This document shows positions 1 to 64,000 of a stretch of 64,000 bases of DNA, piece by piece; the stretch's first letter is position 1, and the number at the start of each line of letters is the position of its first letter. This DNA comes from Yeosuana aromativorans (GTDB lineage: Bacteria > Bacteroidota > Bacteroidia > Flavobacteriales > Flavobacteriaceae). The translations under genes and the position numbers were made by a program. Below the pieces are notes generated by a model. That model had not been told where the DNA came from, made no database searches, and was given only the letters and a program-made list of their open reading frames with translations. The stretch spans positions 461,942-525,941 of the forward strand of contig NZ_BMNR01000002.1 in NCBI RefSeq assembly GCF_014646655.1, written 5' to 3'.

Positions 1-191
1 AAACTGCACACATAATAATAACCAAAACACTCTGCTCATAACTAACTTAATTAAAATGATTTATTCAAAGATATAAACTCTAACCCTATTTATTCAACAC
101 ACATGAAAAGTTGAATTACCTAGACTTATGTTTACAATTTTTATATGGAAAATTCCTAAAAATATTAAACCCTAATTGCTCAATTGCACTA

Positions 192-1289
192 TTATTGATA
201 AACACGAACATAATCTATCTCCATGGTAGAACTTTGAAAGCTATCACTAATTGTACCACCTAAATTCCCACCCATGGCAACATTCAAAATGATGAACTGA
301 TTACTTGTAAATGGCCAGTTTTGATTATTTTTAGGTGACGGATTATATGTGTAATACACCTCATCATCCAATAAAAAAGTAATGCTGTTTTCTGTCCAAA
401 TCATGGAATACAAATGGAATTCTGTGGTTTCATTTGAAACAGAAACGGATTTATGGTTGATAGTGGCTCCATAGCTTGAAGTTGTGTGCAAAGCACTAGA
501 TACCTGTCCTAGGTTATTGCCTACATGCTCCATAATATCTATCTCACCGCATGCTGGCCAACCAACCGAACCAATATTTGCTCCCAGTAACCAAATGGCT
601 GGCCATGTTCCACTGCCATCTGGTAGTTTGGCTCGAACATCTATTCTTCCGTAGGTAAACTCAAATTTACCAGAAGTAAGCATTCTGGCCGAGGTAAATG
701 CATACCCTTGGTAATTTTCTCTTTGAGCCGTAATTTTTAAAACACCATTTTCTACTTTGGCATTATCCAATCTATTGGTATAATATTCGGATTCATTGTT
801 GCCCCAACCATTATCGCCATTACCAATATCATACCCCCAATTGGCCGGGTTTGGGCTTCCATCTTGATTAAACTCATCCTGCCAAACCAGTTGCAAATTG
901 TTGTCGGCGGCTTTTACAAAAACGGTTACCGAAATGGTCTTGCTTACAAAATTAAGACCATTATATGCCGAAACAATAACGGTATAAGTTTTTATACCTG
1001 GCGTAGTAAATGTATAGCTAAACTCATTTTGTGTAAGCGTTAAGGTTTCGCTGTTTATCAAAACCTTGTATGAGGTGGCATTTGATGCAGAGATAATGAA
1101 ATTGACCTCTCCACTTCCATCCCCATTAGGTTTTTCACTGTCTTTTCCAACTATATTTGCCGTAATGGAAAGATTGGATGGTTTTGTAATTTCATTGGCA
1201 GGATCTTCCCCACCACTGCTGCTACAAGACATAAAAACCAGTAGTAAAAACAAAGCAATGGGTTTGATATAATATAAAAAATTGAACAT
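192..1289 (-). CDS. GH16 endo-beta-glucanase (laminarinase-like) lipoprotein
   Basis: A 365-residue secreted enzyme expected to cut beta-1,3 or mixed-linked glucans at the cell surface. The N-terminus is hydrophobic and ends in a lipobox (FMSCSSSGG, Cys about residue 22). Residues about 40-125 look like a PKD/Ig-like beta-sandwich, and about 130-365 are the GH16 jelly roll. The catalytic signature GEIDIMEHVG is intact, with the two acidic catalytic residues E and E bracketing D, preceded by WPAIWLLG. The gene ends with tandem TAA TAG stops and is last in a minus-strand run with the GH5, GH30, SusD and SusC genes, which points to laminarin-type glucan use. The family call is firm; the exact linkage is inferred from the neighbourhood. 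Confidence 0.93.
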   Translation of the reverse strand: MFNFLYYIKPIALFLLLVFMSCSSSGGEDPANEITKPSNLSITANIVGKDSEKPNGDGSGEVNFIISASNATSYKVLINSETLTLTQNEFSYTFTTPGIKTYTVIVSAYNGLNFVSKTISVTVFVKAADNNLQLVWQDEFNQDGSPNPANWGYDIGNGDNGWGNNESEYYTNRLDNAKVENGVLKITAQRENYQGYAFTSARMLTSGKFEFTYGRIDVRAKLPDGSGTWPAIWLLGANIGSVGWPACGEIDIMEHVGNNLGQVSSALHTTSSYGATINHKSVSVSNETTEFHLYSMIWTENSITFLLDDEVYYTYNPSPKNNQNWPFTSNQFIILNVAMGGNLGGTISDSFQSSTMEIDYVRVYQ

Positions 1290-1290
1290 T

Positions 1291-3033
1291 TTAATTATAG
1301 TTTTGTTTAAAATTTAGATAATTCAAATTAAACCCACCAGTATCAAACACGACTTTAATCTTGTTGATTCCCTTGTTAAGTTTTATTGATGACAGTGTCA
1401 CTTGCTTATAAGAAACATTGCTTCCTGTTGATGGAAGCGAAACCAGTTCTGATTTTTCGCCATTTTGAAGTTCCAAATGGAGTTGACCCATAGTATTCTC
1501 ACTTGAGTAACGTATGATAACTTTATAGTCAGATGATTGTAATGCGTTAACTGTAAACAACAACCATTCACCGTTCTTTATATCAAACACTTCATATCCA
1601 TTGGAGTTTTCGTCTTGGCAAATTTGTATATCAACACCGTCATTTCGCATAACGCCTCCTTTATTCCAATCGCCTTGTATTCCTGTATCTACTTTATAAT
1701 TAATAAAATCATCATCTAAATACGCATAACCATTAGTTCCCAAGTCATATTCAGAAGCATAGATGGTTCCGGGAATGGTATGTGCTTTATAAGGTTTGGT
1801 TTCATTAGTTTGTATTTGCCTGAACATGGCGTCAATAACATCTGTCTTTATTGTTACATGTTCCATTTTGTAATTTTCAGCTAATTGCATCAATGCATTT
1901 TTAGCAAATTCCTTTGATGGTTTTTTACCACCCTTACTCCAGTATTCACGAATGGTTTCATAACCTGGGTTTTTGGTAACAGAAGTTACACCGGCAATGT
2001 TCTCTACCTTTTTCATGGGCCAAAATGCCCAACCAATATTATTTGATTCCACTAAGGAAATAGCATCTTTAAACCATACATTGGAATTTTCACCACTTTC
2101 ACCCAGCCAAATAGGGATATTGTAATGTGAACGGTAATCCAACATCTTTTGTATGGATCCCTTGGTATTATAATTCCAATACTTATGGAAACTTAACACC
2201 ATATTGTCATCCCATACTGGCAAAATACCTTCATAATTATTCCCCCAACAATTACCTTCAATAATAATGATATGATTATTGTCAACTTCCCTAATAGCTT
2301 TGGTTACACGCATCATTAATTCCCTTAAAGGCGCATTTGAGGTTTCATCACAACCATTGGGGTTGGTGCCAGTAAAATTCCAATTAGGTTCATTAATAAT
2401 ATCATAACCACCAATCCAAGGTTGGTCTTTATAACGTTCTGCCAATTTTTTCCAAAGTGCAATCATTTTTTCTTGATTGGCTTCACTTTCCCAAAGTGAT
2501 GGCTTTGTTTTATCATAATCTGAAATATTGGCATCATTTCCCTGACCACCAGGTGCACCGTGCAAATCCAAAATAAGGTACATTTTATTATCAGCACACC
2601 ACTGTAATAAACTATCAGTCATTGTGAAACCTTTTTCCAACCACGATACATCACCGTTGTTTTCATTTTCAATGGGAGGTGTAAAAAGATTATAATGCAT
2701 GGGCAACCTTATCGAATTAAAACCCCAGGCTTTCAGTGAATCTATATCACGTTTGGTGATTCCATTTGCTCTGTAGGCTTCGTAGAATTCTTCAGTATTT
2801 TCAGGTCCAACTAATTCTTGAATTTTTTGTTTAATAACATGTTGTGGCCCCGCAAAAGCTCCGGTCTGTATCATATAACCTTCTTGAATCATCCAGCCGC
2901 CAAGCCCTAAACCACGAAGTAGAACATTTTGGCCATTTCCATCTACAATTTTCTGGCCCTCACTATGTAAAAACCCTTGTCCATAAATGGATGTACACAA
3001 AACTGCAAAAAAATATATAATTGTTTTCTTCAT
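1291..3033 (-). CDS. GH5 family glucanase with C-terminal carbohydrate-binding region
   Basis: A 580-residue exported glycosidase starting with a signal peptide (MKKTIIYFFAVLCTSIYGQ). Residues about 20-380 form a GH5 (beta/alpha)8 barrel: LRGLGLGGWM near the start, the general acid in DIINEPNW and the nucleophile in IWLGESGE. The C-terminal part, about residues 430-580, looks like a CBM6-type beta-sandwich (YASEYDLGTNGYAYLDDD, GEWLLFTV, GGFNLNYLNF). The start lies 27 bases after the end of the GH30 gene upstream, and the stop is one base before the GH16 start region, so co-transcription is likely. GH5 members with this plan act on beta-1,3- or beta-1,6-glucans; the substrate is an inference from the locus. 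Confidence 0.88.
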   Translation of the reverse strand: MKKTIIYFFAVLCTSIYGQGFLHSEGQKIVDGNGQNVLLRGLGLGGWMIQEGYMIQTGAFAGPQHVIKQKIQELVGPENTEEFYEAYRANGITKRDIDSLKAWGFNSIRLPMHYNLFTPPIENENNGDVSWLEKGFTMTDSLLQWCADNKMYLILDLHGAPGGQGNDANISDYDKTKPSLWESEANQEKMIALWKKLAERYKDQPWIGGYDIINEPNWNFTGTNPNGCDETSNAPLRELMMRVTKAIREVDNNHIIIIEGNCWGNNYEGILPVWDDNMVLSFHKYWNYNTKGSIQKMLDYRSHYNIPIWLGESGENSNVWFKDAISLVESNNIGWAFWPMKKVENIAGVTSVTKNPGYETIREYWSKGGKKPSKEFAKNALMQLAENYKMEHVTIKTDVIDAMFRQIQTNETKPYKAHTIPGTIYASEYDLGTNGYAYLDDDFINYKVDTGIQGDWNKGGVMRNDGVDIQICQDENSNGYEVFDIKNGEWLLFTVNALQSSDYKVIIRYSSENTMGQLHLELQNGEKSELVSLPSTGSNVSYKQVTLSSIKLNKGINKIKVVFDTGGFNLNYLNFKQNYN

Positions 3034-3060
3034 TTCAAATCCTGATAAATACTTGTTAAT

Positions 3061-4527
3061 TTATTCCCAAACATAGGTGCCAACTGCCCCCGCTGCCAAT
3101 GAGGTCACAAACCATTTACCGTTGTATTTTACATTAAACGTTGTGCTTAAGTCTCCATTATTTTCAACAATTAAAACCTTTTTTCCATTAGGCGTTTTAA
3201 AAGCAACATTTTGTATGTCACCTGAGATGTTAGAACCTATTCTAACCGAACCAGATGGAACAAATTTTGATGCATGGGCAATTATATAGTATGCAACATT
3301 TCTGGTGATATTACCACCAGAACTAATGGTTAAAGCACCTTTACATGTTGAACAGCCACCATCTGTGTGCGGTTCAAAGGCTGGATTATTGGCGAGATTC
3401 CATTCCAAAGCATTTTTGCTCCAATTTCTCATGGAACCAATAATCACATTTGCCAAATGCCACTTTAAATCTCCTGCAAAATCACTTGAGGAGGATGTGT
3501 ATTGTTCTGTAAAATATAGGTTTTTATTGGGAAACGAATTATGAACGGTTGAAAGCGCACTGATATTGCCAGCATATAAATGAAATGCTGAACCATCAAT
3601 AAACTTATTGGCATCTGGATCATTTAAGACAGTAATTGGATAATCTGGACGATCACAGTTGTGGTCCCAAACTATTATTTTAGTTGTGATATTGGCACTG
3701 GTAAATGCTGGTCCTAAATGATTTTTAATAAAGTCTGCCTGTTCTACCGCACTCATCACCATGCTTGGATTATTACCCCCATGCTGTGGCTCGTTTTGAA
3801 CGGTAATAGCATCAACAGTAATACCCAGATTTTTCATTTCCTGAATATATTTTACAAAATATTGCGCATAGGCTCCATAATATTGAGGCTGCAAACTACC
3901 ACCTATTGTACTATTGTTGTCTTTCATCCAAACTGGAGCAGACCATGGAGATCCCAATATTTTAATGTTTGGGTTTATTTGTAAAATATCCTGCAAGACA
4001 CTTATAACGCCGTTTAAGTCTGGCTCTAAACTAAAATTACTTAATGTTTCATCTGTTTGCCCTGCGGGAACATCATCATAGCTAAATGGAGCTTCGTTTA
4101 AATCGGAAGCACCTATGCTGATTCTTAGATAGCTTATTGAAATGGAATTTTCAGAATTACCAAACAGTTCTTGCAATAACTCCGTTCTTTTTGTTGAACT
4201 TAATCCATTGATGACTTCTGCACTTCCTCCTGTTAGCGTAAAACCAAATCCATCTATGCTTTGATATGTTTGACTTTCATCTACCGTAATGTTAGGGTAA
4301 TTGTTGAAAGTAGTGTTAAAGCTCAAAACCGTGGACTGTTTCTTTAATAAGTCATTTTTGTTTGCTGTTGTTAACCAAAAATCCACATCATTGGTTGCTA
4401 CTGGGTTCTCGGGCGGATTAGGAGAAGGATTTGGGTCTTCTGGCTCATTTGTACTACCAGATGAACAATTTACCTGAAGCATTAAACTAAACAAGGATAT
4501 TATAGAGACAATGAGGCTTTTCTTCAT
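3061..4527 (-). CDS. GH30 family beta-glycosidase (first copy), exported
   Basis: About 488 residues. I start it at the second ATG because MKKSLIVSIISLFSLMLQVNC forms a clean lipoprotein signal; an ATG four codons upstream (4539) is possible. The GH30 barrel carries the fold entry YQSIDGFGFTLTGGSAE, the acid/base glutamate in ITVQNEPQHGG and the nucleophile in LYFTEQYT. A beta-rich C-terminal domain closes the protein (residues about 410-488), as in GH30 glucosidases. GH30 enzymes in laminarin loci usually remove beta-1,6-linked glucose branches or act as endo-beta-1,6-glucanases. A second GH30 gene lies directly upstream with only modest similarity, so the pair probably splits two linkages or product lengths. 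Confidence 0.9.
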   Translation of the reverse strand: MKKSLIVSIISLFSLMLQVNCSSGSTNEPEDPNPSPNPPENPVATNDVDFWLTTANKNDLLKKQSTVLSFNTTFNNYPNITVDESQTYQSIDGFGFTLTGGSAEVINGLSSTKRTELLQELFGNSENSISISYLRISIGASDLNEAPFSYDDVPAGQTDETLSNFSLEPDLNGVISVLQDILQINPNIKILGSPWSAPVWMKDNNSTIGGSLQPQYYGAYAQYFVKYIQEMKNLGITVDAITVQNEPQHGGNNPSMVMSAVEQADFIKNHLGPAFTSANITTKIIVWDHNCDRPDYPITVLNDPDANKFIDGSAFHLYAGNISALSTVHNSFPNKNLYFTEQYTSSSSDFAGDLKWHLANVIIGSMRNWSKNALEWNLANNPAFEPHTDGGCSTCKGALTISSGGNITRNVAYYIIAHASKFVPSGSVRIGSNISGDIQNVAFKTPNGKKVLIVENNGDLSTTFNVKYNGKWFVTSLAAGAVGTYVWE

Positions 4528-4561
4528 TATTATAAACATTTATATTATATTTTTAACAGTT

Positions 4562-6046
4562 TTAATACACTAATGATTGAATGGCATGGGCTGGGATTTC
4601 AATTAGGGCTTGTTCATCATTTACAAGTAGTTTATAAACTATTTTTTGGTCACTTGAATTCATGACCACAGTAACCATTGTTCCATCTGTGTTTAAAAAT
4701 GATGTGCTTAATAAAACGCTTCTACTAACCGAAGTACTTACCCGTTTTGCTCCTGGACGAATGAATTTAGAAAAATGCCCTATGTAATAATATGAAGGTG
4801 TGAAAATTAATTCACCAGTATTTGTATTGGCATGCACAGGTGCAAAACAAAAATTACCCACATGATTTGGCCCACCATTTTGGTCCAATAAAATGTTCCA
4901 ATCTGTCCACCCTACGGTACCATTATTAAAATCGTGAATCATACTTTCACCGTAATGCTCACCATTTGGCCAAAATTGTAATTTATTCGCATCAAATTTG
5001 TCGTTACAACCTTCGGTAAATAATAGTTTTTTTGAAGGATAATCCTCATTCACTCTTTTTACGTTATCAAACATAGGTTTGCCACCAGACCATGTCTCAT
5101 ACCAATGAAAGCCCATTCCCCAAACGTATTTTGAAGCTTCGGGGTCATTGTAAATAACATTGGCTCTATGGGTCATCAAATCCCTGTTATGGTCCCAAAC
5201 AATTATTTTTTTATCACTCCACCCAAGCTTTTTAAAAGTTGGTCCCAGGTTATTTTTTATAAAATCGCGTTCTGCTTCTGCAGTGTATATACACGATTCC
5301 CATGTTTGAATTGCCATAGGTTCATTTTGAACAGTAATCCCCCATATAGGAATTCCCTCTTTTTCATAAGCCTTTATAAATTTCACAAAATAATTTGCCC
5401 ATGGTTGGTAGCATTCTGGTAATAAAATTCCACCATGCAACATATCGTTGTTGTTTTTCATAAATGCAGGCGGACTCCATGGACTTGCAAAAGTAACCAG
5501 TCCATTTGCCTTTTGTATAGCCCTCTTTATCATTGGAATGCGATATTGTCTATCCTTTTCAATGCTAAACGTGCTCAACGTTGAGTCTCCTTCTTTTATA
5601 TAGGTGTAACTTTCACTACTAAAATCACAACTGTGTATTGTTGTTCTCATTAAAGAATATCCTATCCCTTTGTCTTTACTGTAATAAGCAGTTATCAATT
5701 GGTCTTGAGTTTCTGTATCCAACTTATAAAAAGTTTCTGCACTGGCATCAGTAATGGCACCACCTATCCCTATAAATGTTTGGAACGTTTTTTTAGGCTC
5801 AACAAAAACACTAATCTCTTTTTCTTTAGGTTGTTTTGTTTCGGAAAATGTTAGATTCTCAATTTTTGTTAATCTTAAATTTGTACTATCGGCTGTTGTG
5901 TAAACGGATATAGTTTTTCCTTTTGCAGAAAACTCCATATTGGCTTCTGGTTGGATAGACAGATTATTGTCTTTCAGTTTTTTGTTGCAAGACATGATTA
6001 TAACGCAAACAGAGAAAACGATATATAGGTTCTTAGGTGTCATCAT
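4562..6046 (-). CDS. GH30 family beta-glycosidase (second copy), lipoprotein
   Basis: A 494-residue lipoprotein (SVCVIIMSCNKK lipobox). The GH30 barrel follows a short N-terminal beta strand region: FQTFIGIGGAITDASAE opens the barrel, ITVQNEPMA holds the acid/base glutamate, and LLFTEGCN the nucleophile. It has the conserved GFHWYE tract and a C-terminal beta domain (VVMNSSDQKIVYKL). It resembles the GH30 glucosylceramidase/beta-1,6-glucosidase branch more than the neighbouring copy does. Starts MM, so 6046 or 6043 are equally possible. Being placed between the other GH30 gene and the glycan-binding protein, it is probably the branch-removing enzyme of this locus. Confidence 0.9.
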   Translation of the reverse strand: MMTPKNLYIVFSVCVIIMSCNKKLKDNNLSIQPEANMEFSAKGKTISVYTTADSTNLRLTKIENLTFSETKQPKEKEISVFVEPKKTFQTFIGIGGAITDASAETFYKLDTETQDQLITAYYSKDKGIGYSLMRTTIHSCDFSSESYTYIKEGDSTLSTFSIEKDRQYRIPMIKRAIQKANGLVTFASPWSPPAFMKNNNDMLHGGILLPECYQPWANYFVKFIKAYEKEGIPIWGITVQNEPMAIQTWESCIYTAEAERDFIKNNLGPTFKKLGWSDKKIIVWDHNRDLMTHRANVIYNDPEASKYVWGMGFHWYETWSGGKPMFDNVKRVNEDYPSKKLLFTEGCNDKFDANKLQFWPNGEHYGESMIHDFNNGTVGWTDWNILLDQNGGPNHVGNFCFAPVHANTNTGELIFTPSYYYIGHFSKFIRPGAKRVSTSVSRSVLLSTSFLNTDGTMVTVVMNSSDQKIVYKLLVNDEQALIEIPAHAIQSLVY

Positions 6047-6184
6047 TTGTTTTAAAAAATTGATTTCATTTTAATTGATTTAGATTGTCTGAAAGTAAGT
6101 TAGAATTGAAAATAGCCCATAATCATGATGAAAAGAGTATAGGCTATTTAACAATTAACTAAACTCAAACAAACTCAATTTTTA

Positions 6185-7078
6185 CTAGTTAGTGCCTCTC
6201 ATTTCTACGTTGGTTATTGCAATACCATCTCTCATATCATTACCACCACCTCTAATTACTAAATATGCCGTTCCTGTAGCTGTAGCAACAAATTTTCCTG
6301 GCTCATTAGGATAGGTAATTGCACCAAGATCACATCCAACAACTGATAACTTTCCACTAAATGGGTCACCACCGCATCCAGCCCAAGTATTAATGGTCAT
6401 AAGTTTTCCGCCTTCATTATAATCGCCTGATGTTGTAGGAACACTATATCCACAATAAATCTCAAACCAAGTATCAGAAACACCTGAAGTGGAGCTTACA
6501 AGCATATCAATTTGATATGTTTTTCCTTCTATTACATCAACGGCTTGATAAATACCTCTACCGCCGTACCCTGAAGCGGTTAAAGTGGCTTTTCCATTAG
6601 CAAAAGTCCATACACCATCCGAACTTCCTGTACCTCCTATTGTCCATTGTGCTATATCTTCGGGTGTGGCAAATTTTCCACCTTTAACAATATTTCCAGA
6701 ATTAGGATCAGATTCATCTACAGTTAATTCCTGTGAGGACATATAAGTAGCTCCACCTTTTGCAACTGCAGTATGGGAAAGTGTGTATGTGCCTGCATCA
6801 GGTAAAAAAATCTCTTCATTGACTTTGCCACGAAACATTCCAGATCCATCACCAACATCCCACCAATTTGTTATTACATTAGCTGTTGATTGGGCCTGTA
6901 AAGTATACCTATTTGTAACACCATTAACAGGGGTCACCGTGAAGGACGCATCAATATCTGTAGCTGCCAAACCATTGTTTTTAAAGGAATCTTCGGGTTG
7001 ACACGCTGTCATTAGTATCATGCTTATCAAGCTAAACATGATTACTGAATATTTTGTTATTCTGATTTTTATATTCAT
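6185..7078 (-). CDS. Surface glycan-binding lipoprotein (SusE/F position) with PKD and CBM-like domains
   Basis: 297 residues with a lipoprotein signal (MFSLISMILMTACQPED, Cys about residue 26). Residues about 40-125 are PKD-like (TNWWDVGDGSGMF, GTYTLSHTAV), and 130-297 form a beta-sandwich similar to CBM4/9-type modules (GGKFATPEDIAQWTIGG, aromatic residues Y, W, F through the domain). No catalytic motif is present. It sits directly after susD on the minus strand, the usual place for a SusE/F-like or SGBP protein that holds the glycan for import. The role is inferred from domain type and position. Confidence 0.8.
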   Translation of the reverse strand: MNIKIRITKYSVIMFSLISMILMTACQPEDSFKNNGLAATDIDASFTVTPVNGVTNRYTLQAQSTANVITNWWDVGDGSGMFRGKVNEEIFLPDAGTYTLSHTAVAKGGATYMSSQELTVDESDPNSGNIVKGGKFATPEDIAQWTIGGTGSSDGVWTFANGKATLTASGYGGRGIYQAVDVIEGKTYQIDMLVSSTSGVSDTWFEIYCGYSVPTTSGDYNEGGKLMTINTWAGCGGDPFSGKLSVVGCDLGAITYPNEPGKFVATATGTAYLVIRGGGNDMRDGIAITNVEMRGTN

Positions 7079-7090
7079 GAGAACTTTATT

Positions 7091-8602
7091 TTAGTAATTA
7101 GGATTTTGAACAAGTTTAGTGCCTTCCAATTCCCTAAACGGAATTGGCAATACTTCATTCTTGCCTGAAACGAAGCCTTCGTCTGCCAGTACTGTGGCTG
7201 CTTTGCCCCATCTAACAAGATCAAACCATCTATGGCCTTCTCCTGCCAATTCTAATCGGCGCTCTTTCATAATGGCATCCATTGAAACGGGTACAGAAGG
7301 CAAACCAACTCTTGCTCTTACAGCATCCAAAAGAGCTTGTGCTCTAGCTCCTGATGCTCCTAAAGCTTCAGCTTCTAACAAATACGTGTCAGCCAAACGA
7401 ATGATGTAAACATGTTGCTGGTAGTTTAATTCTTTATTCCCTCCTCCGGTAGATGCGTCACTATTAAGAGGCATGAACTTTTTAAGATAGTAGCCCTTAT
7501 CTTGATCGCCCAACACATAATCTATTTGATTTGCAGCTTTCATGGCTCCCAAATTTGCTACGGTAGCATCTAAACGTGGGTCATTTTTTATAGCATCATA
7601 AAAATTTTGTGTGAAAACATTAAAACTCCAACCGGGGGCATAATCTGGGGCAGAGTTATCCAATCTTGAATAACTTCTTGGACCTACCATAATGTTTATA
7701 GTGTTTCCTTCATCACTACCTGAACCCCAATTGCCCCAACCAGCATTACTTTTATTAGTGTTGGCTGTTTCTAAGATAGATTCAGAATTGAATTTGTTAC
7801 TGAAGTCCCATAAATCGGCAAAATTATCCAATAACTTATATCCATATTGACTGGTACCACCTGGTGTTCCATTTACTTCTGCCAGTTCAGTTGCTGCTTG
7901 TGCATTTTTTCCATCGTATAAATAAACTTTGCCAAGCAAAGCTTGCGCTGCTCCCTTAGTTAATCTTGCCCCTTCTGTGGCAATATCAATAGTACTGGGC
8001 AGACCTGCTTTAGCTTCTTCCAAGTCTGCTTCAATTTGTGCATAAACATCTGCTTTTGGAGCTTGTTCTATGTTATAAATATCATTGGCTGAAACAGGTT
8101 CTGTCATCAAAGGAATGTTTCCAAACATTTTGACCAATTGAAAATAAAAATACCCTCTTAACGCTTTTACCTCTGCTGTAAAACGCTTTTTTGTATTGTC
8201 ATCCATAGGAACGTCTGGCAATTTTTTTAACATAACATTGGCTCTAAAAATGCCTTGATAATAATCATTCCAGTAGCTTACTGGCATGTTTCCTGGGTCA
8301 ATTGTATAATGGGCAAAACCATGAATACCAGCACCATCATCTGGTCCACCGCCACCTGCATAATGGTCATCTGATGCCGCGTTCATAAATGTCACCATAT
8401 TTTCAAACCCTCCTGATTCTTTACCTACTTTGTCATAAACTGCTATCACACCAGAAAATGCTTGCGCTTCATCTTGATAATAATTGTCTTCCAAGAATGT
8501 TCCCTTGGGTTGTAACTCTATATAATCTTTACTACAAGAGACTATTGCCACTACGGTAAAAATTACAGTTAATATCAAATAATTTAAATTCTTTAGTTTC
8601 AT
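7091..8602 (-). CDS. susD-like: SusD/RagB family outer-membrane glycan-binding lipoprotein
   Basis: 503 residues, the usual SusD length. The lipobox (TVVAIVSCSKDY) is followed by LQPKGTFLEDNYYQ, typical of SusD N-termini. TPR-like helical segments carry RGYFYFQLVKMFGNIPL, and the C-terminal part has ERRLELAGEGHRWFDLVRWGKA, the SusD C-terminal signature. It forms the lid of the SusC transporter and captures oligosaccharides. Its start is 10 bases after the susC stop, so the two are co-translated. The substrate is inferred from neighbouring beta-glucanases. Confidence 0.96.
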   Translation of the reverse strand: MKLKNLNYLILTVIFTVVAIVSCSKDYIELQPKGTFLEDNYYQDEAQAFSGVIAVYDKVGKESGGFENMVTFMNAASDDHYAGGGGPDDGAGIHGFAHYTIDPGNMPVSYWNDYYQGIFRANVMLKKLPDVPMDDNTKKRFTAEVKALRGYFYFQLVKMFGNIPLMTEPVSANDIYNIEQAPKADVYAQIEADLEEAKAGLPSTIDIATEGARLTKGAAQALLGKVYLYDGKNAQAATELAEVNGTPGGTSQYGYKLLDNFADLWDFSNKFNSESILETANTNKSNAGWGNWGSGSDEGNTINIMVGPRSYSRLDNSAPDYAPGWSFNVFTQNFYDAIKNDPRLDATVANLGAMKAANQIDYVLGDQDKGYYLKKFMPLNSDASTGGGNKELNYQQHVYIIRLADTYLLEAEALGASGARAQALLDAVRARVGLPSVPVSMDAIMKERRLELAGEGHRWFDLVRWGKAATVLADEGFVSGKNEVLPIPFRELEGTKLVQNPNY

Positions 8603-8612
8603 AATCTTTTTT

Positions 8613-11600
8613 TTAAAATTGTAAATTAATACCTAACATGCCTGTTCTTGCCTGAGGATAATACCCTCTGTCAATACCAAAAACGCCTCCCCCGATTTCT
8701 GGATCAAATCCAGAATATTTAGTAAGAGTAAATAAATTTTCCCCTGTTACATAAAGTCTTATTTTTTCAATACCAAACTTATTTAACACATCCTTAGGTA
8801 GACTGTAACCAAATTGTATTGTTTTGAATCTTAAATAATCACCATCTTCTAAATAAAAATCAGACGGATTGGAAAAATTCTTATTGGTATCATTTGCGGC
8901 CAATCTTGGAAATGTATTGGAGGTGCCTTCGCCTGTCCATCGTCCAAGAGCTGATTTTTGGAAATTGGCCGTACCAATATCCAATCTTCTAATAGCCTGA
9001 TAAATTTTATTTCCGGCGGCTCCTTGGGCAAATACTAATAGGTCAAAATTTTTGTAATTAAAATTAAACGTGAACCCAAAGGTGACTTTTGGTATGGAAC
9101 TTCCTAGAAAATCCCTGTCATCTGATGTGATGGTTCCATCGCCATTGATGTCCTTCCATTTGAAATCTCCAGGAACGGCATTAGGTTGAATTAAACCTCC
9201 ATCGGTGTTAGTGTAAGCATTTATTTCAGCTTGGTTTTGGAAAATACCATCTGTCATAAATCCATAGAAAGAGTTGAATGGATGTCCCACTTCAGACCGA
9301 ATGATATAAGGAACGGAAGATGCCTGGATGCCATCTCCTGTAATAAAATTGGTATCTGTACCTAAATAAGTGACTTCATTCTTTACAGTTGAAACATTAC
9401 CATTTAATGAAAATCCAAAGTCATCAAATTGTTTATTATATCCTAAACTGATATCCAAACCTGTGTTTTTCATATCTCCTACGTTTACGGCTGGACTTCC
9501 TGTTGCTCCAACATAACCAGGTAAAGGCACATTTCTTAAGATATCTGAAGTCTTTTTAAGATACCAATCAACTGTGAGGTTTAGTCCTCTAAAAAGGGTG
9601 GCATCAAAACCAATATTGGTCTGGCTGGTTTCTTCCCATTTTAAATCGGGGTTAGCCGGTGCATTTGGACTATTACCTACAACAATAGATCCTTGCGATT
9701 CATTCCCAAGAAAATAATTTCGTCCATCACCAATAGTCGATAAATATCTAAAATCACCAATATCATCGGTTCCTGTAACACCATAACTGCCTCTAAACTT
9801 TAATTGGGTAACAACGTCATTTTCTGGCCAGAAATCTTCTTTTGAAGGCACCCAGCCCAATGAAAATGATGGGAAGTAACCGAACTTGTTGTTAGAACCA
9901 AAACGACTGGATCCATCTTTACGTATGATACCTGTTAATAAATACTTATCCTTGTAAGCATAGTTTAATCGTGCAAATAATGATATCACTTTATGTATGG
10001 TGCCTTTGTATGCTCCTGCAATAATATTATCTTGGCTTGTTTCAAACCCAAAATCAGCATCTTTATAGTTGTTGACAGGCAGGTTATTGTAAGTCACGTT
10101 TTGTCCATCGGTAATGTTATCAACATAAACACCTTGACCCAATAATATTGTAAAATCATGGTCGTTCAATTGTTTTTCGTAGGATATAATATTTTCAATG
10201 GTCCAACCAAAACCTCTATTGGTGCTTTTAGACAAGCTGTTTTGTGAGGTCACAAATGAAGAGGTTAAAAAAGATTCTGGATTAAAATTCCTGTCACCCC
10301 AAAACGCCATTTTACCAGAAAATGTTGATCTTGCTTTAAGCCCCTCAATTGGCTCAATTTCTACATAAGCATTACCTACAAAATTATTTGACCAACTATA
10401 ATTACCTAATTTTGTTTTTACAAAAGCCAAAGGGTTGGTCATTTCTTGTCCCACATTAGATGAGATACCATAAGGAAATCCATTAGGTGCATAAATGATG
10501 TTTGGTTGTGCATAATCACCTTGACCAATAAGCACAGGGTCGGTTTGAATTGCCGGTGTTATAGGGTCTAAGTTAATTGCAGAAGACAGTGGCCCTCCAT
10601 AATAGTTATTAGAATCTATACCTGTGTTTTTTTCATCAGAAAAACCAAATGTTTGACCCAATCTAATATAATCATTGATTTTATGGGTAGAATTCAAACG
10701 GAAATTCTTTCTTGTATAATGCGAAATATCAGACGTAACAATACCATCCTGATCCAAATATCCAAAAGAAGCATAAAATGTAGATTTATCATTTCCGCCA
10801 CTTACGCTTAATTCATGGCTTTGACGTTGAGCACTGTTATTGTAAATTAAATCTTGCCAGTCAGTCCCTTTCCCATAGGATTGTGGGTTTGGGAAAGGCA
10901 ATTGAAAATTATTAGGATCTGCACTATTGGCATATCTTTCGTTCATTAAAGTTGCATATTCTGTTGCATTTAATAAATTTAATTTTCTTGCTGGCCCAGA
11001 AACACCAGTGTAACCATTGTAGTTTACACTAAGTTTACCAGATTTGCCTTTTTTGGTTGTTACCAATATAACACCTGCAGCAGCCCTTGAACCATAAATA
11101 GCTGCTGAAGCCGCATCTTTCAATACTTCTATAGAGGCAATATCAGATTGATTCAAATACCCAATACCACCATTGTCAACAATTACTCCGTCAACAACCC
11201 AAAGTGGGTCATTGTTGTTTATTGTTGTGATTCCTCGCACTCTAATGGTTGATGATGAACCGGGTTGTCCAGAATTGGTTACAATGGTCAAACCAGAAGT
11301 ACGACCTTGTAAAGATTGTTCTATCCTTGTAACAGGAAGATCTTCTAAGTCTGATGCTTTAACTCCCGAAATTGCACCTGTTACAACACTTTTCTTTTGA
11401 GTACCATACCCAACCACGACCACTTCATCAAGTGATTCAACATTCTCTTTTAAGGTTATTGCAATACTACTTTGACCGTTTATTGATACTTCAGTCTTGG
11501 TATAGCCAATATAGCTAATTACCAAAACACCATTAGACGGTGCGTCAATTTGAAATTTACCATCAAAATCAGTTGTGGTTCCTTTAGATGTGTTTTTAAG

Positions 11601-11735
11601 CAATACTGTTGCCCCTGGAATTGGCATTCCACTTTCATCACTAATCGTTCCACTAACGGTCAAGTCTTGAGCTTGAATATAAGCAGTGAACAATAATGAT
11701 AAAAAACACAAAACATGTAATTTAGTAATTCTCAT
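8613..11735 (-). CDS. susC-like: SusC/RagA family TonB-dependent transporter
   Basis: 1040 residues. A signal peptide (LCFLSLLFTAYIQAQ) is followed by a carboxypeptidase-regulatory-like domain (SGTISDESGMPIPGATVLLK, about 25-100), the TonB box region SLDEVVVVGYGTQ, a plug domain with the SusC motif TIRVRGITTINNNDPLWVVD, and a 22-strand barrel ending MLGINLQF. It imports oligosaccharides across the outer membrane using TonB energy, paired with the adjacent SusD. It heads the minus-strand operon and faces the regulator across a 292-base gap. Confidence 0.97.
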   Translation of the reverse strand: MRITKLHVLCFLSLLFTAYIQAQDLTVSGTISDESGMPIPGATVLLKNTSKGTTTDFDGKFQIDAPSNGVLVISYIGYTKTEVSINGQSSIAITLKENVESLDEVVVVGYGTQKKSVVTGAISGVKASDLEDLPVTRIEQSLQGRTSGLTIVTNSGQPGSSSTIRVRGITTINNNDPLWVVDGVIVDNGGIGYLNQSDIASIEVLKDAASAAIYGSRAAAGVILVTTKKGKSGKLSVNYNGYTGVSGPARKLNLLNATEYATLMNERYANSADPNNFQLPFPNPQSYGKGTDWQDLIYNNSAQRQSHELSVSGGNDKSTFYASFGYLDQDGIVTSDISHYTRKNFRLNSTHKINDYIRLGQTFGFSDEKNTGIDSNNYYGGPLSSAINLDPITPAIQTDPVLIGQGDYAQPNIIYAPNGFPYGISSNVGQEMTNPLAFVKTKLGNYSWSNNFVGNAYVEIEPIEGLKARSTFSGKMAFWGDRNFNPESFLTSSFVTSQNSLSKSTNRGFGWTIENIISYEKQLNDHDFTILLGQGVYVDNITDGQNVTYNNLPVNNYKDADFGFETSQDNIIAGAYKGTIHKVISLFARLNYAYKDKYLLTGIIRKDGSSRFGSNNKFGYFPSFSLGWVPSKEDFWPENDVVTQLKFRGSYGVTGTDDIGDFRYLSTIGDGRNYFLGNESQGSIVVGNSPNAPANPDLKWEETSQTNIGFDATLFRGLNLTVDWYLKKTSDILRNVPLPGYVGATGSPAVNVGDMKNTGLDISLGYNKQFDDFGFSLNGNVSTVKNEVTYLGTDTNFITGDGIQASSVPYIIRSEVGHPFNSFYGFMTDGIFQNQAEINAYTNTDGGLIQPNAVPGDFKWKDINGDGTITSDDRDFLGSSIPKVTFGFTFNFNYKNFDLLVFAQGAAGNKIYQAIRRLDIGTANFQKSALGRWTGEGTSNTFPRLAANDTNKNFSNPSDFYLEDGDYLRFKTIQFGYSLPKDVLNKFGIEKIRLYVTGENLFTLTKYSGFDPEIGGGVFGIDRGYYPQARTGMLGINLQF

Positions 11736-11795
11736 TAGTCTTTAGTTTAAATTAGTTTTTGTTAATTTTTTGTGTAGTTTTTTATGATTATCTAA

Positions 11796-11827
11796 CAATA
11801 TTAATAGTAATTTTATGCACTTCACAA
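11796..11827 (-). promoter_or_regulatory. Candidate Bacteroidota-type promoter for the susC operon
   Basis: Read on the minus strand, TTG at 11827-11825 is followed after 21 bases by TAATATTG at 11803-11796. This matches the Bacteroidota sigma factor pattern (-33 TTG, -7 TAnnTTTG) with one mismatch. It lies about 60 bases upstream of the susC ATG and just downstream of the direct repeats at 11840-11900. Confidence 0.4.
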
Positions 11828-11839
11828 AAATTATCCATT

Positions 11840-11900
11840 ACAAAAATACATCATATTATATTTTAAAATCATACAAAAACACATCATATATTTTTTAAAT
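11840..11900. promoter_or_regulatory. Tandem direct repeat, likely operator of the PUL regulator
   Basis: The tract ACAAAAAyACATCATAT occurs at 11840-11856 and again at 11873-11889, with one mismatch and similar T/A-rich continuations. The copies are offset by 33 bases, close to three helical turns, so a dimer could bind one face of the helix. The site is upstream of the proposed susC promoter in the gap with the divergent regulator gene. Spaced direct repeats are common sites for PUL regulators; the pairing with this regulator is an inference. Confidence 0.45.
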
Positions 11901-12027
11901 ATTTGAATATTAATATTTTATAATTTAATTTAATTTATTACAATATTATTTTTTCAAATTAAAAACACTACATTAGTAAAAAGGTTATATTTTATTGAAT
12001 TGTTAATGTTGAAAACTGCTTATTTCT

Positions 12028-14931
12028 ATGCTTTTATTATTTAAAAAAAAGAGTTCAATCCTTGATTGTTTTCGGTATACTATAATTTTTACTCTACTGT
12101 TTGGGGTTTCTTCAGTTTTGGGTCAAATAAAAAGTATAGGATTGCCTGATATAATAAATTATAAAAAAACAGATTATAAAAGTGGTACACAGAACTGGAA
12201 TATAGATCAGGACGCAAATGGAAATATGTATTTTGCAAATAATAATGGCCTATTACAATTTGATGGGTCAAATTGGCACACATATGTCGTTCCTAATGTA
12301 AATAGCATAAGAAGTGTTAAGGTTGAAGATAGTACCGGTAGGATTTTTATTGGTGCATATAACGAATTTGGTTATTTTGAGTCTGCCTCAAATGGCGATT
12401 TAACCTATGTATCATTACTTCCTTTAATCAAAGATGATAGGTTCAAGAAATCTGATTTCATATGGAAAATACACCTGTTTGGTGACGCTGTTATTTTTCA
12501 ATCTTTTACCGCAGCTTATATTTTTAAGGATAATAAGATAAGTATTCTACCGGCACCAAAGCGGTTTCAATTTTCTTTCAAAGTAAACAACAAACTGTAT
12601 TTCCAAGATGTTGGTTCTGGTATCCTAGAATTTATTAACGGGAACTTAATACCTTTAAAAGGTACTGAAGGATTGAATAACTCTGAAGTTTGGGGGATAG
12701 TTTCTATACCAGACAATACATTGCTTATTACTACTTTAGAGTCTGGTGTTTATGTTTATAAAAATCAAACGTTACAACACTGGAATACTGAGGCCGGTCA
12801 ATTTATCAGTAAAAATGGATCTTTGGGAGATGTTGTTATTAATGATTCATTAATAGTTATTAACTCTGTACTAAGTGGAATTATTATCTGTAATCTTCAA
12901 GGAGAAATCATCCAACACATCGATTTAAAAAAGGGCTTGATAAACAATACAATATTAAGTTCGTTTATAGATGCTAAAAAAAATCTTTGGTTAGGACTTG
13001 ATAATGGTATTTCATATATTAACATTAATTCTCCCTTTACCTATTTCTCATCAAGCCTTAACAACAGTTCTGTGTATGCATCTGTTATCCATAATGGTTT
13101 ACTTTACGTTGCTACTAATCAGGGTGTATTTTACCATAAAATTGAGGACAGGTTTAAAGATGACACGTTTGTACTTGTGGATGGCACAACAGCTCAATCC
13201 TGGAATATTCAAGTCATATCTGGTGAACTGATTTGTGCCAATAATAAAGGGGTTTTAATTATTGAGGGTGGTAAAGTCATAAAATCATTAAACCATTCTG
13301 GTTATTTTGGTTTTAAACAACTCCCAAATCATTCCAAGTACATTATTGGAGCAAACTATAGTGGCTTTGATATTTTTGAAAAAAACCAAAAAGGGATAGT
13401 TTTTAAAAATAAAATTCAAAATTTTTATGAGTCATCAAAAGATTTTGAAGTTGATGATGCTTTTGTATGGCTAAAAAAGGATGAATTTCTTTATCAAATG
13501 GTATTAACTGAAAGTCTGGATGGTTTTTATGTAACAAAAAAGATTGACAGCATTAATGGCGAAAATAATATAAGTTGTATGCAAAAAATAAATGGTACAT
13601 TATATTTTATTGCAAACAACCACTTCTACAGCTATTCCAAAGACAAAGGAGTTTTTGAAGAGAACATCAATTTAAGTAAATTATTTAGTGACATTCCCCC
13701 TGTCAGCTCATTAACTGAAGATTCATATGGCAATTTGTGGTATTCGTATAATGAATCATTGGGCGTATTCATGAAAAATAAAGATGGAAGCTATAAACAT
13801 GAGTTTGAGCAATTTTCAAATTTAACAGGCAAAATAATGAGCGATTATTTATCTGTAAATGAACTTGGTCCGGACAGTTTCTTTATTGGTCTTATAAACG
13901 GCCTTGTATGCTATGATTCTGACTATTCAACAAAGACCTTAAGTAAACCTAAAGTTTTTATAAGAAGTTTTTCTTTTGGAAAGGATACAATTTTTAGAGG
14001 AAATCCACAGCAAAAACCATTGGATTTAACTTTGCCTTTTGCTTCAAACAACGTTAGGTTCACCTTTTCTTCACCAGAATTTGAAAACTCAAAGAATATC
14101 CAGTATTCCTACCAATTGGAGCCGTTTGATAAACAATGGAGCAATTGGTCTACAGCAACTGTAAAAGAATATACCAACCTAAAGGAAGATAATTATAAAA
14201 TGCGGGTAAAAGCTAAAAACAGTTATGGTATTGATTCTGACGTTGCATCAATAACATTTAGTATTTCGCCTCCTTGGTATAGAAGTTATTTAGCATACAT
14301 AATTTATTTTTCCATAATCATACTCTTTCTTTACCTTCTTTCTATTGTTCAAAAAAGAATTTTAAGAAAAAAACAATATTATAAAACCATTGAACAAAGA
14401 AAACTATATCTGGAAAAAGAATCAAAGATTAGAAAAGAGCAATATGAACTGGAAAAGGAAATAGAAAAATTAAACAGGGAAAGATTGCAAACAAGAATTA
14501 TTTCAAAGGACAAAGAACTTGTAAACCATTCATTGCAAGTTGTCAAAAAAAATAAAATATTAAATGGAATCATTCATAAATTAAAAGAAATGGAGGTAGA
14601 TAACATGTGTGATGACACTAAATTTCAAATAAATAAATTAAAAAAGAGCATAATAAAAGAAGTACATACAGACAAAGGGTTAAAACACCTTGAGAAACAT
14701 ATAAAAAATGTGCATTTTGATTTTTTAAAACGATTGAAAGACAAATACCCAAATATATCACCCAGAGAACTAGATTTATCAACTTATTTGCGTCTCAACA
14801 TGTCTACAAAAGAAATTGCTGAGATTATGAATATATCTAGTGGCGGGGTTGAATTGGCGCGTTATAGATTGCGAAAAAAATTAAATTTAAAAAGGCACGA
14901 AAACTTAACTGGATTTTTAATGGCCATATAA
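12028..14931 (+). CDS. Membrane-spanning propeller/Y_Y_Y sensor with LuxR-type HTH
   Basis: 967 residues. An N-terminal signal/anchor (residues about 14-33) precedes periplasmic beta-propeller repeats (NMYFANNNGLLQFDGSNW, NLWLGLDNGISYI) and a Y_Y_Y domain (about 690-755, YSYQLEPFDKQWSNW). A transmembrane helix follows at about 760-782 (YLAYIIYFSIIILFLYLLS), then a Lys/Glu-rich coiled coil (785-850) and a C-terminal LuxR-like helix-turn-helix (ISPRELDLSTYLRLNMSTKE, then IAEIMNIS). It has no kinase or receiver domain, so it differs from hybrid two-component PUL regulators. It probably senses a glucan fragment in the periplasm and activates the divergent susC operon directly from the membrane. 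Function is inferred from layout and position. Confidence 0.88.
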   Translation: MLLLFKKKSSILDCFRYTIIFTLLFGVSSVLGQIKSIGLPDIINYKKTDYKSGTQNWNIDQDANGNMYFANNNGLLQFDGSNWHTYVVPNVNSIRSVKVEDSTGRIFIGAYNEFGYFESASNGDLTYVSLLPLIKDDRFKKSDFIWKIHLFGDAVIFQSFTAAYIFKDNKISILPAPKRFQFSFKVNNKLYFQDVGSGILEFINGNLIPLKGTEGLNNSEVWGIVSIPDNTLLITTLESGVYVYKNQTLQHWNTEAGQFISKNGSLGDVVINDSLIVINSVLSGIIICNLQGEIIQHIDLKKGLINNTILSSFIDAKKNLWLGLDNGISYININSPFTYFSSSLNNSSVYASVIHNGLLYVATNQGVFYHKIEDRFKDDTFVLVDGTTAQSWNIQVISGELICANNKGVLIIEGGKVIKSLNHSGYFGFKQLPNHSKYIIGANYSGFDIFEKNQKGIVFKNKIQNFYESSKDFEVDDAFVWLKKDEFLYQMVLTESLDGFYVTKKIDSINGENNISCMQKINGTLYFIANNHFYSYSKDKGVFEENINLSKLFSDIPPVSSLTEDSYGNLWYSYNESLGVFMKNKDGSYKHEFEQFSNLTGKIMSDYLSVNELGPDSFFIGLINGLVCYDSDYSTKTLSKPKVFIRSFSFGKDTIFRGNPQQKPLDLTLPFASNNVRFTFSSPEFENSKNIQYSYQLEPFDKQWSNWSTATVKEYTNLKEDNYKMRVKAKNSYGIDSDVASITFSISPPWYRSYLAYIIYFSIIILFLYLLSIVQKRILRKKQYYKTIEQRKLYLEKESKIRKEQYELEKEIEKLNRERLQTRIISKDKELVNHSLQVVKKNKILNGIIHKLKEMEVDNMCDDTKFQINKLKKSIIKEVHTDKGLKHLEKHIKNVHFDFLKRLKDKYPNISPRELDLSTYLRLNMSTKEIAEIMNISSGGVELARYRLRKKLNLKRHENLTGFLMAI

Positions 14932-15174
14932 TAAATAATTTTATTTATTTCATTATACCTGTTTTTATTTACCAATACATAATACGTGAGAAGCTTATTT
15001 AACTTACAAAACTTTAACAAACAATATATTATCGATTTTACACCTAATAAAAGGGTGCTTACCGGCTTAATATTTTTAAAAATAGGCTTTCAAAACAAAA
15101 AAGTTCAAACCACTGATACCAGTCCGCTGCTTTTAAAAAAATCCAGTATTAATGAGGGTTTCGGAGAAAATAAG

Positions 15175-15211
15175 AAACCGGACAATTCTCTTGCTAAGAA
15201 TTGTCCGGTTT
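15175..15211. terminator. Perfect 15-bp hairpin beside the tRNA fragment
   Basis: AAACCGGACAATTCT (15175-15189) pairs perfectly with AGAATTGTCCGGTTT (15197-15211) around a 7-base loop. Its position immediately next to the tRNA 3' end suggests it is the original terminator of that tRNA on the minus strand. It may also stop transcription from the regulator gene on the plus strand, though a T tract is short. Confidence 0.7.
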
Positions 15212-15212
15212 A

Positions 15213-15235
15213 GTGACCTCGACAGGATTCAAACC
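15213..15235 (-). other. tRNA 3'-end fragment, probable attachment site scar
   Basis: Read on the minus strand the sequence is GGTTTGAATCCTG followed by TCGAGGTCA: a T-loop (TTTGAAT) with part of its stem, then a 7-base acceptor arm and the discriminator A. The preceding bases do not complete the T-stem and no D arm, anticodon arm or 5' acceptor is found to the right, so this is only the last part of a tRNA. Integrative elements that use tRNA genes leave such 3' copies at one end, and the neighbouring hairpin would be the native tRNA terminator. The amino acid cannot be told from this piece. Confidence 0.6.
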
Positions 15236-15692
15236 TTACGATTTTATCCTAATATTTATAGGGTCTATGCTAAATTCTATGTTTTATGTTGACGAATTGT
15301 GAATTCGATATAATACTCAATGTTTCTTTTTAATATATCGTCTAATACAAATATATATTATTTAAAAAAACAATCTTAAAAAATTCTATTTTTTTGTGCT
15401 AAGTATTAAATTTAAATGTGGAATTAAGCTTATTTAGATAGAGTAAACATGGTGAACCATATAGAGTAGATAAAAGTGAGCACACTATAATTAAAACTGT
15501 CGTCATGACAGGGGTTATTTATACCCGCAACACACAACAGATTATATATCAATCATTTACAAGAATAAAAATTAAACTGTTAGCCGATTTGTTGACGATA
15601 TTATAAATGAACTTAAAGTAAAATGCTTTACTTTCTGATTGCATAAATATATAATTTATGCATTTTTAAACCTATATAAAACACGATTTATT
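15236..15692. other. AT-rich non-coding stretch inside the possible element edge
   Basis: No convincing gene. It contains short AT-rich tracts and an 8-bp inverted repeat GCATAAAT/ATTTATGC (15641-15661) followed by TTTTT, a weak plus-strand terminator candidate. Taken with 14932-15174, this is the largest gene-free gap between the glucan locus and the metal region. An open frame at 14986-15213 runs through the hairpin and has no family features. Confidence 0.5.
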
Positions 15693-16304
15693 TTACTTTC
15701 TTTTAAAACAACAAAAAACAAAGTTCTGATATGTACCAAAGGGTGTTTTATGATCTGATTTTATACATTTTATTCTGTTGAAGTAAGCTTTAAACCGATT
15801 GGCCATAGAACCTTCAGAATATTGTTTAATATCTAAACCACTGCATTTTGGGGGTCCATTTTCAGAAAAAGTACCAATTACTAAAGTACCGTTCTTGTTC
15901 AGGTATTTCTGAGTAGTTTCAATATAATTATTTATACTTTCTTCTTCGGTTAAAAAATGAAAAGCTGCCCTATCATGCCAAAAATCATATGTTTCAGGTG
16001 GTAAAAAAATTGCGGCATCAGCAACTATCCATTTAACCATATTAGCTTGTTTCCTTAAGCGCTGTTTTGCTCTGTTTAATGCTGATTCTGAAATGTCCAA
16101 TATCGTTATATCAGTATATCCCAATTTTAATAAATGGTCTACCAAAAAGCTGTCGCCGCCTCCTATATCAATAATTTTTGCTGTTTTGGGAATATTGGAT
16201 TCTTTTAAAAATGCCAGCGATGTTTCAGGTACGGGTTCATACCAACTCACTTCGTTTAAGGATTTTGTTTTGAAAACATTTTCCCAATGTTCTTTTTTGT
16301 TCAT
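15693..16304 (-). CDS. Class I SAM-dependent methyltransferase
   Basis: 203 residues, a single Rossmann methyltransferase domain. Motif I is KIIDIGGGDSFLVDHLL (about residues 39-55), the acidic residue of motif II lies in ITILDIS, and motif post-I/IV in KWIVADAAIF and YDFWHDRAAFHFL. The N-terminus HWENVFKTKSLNEVSWYEP is shared with small methyltransferases often found next to metal genes. The substrate is unknown. It follows directly downstream of the ATPase-tail remnant, suggesting it was once co-transcribed with a metal ATPase. Confidence 0.82.
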   Translation of the reverse strand: MNKKEHWENVFKTKSLNEVSWYEPVPETSLAFLKESNIPKTAKIIDIGGGDSFLVDHLLKLGYTDITILDISESALNRAKQRLRKQANMVKWIVADAAIFLPPETYDFWHDRAAFHFLTEEESINNYIETTQKYLNKNGTLVIGTFSENGPPKCSGLDIKQYSEGSMANRFKAYFNRIKCIKSDHKTPFGTYQNFVFCCFKRK

Positions 16305-16314
16305 AATTATGATT

Positions 16315-16389
16315 TTAGTTCCAACTCAATCGCTGCAATCTATCAGCATTAAATATAGCCAATAATGCAACACCAACTTCTGCAAATGC
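16315..16389 (-). pseudogene. C-terminal remnant of a metal-transporting P-type ATPase
   Basis: Minus-strand translation gives AFAEVGVALLAIFNADRL then QRLSWN and TAA. This matches the last residues of the intact ATPase at 19296-21230 (VFADVGVALLAILNAVRL), including the conserved D/E-x-G and N residues of the last helix. Upstream of AF the similarity stops abruptly and the frame enters the FTR1 remnant, marking a deletion junction near 16389. Only about 24 codons remain, so this is a scar. Confidence 0.75.
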
Positions 16390-16802
16390 AGGCTTTGACC
16401 ATTTGCATTATCCGGCCAATTTAAAGGGGGAGCTTCATATCCAGTCATTTTAATAATCGTCCATTTTTGCTTTTCTGCTAAGTCCTTGATTTTTTTACTG
16501 GGAACTTTATCCTGAACAAGGGTTTTTAAATTGTTTAGGTCAGAAAGAATTGACAGACTGGATTCCGAAGGTAGGTTTATTGCTTTGGCCAACATAAAAA
16601 TCTTTGCGCTAAACTCCTGCATTTCTGCATATTCGGCTTTATCGAGCATCCCACCATCCCTAACGGCCATTGGATAATCTTTTGAAAGATAATCCAGAAG
16701 ATGGATTATACTTTGGATATTATTATCCTTTTCCTTGACAGAAACTTGAAGGGAAGAAAAGAATATAAAATATAAAGGAATTATGACGGGATTGAATACA
16801 GA
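16386..16802 (-). pseudogene. N-terminal remnant of an FTR1-family iron permease/cytochrome c protein
   Basis: An open frame gives a signal-like segment (IIPLYFIFFSSLQVSV), then IIHLLDYLSKDYPMAVRDGG and DKAEYAEMQEFS, the periplasmic leader typical of bacterial FTR1 fusion proteins (HLLDYIxxDYPxAVxDGxxxxxxEYAEMxEF). It ends WPDNANGQSL, where the cytochrome c CxxCH should begin; the rest is lost at a junction with an ATPase tail. No ATG lies upstream of the leader, so the N-terminus has also decayed; the first ATG (16670) is inside the leader. An annotation tool might call 16326-16670 as a 114-residue hypothetical protein, which is misleading. Confidence 0.65.
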
Positions 16803-16891
16803 TGTAATTTCATTTGAACAAATAATAATTTGTCATTATTCAGACTAATCATAAACAAAGGCTTTATATTTGACCTAAATTGTAAATCACT

Positions 16892-19066
16892 TTAGAATTT
16901 AGCGGTAAAACCCGCATATAAACTCCTGCCAACCGAGGGTATGATCCCTGGGCCGGGATATTCATCCGCTCTTCTGGTAAAATATTGCTTGTCGGTCAGA
17001 TTGTTTGCCCCAAGTTTTAATACAAAGTTTTTGATTCTATAACTTGCACTCAAATCCAAAACCGTATAGGCAGGAATGTAGCCCGCAACGGCACCATCGC
17101 TTTGTCTTGTATTTGTGGCGTCGCCAAAGGCATCGCCTACAGAATTTACCTGAAAGGTTGTTGAAAACCTTTCGTTATTGAAAATTAACCCAACACGGTT
17201 AATGGTTTCTGTGGCGGTTTCCACACGGTTTCCCTTAAATTCTCCACTGGTGTATTTAGCATCAATATAGGCGAAGGAGTTGAAGATACTTAAACCAAAT
17301 TCTGATTCTTGGTTTATGAATTTCAATAGATTGAACTCTACATAACTCTCAATTCCTTTATGGACACTATTGGCAACATTGGTTCTTAAAGTGTATTCTT
17401 CATTTGTGACCGGATCATTTTTTAATACCGTTCCAATTCTATCGTTATAGGCCAAATAAAACGCACCAATATCAAAATTCAAATAATTCTTAATGGTTGC
17501 TCTATATCCCAAATCGGCATTATAACCGGATGCATCCTTTAGATTTGGGTCAATTCTAGAGGTGGTTCCAAATGGCTCTAATTCGCCGTAATCTATTGGG
17601 CGATATGCCTGACTTATATTTCCGTAGATGTTGGTATTTCTGGAAGTTTTGTATTCCAGACCCAGACCTGCCAATGGTATGTACCTATCACGGCTTTCTT
17701 TTGAATTTATTTTCACACCATCCTCCGTTTTGTAGCCCTTTGCCGTACTATTTAAATATTCAAATCTAAAACCTGGTGTAACACTAAACCTATCACCGAG
17801 CCTAAAAATATTTTCGACAAAAGGTGCGAGATTAATAGTCGTAAAATCCAAATCGTATCCCCAATTACCGGTTATGGATAAATCGAAATCGCTATCCGTT
17901 GTTCCCTCGCCACCACCTAATCGCTTGAACCAACCGTAACTAAAACGAACACCTCCAGCCACAGTAGCTTTGTTGTTTCCTATATTGTATTGTTTTGATA
18001 TCCTCAATTCTGTCGTGGAGTTGTTAAAATCCTGTTTGCCCACTTCGCGTGGCACATATTGGTTTGTTACTGGGTCTATATCATCAACGGCAGCGGCACC
18101 GCCATCCTCGTTCCGCCATACTATGGAACGGCTCCCAAAAAGATAGGTTGATTTTAGGCTTATGACTGTGGTTTTGGATGGGATATAATTGGCGTATGCC
18201 GTGATAATGTTCCAAGGGGTCTTTAGCCAGTTTCTTGATCTTGTCGATTGTTCGGGGTTCTTACTAAACTGTTCGTCGGTCAATCCACCCGGCATCTTGA
18301 TTTTATTACGAAGCAATGAGTACTCAACCCCGAAATTTAATTTGTCCGAATGATTGTATTGCACCTTGCCATAACCCGAAAGTTGCGATTGTTGGCTATT
18401 TGGCCTGTATCCGTCCATATATCGGTACTGCAAAAAGCCATAGTAACTTATTTTTTTGTAGTTGCCACCTACAGAATTGAAGGAATTATACAAACCGAAA
18501 CTCCCCAAGGTCTGTGAAGTCACAAATTCAAAGGGCTTGTTTTTGGGTGCATCTTCGATTACATAATTGACCAATCCACCAAATTGAGAGCCAAACTGTA
18601 ATGATGCAGCGCCACGAACCAGTTCTATACTTTTAACCGCTTCCATTGGTGGAAGATAATACGCTTCATTATATCCGTAAACATCGGCACTGATATTATA
18701 ACCATTTTGCCTCGTATTCATTTCAATGCTCTGCACAGGGTTCAAACCACGTGTTGCAATCCCGTTGGCAGTAAACCCGCCTGTTTCTGTTTCTACAATA
18801 TTTAGCCCTGGTACTCTCCCTAAAATTTGCCGTGTATTGTTGAGTGCCTTATTGGCATCCAGACTATCGACGAGGATAACTTCATTTTTTTTACCTGCGT
18901 ATACAATGCCGTCTTTGGTTTCTGGAAGATGCCCAACACCATTGACTGTTTTGTAACCCCTGATAATTACTTCGTTTAAACCAATGATACTGTCTCTCTT
19001 CTGTGCAATGGTTGAATGACTAACTAATAAAATGACCGGAATACAAAGGAGCTTTTTGAAATTCAT
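16892..19066 (-). CDS. TonB-dependent receptor (FecA/siderophore type)
   Basis: 724 residues with a signal peptide (LLCIPVILLVSHSTIAQ), no carboxypeptidase-like N-domain, a plug domain (IATRGLNPVQSIEMNTRQNG, VELVRGAASLQFGSQFGG-like tract) and a barrel ending RSLYAGFTAKF. The plug motifs are those of iron-chelate receptors such as FecA. It probably imports a ferric chelate across the outer membrane. The FTR1 remnant directly downstream supports an iron role, and a palindromic AT-rich site sits about 31 bases upstream of the start. Confidence 0.88.
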   Translation of the reverse strand: MNFKKLLCIPVILLVSHSTIAQKRDSIIGLNEVIIRGYKTVNGVGHLPETKDGIVYAGKKNEVILVDSLDANKALNNTRQILGRVPGLNIVETETGGFTANGIATRGLNPVQSIEMNTRQNGYNISADVYGYNEAYYLPPMEAVKSIELVRGAASLQFGSQFGGLVNYVIEDAPKNKPFEFVTSQTLGSFGLYNSFNSVGGNYKKISYYGFLQYRYMDGYRPNSQQSQLSGYGKVQYNHSDKLNFGVEYSLLRNKIKMPGGLTDEQFSKNPEQSTRSRNWLKTPWNIITAYANYIPSKTTVISLKSTYLFGSRSIVWRNEDGGAAAVDDIDPVTNQYVPREVGKQDFNNSTTELRISKQYNIGNNKATVAGGVRFSYGWFKRLGGGEGTTDSDFDLSITGNWGYDLDFTTINLAPFVENIFRLGDRFSVTPGFRFEYLNSTAKGYKTEDGVKINSKESRDRYIPLAGLGLEYKTSRNTNIYGNISQAYRPIDYGELEPFGTTSRIDPNLKDASGYNADLGYRATIKNYLNFDIGAFYLAYNDRIGTVLKNDPVTNEEYTLRTNVANSVHKGIESYVEFNLLKFINQESEFGLSIFNSFAYIDAKYTSGEFKGNRVETATETINRVGLIFNNERFSTTFQVNSVGDAFGDATNTRQSDGAVAGYIPAYTVLDLSASYRIKNFVLKLGANNLTDKQYFTRRADEYPGPGIIPSVGRSLYAGFTAKF

Positions 19067-19096
19067 TTTTCTATAATTTGATTTTACAATAATTAT

Positions 19097-19115
19097 TTTA
19101 TTTAGATTAAATAAA
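19097..19115. promoter_or_regulatory. Possible iron-regulator box upstream of the TonB receptor
   Basis: TTTATTT-AGATT-AAATAAA is a 7-bp inverted repeat with a 5-base centre, 31-49 bases upstream of the receptor start. A second imperfect repeat (TTTAGAATAATTCTTAA) lies near 19159-19175. Both resemble AT-rich Fur/DtxR sites, but AT-rich palindromes are also common by chance in this DNA. Confidence 0.3.
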
Positions 19116-19295
19116 AATAATAATGCAAATATATTAGGGCAATTTCAATACTCCAAATTATTTAGAATAATTCTTAATAATAATTTTAAAGACTTATGGG
19201 ACACCTTCCACATTATCTTTTTTTTATGTTTTTTTTAGCTGGTTTTTAAACTTTGTGACCCCTTCAATTTCTGCAGCTTTGGGTCAATATTTTCA

Positions 19296-21230
19296 TTATT
19301 TCCATTTCATATTCTGCAATCTAACTGCATTTAAAATTGCTAATAATGCCACACCTACATCTGCAAAAACAGCTTCCCACATGGTCGCTAAACCTCCTGC
19401 ACCTAAAATCAAGACAACTAATTTAACCCCAAAAGCCAATATAATATTCTGCCATACAATTTTTCGGGTGGAGCGGCTAATTTTTATGGCTCTAACAATT
19501 TTTGAAGGTTGGTCAGTTTGGATGATGACATCTGCTGTTTCAATGGCCACATCACTTCCTAAACCACCCATTGCAATACCAACGTTACTTGCTGCTAAAA
19601 CTGGAGCGTCATTGATACCATCACCTATAAACGCTACCTTGTTCTGTGGGTTTTTCTTTAAGGTTTCAACTTCATTTAATTTGTCTTCTGGTAACAAACC
19701 TCCTTTGGCTTTTTCAATGCCTAACCCAGAAGCTATTTGTTGCGTAATGGAATCTTTATCACCTGAAAGCATCATTATGTTTTTGATGCCGACTTTGCGC
19801 AATGCTGTAATAGTGAGTTTAGCATCTTCTTTCAATTCGTCAGCAATCACTACATAACCAGCAAAATCATTATCGATTGCTACCAATACAATGGATTCTA
19901 CAATAGATTCTGTTTCCTTTGGAAACTTAATATTATTTGCAAGCATTAAAGCTTTATTACCCACTAAAACAGTCTTCCCATTTACATTGCCTTTTAAGCC
20001 TTTACCTGCAATTTCTGAAACTTTTTCCACTTCAAAATCTTTGCTATTTTCTTTATACTCCATAATGGCTTTTGCAATAGGATGTGTAGATTGTGCTTCC
20101 ATAGCCATTAAGTATTTCATAAATTCTTTTTCATTCCAATTGATGGTTTTAATTTCCTTGATTTTGAAAACACCCTTGGTAACCGTACCTGTTTTGTCCA
20201 TTACCAACATATTAATTTTGGCCATGGCATCTAAAAAGGAAGCTCCTTTAAACAAAATACCATTCTTTGAAGCTGCTCCCAATCCACCAAAATAACCTAA
20301 TGGAATAGAAATTACTAACGCACATGGGCAAGAAATTACCAAGAAAATTAAGGCTCTGTATAACCAATCTCTAAAGACATAATCATCTACAAAAAGGTAA
20401 GGAATAAATGTAACACCAATAGCTAAAAACACAACAATTGGTGTATAGACGCGTGCAAACTGTCTGATAAATAATTCCGTTTTTGATTTACGTGCCGTAG
20501 CGTTTTGAACCATTTCCAAAATTCTGGCAATAGAGCTATCTTCAAACTTACTGGTGACTTCAACCTCAATAACACTTTCTAAATTGATACTTCCTGCATA
20601 CACTTTGGCGTCTTTAATTACCGAATCGGGTTTGCTTTCTCCTGTTAAAGCTGCTGTGTTTAATGATGCTTTTTCAGATAATAAAATACCATCCAACGGA
20701 ATTTTTTCACCTACCCGAATCTGTATTTTCTCTCCAATGTTTACTTCTTCCGGTGAAATACTTCTATAATCACCATCACGAAACACATTAGCTTCTTTTG
20801 GCCTAACATCCAACAATGCTTTAATATTTCCTTTTGCTCTTTTAACCGCTGCGTTTTGGAATAGTTCACCAACTGCATAGAAAAGCATTACAGCGACACC
20901 TTCGGGATATTGGCCAATAGCAAACGCACCAATGGTAGCTATGGACATTAAAAAAAACTCCGTAAATACATCACCTTTTTTAATACTTTCCCAACCTTCT
21001 TTTACTACTGGAAATCCAACGGGTAAATACGCTATGCCATACCAAATAATTCGTATCCAATCTCTAAAAAAAGATGTATCAACATAATCTAATACTATCC
21101 CAATGATAAGCATTGCAAAACTTATAATTGCTGGAATATATGCCTTGAAATTATTGGATGTTTTATCGTGATTATGTCTTTCTTCCGAATCTGGTTTTAA
21201 ATCTCTTAAATTAACTTTCTTTTTTTTCAT
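19296..21230 (-). CDS. cadA/zntA-like: Zn/Cd/Co-type P1B ATPase
   Basis: 644 residues. Motifs in order: GEKIPLDGILL and TGESKPD (actuator), the metal-site CPC in VISCPCALVISIPLGYFGG, the phosphorylation site [35 protein letters not shown], and the last-helix DVGVALLAILNAVR. CPC with a D-x-G in the last helix fits the P1B-2 (Zn/Cd/Pb) group, which pumps divalent metals from the cytoplasm. There is no N-terminal HMA domain; instead the first residues are Lys/His-rich. It follows the Cys-rich small protein by 13 bases, so the two are likely co-transcribed. Confidence 0.94.
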   Translation of the reverse strand: MKKKKVNLRDLKPDSEERHNHDKTSNNFKAYIPAIISFAMLIIGIVLDYVDTSFFRDWIRIIWYGIAYLPVGFPVVKEGWESIKKGDVFTEFFLMSIATIGAFAIGQYPEGVAVMLFYAVGELFQNAAVKRAKGNIKALLDVRPKEANVFRDGDYRSISPEEVNIGEKIQIRVGEKIPLDGILLSEKASLNTAALTGESKPDSVIKDAKVYAGSINLESVIEVEVTSKFEDSSIARILEMVQNATARKSKTELFIRQFARVYTPIVVFLAIGVTFIPYLFVDDYVFRDWLYRALIFLVISCPCALVISIPLGYFGGLGAASKNGILFKGASFLDAMAKINMLVMDKTGTVTKGVFKIKEIKTINWNEKEFMKYLMAMEAQSTHPIAKAIMEYKENSKDFEVEKVSEIAGKGLKGNVNGKTVLVGNKALMLANNIKFPKETESIVESIVLVAIDNDFAGYVVIADELKEDAKLTITALRKVGIKNIMMLSGDKDSITQQIASGLGIEKAKGGLLPEDKLNEVETLKKNPQNKVAFIGDGINDAPVLAASNVGIAMGGLGSDVAIETADVIIQTDQPSKIVRAIKISRSTRKIVWQNIILAFGVKLVVLILGAGGLATMWEAVFADVGVALLAILNAVRLQNMKWK

Positions 21231-21243
21231 AAATCATTTATTT

Positions 21244-21450
21244 TTAGCAACAACTTTTGTTTTGTTGAATTGATGGACAAGGAACTGTACCATATGAGCA
21301 ATACACACAACAATCACCTTTTTTTGGTTTTAAAACCGTTTTGCAATTTTCACACTCGTAAAAAAATTGACAAGCATTTGTTGGCATTACCTCAACTTTC
21401 TTATGCCCGCAGTTTGGACAAGTAATTTCAGATTTTAATTGGATTTCCAT
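21244..21450 (-). CDS. Small Cys-rich zinc-ribbon-like protein
   Basis: 68 residues with nine or more cysteines: CPNCGHKKVEVMPTNACQFF, then CENC, then GDCCVYCSYGTVPCP and a terminal SCC. The GDCCVFCSYG-type tail is a conserved signature of small proteins next to CadA and mer genes in Bacteroidota. It probably binds a soft metal in the cytoplasm. The start ATG overlaps by one base the stop of the decayed merTP gene, so the two were once one operon. Function is inferred. Confidence 0.8.
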   Translation of the reverse strand: MEIQLKSEITCPNCGHKKVEVMPTNACQFFYECENCKTVLKPKKGDCCVYCSYGTVPCPSIQQNKSCC

Positions 21451-21870
21451 TAGTTTTCATTTTTGCTTGTTACCATGTAGCCTGTTGAGTTTATTGCTTT
21501 CTCTATTTCTGATTCATTGGTTTTGGTTTTGTCAAAATCAATGATTGCTTTTCTGTCTTCGTAGGAGGCTTTCGAATTCACAATTCAATCAAGTTCACTT
21601 ACTTTGTGGTTTAAGTGGTCTTCACAACTCTCTTAGGTCATACCGTTGAGATTTTAAATTCAACCGTTTTAATATCTGATTTGTCAACTACGTTTGTTTG
21701 TTTTTCTGTGTTTGAGTAAAAAACACCTTAATAATAAGGGAAGACTAACATAACAACCGCAAACACAGTAACTATACTTAAAAAAATTTTCGATTGAAAA
21801 AATTTTGTTTTGACTTCTATCTCACATTCACAGTCGATTTATTTTTTTGAGGTTTAGTTTTTGATACCGA
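21450..21870 (-). pseudogene. merTP: Decayed merTP (mercuric transport fusion) gene
   Basis: Reading the minus strand in shifting frames recovers a MerT-like end (IDCECEIEVKTKFFQSK, then IFLSIVTVFAVVMLVFPYY), a TAA where the next residue should be, a linker (NTEKQTNVVDKSDIKTVEFK), and a MerP/HMA domain. In the HMA domain, GMT is followed by TAA where the first Cys of the CxxC should be, then ESCEDHLNHKVSELD, then TGA in place of Gly, then IVNSKASYEDRKAIIDFD and a clean C-terminus STGYMVTSKNEN. There are at least three stops and two frameshifts, so the gene is dead. Intact Hg uptake is therefore lost from this operon. Confidence 0.82.
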
Positions 21871-21946
21871 GCCAACCATGAATAAATATTGCTAATCCAA
21901 TTAATAAACACAAAAATGCAAATAAAAACAGTGCAATGGAAGTGCA

Positions 21947-22363
21947 TTATTGCCCACTGCATTTATCACATACACCTTTTACAACCAAGTTTACATTTTC
22001 TGCCACGTAGCCTTCCGGTAAGCTGATGTGTGGTATTTTATGCTCGGTCAAACAAATGGTTTCATTGCAATTGTTGCAGTGAAAATGCAAGTGCAGGTCT
22101 GTATCTATTTCACAATTACAGTGCTCTTCACACAATGCATATTTGGTTACACCTGTACCATCATCAATTTGATGTGCAATGCGGTTTTCAACAAAGGTCT
22201 TTAAGGTACGGTACAATGTAGTCCTATCGGAATTATCAAAATAATCTTCAATATTTGTCAAACTGACAGCCACATTCTTGTTCAAAAGATACTGTAAAAC
22301 CAACAAACGCATGGCCGTTGGTTTTACATTACTGTTCTCCATTATTTTCTCCAATACGTCCAT
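21947..22363 (-). CDS. Fur-family metal-responsive repressor
   Basis: 138 residues. The N-terminal winged helix (KPTAMRLLVLQYLLN, SDRTTLYRTLKTFVENRIAH) is followed by a dimerisation domain with the metal ligands HCNCEIDTDLHLHFHCNNC and a final CDKC. Fur-family proteins use Zn or another divalent metal to control efflux or uptake genes. The gene starts 4 bases after the PII-like gene stop and lies downstream of the czc pump genes, so it probably controls this metal cluster. The metal cannot be told from the sequence. Confidence 0.92.
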   Translation of the reverse strand: MDVLEKIMENSNVKPTAMRLLVLQYLLNKNVAVSLTNIEDYFDNSDRTTLYRTLKTFVENRIAHQIDDGTGVTKYALCEEHCNCEIDTDLHLHFHCNNCNETICLTEHKIPHISLPEGYVAENVNLVVKGVCDKCSGQ

Positions 22364-22367
22364 TGCA

Positions 22368-22706
22368 CTACAAATTATGGCTTTTTAAGGATTCCCCCGT
22401 TTTAATTTGAAAGGCGTCCTCTATGTTTGACAAATAAATAATGCCATCTCCCGGTTCTTCTGTCTTACCATGTGCCAAAATTATATCAATAGCTGCTTGT
22501 GCCTCTTCATTTTGGCAAACCAATTCTATTTTAACCACAGGACTGTCCGTTACATGGAAATCAAGGGAAGGCCTTGCTCCTTTTGCCTTAAATGCCCCAG
22601 TGCCCTCAGCTTGTGAAAGGGTCATGCTTTTAAACCCATTATCGGTCAACGCTTCAATTATTTCATGTATCCTGTTCGGTTTTACAAATGCTTTTATTTC
22701 TTTCAT
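22368..22706 (-). CDS. PII-like protein of the metal-associated type
   Basis: 112 residues with the GlnB/GlnK fold: MKEIKAFVKPNRIHEIIEAL at the start, a shortened T-loop region without the uridylylated Tyr (EGTGAFKAKGARPSLDF), and the B-loop GDGIIYLSNIEDAFQIKTGE. There is no amtB or glnA nearby. PII proteins of this new-group type have been reported beside heavy-metal RND pumps (from memory), and here the gene sits between czcB and the Fur regulator. A role in sensing or gating metal efflux is likely but unproven. A second such gene occurs at 46120-46434 in the copper region. Confidence 0.85.
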   Translation of the reverse strand: MKEIKAFVKPNRIHEIIEALTDNGFKSMTLSQAEGTGAFKAKGARPSLDFHVTDSPVVKIELVCQNEEAQAAIDIILAHGKTEEPGDGIIYLSNIEDAFQIKTGESLKSHNL

Positions 22707-22721
22707 ATTTTAATATTTTAT

Positions 22722-22789
22722 GATTTTGAACCGAGTTTGTCTATGATTTTTAACTAATTAAGACCAAGAACAAACCCGGAATCAAAATC
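22722..22789. terminator. Intercistronic long hairpin between czcB and the PII-like gene
   Basis: GATTTTGAACCGAGTTTGT (22722-22740) pairs imperfectly with ACAAACCCGGAATCAAAATC (22770-22789), about 19 pairs around a loop of about 29 bases. There is no T tract on the minus strand, so it may be a processing or attenuation stem between two cistrons and not a full terminator. Confidence 0.45.
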
Positions 22790-22807
22790 TTTGTTTACAT
22801 TTTTAAT

Positions 22808-24046
22808 CTAATCTTCGTGCTCCAATTCCCCTTTTATTCTTTCGGATGACAGGGTATAGGCCCCTTTGGTGACTACTTTAGCATCTTTTGAAACATTGGT
22901 GGGAAAGTTGACTTCTACAAAGCCCAAATCAGTGATACCTGTACTTACTGGTGTCATCTTATACCTCAATTTATTTTCTTCTGCTTTAACATCTTTGTCC
23001 AATATAAAAACAAAAGACTGTTCACCCTCTTTGATAATGGCTTCTTCCGGGACCACATAGACCATTTTTTCACCTTGAACAATTCTACCTTCAACATACA
23101 TTCCAGGCAGGAGTTCTTTATCCTCATTGTGTACATCTGCATGCAAATGCAATGCTTTAGGGTCAGTTTCAAAGGTCTTACCAATGGCATGTATTTTAGC
23201 CTTTAAAAGCTCGTCAGGTTTTGAAGCCACAGCAAAGTATATTTCTTGCCCTTCTTTTACTTTATAGATATCTTTTTCATACACTTTAAAGTCGGCGTGG
23301 ATCTTTGTAATATTGCTAACCGTAAACATCTTGGTCTGTGGAGCAACATAATCACCAAGACTTACAATAACTTCATCTACAAAACCATCAATTGGTGTCG
23401 TTATGGGTATAGCCGAATAAATTTTACCCTTAGCTATCTTATCAATATTCAAACCTAACAGATGTAACTTTGCTTTTAATGCATTGACACTGGACGTTGT
23501 AGAACGAAATTTGGATTGGGCCATTTGATACTCCTTACCAGAAGACACCCCTTTTTCATATAAGGTTTGTTTACGCTCAAAGTCCTGCTTTAGGAAAACG
23601 AGTTCGTTGTTTTTTTCCTGAAAATCCTGTTGCATACTGATAATGTCAGGATGTTCTAGGTATGCCAATACTTGGCCTTTTTTTACCTTATCGCCTTCAA
23701 TAACATGAATCGCTCTAACATTACCTCCTACAAACGGGCTAATGTTTGCTCTATCCTGTGGGAACAATTCCAATTGACCCGTAACCTTTATGGTGTTTCC
23801 CATGCTTCTTTGCTCTAATGGTTTCACTTCTAAACCAATGGTTTCGGCCTGCATGGTTGATATTTCCACCACACCTTCCTCTCCTTCGTGGTCACCTTCT
23901 TCACCATGTGCACCTTCTCTATTTCCTGTATTTTCCGTTTTAACATTTTCACTCTCATTATGCCCCAATTCAGACTTTTGGTGTTTGTTGCAGCTTATAA
24001 ACATAAGCATTAAAACTACAGTTGATATACTTATTATATTTTTCAT
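22808..24046 (-). CDS. czcB-like: CzcB-like RND periplasmic adaptor lipoprotein
   Basis: About 412 residues from the chosen start (MKNIISISTVVLMLMFISC, a lipobox), as the frame's upstream ATG at 24154 has no signal sequence and overlaps the czcA-tolC end. A His/Glu-rich segment after the lipobox (GAHGEEGDHEGEEG) may bind metal. The membrane-fusion core follows: HVIEGDKVKKGQVLAYLEHP (lipoyl), coiled-coil hairpin about 150-200, and the second lipoyl half TPIDGFVDEVIVSLGDYVAP. It bridges the inner-membrane pump and the outer-membrane channel. It follows czcA-tolC by 16 bases in the same operon. Confidence 0.93.
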   Translation of the reverse strand: MKNIISISTVVLMLMFISCNKHQKSELGHNESENVKTENTGNREGAHGEEGDHEGEEGVVEISTMQAETIGLEVKPLEQRSMGNTIKVTGQLELFPQDRANISPFVGGNVRAIHVIEGDKVKKGQVLAYLEHPDIISMQQDFQEKNNELVFLKQDFERKQTLYEKGVSSGKEYQMAQSKFRSTTSSVNALKAKLHLLGLNIDKIAKGKIYSAIPITTPIDGFVDEVIVSLGDYVAPQTKMFTVSNITKIHADFKVYEKDIYKVKEGQEIYFAVASKPDELLKAKIHAIGKTFETDPKALHLHADVHNEDKELLPGMYVEGRIVQGEKMVYVVPEEAIIKEGEQSFVFILDKDVKAEENKLRYKMTPVSTGITDLGFVEVNFPTNVSKDAKVVTKGAYTLSSERIKGELEHED

Positions 24047-24062
24047 TTCTCTTTTTTTAAGG

Positions 24063-27000
24063 TTATAGATTACCCAATTGATATTGTAACTCAATGGTTT
24101 GTTGGTTGAACTGATTAACATATTGCAAATGGTTTTGCTTGATTTTGATGGCACTATTGAGTATGGTAATATAATTCACATAATCTATTTCACCTTCTTT
24201 AGATGCCAGTTCTGCCGTAGCTATTTGTTCTTCCGCCAATAGCAAGGCACCTTCCTCATAATAATCAAGGGTTTTTTTTGTCTTTTCCAATGATTTTAAT
24301 AGTTGGGAAACCCTACTTTCGGTTACGGCTTTTTGTTCCAAATATTGATTCTCGACTATCATAGCATCTGCTTTAGCCGCCTTTACCCTAGATTTCTGTG
24401 GAAAAAACCATAATGGAATAGTAATTCCCGCCTGTAAGGTATTAAAACCAGATACATCATCAACTACCTGTTTTCCGAAGCTGAAACTGAACTTAGGCAA
24501 AAACTGTGATTTTTCAACTCCAACATTCGCTTGGCTTACTTTAGTGTTTTGCAAGGCAAATTGCAATATTGGATTATTCTCTACCGAAATTGAATCTCTA
24601 GTACCCATAAAAGTCAATATTTTATATTGTCCTTCTTCAGTTTCAAAGGTATCCTCCATACCCAAATACTGCTTTAGGGCACGCTTGGCAATTTCAATAT
24701 CATCATAGGCCTGTTGCCTTAACACTTGTATTTGTTGATATTCAGAAGACGCTGCAATAAATTCCAACTTTCCTGTCTCTCCTGTTTCATATCGCAATTC
24801 GGCCGCAGACTTAAAATTGGTGTAAACACTATCCAATTCTTTAGCAAAACGCAATTGGGCTTTGCTATAGTTTATTTGGTCATACGCTTGCATCACATTG
24901 CGAATCAGTTGTTTTTCGTTCAACACATAGAATTTTTCTCCCAAAGAAACACGCTCTTTATAAAACTTAACTTTTGAAAAACCGGAAAGCAAATCTATAT
25001 TTCCCTGTTGTACACCGATAGTGGTCTGTATTCCTGGAAGATTATTGCCATATTCCTCTTTACCAGTAAATACTTGGGTACTTCCAAGGTCAAAGCTTGT
25101 TCCTTTCATCGCCTTTTCTCTATCAATAAACGCTTGACTTTCCTTAAGAGAAGGGTAATTCTCTTTTGCCATTGCAATAGCTTCTTCCAAGGTAATGGTC
25201 TGGGCCATTTGGTTGTCCTGTGCGGTAGCGGAATTTGATGTCAAAAATCCTCCCAAACTCAATAAAACAATAATAACCGTTGTACTTTTCTTGATGTAAC
25301 TTACGTCTCCACCATTTTCATTCTTTTCTTTTTGGGATTCCAGCCAATAATATAATACCGGAATCACAACAAGGGTCAAAAACGTTGCAGTAATCAAGCC
25401 TCCAATAACCACTGTTGCCAATGGCCGTTGTACTTCCGAACCTCCAGAGGTAGAAACCGCCATTGGGATAAAGCCCATAATGGCCGCGGTAGCCGTCAGC
25501 AAAATTGGGCGTAAACGCTCGTAGGTGGCTTCGTATATTCTGGCTTTTAAATTTGTCATTCCACTTTCTTTTAGTTCATTGAATTTGTTTATCAGTACCA
25601 ATCCGTTTAAAACCGCAACCCCAAAGAGCACAATAAAACCAACACCTGCCGAAATACTAAAAGGCATACCCCGTATCAATAGTGCAAAGACACCTCCAAT
25701 AGCGGCCAAAGGCACCGCCATATATATCATAACCGATTGTGAAAACGAGTTTAATGCAAAATAGAGCAATATAAATATGAGCGCAAGGGCAATAGGTACT
25801 ACAATCATTAAACGGGCTGATGCTCGTTGAAGATTTTCAAAAGAACCACCATAGGTTACATAATAGCCTGGGGGCAGTTTCACTTCCCTTTCAAGTTTTT
25901 GCTGGATTTCCTCGACCATGGATTTTACATCACGACCACGTACATTTACGCCTACTGAAATACGGCGATAGGTATTGTCCCTTGAAATTTGCATTGGGCC
26001 CGGTTTATAACTGATATCTGCCAATTCCTTTAAAGGCACTTGGTTGCCATTAGGCAAATCGATATAGAGGTCCTTAAGATTGTTAATGTCCTTACGGTAT
26101 CCTTCCGCCAATCGAATGACCACATCAAACCTTTTTTCACCTTCAAAAATCACACCGGCCTGTTCACCAGCAAAGGCAGCACTTACATAATCATTTAACT
26201 TATCAATGGTTACGCCATACTGTGCCATTTTTGCCCGGTTGTAGACCACTGTCATTTGTGGTAAACCACTGGTGGCCTCTATACGTACATCGCCAGCACC
26301 TTGTACCGTTCTTACTACAGCAGCAATCTCTTCTATTTTTTTGGCCAAAACACCTAAATCCTCACCGTACAGTTTTATCGCAACATCTTCACGTACTCCC
26401 GTTAACAACTCATTAAAACGGAGTTCTACGGGTTGTGTAAACACAAAGTTTACTCCTGGAATAACGGATATTTTTTCTTTTATCTTTTCAATTAGTTCCT
26501 CTTTAGTTTCCGCGGTAGTCCATTTGCTCTTATCTTTTTCCAGAATAATATAGCTATCGGCAATATCCATGGGCATTGGATCGGTTGGGATTTCTGCCAC
26601 ACCAATTCTTGAGACCATCGTTTTTACTTCTGGAAACTGCTTTACAATGTTTTGAATTTTTTTTGAAGCCTCAATAGATTCAGTAAGGCTACTTCCAGGT
26701 TTTATCAATGCCTGCATGGCAATATCACCTTCGTCCAATTTCGGGATGAATTCTCCACCCATATTACTAAAAACAAAACCGGCAACAACTAACAATCCAA
26801 TAGCACCAATCAGGATTCCAGCCTTAAACCGAAGTGCAAACGTTAACAATGGCTTATAGGCCCGGTTCAATGCAGACATTATCTTATCGCTAAACTTATC
26901 AATATTGTTTTCAAACTTTGCGAACCAATTATTTGGGTTTTGAGCAGGTTTTAAAAACAGAGCAGCCGCCATCGGCACATAAGTAAGACATAGAATTATG

Positions 27001-28466
27001 GCTCCCAAAACTGCAAAACCAAAAGTAAATGCCATAGGACGGAACATTTTCCCTTCAACTCCAGTTAAAAACAGAATAGGTGTAAATACAATTAAGATGA
27101 TCAACTGCCCAAAAAAGGCCGAATTCATCATGGTACTCCCTGAATCATAGGCAATTTCATCCATTTCTGCTTGTCCAATGAGGGTCTTGGATTTTTTCAA
27201 ACGTTGATGGATTTGGAGTACCATGCCTTCCACTATAATTACGGCACCATCTACTATAATCCCAAAGTCTATAGCTCCAAGAGACATTAAATTAGCCCAT
27301 ACACCAAACTGTTTCATCAAAATAAATGCAAACAAAAGCGATAAAGGAATTACCGAAGCTGTTATCAAACCACCTCGGAAACTTCCCAATAGCAGCACCA
27401 AAACAAAAATCACAATCAATGAGCCCTCTATAAGGTTTTTTTCCACGGTACTCGTTGTTCTTGCAATCAGCTCACTTCTACTCAAAAAAGGTTCTATATA
27501 AACCCCTTCTGGCAGCGATTTTTGAATTTCATCAATACGCTTTTGTACATTGTTTATAACATTGCTTGGGCTTTGTCCCTTAAGCATAAGTATTTGTCCA
27601 CCTACTGATTCGTGGCCATCTTGGGTGAATGCACCATAACGTACCTGATTTCCGAAACCTACTTTTTCAGCCACATCACGAATTAAAATTGGGCTTCCAT
27701 TTTGCGTGGTCACCACGGTGTTTTCCAAGTCTTTTAAACTACGTGCCAATCCTTCACCTCTAATAAAATTAGCCTGATGGTTTTTTTCGATATAAGCACC
27801 TCCCGTATTGGCGTTGTTCACTTTTAGAGCTTCAAAGACTTGGTTCATGGTGATACCGAAACTTTTTAATTTATCTGGGTTGATAGCAACCTCATATTGC
27901 TTAACAAAACCTCCAAATGCATTTACCTCTACCACGCCAGGAACCAATGCCATTTGGCGTTTTACAATCCAATCTTGTATGGTACGAAGTTCCATCGCAT
28001 CATATTTGTCTTCATAGCCCTCTTTAACTTTTAGCGTATATTGAAATATTTCACCCAAACCTGTCGTTATTGGTGCCATAAAGGGCTTTCCGAAACCTTC
28101 GGGTATTTCTGAGCTAACATCTGCTAGCTTTTCCTGTACCAACTGTCTTGGGAGATAGGTTCCTGCCTCATCCTTAAAAACTATGGTTACTACGGACAGA
28201 CCAAAACGGGACACAGAACGCAGTTCTATAACATCAGGGAGGTTTGCCATAGCCAACTCAACAGGATAGGTTACAAATTGTTCAATATCTTCTGTGCCAA
28301 GGTTTGGCGCTACGGTTATTACTTGTACTTGGTTGTTTGTTATATCGGGTACAGAACCCAGGTTTATAGTGGTCATAGACCAAATGCCCGTACCAACAAG
28401 TGCCACTATAAATAAGCCAATAATAAATTTATTATTAATGGAAAATGAAATGATTTTATTAATCAT
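24063..28466 (-). CDS. czcA-like: CzcA-type RND metal efflux pump fused to a TolC-like domain
   Basis: 1467 residues. Residues about 1-1040 are a complete HME-RND pump with twelve membrane helices and two periplasmic loops; the TM4 motif DFGIIVDGAVIIVE fits CzcA (Zn/Co/Cd) and not CusA. After a polar linker, a segment like a signal anchor (VIIVLLSLGGFLTSNSATAQ) leads to an outer-membrane-factor domain (TITLEEAIAMAKENYPSLKE, AELRYETGETGKLEFIAASS), about 1075-1467. One polypeptide thus carries inner- and outer-membrane parts, replacing a separate czcC. Such fusions occur in Bacteroidota; whether the protein is cut is unknown. Confidence 0.93.
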   Translation of the reverse strand: MINKIISFSINNKFIIGLFIVALVGTGIWSMTTINLGSVPDITNNQVQVITVAPNLGTEDIEQFVTYPVELAMANLPDVIELRSVSRFGLSVVTIVFKDEAGTYLPRQLVQEKLADVSSEIPEGFGKPFMAPITTGLGEIFQYTLKVKEGYEDKYDAMELRTIQDWIVKRQMALVPGVVEVNAFGGFVKQYEVAINPDKLKSFGITMNQVFEALKVNNANTGGAYIEKNHQANFIRGEGLARSLKDLENTVVTTQNGSPILIRDVAEKVGFGNQVRYGAFTQDGHESVGGQILMLKGQSPSNVINNVQKRIDEIQKSLPEGVYIEPFLSRSELIARTTSTVEKNLIEGSLIVIFVLVLLLGSFRGGLITASVIPLSLLFAFILMKQFGVWANLMSLGAIDFGIIVDGAVIIVEGMVLQIHQRLKKSKTLIGQAEMDEIAYDSGSTMMNSAFFGQLIILIVFTPILFLTGVEGKMFRPMAFTFGFAVLGAIILCLTYVPMAAALFLKPAQNPNNWFAKFENNIDKFSDKIMSALNRAYKPLLTFALRFKAGILIGAIGLLVVAGFVFSNMGGEFIPKLDEGDIAMQALIKPGSSLTESIEASKKIQNIVKQFPEVKTMVSRIGVAEIPTDPMPMDIADSYIILEKDKSKWTTAETKEELIEKIKEKISVIPGVNFVFTQPVELRFNELLTGVREDVAIKLYGEDLGVLAKKIEEIAAVVRTVQGAGDVRIEATSGLPQMTVVYNRAKMAQYGVTIDKLNDYVSAAFAGEQAGVIFEGEKRFDVVIRLAEGYRKDINNLKDLYIDLPNGNQVPLKELADISYKPGPMQISRDNTYRRISVGVNVRGRDVKSMVEEIQQKLEREVKLPPGYYVTYGGSFENLQRASARLMIVVPIALALIFILLYFALNSFSQSVMIYMAVPLAAIGGVFALLIRGMPFSISAGVGFIVLFGVAVLNGLVLINKFNELKESGMTNLKARIYEATYERLRPILLTATAAIMGFIPMAVSTSGGSEVQRPLATVVIGGLITATFLTLVVIPVLYYWLESQKEKNENGGDVSYIKKSTTVIIVLLSLGGFLTSNSATAQDNQMAQTITLEEAIAMAKENYPSLKESQAFIDREKAMKGTSFDLGSTQVFTGKEEYGNNLPGIQTTIGVQQGNIDLLSGFSKVKFYKERVSLGEKFYVLNEKQLIRNVMQAYDQINYSKAQLRFAKELDSVYTNFKSAAELRYETGETGKLEFIAASSEYQQIQVLRQQAYDDIEIAKRALKQYLGMEDTFETEEGQYKILTFMGTRDSISVENNPILQFALQNTKVSQANVGVEKSQFLPKFSFSFGKQVVDDVSGFNTLQAGITIPLWFFPQKSRVKAAKADAMIVENQYLEQKAVTESRVSQLLKSLEKTKKTLDYYEEGALLLAEEQIATAELASKEGEIDYVNYITILNSAIKIKQNHLQYVNQFNQQTIELQYQLGNL

Positions 28467-28540
28467 GGAATAATAGTTATAATGAATTTATAAATAAAGA
28501 ATAGTAACCAATAGCTGTTATTGGCGACTTGAATTTATAA

Positions 28541-28562
28541 AATACCTGCATTTGCAGGTATT
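28541..28562 (-). terminator. 10-bp palindromic hairpin after the DUF6660-like gene
   Basis: AATACCTGCA-TT-TGCAGGTATT is a perfect 10-bp inverted repeat with a 2-base centre. On the minus strand it follows the stop at 28565 and continues TTTTATAAATT, so it may be a weak terminator for that gene. Its near-perfect symmetry and position 75-96 bases upstream of czcA also fit an operator for the pump operon. Confidence 0.5.
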
Positions 28563-28564
28563 CA

Positions 28565-28876
28565 TTATACCTGTGGTGGTTGTAAGATGGAGGCACTAAA
28601 GTCCTTTTCCAGACCTTTAAAGTGGTAAAACACTATTGTAGAAATATCAGTTGATGCTACTGCAAATTCAATAACCTCAAAATGTGTTACATGAACTTGG
28701 CAGCAATGGCATATACAAAAGGGCGAACATAAATCCAATCCTTGATGTTGATGGTCGTTGTTTGGACTCTGAGAAATCTCAGTTTTAACTTCGTTGTTGA
28801 GCATACCATTATCTTCGCAAGGAGCTAAATTAAGCGAGAAGATGTATAATGCTAATATGAATGCTGAAAATTTCAT
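28565..28876 (-). CDS. Small Cys/His secreted protein (DUF6660-like)
   Basis: 103 residues with a signal-like N-terminus (MKFSAFILALYIFSLNLAPC), then a His-rich stretch (NNDHQHQ) and the conserved cluster DLCSPFCICHCCQVH. This pattern recurs in small Bacteroidota proteins encoded before heavy-metal RND pumps. It probably binds metal in the periplasm. No enzymatic domain is seen; family name is from memory. Confidence 0.7.
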   Translation of the reverse strand: MKFSAFILALYIFSLNLAPCEDNGMLNNEVKTEISQSPNNDHQHQGLDLCSPFCICHCCQVHVTHFEVIEFAVASTDISTIVFYHFKGLEKDFSASILQPPQV

Positions 28877-29243
28877 TGTGGCAAAGATATAAATTATTCA
28901 ATGCAATGGTTGTGCAAATAAATAAAATCCCTATGAACAAAAACTTATGAAATTTTGATTAAATCACAAATCAAAACATGGAGCAATAGAAAAAGATAAA
29001 AAATAGAACTATCCCATATACCTATCTATTTCGTAGCCATCCTTGCACTATCTATATCATACCCATGTAATATAATTGTTTTATGTATAATAATTGCTTT
29101 TTACCAATATTTGTCCAAACAAATGAAACGGTAATTTTGACTCCAATCATTATTTTGACGAAAAACTCTTTGAAGAACACTTTCTCGGCTCTATCCAATA
29201 AAACTGAATTTATAGTTCTTGGTAACTAAAATTAGAAAATACA
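28877..29243. other. Non-coding stretch upstream of the DUF6660-like gene
   Basis: No gene or remnant recognised. The right half holds a run without AT bias change, and an AT-rich spaced repeat TTTTGAT/ATCAAAA near 28954-28977 is too loosely spaced to call an operator. It should contain the promoter for the minus-strand operon leading to the czc pump. Confidence 0.4.
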
Positions 29244-29275
29244 AAAAGAGCTGAAGTAATTACTTCGGCTCTTTT
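29244..29275 (-). terminator. Intrinsic terminator of the distal yceI gene
   Basis: AAAAGAGCTGAAGTAA pairs with TTACTTCGGCTCTTTT (one G-T pair), a 16-bp stem, starting 19 bases after the yceI stop. The minus strand continues with TTTTTG. The A/T-flanked stem would work in both directions. Confidence 0.85.
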
Positions 29276-29293
29276 AAGATTTTAAAAGTAAAT

Positions 29294-29872
29294 TTAATAT
29301 TCTTCAACTCTCAGTTGAAAATTAATATCAATAGTATCTTTTACGACTATGAGCCCAAAGGCTTTTTTTGGTGGCTCTAAATTAAAATCACGAAGATTTA
29401 AACTCAATATACCTTTAATAAGTAATGTGTCTTCACCTTCAAATTCGATAGGTATGCTATAAGATCTTGTAATACCTGCAATCTCTATATCCAATAGTGC
29501 TTGGATTCGATTTTCATTATTTGGGTCTTCACTTATTTCCTTTAATTTAATGAATATGTGTGGGTAAGTTTCCGATTTTAAAAGTTTTTGAAAATCATTG
29601 TTTATTCCTGTTCCTCCACAATCAAAATTAGCATTATCTAATACTAAGGTTGTTTTATCAAAAATAATCTCATCTTTATATTTCCTAAAAAAAACAGGAA
29701 TAGGTTTATTCAATTTTGAGACATTGTATTGACACTTAAATGTACTGATATTTGTTTTTCCTTTAATAAGAATTTTGCTGGTGGGTGCTATTAAAACAGA
29801 CGTACTTCCAACAAACGCATTTGTAAAAGCCAATGTTGCTAAAATAGAGATAAAAAATAGAATCTTTTTCAT
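29294..29872 (-). CDS. YceI-family periplasmic protein (distal copy)
   Basis: 192 residues with a signal peptide (FFISILATLAFTNAFVG) and a lipocalin-like YceI barrel: KGKTNISTFKCQY at the start and the family ending LNLRDFNLEPPKKAFGLIVV. YceI proteins bind isoprenoid-type lipids in the periplasm. It follows the porin gene with a strong terminator between them, so it has reduced or separate transcription. It differs from the copy at 31326-31907 in sequence and length of loops. Confidence 0.88.
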   Translation of the reverse strand: MKKILFFISILATLAFTNAFVGSTSVLIAPTSKILIKGKTNISTFKCQYNVSKLNKPIPVFFRKYKDEIIFDKTTLVLDNANFDCGGTGINNDFQKLLKSETYPHIFIKLKEISEDPNNENRIQALLDIEIAGITRSYSIPIEFEGEDTLLIKGILSLNLRDFNLEPPKKAFGLIVVKDTIDINFQLRVEEY

Positions 29873-29920
29873 GTCCTTATTTATTAACTAATGGTTTTCA
29901 GGTTTTAATAATTAAAAAAA

Positions 29921-29986
29921 GTAAGTCTAAAAGTATACGAGTCTTTTAATTAAATTTCTAACTCATAATTATACTTTTAGACTTAC
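29921..29986 (-). terminator. 17-bp stem terminator after the porin-like gene
   Basis: GTAAGTCTAAAAGTATA (29921-29937) pairs perfectly with TATACTTTTAGACTTAC (29970-29986) around a 32-base loop. On the minus strand it begins 17 bases after the porin stop and is followed directly by TTTTTTT, a good intrinsic terminator. Confidence 0.8.
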
Positions 29987-30002
29987 CATTGTACTTATTT
30001 TT

Positions 30003-31271
30003 TTAGAAACTTATAACTGCTTCAGCTATGAGTCCGTTAAATTTACCATCTTCTAAAAGGTTTCCTGCTGGATAATCTTTATATTTTTGAACTACATATT
30101 CGGCTTTCATCAAGATGTTTTTGGTCATAAACCAACCAGCTCCTAATTGAAATCTATTGATGTTTACATCGTCTCCACTAGCTAGTTCAGCATTTACGGT
30201 ATTGTAACGGCCGCCAAAATACAAGTTTTCAGAATTTCCAAATCTGTAAAGAATCTCACCGGCATATTGTTGTGTTTGTCTTCTGCTGCTTTCTGCCAAA
30301 CTTCTACCTGAAGTTAATTCAACTGTACCAAAAGCTTCTAAACCACCATATTTAATAAATGGGTTTATCATTACGGCTGTGATTTTATTTTTAAAACCAG
30401 GATCAAAACGACCAGATCTAAAGTTATCGCTTGTAGCAGTGGCATCTTCCATAACGCTGTAATATCTAGAACCTGCTCTATCTGCGGTGTACAAATATAC
30501 ACTTGGTGCATAGCCTGTGTTGTACAACGAACCTGTTAACCTGAATCTGAAATCGTCAGTTATTTGTTTGTCGTATCCAATTTTTGCCAAGAAAGCTGCG
30601 CCTCCTGTAGTTCCATTTGATTCTTTTACGTTTTGGTTTAATTTACCGTTGCTAAAACCAATCATACCTAAAAATCCACTATCAGTTCTGTACAACAACT
30701 CAGCACCAACCTCTGTAGTAAATGAATCCATAATTAAGTTACCAACAAATGGGTTGTAAATGGCTTGGGCATTATCACTTCTTCTAAAATGGGCATCGCC
30801 ATAGTTGTTTTCCATGTGGCCTATTTTAATAGTGGCATGGCTCATGAAGTCTTCCAAGAATCCTTTACTAATAAAATCCAATTTATCAATTTGGAAATAT
30901 CCGCCTTTTACATAAGTATTATTGTGGTGTCTAGATGATAAATACGTTCTTAAGTGCATTCTTACGCCTTCTGCCAATACAACATCTAAATCTAAGTTAG
31001 CCGTTGCCAAGTTAAAGTTGCTTCCTATTTTTCCTAAAGGAATAGCTCCTGAGTTCTCGTTATCAAGCGCTTGGAATTGTAGAGTGGAGGCACCACCAAT
31101 TCTTACTTGCACCCCATCAAAATTGGTCACACTGTCTTTTGGGCTTTCAAATACATTTAAGCCACGTTGGTCCGGCAACCTGTAATTGTTTAAATCTCTG
31201 TTTTGGGCATAAAAACCGAATCCTGTTAATATGGCCACCAATAGTATTGATTTTTTAAAATTTGTGTTCAT
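30003..31271 (-). CDS. Outer-membrane porin-like beta-barrel protein
   Basis: 422 residues with a signal peptide (ILLVAILTGFGFYAQ). The mature protein has alternating hydrophobic strands, aromatic girdles and the C-terminal strand ending GLIAEAVISF, as in 16-strand porins. Segments like ATANLDLDVVLAEGVRMHLR and LYRTDSGFLGMIGFSNGK fit a trimeric porin. It is sandwiched between two yceI genes and lies downstream of the palindrome sites, so it probably shares their control. The solute is unknown. Confidence 0.75.
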   Translation of the reverse strand: MNTNFKKSILLVAILTGFGFYAQNRDLNNYRLPDQRGLNVFESPKDSVTNFDGVQVRIGGASTLQFQALDNENSGAIPLGKIGSNFNLATANLDLDVVLAEGVRMHLRTYLSSRHHNNTYVKGGYFQIDKLDFISKGFLEDFMSHATIKIGHMENNYGDAHFRRSDNAQAIYNPFVGNLIMDSFTTEVGAELLYRTDSGFLGMIGFSNGKLNQNVKESNGTTGGAAFLAKIGYDKQITDDFRFRLTGSLYNTGYAPSVYLYTADRAGSRYYSVMEDATATSDNFRSGRFDPGFKNKITAVMINPFIKYGGLEAFGTVELTSGRSLAESSRRQTQQYAGEILYRFGNSENLYFGGRYNTVNAELASGDDVNINRFQLGAGWFMTKNILMKAEYVVQKYKDYPAGNLLEDGKFNGLIAEAVISF

Positions 31272-31325
31272 AATTTCTGTTGTTTAATTGTTTTGATATT
31301 TAATTTATTTATTTACTTTTTTGAT

Positions 31326-31907
31326 TTATTTGAATATTGTTGAAAATTCAACGGTAATTTCGTCGCCGGTGGTTATTGTTCCAAATAAGGCTGTTGGTGG
31401 TTCTATATTAAACTCGGTCATTTTAATTTTTTTCTCACCAGTCAGTTTAATTTTGGAATCGGTAACACTAAGTGTAAAATCTAAAGAGATAGTTTTTTTA
31501 ACACCAGCAATGGTTAAATCTCCAATGGCATTTACATCAAACACTCCATTATCTTTGCTAATGGTTTTTTTAACTTCAGTTAATTGGAATGAAATAGTTT
31601 TATACTTATCCGTTTTTAAAGCTTTATAAGTGTTTTTATCCATACCACGTTTGCCACTTTTTAAACTTTCAGCCACAATATTAATATTGATTTTTTCTAT
31701 TTGACCAGTTTCAAGGTTGTTGAAATTTATTTTGCCGCTTTGGTCTTCAGCAACTTCATGCCAATCGTGTATGCTAGAAGTTCCCATAATTTTTAATGAT
31801 GATTCTTCTTTTAATAATTTAAACTCTTGGGCTTGAGTTAAATTAAATGTTACTATTAATAGAATTATCAAACTTAAAATTCTAGTACTTATTTTATGCG
31901 TTTTCAT
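31326..31907 (-). CDS. YceI-family periplasmic protein (promoter-proximal copy)
   Basis: 193 residues: signal peptide (LIILLIVTFNLTQAQ), then the YceI barrel with MGTSSIHDWHEVAEDQSG near the start and FNIEPPTALFGTITTG at the end. The SSIHDWH motif is typical of YceI domains. It heads the run yceI-porin-yceI and has two ATGAT/ATCAT palindromes upstream, one 70 bases from the start. Lipid binding is the family role; a redox-linked quinone function is a guess from context. Confidence 0.9.
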   Translation of the reverse strand: MKTHKISTRILSLIILLIVTFNLTQAQEFKLLKEESSLKIMGTSSIHDWHEVAEDQSGKINFNNLETGQIEKININIVAESLKSGKRGMDKNTYKALKTDKYKTISFQLTEVKKTISKDNGVFDVNAIGDLTIAGVKKTISLDFTLSVTDSKIKLTGEKKIKMTEFNIEPPTALFGTITTGDEITVEFSTIFK

Positions 31908-31970
31908 TTTAAAGTTATTTTTTGATTTTTAATTTTAGTACAAATTTCTATACCAAATAGAGTGTAAAAT

Positions 31971-31984
31971 ATGATATATATCAT
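31971..31984. promoter_or_regulatory. Perfect palindrome ATGATATATATCAT, FNR/CRP-like box
   Basis: A perfect 14-bp palindrome, with ATGAT and ATCAT half-sites 4 bases apart, centred 70 bases upstream of the yceI start. A TTTG at 31944-31941 lies 36.5 bases from its centre on the minus strand. The identical palindrome recurs at 54781-54794 with the same spacing to a TTTG. This spacing puts the box near -41.5, where CRP/FNR-type activators bind. Confidence 0.65.
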
Positions 31985-32016
31985 ACCTGAATGACGTGAA
32001 AAAATTTGGCTTTAAA

Positions 32017-32034
32017 ATATGATGTTTATCATAT
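32017..32034. promoter_or_regulatory. Second ATGAT-N4-ATCAT box upstream of yceI
   Basis: ATATGAT-GTTT-ATCATAT has 7-bp arms around a 4-base centre and lies 48 bases upstream of the first box. No TTTG is placed at the matching distance, so this may be an auxiliary site. Confidence 0.55.
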
Positions 32035-32109
32035 CTTAACATAGAAGTCATCTTGATTTTTTGAGTTACAACCTCTTTTATTTATTATTTTTGTTTTCTT
32101 CCAGAAGAT

Positions 32110-33009
32110 CTAATTAGAAATCATCATAATAAAATTCATATTTAAAGTATTATTTGACATCATATTGAATTCGCCCATATTTTGTTCATTTCCAACAGGG
32201 TTCATAATATAACCGTCTAATTCAGCTTCAATAGTATACATTCCTTGCGGAATTCCAATAAACGTATAATTTCCATTATCATCAGAATGGGTTGTGGTAT
32301 AAAGTGCTCCATTATGCATCAATGAAATAGTAGCATTTGGTAAATTTCCAACAGTATCCTGCACATTGCCGTGAATGGTTCCAGACGTTGACATATCCAC
32401 AATACGCATGGTTGGCATAAAGGTAAAACCGCTCATACTCATCATCATATTAGATCCAGATCCAGTGAAGTTCACACCCTCAAGCATAAATGATTGATTA
32501 ACATCCATATCTAACAAAAACTCGCTCATACCACCTTCTGTAATAGTTAAGGCATTATTTAAAGTGATATCAATACTTTTGTTGTTTGAATTTAACATCA
32601 TCCTACCTTGCATCATGCCGTTACCAGAATAGCCATCTTGATTCATATTATATGTGTACGTATCACCATTTTTAGTGACCATTTCTGTAGATGACACATA
32701 TAAACGCATCAAATCATAATTTCCTACGGGAATTTCAGTATTTGCCATGGTTTCAGTTATACCATTTATCAGTTCTAATAAATTATATGTCATTGGTGTA
32801 TTCATGATGTTTATCATAGAATTAGTATCAGCATTATTGCCGATTTCAATTTTATCAATGGTTACACTTGCCGACATGAATTGATCATAATGCATTGGTG
32901 CATCACTCAGTTTAACTGAAAGCGTGCCTTTTGGTTCGGCTGTGTCATTTGAGCAACTTGCTACAGCTATTAACAATAGTGTAACGAAAAAATATTTTAT
33001 ATTTTTCAT
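32110..33009 (-). CDS. DUF4382 lipoprotein with carboxypeptidase-regulatory-like domain
   Basis: 299 residues with a lipobox (LLIAVASCSNDT). Residues about 28-190 match DUF4382 (GTLSVKLSDAPMHYDQFMSA), and about 200-295 a carboxypeptidase-regulatory-like beta-sandwich (GTIHGNVQDTVGNLPNATIS, GIPQGMYTIEAE). The protein is Met- and Asn-rich (GNGMMQGRMML, SGSNMMMSMSG), which fits copper-rich surroundings. Function is unknown. Confidence 0.8.
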   Translation of the reverse strand: MKNIKYFFVTLLLIAVASCSNDTAEPKGTLSVKLSDAPMHYDQFMSASVTIDKIEIGNNADTNSMINIMNTPMTYNLLELINGITETMANTEIPVGNYDLMRLYVSSTEMVTKNGDTYTYNMNQDGYSGNGMMQGRMMLNSNNKSIDITLNNALTITEGGMSEFLLDMDVNQSFMLEGVNFTGSGSNMMMSMSGFTFMPTMRIVDMSTSGTIHGNVQDTVGNLPNATISLMHNGALYTTTHSDDNGNYTFIGIPQGMYTIEAELDGYIMNPVGNEQNMGEFNMMSNNTLNMNFIMMISN

Positions 33010-33131
33010 TTTAATGTATTTTAAAATTAATTATAACGTATTTAAAGTTTGGTCGGTTATAATTTATAATGTAAAAGGAAGTTCAAACAAAATAGTTTCT
33101 AGAATGTTTGATTTAAAAAAGCAGTAGAATA

Positions 33132-33548
33132 TTAAATTCGAAAAACTTGGTATAAAATATTGAAATCATGTGTATTTGGTGGTGGAAAGTAATTCTTGAA
33201 ATGGATTGCCCTGTTTTCTTTTGGGTAAAATAAAACTGCATCAATTAAATTAAAGACTATGAAATTTTGTTGTTGATTATTGAGTTTTAAGATTGGTTCT
33301 TTTTCAAATATTGATCCATTTTTGAGTTGAATTTCTTCTTCGCAACATGTTTTTTTTGAATAAGAAGGGATATTACTTGCTAGCTCACATTTGCCTTCAT
33401 CCATTCCACATTTCTCCGCATTTCCAAAAAAGGATTCAGAAAAAACATGGCCACCGCATAAGTGTTTTTCTACCGTAAAGGAAACAGATGAAAACAGCAC
33501 CAATGCTATTAAGAAAAAGACAGCTATGTTAGAAAAAAATTTTTTCAT
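33132..33548 (-). CDS. HYC_CC_PP family protein (copy 1)
   Basis: 138 residues with an N-terminal membrane/signal segment (AVFFLIALVLFSSVSFTV), then the family hallmarks: HLCGGHVF (HYC position), a central TCCEEE (CC) and the C-terminal FPPPNTHD (PP). These Bacteroidota proteins cluster with copper genes and probably bind metal at the membrane. Two other copies occur at 54190-54600 and 54857-55279. It lies between a possible palindrome box and the DUF4382 gene. Confidence 0.8.
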   Translation of the reverse strand: MKKFFSNIAVFFLIALVLFSSVSFTVEKHLCGGHVFSESFFGNAEKCGMDEGKCELASNIPSYSKKTCCEEEIQLKNGSIFEKEPILKLNNQQQNFIVFNLIDAVLFYPKENRAIHFKNYFPPPNTHDFNILYQVFRI

Positions 33549-33642
33549 ATTTGAGCCCTAAATATTTAATTTTTAATGATTATTATAATTGAATTATCAA
33601 AATTATTACCCTGCAAGCTAAAGGTTTTATGTATAATTAAAA

Positions 33643-33656
33643 ATGACATTTATCAT
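33643..33656. promoter_or_regulatory. Imperfect palindrome ATGACATTTATCAT upstream of HYC_CC_PP
   Basis: Outer arms ATGA and TCAT match the boxes at 31971 and 54781, but the inner pairs are not complementary. It is centred 101 bases upstream of the start. A TAGCTTG tract about 35 bases from its centre resembles the promoter element seen at the other sites. This is a weaker member of the set. Confidence 0.35.
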
Positions 33657-33668
33657 ATTAAATCTCTT

Positions 33669-36434
33669 TTATAATCTCACATTTCTCAACCTCAAAGAGT
33701 TTGTGATTACAGATACTGAGCTAAAACTCATAGCTAAAGCCGCAATAATTGGTGACAATAACAATCCGAATACAGGGAATAAGACACCTGCAGCAATTGG
33801 CACGCCTAAAACATTATAAGCAAATGAGAAAAATAAATTTTGCTTGATATTTCTCATCACGGAATGACTTAAATTTTTTGCTTTAACAATTCCTTGTAAA
33901 TCGCCTTTAACTAAGGTCATTGAAGCACTTTCAATAGCCACGTCTGTTCCTGTTCCCATAGCAATACCGACATTAGATTGGGCAAGCGCGGGCGCATCAT
34001 TAATACCGTCGCCAGCCATGGCAACTATTTTACCTTCAGCTTGCAATTTTTTAATGACTTCTAATTTATCTTCAGGTAAGCAACTTGCTTTAAAACTGGT
34101 TAAATGTATCTCGTCTGCTACGGCCTTAGCTGTGTTTTCATTGTCCCCAGTTAACATAATAACTTCCACACCTTTATCCATTAATGATTTAACAGCTGCT
34201 TTACTTGTTTCTTTTATAGCATCCGAAATACTAACATAACCTACCGCAGCATTATTAACTGCAATATATGATACCGTTTTACCTAATTTTTGTTGTGAAA
34301 CAATCTTAGCTTCTAATTCTTTAGAAACAGAAGCATTTATTTGTTCCATCAATTTTTTATTTCCTAAAGCAACTTTATTTTTAGCAACGGTTCCTATCAC
34401 CCCTTTACCTGCAACAGCCTCAAAATCATCAACTTTTATAAGCTTTGTTTTATTTTGCTTCGCATAATTTACAACGGCTTGCGCCAATGGATGTTCACTA
34501 TATTGATTTAGAGAAGCTATTTGCTGTAACAATTCGCTATTTTTATCATCCGTCGCATATACCTTTTCAACCGAGGGCTTTCCTTCGGTTAAGGTCCCTG
34601 TTTTATCAGTTATTAAAACATTTACCTTATTCATGGTTTCAAGTGCTTCAGCATTTTTTATTAATACACCATTTTGGGCACCTTTGCCAACACCTACCAT
34701 AACCGACATGGGTGTTGCCAATCCTAACGCACATGGGCAAGCAATGATCAGCACTGCAACTGCATTAACAAAGGCATAAACCATGGCAGGTTCTGGGCCA
34801 AAATTGGCCCATATAATAAATGTTATGATAGAAACCAAAACCACAATGGGGACAAAATATTTAGAGATGGTATCCGCTAATTTTTGAATGGGAGCTCTGG
34901 ATCGGCTCGCATCATTTACCATTTGGATAATTTGTGATAATAAGGTTTCAGAACCTACACGTTCCGCTTTCATAACAAAAGATTGTGTGCCGTTTATGGT
35001 GCCTGAACTTACTTTATCATCCACTGTTTTATCAACAGGAATTGGTTCCCCGGTAATCATGGATTCATCAATACTGCTTTTTCCTTCAAAAATTACGCCA
35101 TCCACGGGGATTTTATCACCTGGCTTTACCCGCAACAAGTCCCCGGCTTTAATGTCATGAATGGACACTACTTTGTCTTCGCCATCCACTACTAAAGTGG
35201 CTTCCGAAGGTGCCAGTTTTAACAATTCTTTTATGGCGCCACTGGTTTGGCTATGTGCTCTGGCTTCTAATAATTGCCCTAATAAAACTAAGGTTAATAT
35301 GACTGCTGTGGCTTCAAAATAAAGACTTACATCTCCACTATTGCCTTTAAACTCGGCAGGAAATACATCAGGAAATAAAAGACCGACAATGCTAAATATA
35401 AATGCAGCTCCGGTTCCTATGCCAACCAAGGTAAACATATTTAAATTCCAAGTTATAATAGATTTCCATGCGCGTTCAAAAAACATCCAACAGGCATAAA
35501 AAACTACTGGTAGTGTTAGTGCAAACTGAACCCAATCCCAATTATATTGCGGCATAATGCTTAATAATGGGTTTTTTGGCAAATACATGGCTAATGAAAT
35601 CAATAAAACAGGCACAGCGAAAACAGTGGCAATCTTCATTTTTTTTGCCAACATATTGAATGTTTTTAATTCTTCGCTTTCATCGGGCTCCATTGGAATT
35701 AAATCCATACCACAAATTGGACAACTTCCCGGTACATCCTTTATAATTTCGGGATGCATAGGGCATGTATATTTGGTATCGCTAACTAATTTTGGTTGCT
35801 CAATTAAATCCATTCCGCATTTTGGGCAACTACCTGCTTTATCATAGGTTTTTTCCCCTTCACAATGCATTGGGCAATAAAACACGCCATTGCCTTCTTT
35901 TATAGGCCCATGGCTGTGTTGGTGCTCATCTGCATGCTTCTTGCTTTCTGTTTTTCCATGTTTTAGTCCTAAAGACTCTCTAGGCACCAAGGTCATTTTA
36001 CATTTAGGACATTTCCCTGGCTCATCACTTACAACTTCTGGGTGCATTGGGCATGTATATTCAGCCTTTTGTTCTACTAAATGCATTCCACATATTGGGC
36101 AATCGCCGGCCTCTTTATAAGTTTTCTCTCCTTCGCAATGCATAGGGCAATAAAACTCGCTACTGCTTTCCTTTACACTTTCATGCGAATGCTTGTGGTT
36201 TTCTTGCTTATTGCTTTCTTGTCCGGGCATTTCAATAGTATAATGCAACCCCGCTTTTAATAAGGTGTCTTGCAATTTTTCTATTGAAATATGGGATGTC
36301 ATTTCAACAACAACTTCTTCCTTTTTTAAATTTGCAGTTACTTGGGTAATTTCTTTTAAACTTCCTAAAGCACTTTCAACATTGGTTTTACAACCCATGC
36401 AAGTCATTCCTGTTATTTTATAAGTGTGTTTCAT
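33669..36434 (-). CDS. copA-like: Copper P1B-ATPase with HMA and four heavy-metal-binding domains
   Basis: 921 residues. An N-terminal HMA domain ([11 protein letters not shown], residues 1-70) is followed by His-rich linkers and four YHS-like heavy-metal-binding modules of two alternating types: [13 protein letters not shown] at about 93 and 185, and YTCPMHPE at about 128 and 223, each ending in CPxCxM. The pump core has TGEPIPVDK, the copper-type CPC in [35 protein letters not shown] and [13 protein letters not shown]. It exports Cu(I) or Ag(I) from the cytoplasm. The fourfold module array is unusual and would add several metal sites. Confidence 0.94.
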
Positions 36435-36736
36435 TATCTTATTTATCTAATTTTATGTTAAGGTCTATTTAAATCCTATCATATTATAAAGGATTTTGGT
36501 TAAAACGCATCATATTTTATTATTCTATTTACTTTTACTTAACTCACGTACATCCTCTAATATTTTCTACTTCTAACTTCCGAAATTCCAATAGACTGCA
36601 ATTTAAAAGCTTTAATCCTAAACAATTAGCATATTTAATTTCTATAAAATAATCGATACTGTCGAAATACGTCTAGGACAAGCCATTTTTTTTATGTTGA
36701 GGATAATGTTCATTTTCTTTATGACTAAAACAAATA
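36435..36736. other. Upstream region of the copper ATPase, no gene seen
   Basis: No open frame with family features. It contains the promoter region of copA, with two TATCAT/CATCATAT half-sites (36478-36483, 36508-36515) reminiscent of the palindrome arms and a short inverted repeat AATCC/GGATT near 36474-36496. None is a clear operator. Confidence 0.4.
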
Positions 36737-36901
36737 TTACCTAGCGTTGGAAAGCGAATAATAGTAACCAGCAATAGTTCCTAATAAAAGAATAATTATA
36801 ATGGCGAGTATTCCAATAATTTTATCTTTTCTTGAAATATCACTTTTCGTTTTATGTGATTTCCTTTTGTTCTTTCTTTTATTTCTTCTAGTTTCACTCA
36901 C
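36737..36901 (-). CDS. Small single-pass membrane protein
   Basis: 54 residues starting with GTG: a very basic N-terminus (SETRRNKRKNKRKSHKTKSD) then one transmembrane helix (KIIGILAIIIILLLGTIAGY) and a short tail YYSLSNAR. The basic cytoplasmic stretch and hydrophobic helix imply an inner-membrane tail anchor. It is too short for a family call. It lies near two other very small membrane proteins before the copper ATPase. Confidence 0.55.
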   Translation of the reverse strand: MSETRRNKRKNKRKSHKTKSDISRKDKIIGILAIIIILLLGTIAGYYYSLSNAR

Positions 36902-36997
36902 TTCTTTTTATTGTTATGTCTATAATAATAGCTAGTTATTAATGGTCATACAATTGCTTATCTAAAATTAATAGACGCGAATTTTAGATTTATCCTC

Positions 36998-37132
36998 CTA
37001 ACCAAGCAATTGTTTAACCAATGCACCAACAACTATTAGAGCTATTATCGTGTAGACTATATAGTTGAGCCATTTCTTTATGTTAAACTTTTTGTTGGTG
37101 TTTTGGTGATTCTCTTTACAGCATTCTTTCAT
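36998..37132 (-). CDS. Small membrane protein with N-terminal Cys-Cys
   Basis: 44 residues: MKECCKENHQNTNKKFNIKK, then one membrane helix (LNYIVYTIIALIVVGALVKQ) and LLG. The CC and His near the start could bind copper. No family is recognised. The position between copA and the Met-rich genes, and an intact frame with stop, support a real gene. Confidence 0.6.
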   Translation of the reverse strand: MKECCKENHQNTNKKFNIKKWLNYIVYTIIALIVVGALVKQLLG

Positions 37133-37330
37133 AATTGTTCTAGTACCTTTTGTTATTTACCATGTTAAATTTCCAATATTTAAAAATGTAAAACGCACGG
37201 CTACTAATCCATCAACCCAAAAACATTCTTCTTTCAAAATTCAATTTACAATTTCGGACCATTTTCTATACATTTTGGTCAAGTGGCTTTCTGTCACAGC
37301 TTGCTATTTTTTATACTGGGACATTCACTA

Positions 37331-37534
37331 TTAGGAACGTTTAGGTTCATCACAGTCTTTAAACTGATCGGGAGTTTTTCCACACATACTGCATGGTTCT
37401 CCATTTTTATTGAGCATAGGGTTTTGGCTTGCACAGGTTCCGGCAAACTTACCTCCTTTTTTGGCCCAAAGTTTTATGGCTATTCCCGTTATTCCCAATC
37501 CTATTAGGATAAAAGTGATTAATAAAAGTTTCAT
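37331..37534 (-). CDS. Small membrane or secreted Cys-rich protein
   Basis: 67 residues: an N-terminal helix (MKLLLITFILIGLGITGIAI), then a Cys-rich tail CASQNPMLNKNGEPCSMCGK and KDCDEP. Similar small proteins are annotated as membrane or secreted proteins in Bacteroidota. A metal- or redox-linked role is possible from the CSMC motif, but unproven. Confidence 0.7.
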   Translation of the reverse strand: MKLLLITFILIGLGITGIAIKLWAKKGGKFAGTCASQNPMLNKNGEPCSMCGKTPDQFKDCDEPKRS

Positions 37535-37648
37535 CTTTTTAGAGTTTATCTATTTTTCTTGTTTTGCGAACCACCAAATTGTCTAAAGGACAATTATTAG
37601 TGGGATAATCCATAAATACATCATGATTTCTAGATTTTAAAATGTGCT

Positions 37649-38080
37649 CTAGTTTGTATGCATATTGCCCGTGTTCATTCCTTTGGCACTCATCATCTTG
37701 ATGCAGGAATTCATACACTCATCGCTCATCATGCCTTGATCGTGCATCATTTGCATCATGTGAGTCATCATTTTTTCGTCTTTCATCATGGAGTGCATCA
37801 TATTCATTGACATTATACTGTCATTCATCATATTCATACCTTCACTATTCATCATCATATTCATCATTCCTTTATCCCCTTGCATCATTTGCATAGCACG
37901 CGGATTGTTTTTCATTTTTCCCATAAATTCTGTCATCATATCATGGTCACCTACGATGTTTTGCATCATTTGACCTCTCATTTCTGGGTTTTGCATCATT
38001 GCATTTACATTGGCATCTTGTTTGCAGCTTGTTAAGGTAAACAGACCAATTACCGTTAAAAATGTTACTAATGTTTTCAT
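37649..38080 (-). CDS. Met-rich copper-binding lipoprotein (copy 1)
   Basis: 143 residues with a lipobox (GLFTLTSCKQD). About 40 residues are Met, in MM and MMxM pairs through the mature chain (QMMQGDKGMMNMMMNSEGMN), ending SDECMNSCIKMMSAKGM with two Cys. Met clusters bind Cu(I)/Ag(I). The C-terminal SxECMNSCIKMMSAxGM block is nearly identical in the second copy at 56875-57339, so it may be the functional core. It is directly downstream of an HMA-AraC regulator gene, as is the second copy. Confidence 0.82.
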   Translation of the reverse strand: MKTLVTFLTVIGLFTLTSCKQDANVNAMMQNPEMRGQMMQNIVGDHDMMTEFMGKMKNNPRAMQMMQGDKGMMNMMMNSEGMNMMNDSIMSMNMMHSMMKDEKMMTHMMQMMHDQGMMSDECMNSCIKMMSAKGMNTGNMHTN

Positions 38081-38188
38081 AATATTTAAATTTATTGATT
38101 ACTCTTTATATCGTGACTTATTTTGACTTTACTCTAGTTAAAATTAAGCATATCATGTTATTTCCCTTTACATAATTCGGGTCATTGT

Positions 38189-38746
38189 TTATACAATTTG
38201 GTCAAGGGTTTTTCTCTCCCATTGTTGCAAGTTTTTATATTCGGTCATTGACATGCCTGTTATGTTTTTAAATTGTCTTGCCAAGTGGCTACTTGACGCA
38301 TAATTAAGGTTATAGGCTATTTCAGAAAAATTTAATTCTCCCAACTGCATATATTCTTTTACCTTTTCAATTTTTAGGTTAATTTCATATTTTTCAATGG
38401 TCATACCTTCAGTTTTACTGAACAGCTTACTTAAGGCAGAATAGGATTTGTTGAAATTTTTAGACAAATAAGAAGAAATATTTAAGTTGTCTTGATTTTC
38501 GATTTTTTTTATAAGTGCAATCTTTATTTCTTCAATCAATACTTCTGTTTCATCTTTGATAATCTCAAAACCGTGTTTTTTAAGATTTTCTTCTAATTTA
38601 GAATTATCTTTAGGCATACTTTCATTAAAAACTACCTGTCCTAATTTAAGTGAAACTATATTATAACCCAGTGCATCCAACTCTCTTTTCACCGTTGCCT
38701 TGCATCGGTTGCATACCATATTTTTTATATAAAGTGTCTTTTTCAT
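38189..38746 (-). CDS. HMA-AraC fusion regulator (copy 1)
   Basis: 185 residues. Residues about 1-65 form a ferredoxin-like heavy-metal-associated domain with M-x-C-x-x-C (KNMVCNRC, Cys12 and Cys15) and the ending KHGFEIIKDE. Residues about 85-180 are a two-HTH AraC-type domain (LNFSEIAYNLNYASSSHLAR, then QFKNITGMSMTEYKN). The usual AraC sensor domain is replaced by the metal domain, so it should be a one-component Cu(I) sensor. The Met-rich lipoprotein gene lies 109 bases downstream. A paralogue at 55456-56037 shares the plan. Metal and targets are inferred. Confidence 0.88.
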   Translation of the reverse strand: MKKTLYIKNMVCNRCKATVKRELDALGYNIVSLKLGQVVFNESMPKDNSKLEENLKKHGFEIIKDETEVLIEEIKIALIKKIENQDNLNISSYLSKNFNKSYSALSKLFSKTEGMTIEKYEINLKIEKVKEYMQLGELNFSEIAYNLNYASSSHLARQFKNITGMSMTEYKNLQQWERKTLDQIV

Positions 38747-38789
38747 TTTTTATTTAGATAAAACATCCATACCAACAACTATTGGGTAT

Positions 38790-39998
38790 TCACAAAAAGG
38801 CTTTCAATGCCAATCCTATTAAAAGAATCAAAGCAAATAGATAGACTATCAAACGTTTGAAACCTAATTTTAAAAAATTGAAACCCTTCCAATCTCCATC
38901 TTTTTTCTTTTTCTTAATGTTGTAATAAACCAAAACACTTGTTATTACAGCGAAGACCATATTAAACCAGAACGTATAATCTATTTTAAAAGTTCTGCCA
39001 TCGGCTTGTTTTTTAACAGATTCCGGTATAGCATCAAAAAGTTCAAACCCATAATCCAAAATTAAGGCCGTGAATAAAATACTTATGTACATGATCCCTG
39101 CAATATATAAGGCTACCTTTATTCCGTAATATTTTCTGTTCATGTCTACTAAAGGAGGCACCATCAAATCAGAATATATAAATCCCATTACTCCGGTAAA
39201 TGCTACTCCTGAACCAGCAAGTACTGTAGCCAAAGGAATGTTTCCCATTGACCCTATAAAGGTAAGGGCAGCTACAAAAGGAGCCACCGCTGCATTCTCT
39301 AACCGAATCCAAAATCCAGGTTCCCCAGACATGGGCACCATATCCTGTAGAAATATGGCCTGCCAAAAACTATCTGGAACAAAAACCGCTACAAATCCTG
39401 CAATTACAAAACCAATCAAGATATCCTCCCAGGCCATTCCCCACTCCATACTATAGCTTTTGCTGACCATATACCATCCTTTTTTTGATTTTATGCGCTT
39501 TTTCCAATCAAAGTCTTCTTCTTTAATATCTGATTCCTTTTCTAACTTTTCACGAGCGTTTTTTATCCATTGTTTGGGATATGTTAATTTAATAAGAATC
39601 GAACTTATTACAATAAGAACCAATCCACCAATAATTTCTGCTACTACGTATTCTGCTCCCAGAAAAATAAAAATTAAAATACCCAATTCTATTACTAAAT
39701 TGGTTGAAGCAAACATAAAAGCAACTGTAGTAATAAAATGAGCTCCTTTTTTGAAGAGCGAACGTGCAGTTGCCAATGCTGCAAAAGAACAAGAAGAGCT
39801 TATAGCACCGAATAGCGTTGATAAGGAGACGCTTTTAACACTTAATCCACCAATATAATTGGTCAACTTCTTTTTTGGAACAAATGATTGAATCATGGCA
39901 CTGATTGCATAACCCAAAACAAATGCCCAACCAGATTTCCAGAAGAAGCCTAATGATGTAAATGCGCCTTCTCCCCACTGTTTTAAAAAGTCATTCAT
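38790..39998 (-). CDS. Permease of the YraQ/ArsP-like family
   Basis: 402 residues with eight or more membrane helices. The signature SSSCSFAALATARSLFKKGA (first repeat) is repeated in kind by GSMGNIPLATVLAGSGVAFT in the second half, as in DUF318 permeases. A central cytoplasmic stretch (REKLEKESDIKEEDFDWKKR) links the halves. Some relatives export arsenicals; here, next to the copper regulator, a metal-related cargo is likely but unknown. Confidence 0.85.
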   Translation of the reverse strand: MNDFLKQWGEGAFTSLGFFWKSGWAFVLGYAISAMIQSFVPKKKLTNYIGGLSVKSVSLSTLFGAISSSCSFAALATARSLFKKGAHFITTVAFMFASTNLVIELGILIFIFLGAEYVVAEIIGGLVLIVISSILIKLTYPKQWIKNAREKLEKESDIKEEDFDWKKRIKSKKGWYMVSKSYSMEWGMAWEDILIGFVIAGFVAVFVPDSFWQAIFLQDMVPMSGEPGFWIRLENAAVAPFVAALTFIGSMGNIPLATVLAGSGVAFTGVMGFIYSDLMVPPLVDMNRKYYGIKVALYIAGIMYISILFTALILDYGFELFDAIPESVKKQADGRTFKIDYTFWFNMVFAVITSVLVYYNIKKKKKDGDWKGFNFLKLGFKRLIVYLFALILLIGLALKAFL

Positions 39999-40078
39999 AA
40001 TCTTATGTTTTAGTACCTGGTTTATGAAGGGTTTTAACTAATCAATAAAAGAAACCATTCCATACTTAACATCAGGTC

Positions 40079-40534
40079 TTATTTTAAACTGTCTTTTATT
40101 TGTTTCATAAATCCTATAACCAATTCCTTTTCAGATTCTGATAAAATGGCATCCCTATGAATCAAAGTGTATGAAGACAATGGCATCTCATTATCTTCAA
40201 TTTGACTTATTATCGATTTTAATTTGCTTTTTTTTCTTCTATCTGAATAGTTTGACCATTCACTAAAATTCAATTCAGACTTACCCTTTTTAATATGGTT
40301 TTCTAAAAACCAAGCAACTGGCTGTACTTTATTATACCAAGGATAGGCCGTATTGTTACTATGGCAATCATAACAGGAAATTTGCAACTTGTTCCCAATA
40401 GCTTTCGGAACATCATTAACCAACATAAAGTCTGTTTTAGGCACAACATCACTTTGATTGCGTGGGGTTTTAACAAACTGAATTCCTACAAAAACCACCA
40501 ATAAAACCAATGCTATGATTTTAACTACTTTCAT
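40079..40534 (-). CDS. Haem-binding (cytochrome c-like) domain protein
   Basis: 151 residues with an N-terminal anchor (IIALVLLVVFVGIQFV) and one CxxCH haem site in ISCYDCHSNNTAYPWYNKV, followed by WFLENHIKKGKSELNFSEW, the signature of the Bacteroidota haem-binding domain. It should carry electrons on the periplasmic face. It overlaps the preceding DUF3347 gene stop by no bases and starts one base before it, indicating tight coupling. Confidence 0.85.
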   Translation of the reverse strand: MKVVKIIALVLLVVFVGIQFVKTPRNQSDVVPKTDFMLVNDVPKAIGNKLQISCYDCHSNNTAYPWYNKVQPVAWFLENHIKKGKSELNFSEWSNYSDRRKKSKLKSIISQIEDNEMPLSSYTLIHRDAILSESEKELVIGFMKQIKDSLK

Positions 40535-41203
40535 TTAATTAATTTTCTTTTTTACATTCCCACAGGTTATCATTTTACTACCAAAAAAAGGGTTTTTAAT
40601 CTCTTTGGTTTCACTTAACCAATTTGTTTTTTTCATTGGGCAATAATCTAGGTATAAGGTTTTATTTGTACCCAATAATGTTACCAAATCAGAGATATCT
40701 GTACTCAATGTTTCAAAATGCTCCCGTTGGTGCTCAAGAGGGCTTTCGGAAATATGCTCTGCATGTTCTTTAGCATCTTCAACGATGTCCATGTAGGCTG
40801 TATGTTGCTCTTCATTAAGTTGCGACATCTCAAAGTTTGAAAAAGCGGCAAGCAATGCTGTTCCTCCTTTTGCGGCATTGTCTTTATTATCGGCAACTAA
40901 TCCATTTTTAATTTGAAGGTAGGCATCAATAATCGGCGCTGTTGCAGCGTTTTTTTGAGTGGATGCTTCTATATCCCTAGTTTTCATTGTAGCTCCTTTG
41001 TCATGATCATGATCTTCATCACCATCTTCATGATGATGTTCTTCACTTTCATTATTCATTCCCATGTGGTTTTCTTTAGCCCCCATTTCTGTATGATGCC
41101 CATTTGAATCAACAGACTCCTTTTTGTTGTCTTTACAAGACATTACTGTTAAGGCTGCAAATGCTATTGCAAAAATTCCAATCGATAATTTTGTTTTTCT
41201 CAT
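40535..41203 (-). CDS. DUF3347 metal-related lipoprotein
   Basis: 222 residues: lipobox (AFAALTVMSCKDN), a His/Glu-rich segment (HHEDGDEDHDHDKG), and a DUF3347 domain (about 75-222) that ends YCPMKKTNWLSE and GSKMITCGNVKK. The CPM...CG pair of cysteines and Met recurs at 46508-47056 and at the CusB C-terminus, suggesting a shared copper site. Periplasmic copper storage or chaperone work is likely. Confidence 0.85.
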   Translation of the reverse strand: MRKTKLSIGIFAIAFAALTVMSCKDNKKESVDSNGHHTEMGAKENHMGMNNESEEHHHEDGDEDHDHDKGATMKTRDIEASTQKNAATAPIIDAYLQIKNGLVADNKDNAAKGGTALLAAFSNFEMSQLNEEQHTAYMDIVEDAKEHAEHISESPLEHQREHFETLSTDISDLVTLLGTNKTLYLDYCPMKKTNWLSETKEIKNPFFGSKMITCGNVKKKIN

Positions 41204-41259
41204 TTTTATTTGTTTTAAGTTTATATTAATAAAATACTGCTTTGCTCTATTTTATAGAG

Positions 41260-41646
41260 TCATAACTTTTCTATTACGTTTTCAAGCATTGCGGTTATGT
41301 CTTTGGCAACATCACTCAACTTTTCATTCTCCACAGCTTGCATTGATGCCATTGGGTTGACCGCAGCTACTTCGATAATGTCTTTATCAATTTCCTGTAC
41401 TATAACGTTGCAAGGCAACATGGTGCCAATTTTATCTTCTGCTTGTAACGCTTTATGTGCATAAGGTGGATTACAAGCTCCCAATATTATATACTTTTTA
41501 AAGTCTACGCCCAATTTTTTCTTTAAAGTTGCTGTTACATCAATTTCTGTAAGTATTCCAAAACCTTCTTCTTTTAATCCTTTTGTAACTTTATCGATAA
41601 CCTCTTCAAAAGTTCCATTTACTGTTTTATTAAAATAATAGTTCAT
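41260..41646 (-). CDS. DUF302 domain protein
   Basis: 128 residues, a single DUF302 domain: FEEVIDKVTKGLKEEGFGIL, KYIILGACNPPYAHKALQAE and the Cys in MLPCNVIV. Such proteins occur in copper and sulphur-handling clusters and have the fold of small periplasmic or cytoplasmic sensors. There is no signal peptide. Function is unknown. Confidence 0.85.
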   Translation of the reverse strand: MNYYFNKTVNGTFEEVIDKVTKGLKEEGFGILTEIDVTATLKKKLGVDFKKYIILGACNPPYAHKALQAEDKIGTMLPCNVIVQEIDKDIIEVAAVNPMASMQAVENEKLSDVAKDITAMLENVIEKL

Positions 41647-41651
41647 GTTTT

Positions 41652-41840
41652 TTAATTTTTTGAATTAATGACTTGTTTTTTTTCCTCATATTCTTCTTTG
41701 GATATTTCACCATTTGCAAAGCGTCTGTCCAAAATTTCCGAAGGACTCTCCTTCTTGGGGATTTTGATCCCATTTTTCCCTGCATATAGTATAACCGCCA
41801 AAGCAATTATTACTAAAACAATAATCCATGTATACATCAT
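41652..41840 (-). CDS. SHOCT domain membrane protein (copy 1)
   Basis: 62 residues: a membrane helix (TWIIVLVIIALAVILYAG) and a C-terminal SHOCT motif (SEILDRRFANGEISKEEYEE). SHOCT domains mediate oligomerisation. A related protein at 57969-58187 forms part of the second copper module. It is 6 bases upstream of the DUF302 gene. Confidence 0.8.
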   Translation of the reverse strand: MMYTWIIVLVIIALAVILYAGKNGIKIPKKESPSEILDRRFANGEISKEEYEEKKQVINSKN

Positions 41841-41852
41841 AATTTCTGCTTT

Positions 41853-43151
41853 TTATTTGTTATCACTTCTTTTCAAAAACCATTTTTCGCCAAAAAAGAT
41901 AAGCGTTATGGCGACTAATGCAACAATTATAACAGTTACATCTGAACTTGCCTTAATCCATAAAAAGCCACTTAAAACCACTATATCCAAAATTATTGCC
42001 GTTAGTACCATAAAGAAATTAGCCTTTATCTCTTTTCTTATATTTTTTAATATGCCCCATTGGATACCTATGTCCATCACCAAATAGAAAATAGCTCCTA
42101 GAGATGCAATACGACTTAAATCAAAAAATACAGTTAATACAATTGCTATGACAGTAACGTAAACCAACATATGCCTTTGAATATTTCCAGGCATCCCAAA
42201 ATGCTTATGCGGGATAAGTTTCATATCGGTTAGCATTGCCGTCATTCTTGATACAGCAAAAATGCTGGCTATAATTCCAGATATGGTAGCCACTATGGCG
42301 ATACCTACTGTAAACCATAATCCATATTTACCAAAGGCAGGTTTAGATGCTTCGGCCAGCGAATAATCTTTAGCTGTAACAATTTCAGAAATCGTTAAAT
42401 TTGAGGAGACAGAAAATGCTACTAACAGATAAACTATGGTACATATTGCAAGAGATATAATAATTGCTCGTCCTACATTTTTGTTTGGGTTTACAATTTC
42501 TCCACCACTATTTGTAATAGTGGTAAATCCTTTATATGCCAAAATTGATAAAGCCAATGCCCCTAAATAATCTGTAATTGGGTAGGTTGAGTCATTATTA
42601 ACATTAACAATATCTTGGAAAGAAAAACCAGCAGCCCAAAGTGCTCCAATTGCAAAAATAGAAATACCACCAATCTTTATAATGGCCATTGTTAATGAAG
42701 ACCTTTCAATAATGTTATTTCCTGAAATATTAATTAGAAAAGCACCAACAATAAGGATGACACCCAATATTGACACCCAAACACTATTATTACTCACATT
42801 GAAAAGCTGTAAAGAATAAGAACCAAAAGTTCTGGCAACCAAACTCTCGTTAATAATCATAGAAAATGCCATTAACAGCGCTCCTGATGAAGCAACAGTA
42901 CCTTTGCCATAAGCTTTAATCAAATACATTGCGATACCGCCTGAGGATGGAAATGCATTCGACATTTTTATATAACCATACGCACTAAAACCTGATATGA
43001 TAGCTCCAGCAATAAATGCAAACGGGAAAAAATTCCCTGAGAGTTCAGCAATTTGGCCTAATAAAGCAAAGATACCAGCACCAATCATCACGCCAGTACC
43101 TAATGACACTGCACCTGTTAAGCTAATACTATTTTTTTTATAGGTTGACAT
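41853..43151 (-). CDS. APC-superfamily amino acid/polyamine permease
   Basis: 432 residues with twelve predicted membrane helices and the APC signature GVMIGAGIFALLGQIAE at the first helix. The later helix AFPSSGGIAMYLIKAYGKGT and SILAYKGFTTITNSGGEIVNP fit the family. The substrate is unknown. It follows the multicopper oxidase with a 2-base gap on the minus strand, so it is in the same copper operon. Confidence 0.88.
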   Translation of the reverse strand: MSTYKKNSISLTGAVSLGTGVMIGAGIFALLGQIAELSGNFFPFAFIAGAIISGFSAYGYIKMSNAFPSSGGIAMYLIKAYGKGTVASSGALLMAFSMIINESLVARTFGSYSLQLFNVSNNSVWVSILGVILIVGAFLINISGNNIIERSSLTMAIIKIGGISIFAIGALWAAGFSFQDIVNVNNDSTYPITDYLGALALSILAYKGFTTITNSGGEIVNPNKNVGRAIIISLAICTIVYLLVAFSVSSNLTISEIVTAKDYSLAEASKPAFGKYGLWFTVGIAIVATISGIIASIFAVSRMTAMLTDMKLIPHKHFGMPGNIQRHMLVYVTVIAIVLTVFFDLSRIASLGAIFYLVMDIGIQWGILKNIRKEIKANFFMVLTAIILDIVVLSGFLWIKASSDVTVIIVALVAITLIFFGEKWFLKRSDNK

Positions 43152-43153
43152 AA

Positions 43154-45523
43154 TTAAAATCGAACTAATAGACCTCCTCCCCAGCCATATTTATTGTTAT
43201 AATTTCCTTGTATGGAAAAATTACGGGAAAGAATGTAAGACGCACCAACCAGCCACTGGGTTTCACCTTGATACGATTTGTTATTCTCCAGATGGTTTAC
43301 CCATCCAAAATCTGCTCTGTACTCGTATTCGCCTTCTAGGAATATTCTTGGAAAAATCAATAACTCTCTGTCCATACGTATTCTTGGGCGCAACTGATAA
43401 TCTATACTCACATCTACATTAAATCTATATGGGGTAAAATATTTAATACCAACTAATCCTACTGTATTAAAAGTATCATAAGAATCTGGTGTTGATGTTT
43501 CTGTATTTACTCCTGCATAAATACGCACCCAATCATTGAGGTATCTATTATAATTTACTTCTATTTCAGCGTTTTGGCTATAATCAAACTCGCCACGCAA
43601 ACTAAATTCATTTCTAATATTACTTGACGTTAAAAAGAGTTCATTAAAGTTTGAACCTGTACGAGCCAACCCCCAGGAGTAGTATCGATCTGTTTCATCT
43701 ACAAGTTTTTGAACTGGAAAGTCGGTCATCCTTTTATCTCTAGGTGTATCATAACTAAACACCCGTGCCATACCCCCTACCAAATGGTACAAAATATGAC
43801 AGTGAAAAAACCAATCGCCATACTCTTCATTATAAAATTCGATAACGACTTTTTGCATCGGTGGCACATTAACAGTGTGTTTTAATGGTGATCGCTCCCC
43901 ATTTTCATTAATCACCCTAAAGTAATGACCGTGCAAATGCATTGGGTGGTGCATCATTGTAAGGTTATTTAACGTAATCCTTGTAACTTCACCACTTTTA
44001 ATTTTAATCTTATCCGTTTCGGACAATGGCACTCCATTCATACTCCAGATATAACGCTGCATATTTCCTGTTAGATTGAGCAAGATGTCATTTACGGGTA
44101 AATCTGCATTATAAGTGGTATTTTCCTTGGCCTTTAAAAAATCATAGTTGAAATAGGTTTTACGAACATTGTAATCAAAAGCTGTTGTATCTTTTTGTAT
44201 CTTGGGCATATCATTATTCATATGGTCTTTCATTTTGCCCATGGTTTCAGTATGGCTCATTGAGACCGATCCTGTTTTCGTTTCCTTCATTTTATCCCTA
44301 GTCATATGGTCATCCTCCTTGGGCCTCATCTCATCCTTCTTCATATTCATACCCATGTTCATCTGTCCATCTTTCATATCCATCTTCATTCCATATTTCT
44401 GCATCAAAACCTCTGGTGTCTTTTTCTTTTTATTTCCAACTATCGCAGGCGCACCCATCTTCATATCCATTTTTGCCATTTGCTTCATCATGGCTACTTT
44501 GTCTGGCCTACCTATTACAGTTGCTGGAAAAAGTTTTCCGCTTCCCAAGCGAATTGAGGTATTACCAGAACCATCCTGAGTTGTGGCGGTAATTTCTAAA
44601 ATTCCTTCCGGAATAGTTACTATAACATCATAGGTCTCTGCAATTGCAAAAAGAAACCGGTTTTTATGAATTGGTGTTACATCAACGCCATCACTTGCAA
44701 CGATCATCGGGTTGCCAGCACCAAAATCCATCCAATAGTAGGTAGAGGCAGAAGCATTTATAAATCGAAGTCTCACTTTTTCACCTGGTTTAAACTCTGG
44801 ATATTCAGCAATTTTTTTACCATTTGACAAAAATGCAGGGTAGTATATATCTGCAATATCTGCACCTTCCATACGGTCCCGCCAAAATTTGAACTGTGCT
44901 CCCAGAGCACCTTCTTTAATTACCCTACTCAACGGTACTGCTGTTCCTTTTTTAACTTGATACCACTCGTTCCCTCTTTTTAAGTTACGTAGTACATTCA
45001 TTGGTTTTTCATTGGTCCAATCAGACAATACCACTACCAAATCTTTATCATAATCCAAGGTTTTCTCTTTTGGCTGAATAACTATAGAGCCATAAACTCC
45101 CTTTTGCTCTTGTAAAAGTGTATGGGAATGATACCAAAACGTACCTGACTGGTTAATTGGAATTCTGTACTGGAATGTCTCACCGGGCTCTATAGGCGGT
45201 GTAGTTAAATAAGGAACACCGTCATAGAAATTTGGCAGTATCAATCCATGCCAATGCACAGACGTTTCTTCATCCATTTTATTGGTTACGTTGATTATGG
45301 CAAGGTCACCTTCATTAAATTCTAAAGTAGGTCCAGGAACACTACCATTTATGGTCATGGCATTGGCAGTAACACCACCAAGGGTCATTTTATTTTTATT
45401 TAAAGTAAGATTATACTCTTTTATAGGTCGTCCCTCTTCTTTTCTGTCTTTACCGTTTGTACCAACTTGAGCCAATGAGAATGAGGACCATAAAAATAAA
45501 AGTATAATATAAATTGATTTCAT
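43154..45523 (-). CDS. Multicopper oxidase (CopA-like) fused to a CopB-like outer-membrane domain
   Basis: 789 residues. The signal (IILLFLWSSFSLAQ) precedes three cupredoxin domains with the copper ligands HWHGLILPNFYDGV, FWYHSHT, HHPMHLHGHYFRV and DWFFHCHILYHLVGGMARV. A Met-rich segment (about 345-440; KMDMKMGAPAIVG, GMKMDMKDGQMNMGMNM) sits between domains as in CopA. The last 180 residues are barrel-like with CopB features (YYSWGLARTGSNFNELFL, IYAGVNTET, LVGASYILSRNFSI). The oxidase would convert Cu(I) to Cu(II) in the periplasm. CopA and CopB are normally separate proteins; here they are joined. Confidence 0.92.
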   Translation of the reverse strand: MKSIYIILLFLWSSFSLAQVGTNGKDRKEEGRPIKEYNLTLNKNKMTLGGVTANAMTINGSVPGPTLEFNEGDLAIINVTNKMDEETSVHWHGLILPNFYDGVPYLTTPPIEPGETFQYRIPINQSGTFWYHSHTLLQEQKGVYGSIVIQPKEKTLDYDKDLVVVLSDWTNEKPMNVLRNLKRGNEWYQVKKGTAVPLSRVIKEGALGAQFKFWRDRMEGADIADIYYPAFLSNGKKIAEYPEFKPGEKVRLRFINASASTYYWMDFGAGNPMIVASDGVDVTPIHKNRFLFAIAETYDVIVTIPEGILEITATTQDGSGNTSIRLGSGKLFPATVIGRPDKVAMMKQMAKMDMKMGAPAIVGNKKKKTPEVLMQKYGMKMDMKDGQMNMGMNMKKDEMRPKEDDHMTRDKMKETKTGSVSMSHTETMGKMKDHMNNDMPKIQKDTTAFDYNVRKTYFNYDFLKAKENTTYNADLPVNDILLNLTGNMQRYIWSMNGVPLSETDKIKIKSGEVTRITLNNLTMMHHPMHLHGHYFRVINENGERSPLKHTVNVPPMQKVVIEFYNEEYGDWFFHCHILYHLVGGMARVFSYDTPRDKRMTDFPVQKLVDETDRYYSWGLARTGSNFNELFLTSSNIRNEFSLRGEFDYSQNAEIEVNYNRYLNDWVRIYAGVNTETSTPDSYDTFNTVGLVGIKYFTPYRFNVDVSIDYQLRPRIRMDRELLIFPRIFLEGEYEYRADFGWVNHLENNKSYQGETQWLVGASYILSRNFSIQGNYNNKYGWGGGLLVRF

Positions 45524-45562
45524 TTTTTTCGTTTTTCTTATCTTTCTATTATATAATTTAAA

Positions 45563-45997
45563 CTATTTTTTATGAAATTTAAAATATTTTTTGTACGATT
45601 GTTCTGATTCAAAATAAAGAACATCATTATTGCCTTGGGGAGACAATACGATATAAGCTAATGCCTTATCTACTTCTTTTCCGGTAAGAGGATCTTTTGA
45701 ATACCGAACTTCTCTTATGGATTTTAATTTCCCAACACAATCAGGGCAACAACCATAATAGGTTTTTCCCTCAAACACAACAGGAATTTGGTCAATACCC
45801 ATAAATTTATTATTGACGTAACACACTTTACTTGATTCTATTTTTGCTGCTTGAGCGGATTTTGAAATCATTTTTGTTGGACTTTCAATCTGATTGGTGC
45901 CAACTGGTTCTTTTTTATTGTCCTGATTTTTACAACTGCTTATAAATGCGCTTATAAATAATGCGCTTATAAATAAATATTTTCTACTTGTTTTCAT
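45563..45997 (-). CDS. Cys-rich lipoprotein of the copper operon
   Basis: 144 residues with a lipobox (ISAFISSCKNQ). The core KVCYVNNKFMGIDQIPVVFE leads to YYGCCPDCVGKLKSIREVRY, a TRASH/YHS-like metal-binding pattern with three cysteines, and ends YFESEQSYKKYFK. A periplasmic copper chaperone role is likely. Function is inferred from the motifs and the adjoining oxidase gene. Confidence 0.75.
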   Translation of the reverse strand: MKTSRKYLFISALFISAFISSCKNQDNKKEPVGTNQIESPTKMISKSAQAAKIESSKVCYVNNKFMGIDQIPVVFEGKTYYGCCPDCVGKLKSIREVRYSKDPLTGKEVDKALAYIVLSPQGNNDVLYFESEQSYKKYFKFHKK

Positions 45998-46119
45998 GAT
46001 TCTATAAATTTATCATTGTGCCTGTTGAAGAAAAGAACCCGTTTTTAATAATTGAAAAACTATAATTAACAAATTATTTTTATAAGGTTTCCAAGCTCTT
46101 TTCTTAACAGGTCTTATTT

Positions 46120-46434
46120 TTAATCTCTTATTCTTACTTTTTGCTCTACATTGGTCACATAGATTAAGCCATCACCACTTTTACCTGTATGTGCATGTTC
46201 TTTTATTATCTTAACAATTGCATTTTCATCTTCTTTATTGCACACTATTTCTAATTTTGCAATCTTGTAGTGCAAAAAAGGATGTCTTAAACTTGGGTAT
46301 TCTTTATCCGGATCAGAAAGTTTTCCTGAACCATCGCCTTCAAAAAGGCTAAAACAACAAAAACCGTTTTTTTGCAAATTTAATGCTACATCATTTACTC
46401 TATTTATGCGGAAAAATGCTTTAATTTCTTTCAT
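46120..46434 (-). CDS. PII-like protein of the copper region
   Basis: 104 residues: MKEIKAFFRINRVNDVALNL, a shortened T-loop with FEGDGSGKLSDPDKEYPS and no uridylylation Tyr, and B-loop GKSGDGLIYVTNVEQKVRIR. It lies after a terminator from the DUF3347 gene and before the Cys-rich lipoprotein gene. Its presence at both metal pumps argues for a shared regulatory role in efflux rather than nitrogen control. Confidence 0.85.
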   Translation of the reverse strand: MKEIKAFFRINRVNDVALNLQKNGFCCFSLFEGDGSGKLSDPDKEYPSLRHPFLHYKIAKLEIVCNKEDENAIVKIIKEHAHTGKSGDGLIYVTNVEQKVRIRD

Positions 46435-46456
46435 GACTTTAATTTTAAGATTAAAA

Positions 46457-46496
46457 AGCTGGTTCCAAACTCGTAATAAAACGGACGGAACCAGCT
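46457..46496 (-). terminator. Intrinsic terminator after the DUF3347 gene
   Basis: AGCTGGTTCC (46457-46466) pairs perfectly with GGAACCAGCT (46487-46496) around a 20-base loop. On the minus strand it follows the DUF3347 stop by 11 bases and is followed by TTTTT, a good terminator. Confidence 0.8.
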
Positions 46497-46507
46497 ATTG
46501 CTATTAA

Positions 46508-47056
46508 TTAGATGGGCTTAAATGTTTCCTTTACACTACCACAGCCAGACATAGCTTTATCCATATATGGGTTCTCAATTTTATTGGAATTGGAAAACCA
46601 ATATGAACCGCCATTATTTGCCATAGGACAAAACGTTTTAAATATTTCACCTTCTACGATGTTTCCTTTTAATAAAGGTTCGAATGCTGAGGATAGATCA
46701 GAAAACAATACACGTTGCTCCTTAATATCTGAAGTAGAAGCCAATTGTGTGGCAACTTGTGCTGCATCTGAAGCCTTTCCATAAGAATTTAATATCTCAA
46801 CAAGCATTTTAGAAGTCATTTGAACTTTTGCGGCGTTTGTTTCTACCAAAGCTTCATTTATCATGGTATAGTGCATATACGCTTTAGTTAAATTTTCATC
46901 ATTTAATTTAACCATGTTGTTACCATAGTGATTCATCATATCTTTATTTTGGTGTTCCATGTTCATTTTACTATGATCATGCTGTGCATAGGTGAAATTT
47001 GATACGCTTAATATAAAAGCTATCATTACTGCTGATTTCAATTTTAAATTTTTCAT
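46508..47056 (-). CDS. DUF3347 periplasmic protein
   Basis: 182 residues: a signal peptide (SAVMIAFILSVSNFTYAQ), a His/Met-rich N-terminal region (HDHSKMNMEHQNKDMMNHYG), then DUF3347 with FCPMANNGGSYWFSN and MDKAMSGCGSVKETF at the end. The same CPM and CG motif pair is found in CusB's C-terminus directly upstream, so both probably share copper binding. It lies 25 bases after cusB in the same minus-strand operon. Confidence 0.88.
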   Translation of the reverse strand: MKNLKLKSAVMIAFILSVSNFTYAQHDHSKMNMEHQNKDMMNHYGNNMVKLNDENLTKAYMHYTMINEALVETNAAKVQMTSKMLVEILNSYGKASDAAQVATQLASTSDIKEQRVLFSDLSSAFEPLLKGNIVEGEIFKTFCPMANNGGSYWFSNSNKIENPYMDKAMSGCGSVKETFKPI

Positions 47057-47080
47057 CTGTTTTTGTTATTAAAGTTTTTA

Positions 47081-48976
47081 TTAATTTTCAATTATTGTTT
47101 TTGTGTCACCACAGGTCAGCATCTTTTTACCGAGATATGGATTATTGATTTTCTCGCTTAAACTCATCCAAAAAGCACCGTTATTATTATCGGCCATAGG
47201 GCAAAACTGTTCATATACTTTTTGGTTGACACCAAATAGTTTGACGGCTTTTGATAAATGGGCAGACAAATGCTTAAAATGGTCTCGTTGTTTATAAATA
47301 TCATTTGTTTTGGATATCGAAAGTGCTGATGCATTTACTTCTTTACTAATGGTCATCCAATGGTTATGCGCTTCCATATCTGTTAATAATTTCATTTCAA
47401 CCTTTTTCATGGAATTCAAGAGTTCACCTGCATATTTTTGGGCTGCATTAGCATCATCTTTGGTTAAAGCATCCTTAAGTAGGATATATTGATTGAAAAC
47501 ATTTTCTAATTGGCTTTTAAAATCTTTTGATACAGAAATTCGAGTATCCATTTTGGAATGGTCAACATCATTTTTCATTTTCATTGGATCCATTGTCTCT
47601 TTTGAAGTTTTCATGTTTTTCATTTCCTCGTCCGTCATTTTATTAGCTCCAGCTGATTTCTTTTTATCTCCACCCATGTCCATTCCTGGCATATTTGCCA
47701 TACCTCCCGTGTTTCCTTTTTCGCCAGTTGGGTTCATCATGCTTTTTTGACCTAATAATTGGGCTGAGGCATCTATTCTAAAGACACCATTGGATGCCAC
47801 TGTTTCTCCACCAACTAACCCATCTTTTACTATATAAAAATTCCCCATATCTTGGCCTAGGGTTATTTCCCTATATACAAACGAAATGGTTTTTTCATGA
47901 GGAACTTTTACATATACTACTGAGCGTTTACCCGTCCAAAGAACTGCTGATTTTGGAATTACAATAGCATCTTTAACATTGGTTAATTTGGCATTAATAA
48001 TACCACTTGCATACATTTCTGGCAATAGTGCATTTGATGGATTTTGAAGCTCCACCCGTACTTTGGCAACCCTTGTGTTTGAAGACACAAAGGGATCGAC
48101 ATAAGTCACTTTCCCTTTAAACATTTTCCCGGGAATGGCATTGATGGTAAAATCTACTACATTACCAAGTTGTATCCATGGAATATCGGCCTCATATGCT
48201 TCGAACATGACCCAAACACTGCTTAAATTCGCAATATCAAATAATACACTTCCTTCTTTTATGTAATCCCCCAACTCCACATCTCTTTTCATGACATAGC
48301 CTGTATAATCAGATAAAATATCTATTTGCTCTTGTATCTTTCCTGATTCTTCTATGGCATCAATTTGAGCATCGGTCAACTTCCATAGTTTTAGTTTATT
48401 ACGGGTTGCTGTGTACAATTGTGGATAGATGTCCCTTGAATTTATTGACTCAAAAAGTTCCTTTTGGGCGGATATCAATTCTGGAGAATAAATACGCACA
48501 ATTTTTTGGCCTCTAACCACCTTCTCTCCTGTAAAATTAACGTATAGGCGTTCTATTCGTCCCGGAATGTGGGAGACTTGAGAAAATAACTTACGTTCAT
48601 CAGGTTGGACTCTGCCCAGTAAACGAATTTCTTTTGTTGCACTTGCTTTTTCAACTAATGTGGTTTGAATATTTCCTAACTGAATAGCTTCTTCCGTGAG
48701 TACAATTTCATTTTCTGCAATTTTTTCCTCATTAGCATTAGAGCTTGCATCAAGCGGTATTAAAGTCATACCGCAAATTGGGCATTTGCCCGGTTTTTCC
48801 ATACGAATCTGCGGGTGCATGGAGCAAGTCCACAATTTTGTTACTGGATCTTGAACAAGGTTGTGTTCACCGTCTTTATGTACGCCCTCTGAACCTCCTC
48901 CAGAAAACACATTTCCTAAAATGATTCCGATAAATAAAATACCGGCTGCAATGATGTAATTTTTATATTTTTTCAT
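47081..48976 (-). CDS. cusB: CusB-type RND adaptor with heavy-metal domain and C-terminal DUF3347
   Basis: 631 residues, about 200 longer than standard adaptors. After a signal anchor, residues about 48-75 are a heavy-metal-binding module (WTCSMHPQIRMEKPGKCPIC, then GMTLIPL). The adaptor core follows with the lipoyl and hairpin parts (FTGEKVVRGQKIVRIYSPEL). A Met/Lys-rich linker (NMPGMDMGGDKKK, then MTDEEMKNMKTSKETMDPMK) leads to a DUF3347 domain ending FCPMADNNNGAFWMSL and KKMLTCGDTK. The extra domains would feed periplasmic Cu(I)/Ag(I) to the pump. It overlaps in operon with cusC. Confidence 0.92.
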   Translation of the reverse strand: MKKYKNYIIAAGILFIGIILGNVFSGGGSEGVHKDGEHNLVQDPVTKLWTCSMHPQIRMEKPGKCPICGMTLIPLDASSNANEEKIAENEIVLTEEAIQLGNIQTTLVEKASATKEIRLLGRVQPDERKLFSQVSHIPGRIERLYVNFTGEKVVRGQKIVRIYSPELISAQKELFESINSRDIYPQLYTATRNKLKLWKLTDAQIDAIEESGKIQEQIDILSDYTGYVMKRDVELGDYIKEGSVLFDIANLSSVWVMFEAYEADIPWIQLGNVVDFTINAIPGKMFKGKVTYVDPFVSSNTRVAKVRVELQNPSNALLPEMYASGIINAKLTNVKDAIVIPKSAVLWTGKRSVVYVKVPHEKTISFVYREITLGQDMGNFYIVKDGLVGGETVASNGVFRIDASAQLLGQKSMMNPTGEKGNTGGMANMPGMDMGGDKKKSAGANKMTDEEMKNMKTSKETMDPMKMKNDVDHSKMDTRISVSKDFKSQLENVFNQYILLKDALTKDDANAAQKYAGELLNSMKKVEMKLLTDMEAHNHWMTISKEVNASALSISKTNDIYKQRDHFKHLSAHLSKAVKLFGVNQKVYEQFCPMADNNNGAFWMSLSEKINNPYLGKKMLTCGDTKTIIEN

Positions 48977-48984
48977 AATGTTTC

Positions 48985-50220
48985 TTATTTTCCTATTAAA
49001 TAATCCATAAACGCTGCTGCAGCATTTTTATCGGTCAATGCCTTTTGCTGTTCCAATTCGTACTTTAACAACTGACGTTCAATACGCAAGACTTCTTCAA
49101 AATCTTTTGAATTTGTAGAGTAAGAAGTCATTAAAACATCCAAAACTTTTTTAGCTATTTCAGATTGTCTTCCATTTAAAGCTATACGCCTATTGCCATC
49201 ATTGAACTCTTTAAGCGTGTTTTTATAAATGGTGCCCAATGTATTTTTTTTGTCTTCTTTTCGTGAAATTTCTGCCTCCTGCATATATTTCGCCTCTGTA
49301 ATCATTGCCTTATATTTTTTGCGATATAAAGGGATGGTAAGACCTACAGAAGGAAACATAAATACATCCTTACCATTATCGGAAGCGATTGACGATGGGT
49401 TTTTTCCAACAACGGTATACCCTAATCCAATATTGAACTTTGGAAGCCCTTCTTTTTTGGCCACAATTTCTTGGTTTAAAAAGGCATTAAGTTTATGATC
49501 AATACTTTTAATTTGATGATTTGATACATAAATTTCATCAAGCATTTTTAATTGATCTAGAGGAATTTCGTCTTGCCATAATAGCTCTGGTACCATTATT
49601 TCTGATGTATCTTCCCTATTTAATAGGTTATTGAACTTTACCTGTAATACATCTTTAGTGTCTAAAAATAATGCCAATTGATTTTCAAGATCATTCAATT
49701 CCAACTCCACACGGAGCTCATCGACAATGGATGCTTTACCTGCTTCTATTTTCACCAAAGAAAGTCGTTTAAAAACTTGCAATATCTCCACATTATCTTT
49801 GGTTATCTGTATAGCTTTCTCAATAAAATAGTAGTTGTAATAAGCTGTTTTCACCTCAAAAAATAAATTGGATTTTGCGTTTTCAAAGACTTCATATTTG
49901 GCCTTTGCCATTTCAGTGGCCACATCTTCTTTAGCACTCAACAACCCAAACCAAGGAAAGCTTTGTGATAAATTGAAAGTTGCTCTTTGAGGGCCTACCC
50001 TGGTTTCTGGTGATTGAATAAAATAACCAAACGCAACTTGAGGATCAGGTAAAGTGCCTACCTGAGGCACTTTTTCCATGGCAGCCATATAATCACTGAA
50101 CGATGCTTTTAACTCAGGATTATTCTCAGCTGCAATTTTTAGATAATTTTCTAATACTGATTGGCTAAAAGTGTTCAAACTTAGTAGCAACAAGCAGCCA
50201 AAGAAAATTATTTTATACAT
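48985..50220 (-). CDS. cusC: TolC-family outer-membrane channel (CusC type)
   Basis: About 411 residues from MYKIIFFGCLLLLSLNTFSQ; an ATG four codons upstream (50232) could also serve. It is an outer-membrane efflux protein with paired coiled-coil repeats (ENYLKIAAENNPELKASFSD, FPWFGLLSAKEDVATEMAKA) and beta-strand inserts (NIGLGYTVVG, GLTIPLYRKK). It forms the outer channel of the Cus pump. It is 11 bases after cusA. Confidence 0.9.
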   Translation of the reverse strand: MYKIIFFGCLLLLSLNTFSQSVLENYLKIAAENNPELKASFSDYMAAMEKVPQVGTLPDPQVAFGYFIQSPETRVGPQRATFNLSQSFPWFGLLSAKEDVATEMAKAKYEVFENAKSNLFFEVKTAYYNYYFIEKAIQITKDNVEILQVFKRLSLVKIEAGKASIVDELRVELELNDLENQLALFLDTKDVLQVKFNNLLNREDTSEIMVPELLWQDEIPLDQLKMLDEIYVSNHQIKSIDHKLNAFLNQEIVAKKEGLPKFNIGLGYTVVGKNPSSIASDNGKDVFMFPSVGLTIPLYRKKYKAMITEAKYMQEAEISRKEDKKNTLGTIYKNTLKEFNDGNRRIALNGRQSEIAKKVLDVLMTSYSTNSKDFEEVLRIERQLLKYELEQQKALTDKNAAAAFMDYLIGK

Positions 50221-50242
50221 TTTTATTATCATCTTTTTAAGT

Positions 50243-53200
50243 TTAAGATTGTATGTTTTTTTGTTGTTTCTTTAAACCATGTTCTTTCCACATACTGTAT
50301 AAAACAGGAACTACAAACATGGTCATCACTTGCAACAGCATGCCTCCAAAGGAAGGAATTGCCATAGGGACTACAACGTCGGCTCCTTTTCCAGTGGCCG
50401 TGAGGACAGGAATCAAGGCAATAATGGCCACAGCTGCCGTCATCATTGCTGGCCGTACCCTTTTAGACCCTGCATGCAGAACAGAAGTCCTTACACCTTT
50501 AACGGTATTTGGCTTTTCCTCTTCAAAGACCTGGGTTAAGTAGGTTCCCATAATAACCCCATCATCGGTAGCAATGCCAAATAGCGCAATAAAACCTACC
50601 CACACTGCTACACTGAGATTAATAGTGTGCAACTGGAACAGATCGCGCATATAGACTCCAGCAAATTTGAAGTTTAAAAACCAGTCCTGTCCATATAACC
50701 AGATCATAATAAAACCACCAGCAAAAGCAACAAAAATGCCCGTAAATACCATTAACGATGGCAATAAATTCTTGAATTGGAAATATAAAATCAATAGGAT
50801 AAGAATCAATGAAATTGGCACGACCAACATCAACCGTTTAGACGCCCTGATTTGATTTTCATAGTTCCCAGTAAAACGGTATGTTACCCCTGCGGGTAAT
50901 TTAAATTCACCCGAATCCATTTTCTCCTTTAGCAACTTCTGCGCATCTTCAACCACATTGGTCTCGGCATTGCCTTCATTCATATCAAAAATTACGTATC
51001 CCGTTAAAAAAGTGTCCTCACTTTTTATTACCTGAGGTCCGCGAACATATTCAATGGATGCCAGTTCACCCAACTCTACTTGTACCCCAGCAGGTGTTGG
51101 TATTAAAATTTTCTTCAAATCATCAGGATTGTCCCTATACTCACGTGCATAACGTGCCCGAACCGGGAAACGTTCCCTGCCTTCAACGGTAGTGGTTAAT
51201 TGCTTGCCACCAACAGCGACCGATAGTTGCATTTGCATATCCTTAATTGTTAAACCATATCTAGACATGGCTTGTCGATTTAATTTCATTTCCAAATAGG
51301 GTTTACCAACAACCCTGTCGGCAAAAACGGTAGACGGATTTATACTGGGAACTTCCTTTAACAGGTTTTCCAATTCAAATCCTGTTTTTTCAATGGATTC
51401 CAATGTTGGTCCAAATACCTTTATGCCCATGGGGGCCCTCATGCCCGTAGACAACATAATCAATCGTGTTTGAATAGGTTGTAATTTTGGGGCCGATGTC
51501 AAGCCTGGAAATTTGGAATGTTTTACAATTTCATTCCAAATGTCATCCGCTTTTTTAATTTTTGGGCGCCATTGTCTAAAGTACTCACCATCCTCATCTT
51601 CAATCAATTGCTCTTTAGTTATTTTTCTGAACTCATCCTTACCATACTTATACGTTGTACCATCTCTTAAAACAAATGCATCATGTTTATCAACTTTAAA
51701 ACGCACTCTTCTTCCATCAGCATCTATTATGTATTCAGGAATATAATTTATGGTATTTTCATACATCGAGGTTGGCGCTGGATCCAATGCCGAATTGACA
51801 CGCCCCCATTTACCAACAGACGTTGCTATCTCGGGAATAGAGTTCATGTGCTTATCTATGCTCGCAATGACCTCCATGTTTTCAGTTATTCCAGAGTGAG
51901 GCATGGTCGTTGGCATTAATAGAAAAGAACCTTCATCTAAAGCGGGCATGAATTCCTTTCCAACCCCCGGAAACGAATTTTCAGCACTTTTCCAAACATC
52001 AGTGTCTTTTATAAAATTTGGCATAAAACTGAACGTTTTGCCAAAACCCAACCAAATGGTAATACCAAAGAACACCACAATTATTGGAATTGACAGGAAT
52101 TTCCATTTATTTTCTAAACACCAAGCTAGAACTGTTGAATAAAAATGAACAATAGTCATCAAAAGTCCTAAAACCGTTCCTACAATAATAATTACGAATA
52201 TGAAATTTACAAATGTAGAGTTGGAAGCTCCCAAAGGCATCCATTCAATCGTTAAAAAATAAACCACTGTTAATACGGTAATACCAATATTGATGTAATT
52301 GGCAATTTTATCCGAATACGGTAGTTTTATTCTGTTTTTCAAAAATGTTCTTTCCGGTACTTGCGTCAATAAATTATTGGCCCCAAATGCGATTAAGGCG
52401 AGGGCAATATAACTTCCATAAGCTACTAAAAACACGATACCAAAACCAATTAAAATAGAATTGAATATGCGGCTTGTTTTCCTTTTATCTAATTTTATGG
52501 AAAATAATACCTGTGCAATGGCAGGAATAAATAGTATGCCAATAAACAATGAGGATACCAAGGCAAATGTTTTGGTAAAGGCCAAGGGTCTGAATAATTT
52601 TCCTTCTGAGGCCTGCATGGCAAACACGGGTAAAAAACTTACTATGGTTGTTGCCAATGCGGTCATGATGGCAGAAGCGACTTCTACGGTTGCCACATAA
52701 ATTACTTGTACCAATTTTTTACCACCTATATGCTCGTTTTCGGGCATCTCAAGATGCCTTATGATATTTTCGGTAAACACAATACCAACATCCACCATCA
52801 CACCTATAGCAATGGCAATCCCAGAAAGTGCCACAATATTGGCATCTACATTAAAGAATTTCATCAATATAAAGGTCATTAAAACACCAACAGGCAGCAA
52901 GGTTGAAATCAAAACAGATGCCCGAAGGTTTAGCACCAATACAATTACAACTAGGATGCTTATCAAAATTTCGTGGGATAATGATGACTCTAGGGTTCCT
53001 AAGGTTTCCTGAATCAAACCTGAACGATCATAAAAAGGGACAATGGTGATTTTTGAAACTGTACCATCAGCCAGTGTCTTAGAGGGCAATCCTGGTGCAA
53101 CTTCATCAATCTTCTTTTTAAGATTATGAATAACCTCTTGAGGGTTTGCTCCATAACGGGCGACTACTACACCACCAACGGCCTCTACACCACTTTTGTC

Positions 53201-54082
53201 CAATCCCCCTCTTCTGGTAGCTGGCCCAAATTGTATTTTTGCAACATCCTTTAACCGAATGGGCACGTTGTCATGTACAGTAACTACACTTTCTTCCAAA
53301 TCGGATAGATTCTTAATGTATCCCAATCCACGAACCAAATACTCAACTTTATTAAATTCTAATGTACGCGCACCAATATCCAGATTGCTGTTCTTAACGG
53401 CGTTCATAATCATGTTTACGTTCACATTGTTGGCTTTCATGGCGTCAGGATCAATTTCCACCTGGTACTCTTTAAGGAAACCACCAACCGAGGCCACTTC
53501 AGAAACACCGCTTGTGGCCGTTAGATAATAGCGTACATAAAAATCCTGTATGGTTCTTAATTCCTGTGGATCCCAGCCACCTGTTGGTTTGCCAGTTTTT
53601 GGGTCTCTACCCTCCAACGTGTACCAATATACCTGCCCTAATGCCGTAGCATCTGGACCTAGTGCAGGTTTAACTTCATCAGGTATCGTTCCCGGTGGCA
53701 AGGAATTGAGTTTTTCTAGGATACGGGTTCTGCTCCAATAAAAATCGACATCATCATTAAAAATGATATAAATACTGGACAATCCAAAAATGGAATTGCT
53801 CCTAATTGTTTTTACGCCAGGAATTCCCAATAAGGCCGTTGTTAATGGATACGTAATTTGGTCTTCAATATCTTGTGGCGATTGCCCCATCCATTCCGTA
53901 AATACAATTTGTTGGTTTTCTCCAATATCTGGAATGGCATCAACGGGAACGGGACTTCGTTCAATCCATGAGGTTTCCCAATTAAATGGTGCCGTTACAA
54001 TTCCCCCAATAATAAAGGCGAACAGCAACATGAATGTTATTAGCTTGTTTTCAAGAAAATAGCGAATGATTTTATTTAACAT
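50243..54082 (-). CDS. cusA: CusA-type copper/silver RND pump with an extra membrane insertion
   Basis: 1279 residues, longer than the roughly 1050 usual for CusA. The pump pattern starts MLNKIIRYFLENKLITF; the TM4 motif IAIAIGVMVDVGIVFTENII fits the CusA/SilA (Cu/Ag) group, and MLSTGMRAPMGIKVFG carries methionines of the export site. About 150 extra residues follow the conserved LFRPLAFTKTFALV tract (about 510-690) and hold three or four additional helices (SILIGFGIVFLVAYGSYIAL, YINIGITVLTVVYFLTIEWM, FVNFIFVIIIVGTVLGLLMT). It exports Cu(I)/Ag(I) through CusB and CusC. The insertion is known in some relatives but its role is unclear. Confidence 0.93.
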   Translation of the reverse strand: MLNKIIRYFLENKLITFMLLFAFIIGGIVTAPFNWETSWIERSPVPVDAIPDIGENQQIVFTEWMGQSPQDIEDQITYPLTTALLGIPGVKTIRSNSIFGLSSIYIIFNDDVDFYWSRTRILEKLNSLPPGTIPDEVKPALGPDATALGQVYWYTLEGRDPKTGKPTGGWDPQELRTIQDFYVRYYLTATSGVSEVASVGGFLKEYQVEIDPDAMKANNVNVNMIMNAVKNSNLDIGARTLEFNKVEYLVRGLGYIKNLSDLEESVVTVHDNVPIRLKDVAKIQFGPATRRGGLDKSGVEAVGGVVVARYGANPQEVIHNLKKKIDEVAPGLPSKTLADGTVSKITIVPFYDRSGLIQETLGTLESSLSHEILISILVVIVLVLNLRASVLISTLLPVGVLMTFILMKFFNVDANIVALSGIAIAIGVMVDVGIVFTENIIRHLEMPENEHIGGKKLVQVIYVATVEVASAIMTALATTIVSFLPVFAMQASEGKLFRPLAFTKTFALVSSLFIGILFIPAIAQVLFSIKLDKRKTSRIFNSILIGFGIVFLVAYGSYIALALIAFGANNLLTQVPERTFLKNRIKLPYSDKIANYINIGITVLTVVYFLTIEWMPLGASNSTFVNFIFVIIIVGTVLGLLMTIVHFYSTVLAWCLENKWKFLSIPIIVVFFGITIWLGFGKTFSFMPNFIKDTDVWKSAENSFPGVGKEFMPALDEGSFLLMPTTMPHSGITENMEVIASIDKHMNSIPEIATSVGKWGRVNSALDPAPTSMYENTINYIPEYIIDADGRRVRFKVDKHDAFVLRDGTTYKYGKDEFRKITKEQLIEDEDGEYFRQWRPKIKKADDIWNEIVKHSKFPGLTSAPKLQPIQTRLIMLSTGMRAPMGIKVFGPTLESIEKTGFELENLLKEVPSINPSTVFADRVVGKPYLEMKLNRQAMSRYGLTIKDMQMQLSVAVGGKQLTTTVEGRERFPVRARYAREYRDNPDDLKKILIPTPAGVQVELGELASIEYVRGPQVIKSEDTFLTGYVIFDMNEGNAETNVVEDAQKLLKEKMDSGEFKLPAGVTYRFTGNYENQIRASKRLMLVVPISLILILLILYFQFKNLLPSLMVFTGIFVAFAGGFIMIWLYGQDWFLNFKFAGVYMRDLFQLHTINLSVAVWVGFIALFGIATDDGVIMGTYLTQVFEEEKPNTVKGVRTSVLHAGSKRVRPAMMTAAVAIIALIPVLTATGKGADVVVPMAIPSFGGMLLQVMTMFVVPVLYSMWKEHGLKKQQKNIQS

Positions 54083-54189
54083 ATAATTTAATTTTTAAAC
54101 ATTAGACATTGGTGTTATAAAAACACCGAATACTCGAAATCATCCTAATGGAAAATATCCATTGGATAATACAGTCTATTGTTTAAAAA

Positions 54190-54600
54190 TCAAATTAAAT
54201 AAGTCTCATCAAGCTTGTAGATTTGCTTGATAACTAGTGGAGGTCTATATGACCTAAATGAAGTTACATTTTCATTATTGTCTTCAAAAAGGTTAACATA
54301 TGTGTATACAAATAAAGCCACAAACTGTTGTTGGTGGAGCGTTAAATTATCAAAAGATGTGTTTAGTTCATCTTGACCTTTAACAGTAATCTGTTTTTCA
54401 GAACAACAATTCTTATTGATAACCGAATAGTCAGTATTTGTATGCTCCATATCCATGCCACAAGATTTAGCTTTATGGAATATTGCAACATCAACCAATG
54501 TATCACCACAATAGTGCATGTCTATAGTAAAAGATATTGTTGATAACAGCACTAAAAGTGCCATACAAATAGATAATATTTTGAACAAGAATTTTTTCAT
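54190..54600 (-). CDS. HYC_CC_PP family protein (copy 2)
   Basis: 136 residues from MKKFLFKILSICMALLVLLS; an upstream ATG at 54606 adds two residues. Family features: MHYCGDTLVDVA (HYC), NKNCCSEKQIT (CC) and SYRPPLVIKQ (PP). It is divergent from copy 3 across the perfect palindrome at 54781-54794 and lies between cusA and that palindrome. A metal-binding membrane protein is likely. Confidence 0.82.
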   Translation of the reverse strand: MKKFLFKILSICMALLVLLSTISFTIDMHYCGDTLVDVAIFHKAKSCGMDMEHTNTDYSVINKNCCSEKQITVKGQDELNTSFDNLTLHQQQFVALFVYTYVNLFEDNNENVTSFRSYRPPLVIKQIYKLDETYLI

Positions 54601-54780
54601 TATCATTACAAAACTACAAAAATTTCAGCATCTTGGCTTTATTTAACATATATTTTGGATATATAAAACATTCTTTATTTTAAGCTACGGTTTTTAAAAT
54701 AAAAAAAATTACAAAATATTTTTTACTTTATTCGCTCAAATATTGAGATACAAATAAAAGAGTAAAGTTAGATACATAAA

Positions 54781-54794
54781 ATGATATATATCAT
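54781..54794. promoter_or_regulatory. Perfect palindrome ATGATATATATCAT between divergent HYC_CC_PP genes
   Basis: Identical to the box at 31971-31984. A TATTTTTG at 54817-54824 (plus strand) and a TTTATTTG ending at 54751 (minus strand) each lie 36.5 bases from its centre, the same distance seen upstream of yceI. It can therefore serve both divergent promoters at about -41.5, the class II position of FNR/CRP proteins. No Crp/Fnr-family gene is in the window. Confidence 0.65.
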
Positions 54795-54856
54795 ATTTTT
54801 GTTTAACCATAAGAGATATTTTTGAATGTTAACCAAAAATATGTTAGCTTTATAAA

Positions 54857-55279
54857 GTGAAATCTTTTTTTTCTAAAATACTATCTTTCCTTTTAGCAGC
54901 TTTAATATTGCTAACAACATCTTCTTTTAGGGTTAATATACACTATTGTGATAATGAATTAGTCAGCATGGCTTTTTTTGGTAAAGCTAAAGTTTGCGAA
55001 GATTATATAGAGAAGAATGATTTTTCAGTTAAAAACTGTTCTGCACTTCATGAAAAGGATTGTTGTGATAGTCAAACAATTGTTAAACAAGCTGATAATG
55101 TTTTCGAAACCTCTAAGAGTGAACTTAGGATTCAAACCATTGTTTTCCTTAACACCTTCTATTATACTTACCAAAACTTATTTGCAGAGAAAGAGAAAAA
55201 TTTAGTTCCTTTTGATAATTATCGACCACCATTGCTGACTAAGGATGTACAAATTCTACTCGAGACTTACTTAATTTGA
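54857..55279 (+). CDS. HYC_CC_PP family protein (copy 3), GTG start
   Basis: 140 residues with a GTG start: MKSFFSKILSFLLAALILLT anchor, then IHYCDNELVSM (HYC), KDCCDSQTIV (CC) and NYRPPLLTKD (PP). The GTG choice fits the family alignment with copy 2 and lies 69 bases from the palindrome centre. It begins the plus-strand copper module that continues with the HMA-AraC regulator. Confidence 0.82.
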   Translation: MKSFFSKILSFLLAALILLTTSSFRVNIHYCDNELVSMAFFGKAKVCEDYIEKNDFSVKNCSALHEKDCCDSQTIVKQADNVFETSKSELRIQTIVFLNTFYYTYQNLFAEKEKNLVPFDNYRPPLLTKDVQILLETYLI

Positions 55280-55455
55280 TTTTCTTCATTGTAGATTGAA
55301 TTCAATCTGCACATTATATTATAATAGCCAAATATTACTTCTGGCAAAAAATTGTTGTTCCTAATTCTCAACAATATAATTTACCCTACTAAACCTGTAT
55401 AGTCTTAGCCATATTAAAATTGGACATGATGTACAACGACAAAACATAAAATATT

Positions 55456-56037
55456 ATGAGTTCACCAAAAGAATTTTGGATAAAAAACATGGTCTGCAAT
55501 CGTTGCCTCAAAGTAATCAAACAAGAATTACAAGAGTTGGGTTTAACTGTATTGTCATTAGAATTAGGAAGGCTTTTAGTAGAGGCCACGAACAAAACAG
55601 ATAGTAATATCACAGGGGATGTCACAAAAGTGCTTCTTTCCAATGGGTTTGAAATTGTAAAAAGCGAAGAAGAAATGCTTTTAGAAAGAATCAAAATAAT
55701 CTTGATTGAGCAATTACAAGAATTACCTCTAAACATTAAAGTGAAAACTTCAGAATTATTGTCCTCTGCATTAAATCGTGACTATAAAACATTGAGCAAA
55801 TTGTTTTCTGCCAATGAAAAAACAACCATTGAAAAATATTTTATTAAACTGAAAACTGAAAAAGCAAAAGAACTCATCCAACTTAAACAACATTCTTTTT
55901 CAGATATAGGCTATTTGTTGGATTACAGTAGTGTCAACCACTTGTCACGCCAATTTAAAGATGTTGTTGGAATGAGTATGACTGACTATAAAAACGCAGA
56001 AAACTGGAAACGAAATTTCTATGATGAAATTATATAG
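55456..56037 (+). CDS. HMA-AraC fusion regulator (copy 2)
   Basis: 193 residues. The N-terminal HMA-like domain has MxCxxC in KNMVCNRC (Cys14 and Cys17) and ends NGFEIVKSE; the C-terminal AraC region has HSFSDIGYLLDYSSVNHLSR then QFKDVVGMSMTDYKN. The paralogue on the minus strand (38189-38746) has the same plan with about 40-50% identity by eye. As with the other copy, an HYC_CC_PP gene lies on one side and a Met-rich lipoprotein gene follows downstream (837 bases, with a WG-repeat gene between). Confidence 0.88.
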   Translation: MSSPKEFWIKNMVCNRCLKVIKQELQELGLTVLSLELGRLLVEATNKTDSNITGDVTKVLLSNGFEIVKSEEEMLLERIKIILIEQLQELPLNIKVKTSELLSSALNRDYKTLSKLFSANEKTTIEKYFIKLKTEKAKELIQLKQHSFSDIGYLLDYSSVNHLSRQFKDVVGMSMTDYKNAENWKRNFYDEII

Positions 56038-56108
56038 ATAAGATCGAAAATTATATAGCATAAGAAGGACGTCTATAACTAAATTTAAAAACTCTAAAAC
56101 CAAATAAA

Positions 56109-56717
56109 ATGAAAAAACTATTTATTACATTGATGCTACTTCCTCTATTAGGACTTGCACAAACCATAGAAAATATCGATTATATATCACCTTTTCATGA
56201 TGGAGTAGCTGCCATAAAAAAAGGGAACGAATGGGGTTTTATTGACCTAGATGGTAAAATAATCATTGATTTTCGAGACGATTTGGTACTAACCAAAAAT
56301 GACGATACTAGCTATCCCATATTTAGTAATGAAAGATGCTTAATTACACTTCAAAAAGAAGGTGTGCACTATTATGGGTATATCGATAAAACTGGTAAAA
56401 CCATCATTACACCACAATTTTTGAATGCCTCCAATTTTGAAGGTAACAAGGCATTGGCTCTAAAAGTTGAAAAAGAAACCATTGGTTACAACCATATTTT
56501 TAAAAAAGATGTTGTTAGCTATCATTATTTCGAAGTGGTCATAGATATGGAAGGGAAACCCATTGAGCATTTAACCCAATTGGCCATTCACGTCTCACCT
56601 AAAGATAAGAATGATAAAAACCCACCTATCATATCATCCAGATTGATTTCGGATAAATTAATAGCAATAAAAGGAAGTAACAGCAAATGGCGTATTAAAA
56701 AAATTGATCAACAATAA
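56109..56717 (+). CDS. WG-repeat secreted protein
   Basis: 202 residues with a signal peptide (LFITLMLLPLLGLAQ). Repeats of the WG type can be seen: GNEWGFIDLDGKIIIDFRDD and YYGYIDKTGKTIITPQFLNA, with FEGNKALALKV after. The rest is beta-rich without catalytic motifs. WG-repeat proteins are of unknown role, often surface-linked. It sits between the HMA-AraC regulator and the Met-rich gene. Confidence 0.75.
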   Translation: MKKLFITLMLLPLLGLAQTIENIDYISPFHDGVAAIKKGNEWGFIDLDGKIIIDFRDDLVLTKNDDTSYPIFSNERCLITLQKEGVHYYGYIDKTGKTIITPQFLNASNFEGNKALALKVEKETIGYNHIFKKDVVSYHYFEVVIDMEGKPIEHLTQLAIHVSPKDKNDKNPPIISSRLISDKLIAIKGSNSKWRIKKIDQQ

Positions 56718-56874
56718 AAACGTACTCAACAGAAAAGAAAAGCTCAAAAATTGAAGATTTTTTAAACCTAAAAATTAATAGCTGATAATCCATTCCCCTC
56801 AAAATGGTTATATAGAGTGTTGGGAATGGGTTTATAAAAATTATAATAAATGTTTAACTCAATAAATCAAAAAT

Positions 56875-57339
56875 ATGAAAAAACTAGTAATTACTTTATC
56901 TGCAATTGGGCTTTTAAGCTTAAGCAGTTGCAACCAGAAAACAGATGTGAAAGCTATGCTTCAAAATTCTGAAACAAGGAGTGAAGTATTCAAGACCATT
57001 GCAGAAAACCACAATTTCATGACAGAATTTATGGAGAATATGCAGGGAAGCAATCACATTATGCAAATGATGCAAGAAAACAAAAAAATGATGGGCTCCA
57101 TGATGCAAGGAGAAGGTATGCAAATGATGATGAAGGACAGTACAATGATGTACTCCATGATGAGGGGAATGATGGGAAATGTAAAAATGATGGGATCCAT
57201 GATGAAAATAATGAGCGAGAAAGGAATGATGAGTGAAGAATGCATGAATTCTTGTATCAAGATGATGAGTGCCGAAGGAATGGATAAGATGGATGGAATG
57301 AATGGGGAAACCAAAGAAGACCATTTAGAACATCACTAA
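56875..57339 (+). CDS. Met-rich copper-binding lipoprotein (copy 2)
   Basis: 154 residues with a lipobox (GLLSLSSCNQKT). About 35 Met residues occur in pairs (QMMQENKKMMGSMMQGEGMQ), followed by SEECMNSCIKMMSAEGM, a near-copy of the C-terminal block of the protein at 37649-38080, and a His-rich tail (DHLEHH). Cu(I)/Ag(I) binding in the periplasm is likely. The gene is followed by DUF2933 and CopZ-like genes, completing the module. Confidence 0.82.
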   Translation: MKKLVITLSAIGLLSLSSCNQKTDVKAMLQNSETRSEVFKTIAENHNFMTEFMENMQGSNHIMQMMQENKKMMGSMMQGEGMQMMMKDSTMMYSMMRGMMGNVKMMGSMMKIMSEKGMMSEECMNSCIKMMSAEGMDKMDGMNGETKEDHLEHH

Positions 57340-57365
57340 TTTATTAACAGTTAAAACCTAAAACA

Positions 57366-57629
57366 ATGAAAAATCACTGGTTATGGATGGTTCTTGGTTG
57401 TGGCTTGCCACTCCTGTTCATCTTTTTAGCACCATCATTTGGGATAGGAGACGGTTCTTCTCTCTTCATTTTTATCATTTTTATGTTTGCCTGTCACCTA
57501 TTTATGCCTCACGGCTCCCATGGTCATGAAGGGCATAACCATTCAGAAAAGCAGAACAATAACAAACAGGGCAAAGAGGCCACTTCTATTGAAACTAAAA
57601 AAGAGCATGAAGACCATCTTCATCATTAA
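57366..57629 (+). CDS. DUF2933 small membrane protein with His-rich tail
   Basis: 87 residues: two membrane helices (WLWMVLGCGLPLLFIFLAPS and SLFIFIIFMFACHLFM) and a His-rich tail (HGSHGHEGHNHSEKQ, HEDHLHH). DUF2933 proteins accompany copper genes. The tail may bind copper in the cytoplasm or periplasm. It lies 26 bases after the Met-rich gene. Confidence 0.85.
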   Translation: MKNHWLWMVLGCGLPLLFIFLAPSFGIGDGSSLFIFIIFMFACHLFMPHGSHGHEGHNHSEKQNNNKQGKEATSIETKKEHEDHLHH

Positions 57630-57730
57630 AGGATAAAGCTATGAAATGAGCATAAACAAAAAATTGGTCGCAAATACCAATGAAGATATGCGAATTACAT
57701 AGACCAATAAACGACAATAAATATCTACAT

Positions 57731-57946
57731 ATGAAACATAAATTTCAAATTGAGGGCATTGGATGTGCAGGATGCGTTACGAGAGTTAAAAAGGCTTTAG
57801 AGGCACATCCAAAAGTTGAAAAAACAGAAATTTTTCTAAATCCTAAAGGAACTACGATCATCACAATGAAAGAAGCCCTTTCAGTTGATGAATTACAAAA
57901 GCAACTCAATACACTTGGGGGTTATACGATTACAGAAATAAATTAA
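57731..57946 (+). CDS. copZ-like: Small HMA-type metal chaperone (CopZ-like)
   Basis: 71 residues from MKHKFQIEGIGCAGCVTRVK; the frame opens upstream at 57680 but that extension has no support. It has the ferredoxin-like HMA fold with GxxCxxC (Cys12 and Cys15), and the usual KKALEAHPKVEKTEIFLNPK tract. It should carry Cu(I) to an ATPase or regulator. It lies after the DUF2933 gene with a 101-base gap, so it may have its own signal. Confidence 0.88.
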   Translation: MKHKFQIEGIGCAGCVTRVKKALEAHPKVEKTEIFLNPKGTTIITMKEALSVDELQKQLNTLGGYTITEIN

Positions 57947-57968
57947 TAATAACTTAAAATTAAACATT

Positions 57969-58187
57969 ATGCATTTTTACGACGGACATTTTGGAGGTAT
58001 GCACTTAATATGGTGGATTATATGGATGGTATTCATTGTTTGGATATTCTTTGTCCCTGCCGATATTCCATATCAAAAATCAAAGAAAGAAAGCCCACTG
58101 GATATTTTGAAAAAACGCTTTGCAAAAGGTGAAATTTCCAAGGAAGAATTTGAAGAATCTAAAAAGATTTTAAACTCGGATAATTAA
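57969..58187 (+). CDS. SHOCT domain membrane protein (copy 2)
   Basis: 72 residues: a His/aromatic N-terminus (MHFYDGHFGGMH), one helix (IWWIIWMVFIVWIFFVP) and a C-terminal SHOCT motif (LDILKKRFAKGEISKEEFEE). It matches the SHOCT protein at 41652-41840 in layout, one more element shared by the two copper modules. Confidence 0.82.
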   Translation: MHFYDGHFGGMHLIWWIIWMVFIVWIFFVPADIPYQKSKKESPLDILKKRFAKGEISKEEFEESKKILNSDN

Positions 58188-58204
58188 TTAAAAAACATAA
58201 AATT

Positions 58205-58480
58205 ATGTATCGATTAAATGTAAAAAAATTAGGTTTCGCCTTTGGTCTTACAGGAGCAATAATTTATTTGGGCTGTATGATTGTTATGGCTACAACTGGA
58301 CAAGAAGGAACAATTACCTTTTTCAACAGCCTACTGCACGGTTTGGACACATCCAGTATCATTAGAATGGATGTTCCACTATTAGAAGTGTTAATGGGAA
58401 TAGTCCAAACTTTTATTCTTTGGTGGTTAATAGGTGCCTGTATAGGAGGTTTTTATAATGCTCAAATAAAAACAAAATAA
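58205..58480 (+). CDS. DUF5676-like small membrane protein
   Basis: 91 residues with two helices (GFAFGLTGAIIYLGCMIVMA and VLMGIVQTFILWWLIGACIG) around a loop SSIIRMDVPLLE. This pattern is that of DUF5676-type membrane proteins found with copper and SHOCT genes. Function is unknown. The family name is from memory. Confidence 0.72.
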   Translation: MYRLNVKKLGFAFGLTGAIIYLGCMIVMATTGQEGTITFFNSLLHGLDTSSIIRMDVPLLEVLMGIVQTFILWWLIGACIGGFYNAQIKTK

Positions 58481-58496
58481 TTTGAAGCTAAAATAA

Positions 58497-59298
58497 ATGA
58501 TGGTCAAGATGACAAAAAACATTAAAATAATATTGGTTCATGTATTTATTGGGTCCAGTGTTTTTTACTTCCTCATACATCCATTCACCATGGTGGTCTA
58601 TTGGTTTGAGTTTAGCCATATCCCTTATTCCACAATGGTATTTAAAGATATCCTTCAAGAGCGTTTGCTGGAGTCTTTTACATTTAACATGGTAGGAATG
58701 AGTGGTATCCTTGCAACTCTTGGTGCTATTTTGGGGATTTTTTCTGGATTGTTTTGGATTAATTTAACCAAGACCAAAGACCTGCTAAAAAAACAAAAGC
58801 ACCTTTTAAAACGAGATGTGCAAAAACTAATAGAACTGGGTGAACATGACTGGGTAGAATTTAAATCGTCCATGCGTTATGACTATTTTAAAAAAACACC
58901 CAATAGAGAACTGGAGGTTGTCATTGCCAAAACCATTGTAGGCTTTATGAATGCCAAAGGCGGTAAATTGATTGTTGGGGTAGATGATGAAGGCAAGATC
59001 CTTGGTCTGGAAAACGATTTTAAGACCCTTAAGCACAAAAACAAGGACGGATTTGAGCGGGAAGTATTCCGCATTATTTCAACCTATATAGACCGTGAAG
59101 CATCCTTTGGCAGTCATGTATCGTTTTATGAACTGGATGGAAAGGATATTTGTTTGATTGATTGATGTTGAACCTTACCCCAATCCCGTTTATGTGAATG
59201 ATGGTAAAAGCACAACCTTTTATGTTAGGGCCGGTAATGCTACCTACCCGCTTTCAGTAAAAGAAACCGTTTCATATTTAAACCTTCAAAAAAAATAA
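58497..59298 (+). pseudogene. Frameshifted membrane-anchored AlbA_2 (Schlafen-like) protein
   Basis: Residues 1-222 have two N-terminal helices (HVFIGSSVFYFLIHPFTMVV, MVGMSGILATLGAILGIFSG) and the AlbA_2 core (EHDWVEFKSSMRYDYFKK, IVGFMNAKGGKLIVGVDDEG). The frame ends at DICLID followed by TGA, because the bases GATT appear twice in a row (59157-59164). In the next frame the protein continues VEPYPNPVYVNDGKS, TFYVRAGNATYPLSVKE and a stop at 59298, the expected C-terminus. A 4-base tandem duplication therefore breaks the gene, unless it is a read error or phase-variable. Confidence 0.82.
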
Positions 59299-59302
59299 AG
59301 TT

Positions 59303-60007
59303 ATGCAATACGTTTGGTTGATATGGTCCTTGATTATTCTTATACTTTGGGCAATTATATATTTGTCTAAAAATGAGGTAAGAAAAATAATGCTCAAAAT
59401 GAGCTTGATTACAATGCCCTTTGGGCTTACCGAACCTTTGTTTGTGCCAGAGTATTGGTTTCCTCCTTCGTTATTTAATTTGGCGGAAAAAACAGGTTTT
59501 GATATTGAAAGCCTAATATTTTCTTTTGCTATAGGAGGCATCGGTACTATACTGTACAATCTTATTTTTAAACGAGACCATACGATCATGAACGATGCAG
59601 ACAGGAAAGACAAGAGGCATAAATTACATAACTATATTCTTTTTGTACCAATAATAATGTTCATCATCATGGTACTCTTTACATCGCTCAACCACATTTA
59701 TTGCGGCATTATAGGCTTGTTTAGTGGTGGTTTAGCAACCATTTATTGTAGACCAGATTTAAAAGGAAAGGTATTTGTTGGAGGCATATTGTTTACCATA
59801 CTTTACTTTATTTATTTTGGAAGTATCCTTGTGTTTTATCCCCAATATGTGGAACTGTATTGGAACTTTAAAAACCTAACTCGTATTCTTGTACTAGGAA
59901 TCCCCCTTGAAGAATTAATGTTTGCCTTCACTTTTGGAATGTTCTGGTCAGGATTATATGAGCATCTATATTGGAGAAAACTTATAAAGTCAAAAAAGAA
60001 TAATTAA
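59303..60007 (+). CDS. Lycopene-cyclase-domain membrane protein
   Basis: 234 residues with six or more membrane helices. The C-terminal motif ILVLGIPLEELMFAFTFGMF and YEHLYW match the PLEE and YE positions of CrtYcd/CarR-type cyclase domains; an N-terminal counterpart is TMPFGLTEPLFVPEYWFPPS. The neighbours are not carotenoid genes, so a true cyclase role is uncertain. It starts 5 bases after the frameshifted gene's stop, suggesting co-transcription. Confidence 0.75.
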   Translation: MQYVWLIWSLIILILWAIIYLSKNEVRKIMLKMSLITMPFGLTEPLFVPEYWFPPSLFNLAEKTGFDIESLIFSFAIGGIGTILYNLIFKRDHTIMNDADRKDKRHKLHNYILFVPIIMFIIMVLFTSLNHIYCGIIGLFSGGLATIYCRPDLKGKVFVGGILFTILYFIYFGSILVFYPQYVELYWNFKNLTRILVLGIPLEELMFAFTFGMFWSGLYEHLYWRKLIKSKKNN

Positions 60008-60015
60008 TTTTTAAA

Positions 60016-60492
60016 ATGATGAAAATTTTGTTAGCAACAGATGGTTCAGAATACAGTAAAGTGGCTGTTGAAGAACTTGCGAGAATGCCGTTTCAACTTA
60101 ATACCGAAGTGCGTATCCTATCGGTTTTTGATAATTCCTTAGCCAGTGCCATGGGGTCGGTACCTATGGGTGGATTGCCCAGTACTTATAATGACGCTAT
60201 ACTTATAGCAAAAGAGGTCTCTGAAAAAAACGTTAAAGATGCGGCCAAGTCATTAAAAAAAGCTAATTCAAAGCTATCCATTACTACAACTGTTGTCCCA
60301 GGTTCACCAAAAAATGCCATTCTTGATGAATCAGAAAATTATGGGGCCAATTTAATAGTGGTAGGTTCACATGGCTATGGAGCGTTTTCGCGATTTTTGC
60401 TCGGATCGGTTTCGCAAGCCGTATCATTACATGCAAACTGTTCAGTCTTGATAGTAAGAAAACAAGATGTTACTGAGAAAAGAAAACTATAG
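60016..60492 (+). CDS. uspA-like: Universal stress protein
   Basis: 158 residues of the Usp fold. The N-terminal strand MKILLATDGSEYSKVAVEEL and the C-terminal ATP-binding motif GxxGxxxxxxGSVS (GSHGYGAFSRFLLGSVSQAV) show it is an ATP-binding type. It could support stress or low-oxygen responses. It begins 9 bases after the cyclase-domain gene. MM at the start leaves 60016 or 60019 possible. Confidence 0.9.
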   Translation: MMKILLATDGSEYSKVAVEELARMPFQLNTEVRILSVFDNSLASAMGSVPMGGLPSTYNDAILIAKEVSEKNVKDAAKSLKKANSKLSITTTVVPGSPKNAILDESENYGANLIVVGSHGYGAFSRFLLGSVSQAVSLHANCSVLIVRKQDVTEKRKL

Positions 60493-60565
60493 ATACTGTA
60501 TTGTTTGCTCGAAAAATAATGTTGGGTAATACTATTGAAACCAACGTTGTATTAAAAATAGTAGT

Positions 60566-61936
60566 ATGACAAAAAACCACATGAAAACACATTGTAGTAT
60601 TTTAGATTCCATTTGTTTACCAGATTCAAAACTGCCTCGGATAGTAATTATTGGAGGAGGTTTTGGAGGTTTGGCATTGGTTGAAAAATTAAAAAATAAA
60701 GACGTTCAAGTTGTGCTGTTGGATAAAAACAACTTTCATCAATTTCAGCCTCTATTTTATCAGGTGGCCACTAGTGCCCTTGAGCCCGATAGCATTGCTT
60801 TCCCTTTTAGAAAACAAATCAGTGGGTATAAAAACGTGTCTTTTCGATTGGCAAATGTAGTGGAAATCCAACCCTCCTCCAATACCCTTATTACTGATAA
60901 AGGTAGTTTAACCTATGATTCCTTGGTCTTGGCAACTGGCACAGAAACCAATTTTTTTGGCCTTGAAAATGTGGAGCGAAACTGTTTGGGGATGAAAGAT
61001 ATTAGAGATTCCCTTAATATTCGCCATATGATGCTGCAAAATCTGGAACAGGCGACAATTACTTGCAATAATGAGGACCGTGATGCCTTAACCAATTTTG
61101 TCATTGTTGGCGGGGGGCCTGCAGGAGTAGAAATGGCAGGATCTTTAGCGGAGTTTTGTAAATACATTCTACCAAAGGACTACCCTGAATATCCTGCTTC
61201 ATTGATGCATATTTATTTGGTAGAGGCATCCAATGAACTATTAGGAACCATGTCAAAAAATGCTTCTTTAAAAACCTTGAAATATTTAAAAAAACTAGGT
61301 GTTAAGGTTTTATTGAATGAATCGGTCATTGATTATAATGGTAAGGTTGTCCAAACAAAAAGTGGTAACACCCTTTTGGCAAGAAACCTTATTTGGACAG
61401 CAGGTGTTAAAGGCCATTTTCCAAGAGGAATTGATAAAGAGCATATAACAAATGGAAATCGCTTAAAAACGGACGCTTATTTAAAGGTGGAAGGTTATAA
61501 TAACATATATGCCATAGGAGATATTGCTTCATTGATTTCAAAAGACACTCCGAAAGGACATCCTCAGGTTGCCCAAGTAGCCATCCAACAAGGCAAACAT
61601 CTTGCCATGACATTGATGAACCTAATTAATAAAAAACCATTAACGCCTTTTAAATATAAAGACAAAGGATCACTGGCAACTGTGGGAAAACGACGTGCAG
61701 TAGCAGATTTAGGAAACTTTAAGTTTGCGGGTTACCTTGCTTGGTTACTTTGGTCTATTGTCCATTTAATGTCAATAAGTGGTTTTAGGAATAAGTTGAT
61801 GGTTGGTTTTAACTGGGCGGTTAGCTATTTCACCTACGAAAAAAGCAATAGGCTTATCATTAGAAATTTTAAACCAAATTTAAACATCGATGAAAGTACA
61901 GAAGCAATTTCCAAAAAGGATTTAATACCAAAATAA
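60566..61936 (+). CDS. ndh-like: Type II NADH dehydrogenase-like FAD oxidoreductase
   Basis: 456 residues with two dinucleotide-binding folds: IVIIGGGFGGLALVEKLKN (FAD, about 28) and FVIVGGGPAGVEMAGSLAEF (NADH, about 174), the NDH-2 tract NFHQFQPLFYQVATSALEP, and the FAD-closing NIYAIGDIASL. A C-terminal amphipathic stretch (FAGYLAWLLWSIVHLMSISG) would dock on the membrane. It oxidises NADH and reduces quinone without pumping. ATG options at 60566 and 60581 both lie before the fold. It follows the usp gene in the same direction. Confidence 0.93.
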   Translation: MTKNHMKTHCSILDSICLPDSKLPRIVIIGGGFGGLALVEKLKNKDVQVVLLDKNNFHQFQPLFYQVATSALEPDSIAFPFRKQISGYKNVSFRLANVVEIQPSSNTLITDKGSLTYDSLVLATGTETNFFGLENVERNCLGMKDIRDSLNIRHMMLQNLEQATITCNNEDRDALTNFVIVGGGPAGVEMAGSLAEFCKYILPKDYPEYPASLMHIYLVEASNELLGTMSKNASLKTLKYLKKLGVKVLLNESVIDYNGKVVQTKSGNTLLARNLIWTAGVKGHFPRGIDKEHITNGNRLKTDAYLKVEGYNNIYAIGDIASLISKDTPKGHPQVAQVAIQQGKHLAMTLMNLINKKPLTPFKYKDKGSLATVGKRRAVADLGNFKFAGYLAWLLWSIVHLMSISGFRNKLMVGFNWAVSYFTYEKSNRLIIRNFKPNLNIDESTEAISKKDLIPK

Positions 61937-61943
61937 AATACAT

Positions 61944-62957
61944 ATGAAAAACATAGCTGTTATAGGATATGGTGTTATCGGCAAAAGAGTTGCCGATGCC
62001 ATTAATTTACAAGACGATATGAATATCGTGGGGGTTTGCGATGTTATTAATGATTGGCGCATGCAAAATGCGGTAAGAAAGGGCTATAATATCTATGCAG
62101 CCACCACAAATGCTGAAAAGGAAATGAAAAATTCTGGCATTGCAGTAAAAGGGAGTATGCAAGACCTTTTGAAAAAAGTAGATCTTGTAGTGGACTGCAC
62201 CCCAAAAAATATTGCAGCAAAAAATGTTGAAATCTATAAAACCAAAGGCATCAAGTTTATTGTTCAAGGTGGTGAAAAGCACACAACAACAGGTCATTCG
62301 TTTAGTGCAGAAGCTAATTATGAAACGGCCTTAAATCTTGATGCCACTAGAGTGGTCTCTTGCAATACTACTTCGATATTAAGAACCCTTGGCGCATTAA
62401 AAAGAGCAGGGCTACTTGATTATGCAAGAGGCACTTTATTGCGACGGGCAACCGACCCGTGGGAAAGCCATTTGGGTGGCATCATGAACACCATGTTGCC
62501 CGAAAAAGAAATCCCCTGCCACCAAGGTCCCGATGCACAAAGCGTAGATCCAGATTTAAATGTCATCACATCCGCAGTAAAGGTACCGGAAACGTTGAGC
62601 CATATGCATTACTGGAATGTGAAATTAAAAAGGCAAACAACAAAGGAAGAAGTGTTGAACGCATTTAGAAAATCTAGCCGTATTAAACTTATTCGTTATG
62701 ACCAAGGATTGGTTTCCAACAATACCATCAAGGAGATGTTTCTGGATATGGGAAGGCCATGGGGTGACATGTATGAGGTAGCCCTTTGGGAAGATATGCT
62801 AAAGGTGCAGGGTGATGAACTTTTTTATGCCTATGTTGTCGATAACCAAGCCATTGTTATTCCTGAAACCATCGATGCCATACGTGCGCTTTTGGGAATA
62901 GAAAAAGATGGTTCAAAATCTATCTTTAAAACAAATCAAAGCTTATCTATTGCATAA
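61944..62957 (+). CDS. gap (type II): Type II (archaeal-type) glyceraldehyde-3-phosphate dehydrogenase
   Basis: 337 residues. The N-terminal Rossmann motif is AVIGYGVIGKRVADAINL and the catalytic Cys is in VSCNTTSILRTLGALKRAG (about 140), with HLGGIMNTMLP after; these are archaeal type II GAPDH features, and not those of the common bacterial Gap (SCTTNCL). It can use NAD or NADP in glycolysis or gluconeogenesis. Such genes are rare in Bacteria. It follows ndh by 7 bases and precedes a methyltransferase and a class I aldolase, forming a cassette probably gained by transfer. Confidence 0.9.
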   Translation: MKNIAVIGYGVIGKRVADAINLQDDMNIVGVCDVINDWRMQNAVRKGYNIYAATTNAEKEMKNSGIAVKGSMQDLLKKVDLVVDCTPKNIAAKNVEIYKTKGIKFIVQGGEKHTTTGHSFSAEANYETALNLDATRVVSCNTTSILRTLGALKRAGLLDYARGTLLRRATDPWESHLGGIMNTMLPEKEIPCHQGPDAQSVDPDLNVITSAVKVPETLSHMHYWNVKLKRQTTKEEVLNAFRKSSRIKLIRYDQGLVSNNTIKEMFLDMGRPWGDMYEVALWEDMLKVQGDELFYAYVVDNQAIVIPETIDAIRALLGIEKDGSKSIFKTNQSLSIA

Positions 62958-62967
62958 AATAACACGA

Positions 62968-63585
62968 ATGGACAAAAATGGAAAAATAAAGAAACGCTAC
63001 AATAGAATAGCGAAATATTTTGACTCATTTCAAAAGCCAATGGGAACCAGTGGTTTTGATAAATGGCGAAAAGAACTTGTTCAACAGGTAAACGGTAAGA
63101 CCCTTGAAATTGGGGTTGGTACTGGTAAAAATCTTCCATTATACTCTAAAGATATACGTTTAACAGCTATTGATTTTAGCAAAAACATGCTCGATAAAGC
63201 AATGACAAAATACAAGAAGAGCTTATCAAATGTGAATTTTTTAGAAATGGATGTACAAAATATGGATTTTGAGGATGATACCTTCGATACTGTTATTACC
63301 AGTTGTGTATTCTGCTCTGTTCCAGACCCCGTTAAGGGACTAAAAGAAATTAAAAGAGTTCTAAAACCAGATGGACAGCTCGTTATGTTAGAACATGTTC
63401 GTAGTAATGGTAAAGTACTAGGCACACTAATGGACTGGTTCAATTTTATACCACTAATTATCATGGGTGCTAACATTAACCGTAAAACCAAACAGAATCT
63501 AATAAAAGCTGGGTTCGTTAATATTAAGGAGACCTATCTATGGAAGGATATTGTAAAATACTTCTATGTAAAAAATGAAAAATGA
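62968..63585 (+). CDS. Class I SAM-dependent methyltransferase (UbiE-like)
   Basis: 205 residues starting MDKNGKIKKRYNRIAKYFDS, as the upstream in-frame ATG (62908) lies inside the GAPDH gene. Motif I is TLEIGVGTGKNLPLYSKDI, followed by TAIDFSKNMLDKAMTKYKKS and the post motifs DDTFDTVITSCVFCSVPDP and LKEIKRVLKPDGQLVMLEHV. It resembles phospholipid- or quinone-methylating enzymes. The substrate is unknown; it is co-oriented with GAPDH and the aldolase. Confidence 0.88.
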   Translation: MDKNGKIKKRYNRIAKYFDSFQKPMGTSGFDKWRKELVQQVNGKTLEIGVGTGKNLPLYSKDIRLTAIDFSKNMLDKAMTKYKKSLSNVNFLEMDVQNMDFEDDTFDTVITSCVFCSVPDPVKGLKEIKRVLKPDGQLVMLEHVRSNGKVLGTLMDWFNFIPLIIMGANINRKTKQNLIKAGFVNIKETYLWKDIVKYFYVKNEK

Positions 63586-63614
63586 ATATTGTAAAGCAAA
63601 ATAAATAACGAATT

Positions 63615-64000
63615 ATGGATACATATGAAAACATAATACAAAACCTAGGAAACAAAGCTGATTTTTACCTAAATCACGTTTGTGAAAAAATAACAAAAGA
63701 TGAATTGCAAACCCCTAGCAAGACCTGTTTTGAAAAGGTATTTGAAAATAGTAACAGAAATCCACAGGTGTTAAGGAGTCTTGCACAGTTGTACAACCAC
63801 GGAAATCTAGGAGGCACTGGCTATTTAAGTATCCTTCCAGTTGATCAAGGTGTTGAACATAGTGCAGCCTTTTCATTCTATAAAAATCCAGACTACTTTG
63901 ACCCAGAGAACATCATAAAACTCGCTATTGAAGCAGGCTGCAATGGTGTGGCATCTACATTTGGCGTTTTGGGACTGAACGCCCGAAAATATGCCCATAA
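63615..64000 (+). CDS. fbaB-like: Class I fructose-bisphosphate aldolase (DhnA/FbaB type), 5' part only
   Basis: Only the first 128 residues are in the window, with no stop before the end. They match the FbaB/DhnA aldolase start: GGTGYLSILPVDQGVEHSAA and IIKLAIEAGCNGVASTFGVL, including the VDQGVEH tract of the family. This Schiff-base aldolase (archaeal-type DhnA) cleaves fructose-1,6-bisphosphate. With the type II GAPDH it makes a matched archaeal-type pair of lower-glycolysis enzymes. Confidence 0.92.
   Translation, partial: MDTYENIIQNLGNKADFYLNHVCEKITKDELQTPSKTCFEKVFENSNRNPQVLRSLAQLYNHGNLGGTGYLSILPVDQGVEHSAAFSFYKNPDYFDPENIIKLAIEAGCNGVASTFGVLGLNARKYAH

Follow-up and report, generated by a model that had tools for sequence, protein, structure and literature searches.

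The window, a stretch of 64,000 nucleotides (C2:461942-525941 in the whole source genome G000, 3.76 Mb in 34 contigs), contains at positions 15210-15236 the 3′ end of a tRNA-Arg(ACG) gene on the minus strand, whose plus-strand letters are TTAGTGACCTCGACAGGATTCAAACCT, and directly beside it a minus-strand hairpin (15175-15211) followed by a T-rich stretch. An earlier note on this DNA had described a tRNA fragment of about 23 bases next to a perfect 15-bp hairpin, and both are real: the fragment comprises 24 tRNA nucleotides plus 3 nt of 3′ flank, and the hairpin arms (15175-15189 and 15197-15211) are 100% complementary over 15 bp around a 7-nt loop (-23.2 kcal/mol in the tRNA direction), overlapping the 27-bp core by 2 nt. 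ARAGORN found no whole tRNA in the window, and a search of the window against Rfam gave no match. When the whole genome was searched with a 22-nt pattern at up to two mismatches, only two places were found, and none with the reversed control. The second is at C2:588575-588601, inside an intact minus-strand tRNA-Arg(ACG) (C2:588578-588652), which is where the note had predicted one, beyond the right end of the window and on that strand. The two cores form an exact same-strand repeat of 27 bp, 111,424 bp apart by their coordinates, and we refer to them as attR (in the window) and attL (62.6 kb beyond its right end); the sequence between them occupies the window from 15237 to 64000 and continues for 62.6 kb to C2:588575.

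Adjacent to the intact tRNA, on the same strand and 233 bp from its end by coordinates, is the gene for a 418-aa tyrosine integrase (C2:587088-588344, minus strand), with Arm-DNA-bind_5, Phage_int_SAM_5 and Phage_integrase domains in an uninterrupted reading frame. The genome has 16 PF00589 matches, of which no other falls within the element. Searching the contigs of public genomes yielded relatives of this integrase at 38 loci (55-93% identity), nearly all in Flavobacteriaceae records. An intact same-strand tRNA-Arg lies 222-253 bp upstream of int in 33 of the 38, with anticodon ACG or TCG in every one of the 33, and the other five have a partial or degenerate tRNA 3′ end at the same position, as expected for stacked or old copies. 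Across Flavobacteriaceae, these integrases thus form a family that is narrow in its choice of target, tRNA-Arg with anticodon ACG or TCG, and this arrangement provides a simple signature for locating such elements. By our placement of the catalytic motifs, the first catalytic Arg (TG-x-R) is replaced in all 39 integrases (L010 7088-8344 and L113-L150), by Ser in 24 and by Ala in 15, and all 37 that reach the H, R, H and Y positions retain them.

Relatives lacking the insertion were sought, and a genome of the same genus (G004) has the flanks and no element: on its contig C6, the left flank (from window 14988 on) runs without a break into an intact tRNA-Arg(ACG) and on into the right-flank genes. 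The joined G000 flanks gave a single 1,676-bp alignment to it (78.8%) across the junction, and the alignments of the occupied left and right ends to G004 each stop at the junction. The left-flank match is only ~250 bp long and has a second copy beside another G004 tRNA-Arg, so that the left side of the empty site rests mainly on contiguity with the orthologous right flank. We rejected the left flank as conserved chromosome, blastn with the G000 left side having given only this ~250-bp relic and the tRNA as common to the left flanks at tRNA-Arg(ACG) in G002-G006; the left-hand genes of G004 are found elsewhere in G000. With the 27-bp repeat and the integrase at the far end, the empty site upholds the note's view of an element inserted to the right, and the alignments show the left-end fragment and the sequence following it to be what such an insertion would leave behind. 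In the mechanism that we propose, the tyrosine integrase would recombine a matching attP with the 3′ end of the tRNA gene. Insertion restored the tRNA at attL, the far end, beside int, and the old last 24 tRNA nucleotides with the sequence after them stayed at the near end, as the empty site shows. We infer the strand exchange in the tRNA 3′ end, and likewise conjugal transfer and the terminator and attenuator functions considered below, from the sequences compared. Left of attR, at 192-14931, are genes named by eye as SusC/SusD-like together with a large regulator-like gene, and a homologue of this cluster occurs in G005:C80 (59-61% protein identity).

The hairpin beside attR lies inside what remains of a serine-recombinase gene, a 75-codon stretch from its 3′ end (14986-15213, plus strand), which in tblastn matched at 61-62% recombinases whose genes adjoin tRNA-Arg sequences in G003 and G004. 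The G004 recombinase has Resolvase and Recombinase domains, and no Resolvase-domain match was found anywhere in G000. Of the intact relatives, the one in G004:C14 ends at tRNA-Arg(TCT) and the one in G003:C48 at a 3′ fragment of a tRNA, and a second G004 relic is at the tRNA-Arg(ACG) of C6, where the tRNA is intact and no tyrosine element is present. In both intact copies (n=2) the frame continues into tRNA sequence. The stop of the G000 relic was rejected as the end of an intact recombinase gene, since the intact frame passes the hairpin into the tRNA and the frame with the TAG is not that of the gene. The relic is what is left of a previous occupant of the site or of a gene formerly located there, and the serine-recombinase genes are possibly a second element family at the same tRNA-Arg sites.

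The attR hairpin sequence is contiguous with the intact tRNA in G004, and in G001 the same element end adjoins a different hairpin, which puts the hairpin on the host side. It belongs to the pre-insertion sequence downstream of the tRNA, here the end of the decayed recombinase gene. The earlier reading of fragment and hairpin together as an integration scar thus stands for the tRNA fragment, which is the element boundary, and not for the hairpin, which is outside the element. In our survey of fragments and hairpins (18 rows, of which three are duplicates and one is at a contig edge), a host-side hairpin in the 80 bases downstream scored above 30 of 30 shuffles in 14 of 15 distinct tRNA-Arg fragments and tied in one. 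Counting against this, scoring gave no above-shuffle hairpin at the intact tRNAs of G004:C6 and G006, which no element adjoins, although an imperfect hairpin is seen by eye next to them. The reading that fits the attR hairpin best is that of a putative intrinsic terminator of tRNA-Arg that has been displaced.

The element brings a hairpin of its own at attL, ~25 nt after the tRNA and between it and int. Across 39 aligned leaders, of which 38 rows are distinct, the paired share of cells is 91.7%, a percentage that leans towards the G000 row from which the structure was taken; 8 of 13 pairs are changed on both sides, and covariation was 0.365 compared to 0.120 in shuffled and 0.055-0.086 in slid versions. 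Covariation therefore shows the structure of the int-leader hairpin and provides evolutionary evidence for a putative int-leader terminator in Bacteroidota. Many leaders among L113-L150 (for example L120, L127, L130 and L140) have a second strong hairpin ~75 bp before the int start. At the opposite end, 15237-15692 (minus strand) is non-coding, and its first ~170 bp (15237-15410), which include an outward TAnnTTTG box, are conserved in all four elements compared, those of G000, G001, Confluentibacter sediminis and Maribacter; this end is 95.7% identical to that of G001 over 299 bp. A scan of the left end with the Bacteroidota promoter consensus gave no strict -33/-7 match, and the -33 part was not found.

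These features recall ICEKp1 of Klebsiella, whose insertion leaves the tRNA-Asn terminator at the far end; int is then co-transcribed with the tRNA and attenuated by leader stem-loops, which act as a potential terminator (PMC13023037). The G000 element has in common with it the presumed host terminator at the far end, an int that follows the tRNA and is read in its direction, and a leader stem-loop. That the terminator was moved to the far end on insertion is indicated by the hairpin beside attR, the contiguity in G004 and the 14 of 15 fragments. ICEKp1 differs in its phylum, its tRNA-Asn target and its integrase, and the mechanism was tested there, whereas that of G000 is drawn from sequence and covariation (PMC13023037). 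By analogy with ICEKp1, the leader hairpin is probably where tRNA transcripts stop, so that less read-through reaches int, and the left end with its TAnnTTTG box may be the far-end promoter that the ICEKp1-type model calls for. Displacement of the terminator as such has already been published for ICEKp1 (PMC13023037). We propose tentatively, and at chances somewhat short of even for the reading taken jointly, that flavobacterial tRNA-Arg elements independently use an ICEKp1-type switch (terminator displaced, int behind the tRNA promoter, and a covarying leader terminator setting read-through), that a conserved outward promoter at the far end (the TAnnTTTG box of four elements) would act on int in the excised circle alone, that the 3′ ends of the same tRNA-Arg genes would also serve a second, serine-recombinase element family, and that its gene end would be read into the tRNA. 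The covarying leader hairpin offers a testable case for tRNA-promoter control of integrases in Bacteroidota as well as Proteobacteria.

For the interior of the element, 54 protein slots were scanned against family libraries, some proteins twice. Beyond the 64 kb, where the note had advised a search for an integrase or mobilisation genes, the tyrosine integrase and conjugation genes were found beside the intact tRNA. The tra genes (C2:580089-586911, plus strand) include TraG (TIGR03783, 322.5 bits, cut-off 261.55); matches to TraK, TraM and TraN were below the NCBIfam cut-offs, and those of VirB2-, VirB3- and VirB5-like proteins were weak. The protein at the TraJ position had no match in either library and is 87-90% identical to its counterparts in Maribacter and Flagellimonas. 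A second module (C2:538024-542525, plus strand) encodes a coupling protein (T4SS-DNA_transf, above cut-off), a DUF5712 protein and an SSB, and an RteC homologue (C2:560802-561656) was above its Pfam cut-off. We infer that the DUF5712 protein (C2:540043-541083) is a candidate relaxase, a catalytic role suggested by its HxH stretch (HIHIIVSRKD, invariant in the three proteins aligned) and its coupling-protein neighbour; no paper naming DUF5712 was found in the literature searched, and Pfam lists the family as unknown. The segment C2:536283-537248 was considered as a transposase and rejected, having a weak TIGR03299 match instead.

Gene order was compared with elements of Flagellimonas hymeniacidonis (61.4 kb), Maribacter sp. 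(52.7 kb) and Confluentibacter sediminis (59.4 kb between cores). That common to Flagellimonas and Maribacter is int, TraN to VirB2, amidase, cargo, three small genes, RteC-like, coupling protein, DUF5712, SSB, cargo and attR, and the G000 element follows it except that its cargo slots are larger; its backbone genes are grouped into the same modules and are close in length to theirs. Features by which ICEs are recognised are found in it: a site-specific recombinase at one end (the integrase with its three Pfam domains), direct-repeat att sites of 27 bp with an empty site in G004, and T4SS genes with a coupling protein (TraG and T4SS-DNA_transf above cut-offs, the rest weaker). The element is thus a predicted ICE that shares its backbone with the flavobacterial relatives named above and, judging by its genes, appears self-transmissible between cells. 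Like the CTnDOT family of Bacteroides, it has homologues of TraG, RteC and, at scores under the cut-offs, putatively TraK, TraM and TraN. CTnDOT has a longer transfer operon and a non-tRNA target; unlike it, the G000 element has a shorter transfer operon and targets tRNA-Arg.

Metal-resistance genes occupy 16892-54082 of the window (minus strand) and encode a TonB receptor, a Zn/Cd P-type ATPase, Fur, CusA/CzcA RND pumps, a Cu P-type ATPase, an ArsP permease, a multicopper oxidase and CusB. They are followed by an archaeal-type (type II) GAPDH gene (61944-62957, plus strand; TIGR01546, 339.8 bits, cut-off 232.9) and, past the right end of the window, by genes for a class I FBA, an AMP/thymidine phosphorylase and a PRPP synthetase (C2:525556-532543) and a second Cu-type P-type ATPase (C2:533510-535579). 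That the metal and archaeal-type genes are element content, as the note had supposed, agrees with their position between attR (window 15236) and attL (C2:588575), and they are cargo filling the slot between the ssb/mob module and attR. In Flagellimonas this slot has a single ORF of 80 aa or more, and in Maribacter ~30 kb of different genes. Since the 23-base scrap is the exact boundary of a large mobile element, these genes can be treated as transferable cargo. Two other cargo slots hold a SusC/SusD-like region (C2:548525-552966, by eye and similarity) and a Gabija pair (C2:564203-568215; GajA 946 bits, GajB 756 bits). A four-gene set after the Gabija pair (C2:568228-574426) gave one weak JetC match (36.7 bits) and is possibly a divergent Wadjet-like system; a 1,344-aa protein for which we have no explanation adjoins it.

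The explanation as a whole, that the fragment is attR of a 111,424-bp ICE in tRNA-Arg(ACG), with a displaced terminator, a leader hairpin and metal and archaeal-type cargo, is in our judgement very nearly certain. The alternative closest to it accepts the site-specific insertion and takes the element for a former ICE that is now an island with dead conjugation. An IS3-type orfA remnant beside the tra operon, between virB2 and the amidase gene, a transfer gene set smaller than that of CTnDOT, and the decayed relative in C. sediminis (int in two pieces, tra partly lost) would fit such a fate, but int is uninterrupted in G000 and the backbone genes common to Flagellimonas and Maribacter are all present at similar length, and we regard it as unlikely, though worth keeping in mind. 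Less probable still is a composite of at least two stacked elements with the inner att sites lost. Stacking is common in these elements: at least two are present in G001, where a leader hairpin also follows the inner core at 37932, and in C. sediminis and Maribacter the host-side hairpin at attR is a leader hairpin that an older element from this family left there, older leader hairpins beside cores showing that stacking has occurred. The 111 kb moreover exceeds the same-contig, same-strand spans of the relatives (~5.7-61.4 kb). Against this, no third core was found within two mismatches genome-wide and no degenerate core above chance (the best other match in the element has eight mismatches, near shuffles), a single integrase lies inside, and the modules are ordered as in the smaller ICEs, with more room taken by cargo; as both a third core and an inner integrase are absent, we rejected the composite.

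The remaining readings concern the fragment itself. It might be the scar of a serine-recombinase element on the left, the 111 kb being something else, as the position of the hairpin within the recombinase relic and the intact relatives ending at tRNA-Arg 3′ ends could suggest. Yet the exact repeat and the element-end sequence are on the right side, the left end of the tyrosine element is conserved without a recombinase in G001, C. sediminis and Maribacter, and G004:C6 combines a recombinase relic with an intact tRNA and no tyrosine element, leaving this reading very improbable. Scraps resembling tRNA and hairpins are frequent in genomes, and a chance match or an ordinary tRNA pseudogene by an unrelated terminator might on that ground be considered, but the 27-bp exact same-strand repeat, an integrase at the predicted end and the empty site in a relative leave it a negligible probability, and we take the empty site in G004 and the exact repeat to rule it out.

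The preferred reading, an ICE at a tRNA-Arg 3′ end, has precedents. ICEs in tRNA genes of Flavobacteriaceae, tRNA-Arg-ACG included, are already in print (PMC8694125, PMC6764341). In the ICECspPOL2 / ICEEaIII group of Chryseobacterium and Elizabethkingia, ICECspPOL2 is described as a 116-kb ICE at the 3′ end of tRNA-Glu-TTC, with an 18-bp direct repeat, T4SS and T4CP genes and antibiotic resistance, and ICEEaIII members are reported in tRNA-Arg-ACG among others (PMC8694125). The G000 element is like these in being a large flavobacterial ICE at a tRNA 3′ end with a short direct repeat, T4SS and T4CP, the comparison with the ICEEaIII group covering the described integration site, and unlike ICECspPOL2 in the latter's tRNA-Glu-TTC target and antibiotic resistance (PMC8694125). 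In a 10K genomic island of Riemerella anatipestifer, a tyrosine integrase adjoins Arg-tRNA, and precise integration and excision are reported; compared with the G000 element, it is 10 kb long, has a 53-bp repeat and, in the accessible text, no conjugation genes are described for it (PMC6764341). A tRNA before int in the same direction corresponds to the STI shape of PMC2951348. The element family and the int-leader hairpin were not found in the literature searched, whose coverage excluded most subscription papers.

Serine-recombinase genes are intact in L074 8001-9743 and L075 2800-4305, at the 3′ ends of different tRNA-Arg. At the tRNA-Arg site of G001:C88 (L102-L107), at least two elements are stacked, and one of them has a block, with stress-type genes by eye, that is 81-90% identical to C2:440001-461026; this segment is just left of the window, outside the ICE in G000, and the block is also present in G005 and G002.

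Follow-up and report, generated by a model that had tools for sequence, protein, structure and literature searches.

Two regulators, REG1 (38189..38746, minus strand, 185 aa) and REG2 (55456..56037, plus strand, 193 aa), encoded in a stretch of Yeosuana aromativorans DNA of 64,000 nucleotides (referred to as a whole as the window), are likely to be cytosolic one-component activators which respond to Cu(I)/Ag(I) and act via a direct repeat with 21-bp spacing. They belong to the HMA-AraC family, which extends far beyond these two proteins: it is large, barely described and found throughout the phylum, in 96 of 198 Bacteroidota genomes sampled (about half). No earlier report of an HMA-AraC regulator was found in the open-licence literature, absence from which is not proof. 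How Bacteroidota sense copper is poorly defined. In a marine member of the phylum from a related genus, a 2024 study found neither a CueR nor a CopY with a copper site, and it makes no mention of AraC proteins (PMC11213822); two-component and ECF systems were the only ones that a survey of marine bacteria assigned to the Bacteroidota (PMC10141476). The HMA-AraC proteins, for which an operator can be predicted, offer a concrete candidate, and if the proposal is true they would supply the copper sensor so far missing for this phylum, would extend the metal-sensor families by an AraC-type member that carries a metal-binding domain and would be an example of a metallochaperone domain captured by a regulator.

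Domain structure of REG1 and REG2

The first-pass annotation had described both open reading frames as encoding an MxCxxC domain joined to an AraC HTH, and both genes are real at the coordinates that it gave, with the correction that REG1 lies on the minus strand. REG1 comprises an HMA-like domain (aa 3-63), a linker helix (66-83) and an AraC HTH (90-171), and REG2 likewise has an HMA-like domain (aa 5-68), a linker helix and an AraC HTH. The C-terminal AraC/XylS double HTH (PF12833/PF00165) is present in both proteins, with strong HTH_18 matches above the cut-off (E 3e-13 for REG1 and 5e-12 for REG2), and its fold is that of the AraC/XylS activators AraC, MarA, SoxS and Rob (Z 12-15); an AraC-type HTH was also matched in all 20 and all 22 members of two family alignments. 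REG1 and REG2 match AraC models and no MerR-type models, and PF02583 (CsoR) is not among their domain matches. They differ from the AraC/XylS activators in that an HMA-like domain of about 70 residues replaces the cupin or other ligand domain.

The MxCxxC motif reads KNMVCNRC in both proteins (MVCNRC at aa 10-15 of REG1 and 12-17 of REG2). Searched as single sequences with the Pfam HMA model (PF00403), REG1 scored 20.8 bits, short of the 24.8-bit cut-off, and REG2 gave no match, and only 2 of 20 family members matched at E<0.01, so Pfam HMA alone misses most of the family, which may be why its members are annotated merely as “AraC family”. The earlier assignment of the N-domain to the HMA type was nevertheless borne out by structure prediction, as the AlphaFold models of both REG1 and REG2 (pLDDT 88-90) contain an HMA-like beta-alpha-beta-beta-alpha-beta domain plus the AraC HTH. 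Compared with PDB folds, the REG2 N-domain gave Z 9.9 with CsoZ and 9.2 with CopZ, standing above unrelated ferredoxin-like folds, and the REG1 N-domain gave Z 7-8 with GolB, Atx1 and CopZ, values which unrelated ferredoxin-like folds also reached. A family profile of residues 2-64 aligned end to end with the PDB metal-binding domains of CopZ, ATP7B and CopA-N (E 2e-4 to 1e-3), and a profile comparison by hhalign with the single CopZ-like HMA protein of the window (57680..57946, plus strand, in the cluster downstream of REG2) gave a probability of 7-17%. The models point to an HMA-like fold for the N-domain of both regulators. Like the HMA metallochaperones and metal-binding domains (CopZ, CsoZ, GolB, Atx1, CopA-N), the HMA-AraC N-domain combines this fold with MxCxxC; unlike them it is fused to a DNA-binding domain, lies below the Pfam HMA cut-off and has a conserved Arg within the motif (MVCxRC).

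Conserved cysteines and copper gene neighbourhood

A survey of the gene neighbours, as the first-pass annotation had suggested, places the family next to copper pumps throughout the phylum. For 148 family members with a gene neighbourhood, copper genes were scored up to a distance limit of 6.5 kb. Both Cys are present at the motif columns in 107 of the 148, and copper genes lie within the limit for 85 of these 107 (the other 22 have no copper marker nearby) compared to 0 of the 41 members lacking either Cys; the Fisher value of this association (8e-21) serves purely as description, since sequences related by descent are not independent of one another, and the pattern reflects mostly a few splits of the tree with few independent pairs. 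It might be supposed that the N-domain persists as a mere relic of an HMA domain, kept for structure or dimerisation, the Cys being incidental and activity being set by another signal or a partner kinase, and Cys-less paralogs with the same N-domain do occur in other settings beside receiver and histidine kinase genes; but both Cys are kept in 85 of 85 copper-linked members and MVCxRC hardly varies within the copper-linked clade, and we consider such a relic very improbable.

The copper gene near the regulators is usually a P1B-1 Cu(I) ATPase, and this, with the conservation of the Cys, suggests that REG1 and REG2 bind Cu(I). A different signal, either another thiophilic metal (Zn, Cd, Hg, Au) or thiol/disulfide stress, would find some support in the use of CxxC HMA domains for Zn (the Zn proteins ZntA and ZiaA are among the fold matches of the N-domain), in the redox activity of which CxxC is capable and in the ArsP/SO_0444-like permeases that adjoin some family members. 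We regard it as improbable, since of 62 nearest ATPases 58 bear P1B-1 Cu(I) signatures and the regulator is surrounded by multicopper oxidase, Cus and Met-rich genes.

Within the window, an ArsP/SO_0444-like permease gene (38790..39998, minus strand) lies directly upstream of REG1 with a gap of 43 bp and is probably co-transcribed with it, and directly downstream of REG1 is Met-rich lipoprotein 1 (37649..38080, minus strand), its predicted first target. CopA (33669..36434, minus strand) is a P1B-1 Cu(I)-type ATPase by inspection of its CPC, YN and MxxSS motifs. A CusA-like RND pump (50243..54082, minus strand) has CusB-like (47081-48976) and TolC-like (48985-50232) partners, and a HYC_CC_PP gene (54857..55279, plus strand) is directly upstream of REG2. 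Downstream of REG2 on the plus strand are a WG-repeat protein gene (56109..56717) and Met-rich lipoprotein 2 (56875..57339), whose N-terminus is weakly like a PG1828-family lipoprotein and which lies in the predicted target operon. It had been proposed that each regulator has its own Met-rich and HYC_CC_PP gene; this stands for the Met-rich genes of both and for the HYC_CC_PP gene of REG2, and is loose for REG1, from which the nearest HYC_CC_PP gene (33132-33548) is about 4.6 kb away.

A predicted operator at the end of the regulator gene

A de novo search between the regulator and copA yielded a direct repeat (AATTnTRTAA-like) with a period of exactly 21 bp, the motif upstream of copA having a log-likelihood ratio of 149.7 compared to 59-61 in shuffled sequence. 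The repeat is followed after 21 nt by the Bacteroidota -7 box (TAnnTTTG), the distance being exactly 21 nt in 33 of 37 cases, and many members have the stop codon region of the regulator itself as their first half-site, a placing which sets HMA-AraC apart from the AraC/XylS activators. A PWM built from 9 non-flavobacterial sites and applied to held-out flavobacterial regulators (p<=0.01) found a site downstream of 20 of 47 and upstream of 1 of 47. In the window, the best match to a PWM from other genomes is between REG1 and Met-rich lipoprotein 1 (20.3 bits, the next being 11.4), and this spot also has the sole occurrence of the exact repeat pattern in the 3.76-Mb genome.

Predicted operator 1 (38168-38198, minus strand) lies upstream of Met-rich lipoprotein 1, with half-site 1 (AATTGTATAA, 38189..38198) formed by the final 10 nt of REG1, stop codon included, half-site 2 (AATTATGTAA, 38168..38177, the top PWM match) 21 bp from it and, 21 nt after half-site 2, a TAnnTTTG-like predicted -7 box (TAATTTTA, 38139..38146). 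Predicted operator 2 (56028-56058, plus strand), assigned to the operon with Met-rich lipoprotein 2 and having the WG-repeat protein as its first gene 3', is an exact 21-bp direct repeat of AATTATATAG (56028..56037, overlapping the REG2 stop codon, and 56049..56058), with a predicted -7 box (TAAATTTA, 56080..56087) again 21 nt after half-site 2; it is conserved in the REG2 clade.

This repeat is probably the operator of the HMA-AraC regulators, and we infer that it is bound by them. The competing idea is that another factor binds it and that its adjacency to the regulator is operon hitch-hiking. Crp/Fnr-like palindromes are also present in the region, yet half-site pairs at exactly 21 bp follow the regulator gene in 50 of 85 cases and precede it in 0 of 85, in the REG2 clade a distinct half-site variant occupies the corresponding position, and direct repeats spaced by 21 bp are common among the sites of AraC proteins; we judge binding by another factor to be very improbable. 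Of the target promoters foreseen in the first-pass annotation, those of the Met-rich genes are upheld by the predicted operators downstream of each regulator and those of the HYC_CC_PP and cus genes are not, as the HYC-led cus promoter has no REG-type operator and carries a different conserved box. A motif search of HYC promoters returned the -7 box only, motif searches upstream of the regulator genes gave nothing convincing, and the window's own copA has no recognisable operator. A palindrome from the first dyad search (ATGATATATATCAT + N5 + TGTT) was dropped as REG operator because it looks Crp/Fnr-like and is also found away from the regulators, and because the count of the ATGATATATATCAT palindrome was too high, the divergent HYC1/HYC2 regions having each been counted on both strands. 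Near the multicopper oxidase, the 11.4-bit PWM match (45568-45603) and a repeat with 2 mismatches (45549-45579) were rejected as operators, being too weak or lying too near the start codon. The architecture and the likely copper role proposed in the first-pass annotation are well backed by the fold, the phylum-wide context, the P1B-1 neighbours and this conserved operator-like repeat.

Proposed mode of action and comparison with known copper sensors

We propose that the HMA-like domain would take up Cu(I) (or Ag(I)) via MVCxRC, as CopZ or the CopA N-terminal domain does, and that metal loading would alter how the attached AraC DNA-binding domain, or its dimer, sits on the direct repeat. The downstream half-site would then stand in for the -33 element and RNA polymerase would be activated at the TAnnTTTG box 21 nt further on, the target being the gene directly downstream of the regulator, which is copA in most genomes and would be the Met-rich lipoprotein or its operon in the window.

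The same regulator and operator could work in the opposite direction, with the apo-protein repressing and Cu(I) binding releasing it, as for CsoR and CopY, and the overlap of the operator with the -33 region would also fit occlusion. A half-site at a fixed 21 nt from the -7 box, together with 21-bp direct repeats, is the geometry of class II AraC activators (AraC, SoxS, MarA). The predicted half-sites resemble those of the AraC/XylS activators in being direct repeats near the -35/-33 element, and the araI1-I2 half-sites have the same 21-bp period. Activation is moreover the role of most AraC-family members; we think repression unlikely and infer that HMA-AraC proteins activate.

On balance we lean slightly towards the broader view that HMA-AraC is a separate class of copper sensor and the principal cytosolic Cu(I) sensor of the Bacteroidota, whose chaperone-like domain could pass Cu(I) directly to or from CopZ or CopA and whose operator, inside its own stop codon, would keep regulator and pump gene coupled. 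CueR, of the MerR family, is similarly a cytosolic one-component regulator, and activation of copA is expected of HMA-AraC also, but the proteins are unrelated. No CueR scored over the cut-off in 148 sampled Bacteroidota genomes or in the Y. aromativorans genome, and MerR proteins below the cut-off were common, some scoring fairly high. CsoR is likewise a cytosolic Cu(I) sensor at copA loci, but is an all-helical repressor; PF02583 is absent from the Y. aromativorans genome and was found in 44 of the 148 genomes, compared to HMA-AraC in 71 and both in 6 (Fisher 3e-8, descriptive only because of the relatedness of the sequences). The AraC-type protein YbtA is needed for the response to copper-yersiniabactin, and resembles HMA-AraC in its family, in a CxxC needed for its activity and in a copper-linked response; it differs in its Cys-rich ligand domain, for which no HMA character is described, and in that it responds to Cu(II)-yersiniabactin and controls siderophore genes, not copA (PMC8725597).

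REG1 and REG2 have a predicted HMA fold

The two open reading frames proposed in the first-pass annotation, REG1 (38189-38746, minus strand, 185 aa) and REG2 (55456-56037, plus strand, 193 aa), are both genuine. HTH_18 was strongly matched in both by Pfam, while HMA was matched weakly and in REG1 alone (20.8 bits, cut-off 24.8), and among 20 relatives HTH_18 was found in 20 and HMA at E<0.01 in 2. This seldom-scored HMA domain is probably why public records name the relatives ‘AraC family transcriptional regulator’, ‘helix-turn-helix domain-containing protein’ or even ‘response regulator’; no NCBIfam equivalog fitting REG1 or REG2 was found.

AlphaFold models of REG1 and REG2 (mean pLDDT 88 and 90) both show a strand-helix-strand-strand-helix-strand topology, joined through a linker helix to an AraC domain of seven helices. 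A profile of the 20 relatives aligned residues 2-64 with the metal-binding domains of CopZ, ATP7B and CopA in the PDB (E 2e-4 to 1e-3), and also returned AraC matches. Structural comparison of REG2 gave Z scores of 9.9 for CsoZ, 9.2 for CopZ and 8-9 for ATP7B domains, and that of REG1 gave 7.8 for GolB, 7.5 for Atx1 and 7.2 for CopZ, values which other ferredoxin-like folds equalled and which are insufficient alone to set HMA apart. Taken together with the profile and REG2, they support the earlier assignment of the N-terminal part as an HMA domain.

Family members with both cysteines lie near copper genes

Relatives of REG1 and REG2 were present in 96 of an evenly drawn sample of 198 Bacteroidota genomes, and the Yeosuana aromativorans genome has four. 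Context was annotated, using markers taken from the window, at 80 named genome loci (Balneola and Gracilimonas among them) and 60 fetched regions, picked without regard to context. Both Cys of the MxCxxC motif are kept in 107 of 148 members and not in the other 41. Copper genes were taken to be those for P1B ATPases with CPC, CusA, multicopper oxidase, HYC_CC_PP, CopZ and Met-rich proteins; one lay within 6.5 kb of 85/107 members with both Cys compared to 0/41 of the others, the two sets of members having come from different queries. This association is strong, yet it is not statistically independent, because the Cys state switches about 6 times on the tree, giving just 3-6 independent pairs. 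Of 62 nearest ATPases, 58 carried the P1B-1 Cu(I) motifs, and the remaining 4 were short or aberrant ORFs. The HYC_CC_PP family accompanies cus (CusA-like RND pump) operons in 35 of the 80 loci, and the copper island of the window has three such genes of unassigned function (33132-33548, 54190-54606 and 54857-55279).

Cys-less paralogs adjoin CheY-like receiver proteins and CHASE3/PAS histidine kinases. In a separate MACESC group the neighbours are a receiver and a phytochrome histidine kinase (Cys-less and MACESC loci L152, L161, L195 and L196). The HMA-like fold has apparently been reused for other purposes, outside metal sensing.

A direct repeat is the predicted operator

When 37 de-duplicated regions lying upstream of P1B genes were searched by expectation maximisation, an 18-bp motif emerged (log-likelihood ratio 149.7, compared to 59-61 in shuffled sequence). 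In extended form it is a direct repeat with a 21-bp period, built from AATYNTRYAA-type half-sites, for example AAATCTTACAAATCATTTCCAAAATTCCACAA at locus L114. Half-site pairs spaced exactly 21 bp were found downstream of 50 of the 85 copper-linked regulators and upstream of 0, with spacings of 20 or 22 in 2 and 0 members respectively. At 36 of 63 sites the first half-site coincides with the final ten bases of the regulator gene, stop codon included. TAnnTT[TC][GA] is the Bacteroidota -7 element, and of the 37 cases with such a box, 33 had it starting exactly 21 nt past the second half-site. A held-out PWM trained on nine non-flavobacterial sites was significant (p<=0.01, with windows of the same locus as the reference) downstream of 20/47 flavobacterial regulators compared to upstream of 1/47.

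With a PWM trained without window sequence, the top match of the 64 kb lay between REG1 and Met-rich lipoprotein 1, at 38166-38201 (minus strand), with 20.3 bits compared to 11.4 for the next. The pattern AATTRTRTAA-N11-AATTRTRTAA, composed after the family sites were known, this one among them, has its single exact occurrence in the 3.76-Mb genome there. At the REG2 stop codon (56028-56058) there is an exact 21-bp-spaced repeat, AATTATATAG twice, common to the REG2 clade as GAAATTATATAGATA...GAAAGTTATGCAGATA, and downstream of it an operon of 56109 (WG repeats), Met-rich lipoprotein 2 and a CopZ-like gene (57680-57946).

Cu(I) loading of MVCxRC may alter how an AraC dimer engages the repeat, the promoter-proximal half-site standing in for a -33 element, so that the bound dimer would recruit RNA polymerase by class II activation; the main alternative is that the apo-form represses.

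No clear operator was found for the window copA (33669-36434). At the HYC/cus promoter the conserved box is a different one, TTCTGTTAAACAAAA, so control of the cus operon may lie elsewhere. Across Flavobacteriaceae, HYC_CC_PP-led cus promoters (54607-54680, minus strand, in the window) share a box, (C)TGTTAAACAAA, located some 30 bp upstream of TAnnTTTG, which is possibly the site of another regulator. Crp/Fnr-like palindromes (TATGATATATATCATA and variants) occur upstream of several genes (31960-32040, 33640 and 54780-54795), that in the divergent HYC1/HYC2 region being conserved in other Flavobacteriaceae.

Comparison with known copper sensors

No CueR was found at cut-off in 148 Bacteroidota genomes, where MerR proteins under that threshold are frequent, some of them with good scores. 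CsoR was found in 44 of the 148, the HMA-AraC family in 71 and both in 6, counts confounded by phylogeny. Bizionia argentinensis was reported to have neither MerR nor CopY with a copper site, AraC being unmentioned (PMC11213822); in a different species, Bizionia arctica (L041), the regulator directly precedes CopZ-like and copA genes. A marine survey assigned Bacteroidota two-component and ECF systems only (PMC10141476). Copper-linked AraC proteins are not wholly new, since YbtA, which is likewise of the AraC type and has a CxxC, is linked to a copper-siderophore response (PMC8725597). The literature searched contained no report of the HMA-AraC fusion, of its linkage to copA across the phylum or of the operator; the family is a new form of AraC regulators and probably a new class of copper sensor.

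Elsewhere in the window, a separate locus (19296-28466) combines a Fur-family gene and a P-II-like protein with a second P-type ATPase and a second CusA-like RND pump. The metal resistance gene clusters of the window contain two P-II-like proteins (46120-46434 and 22368-22706).
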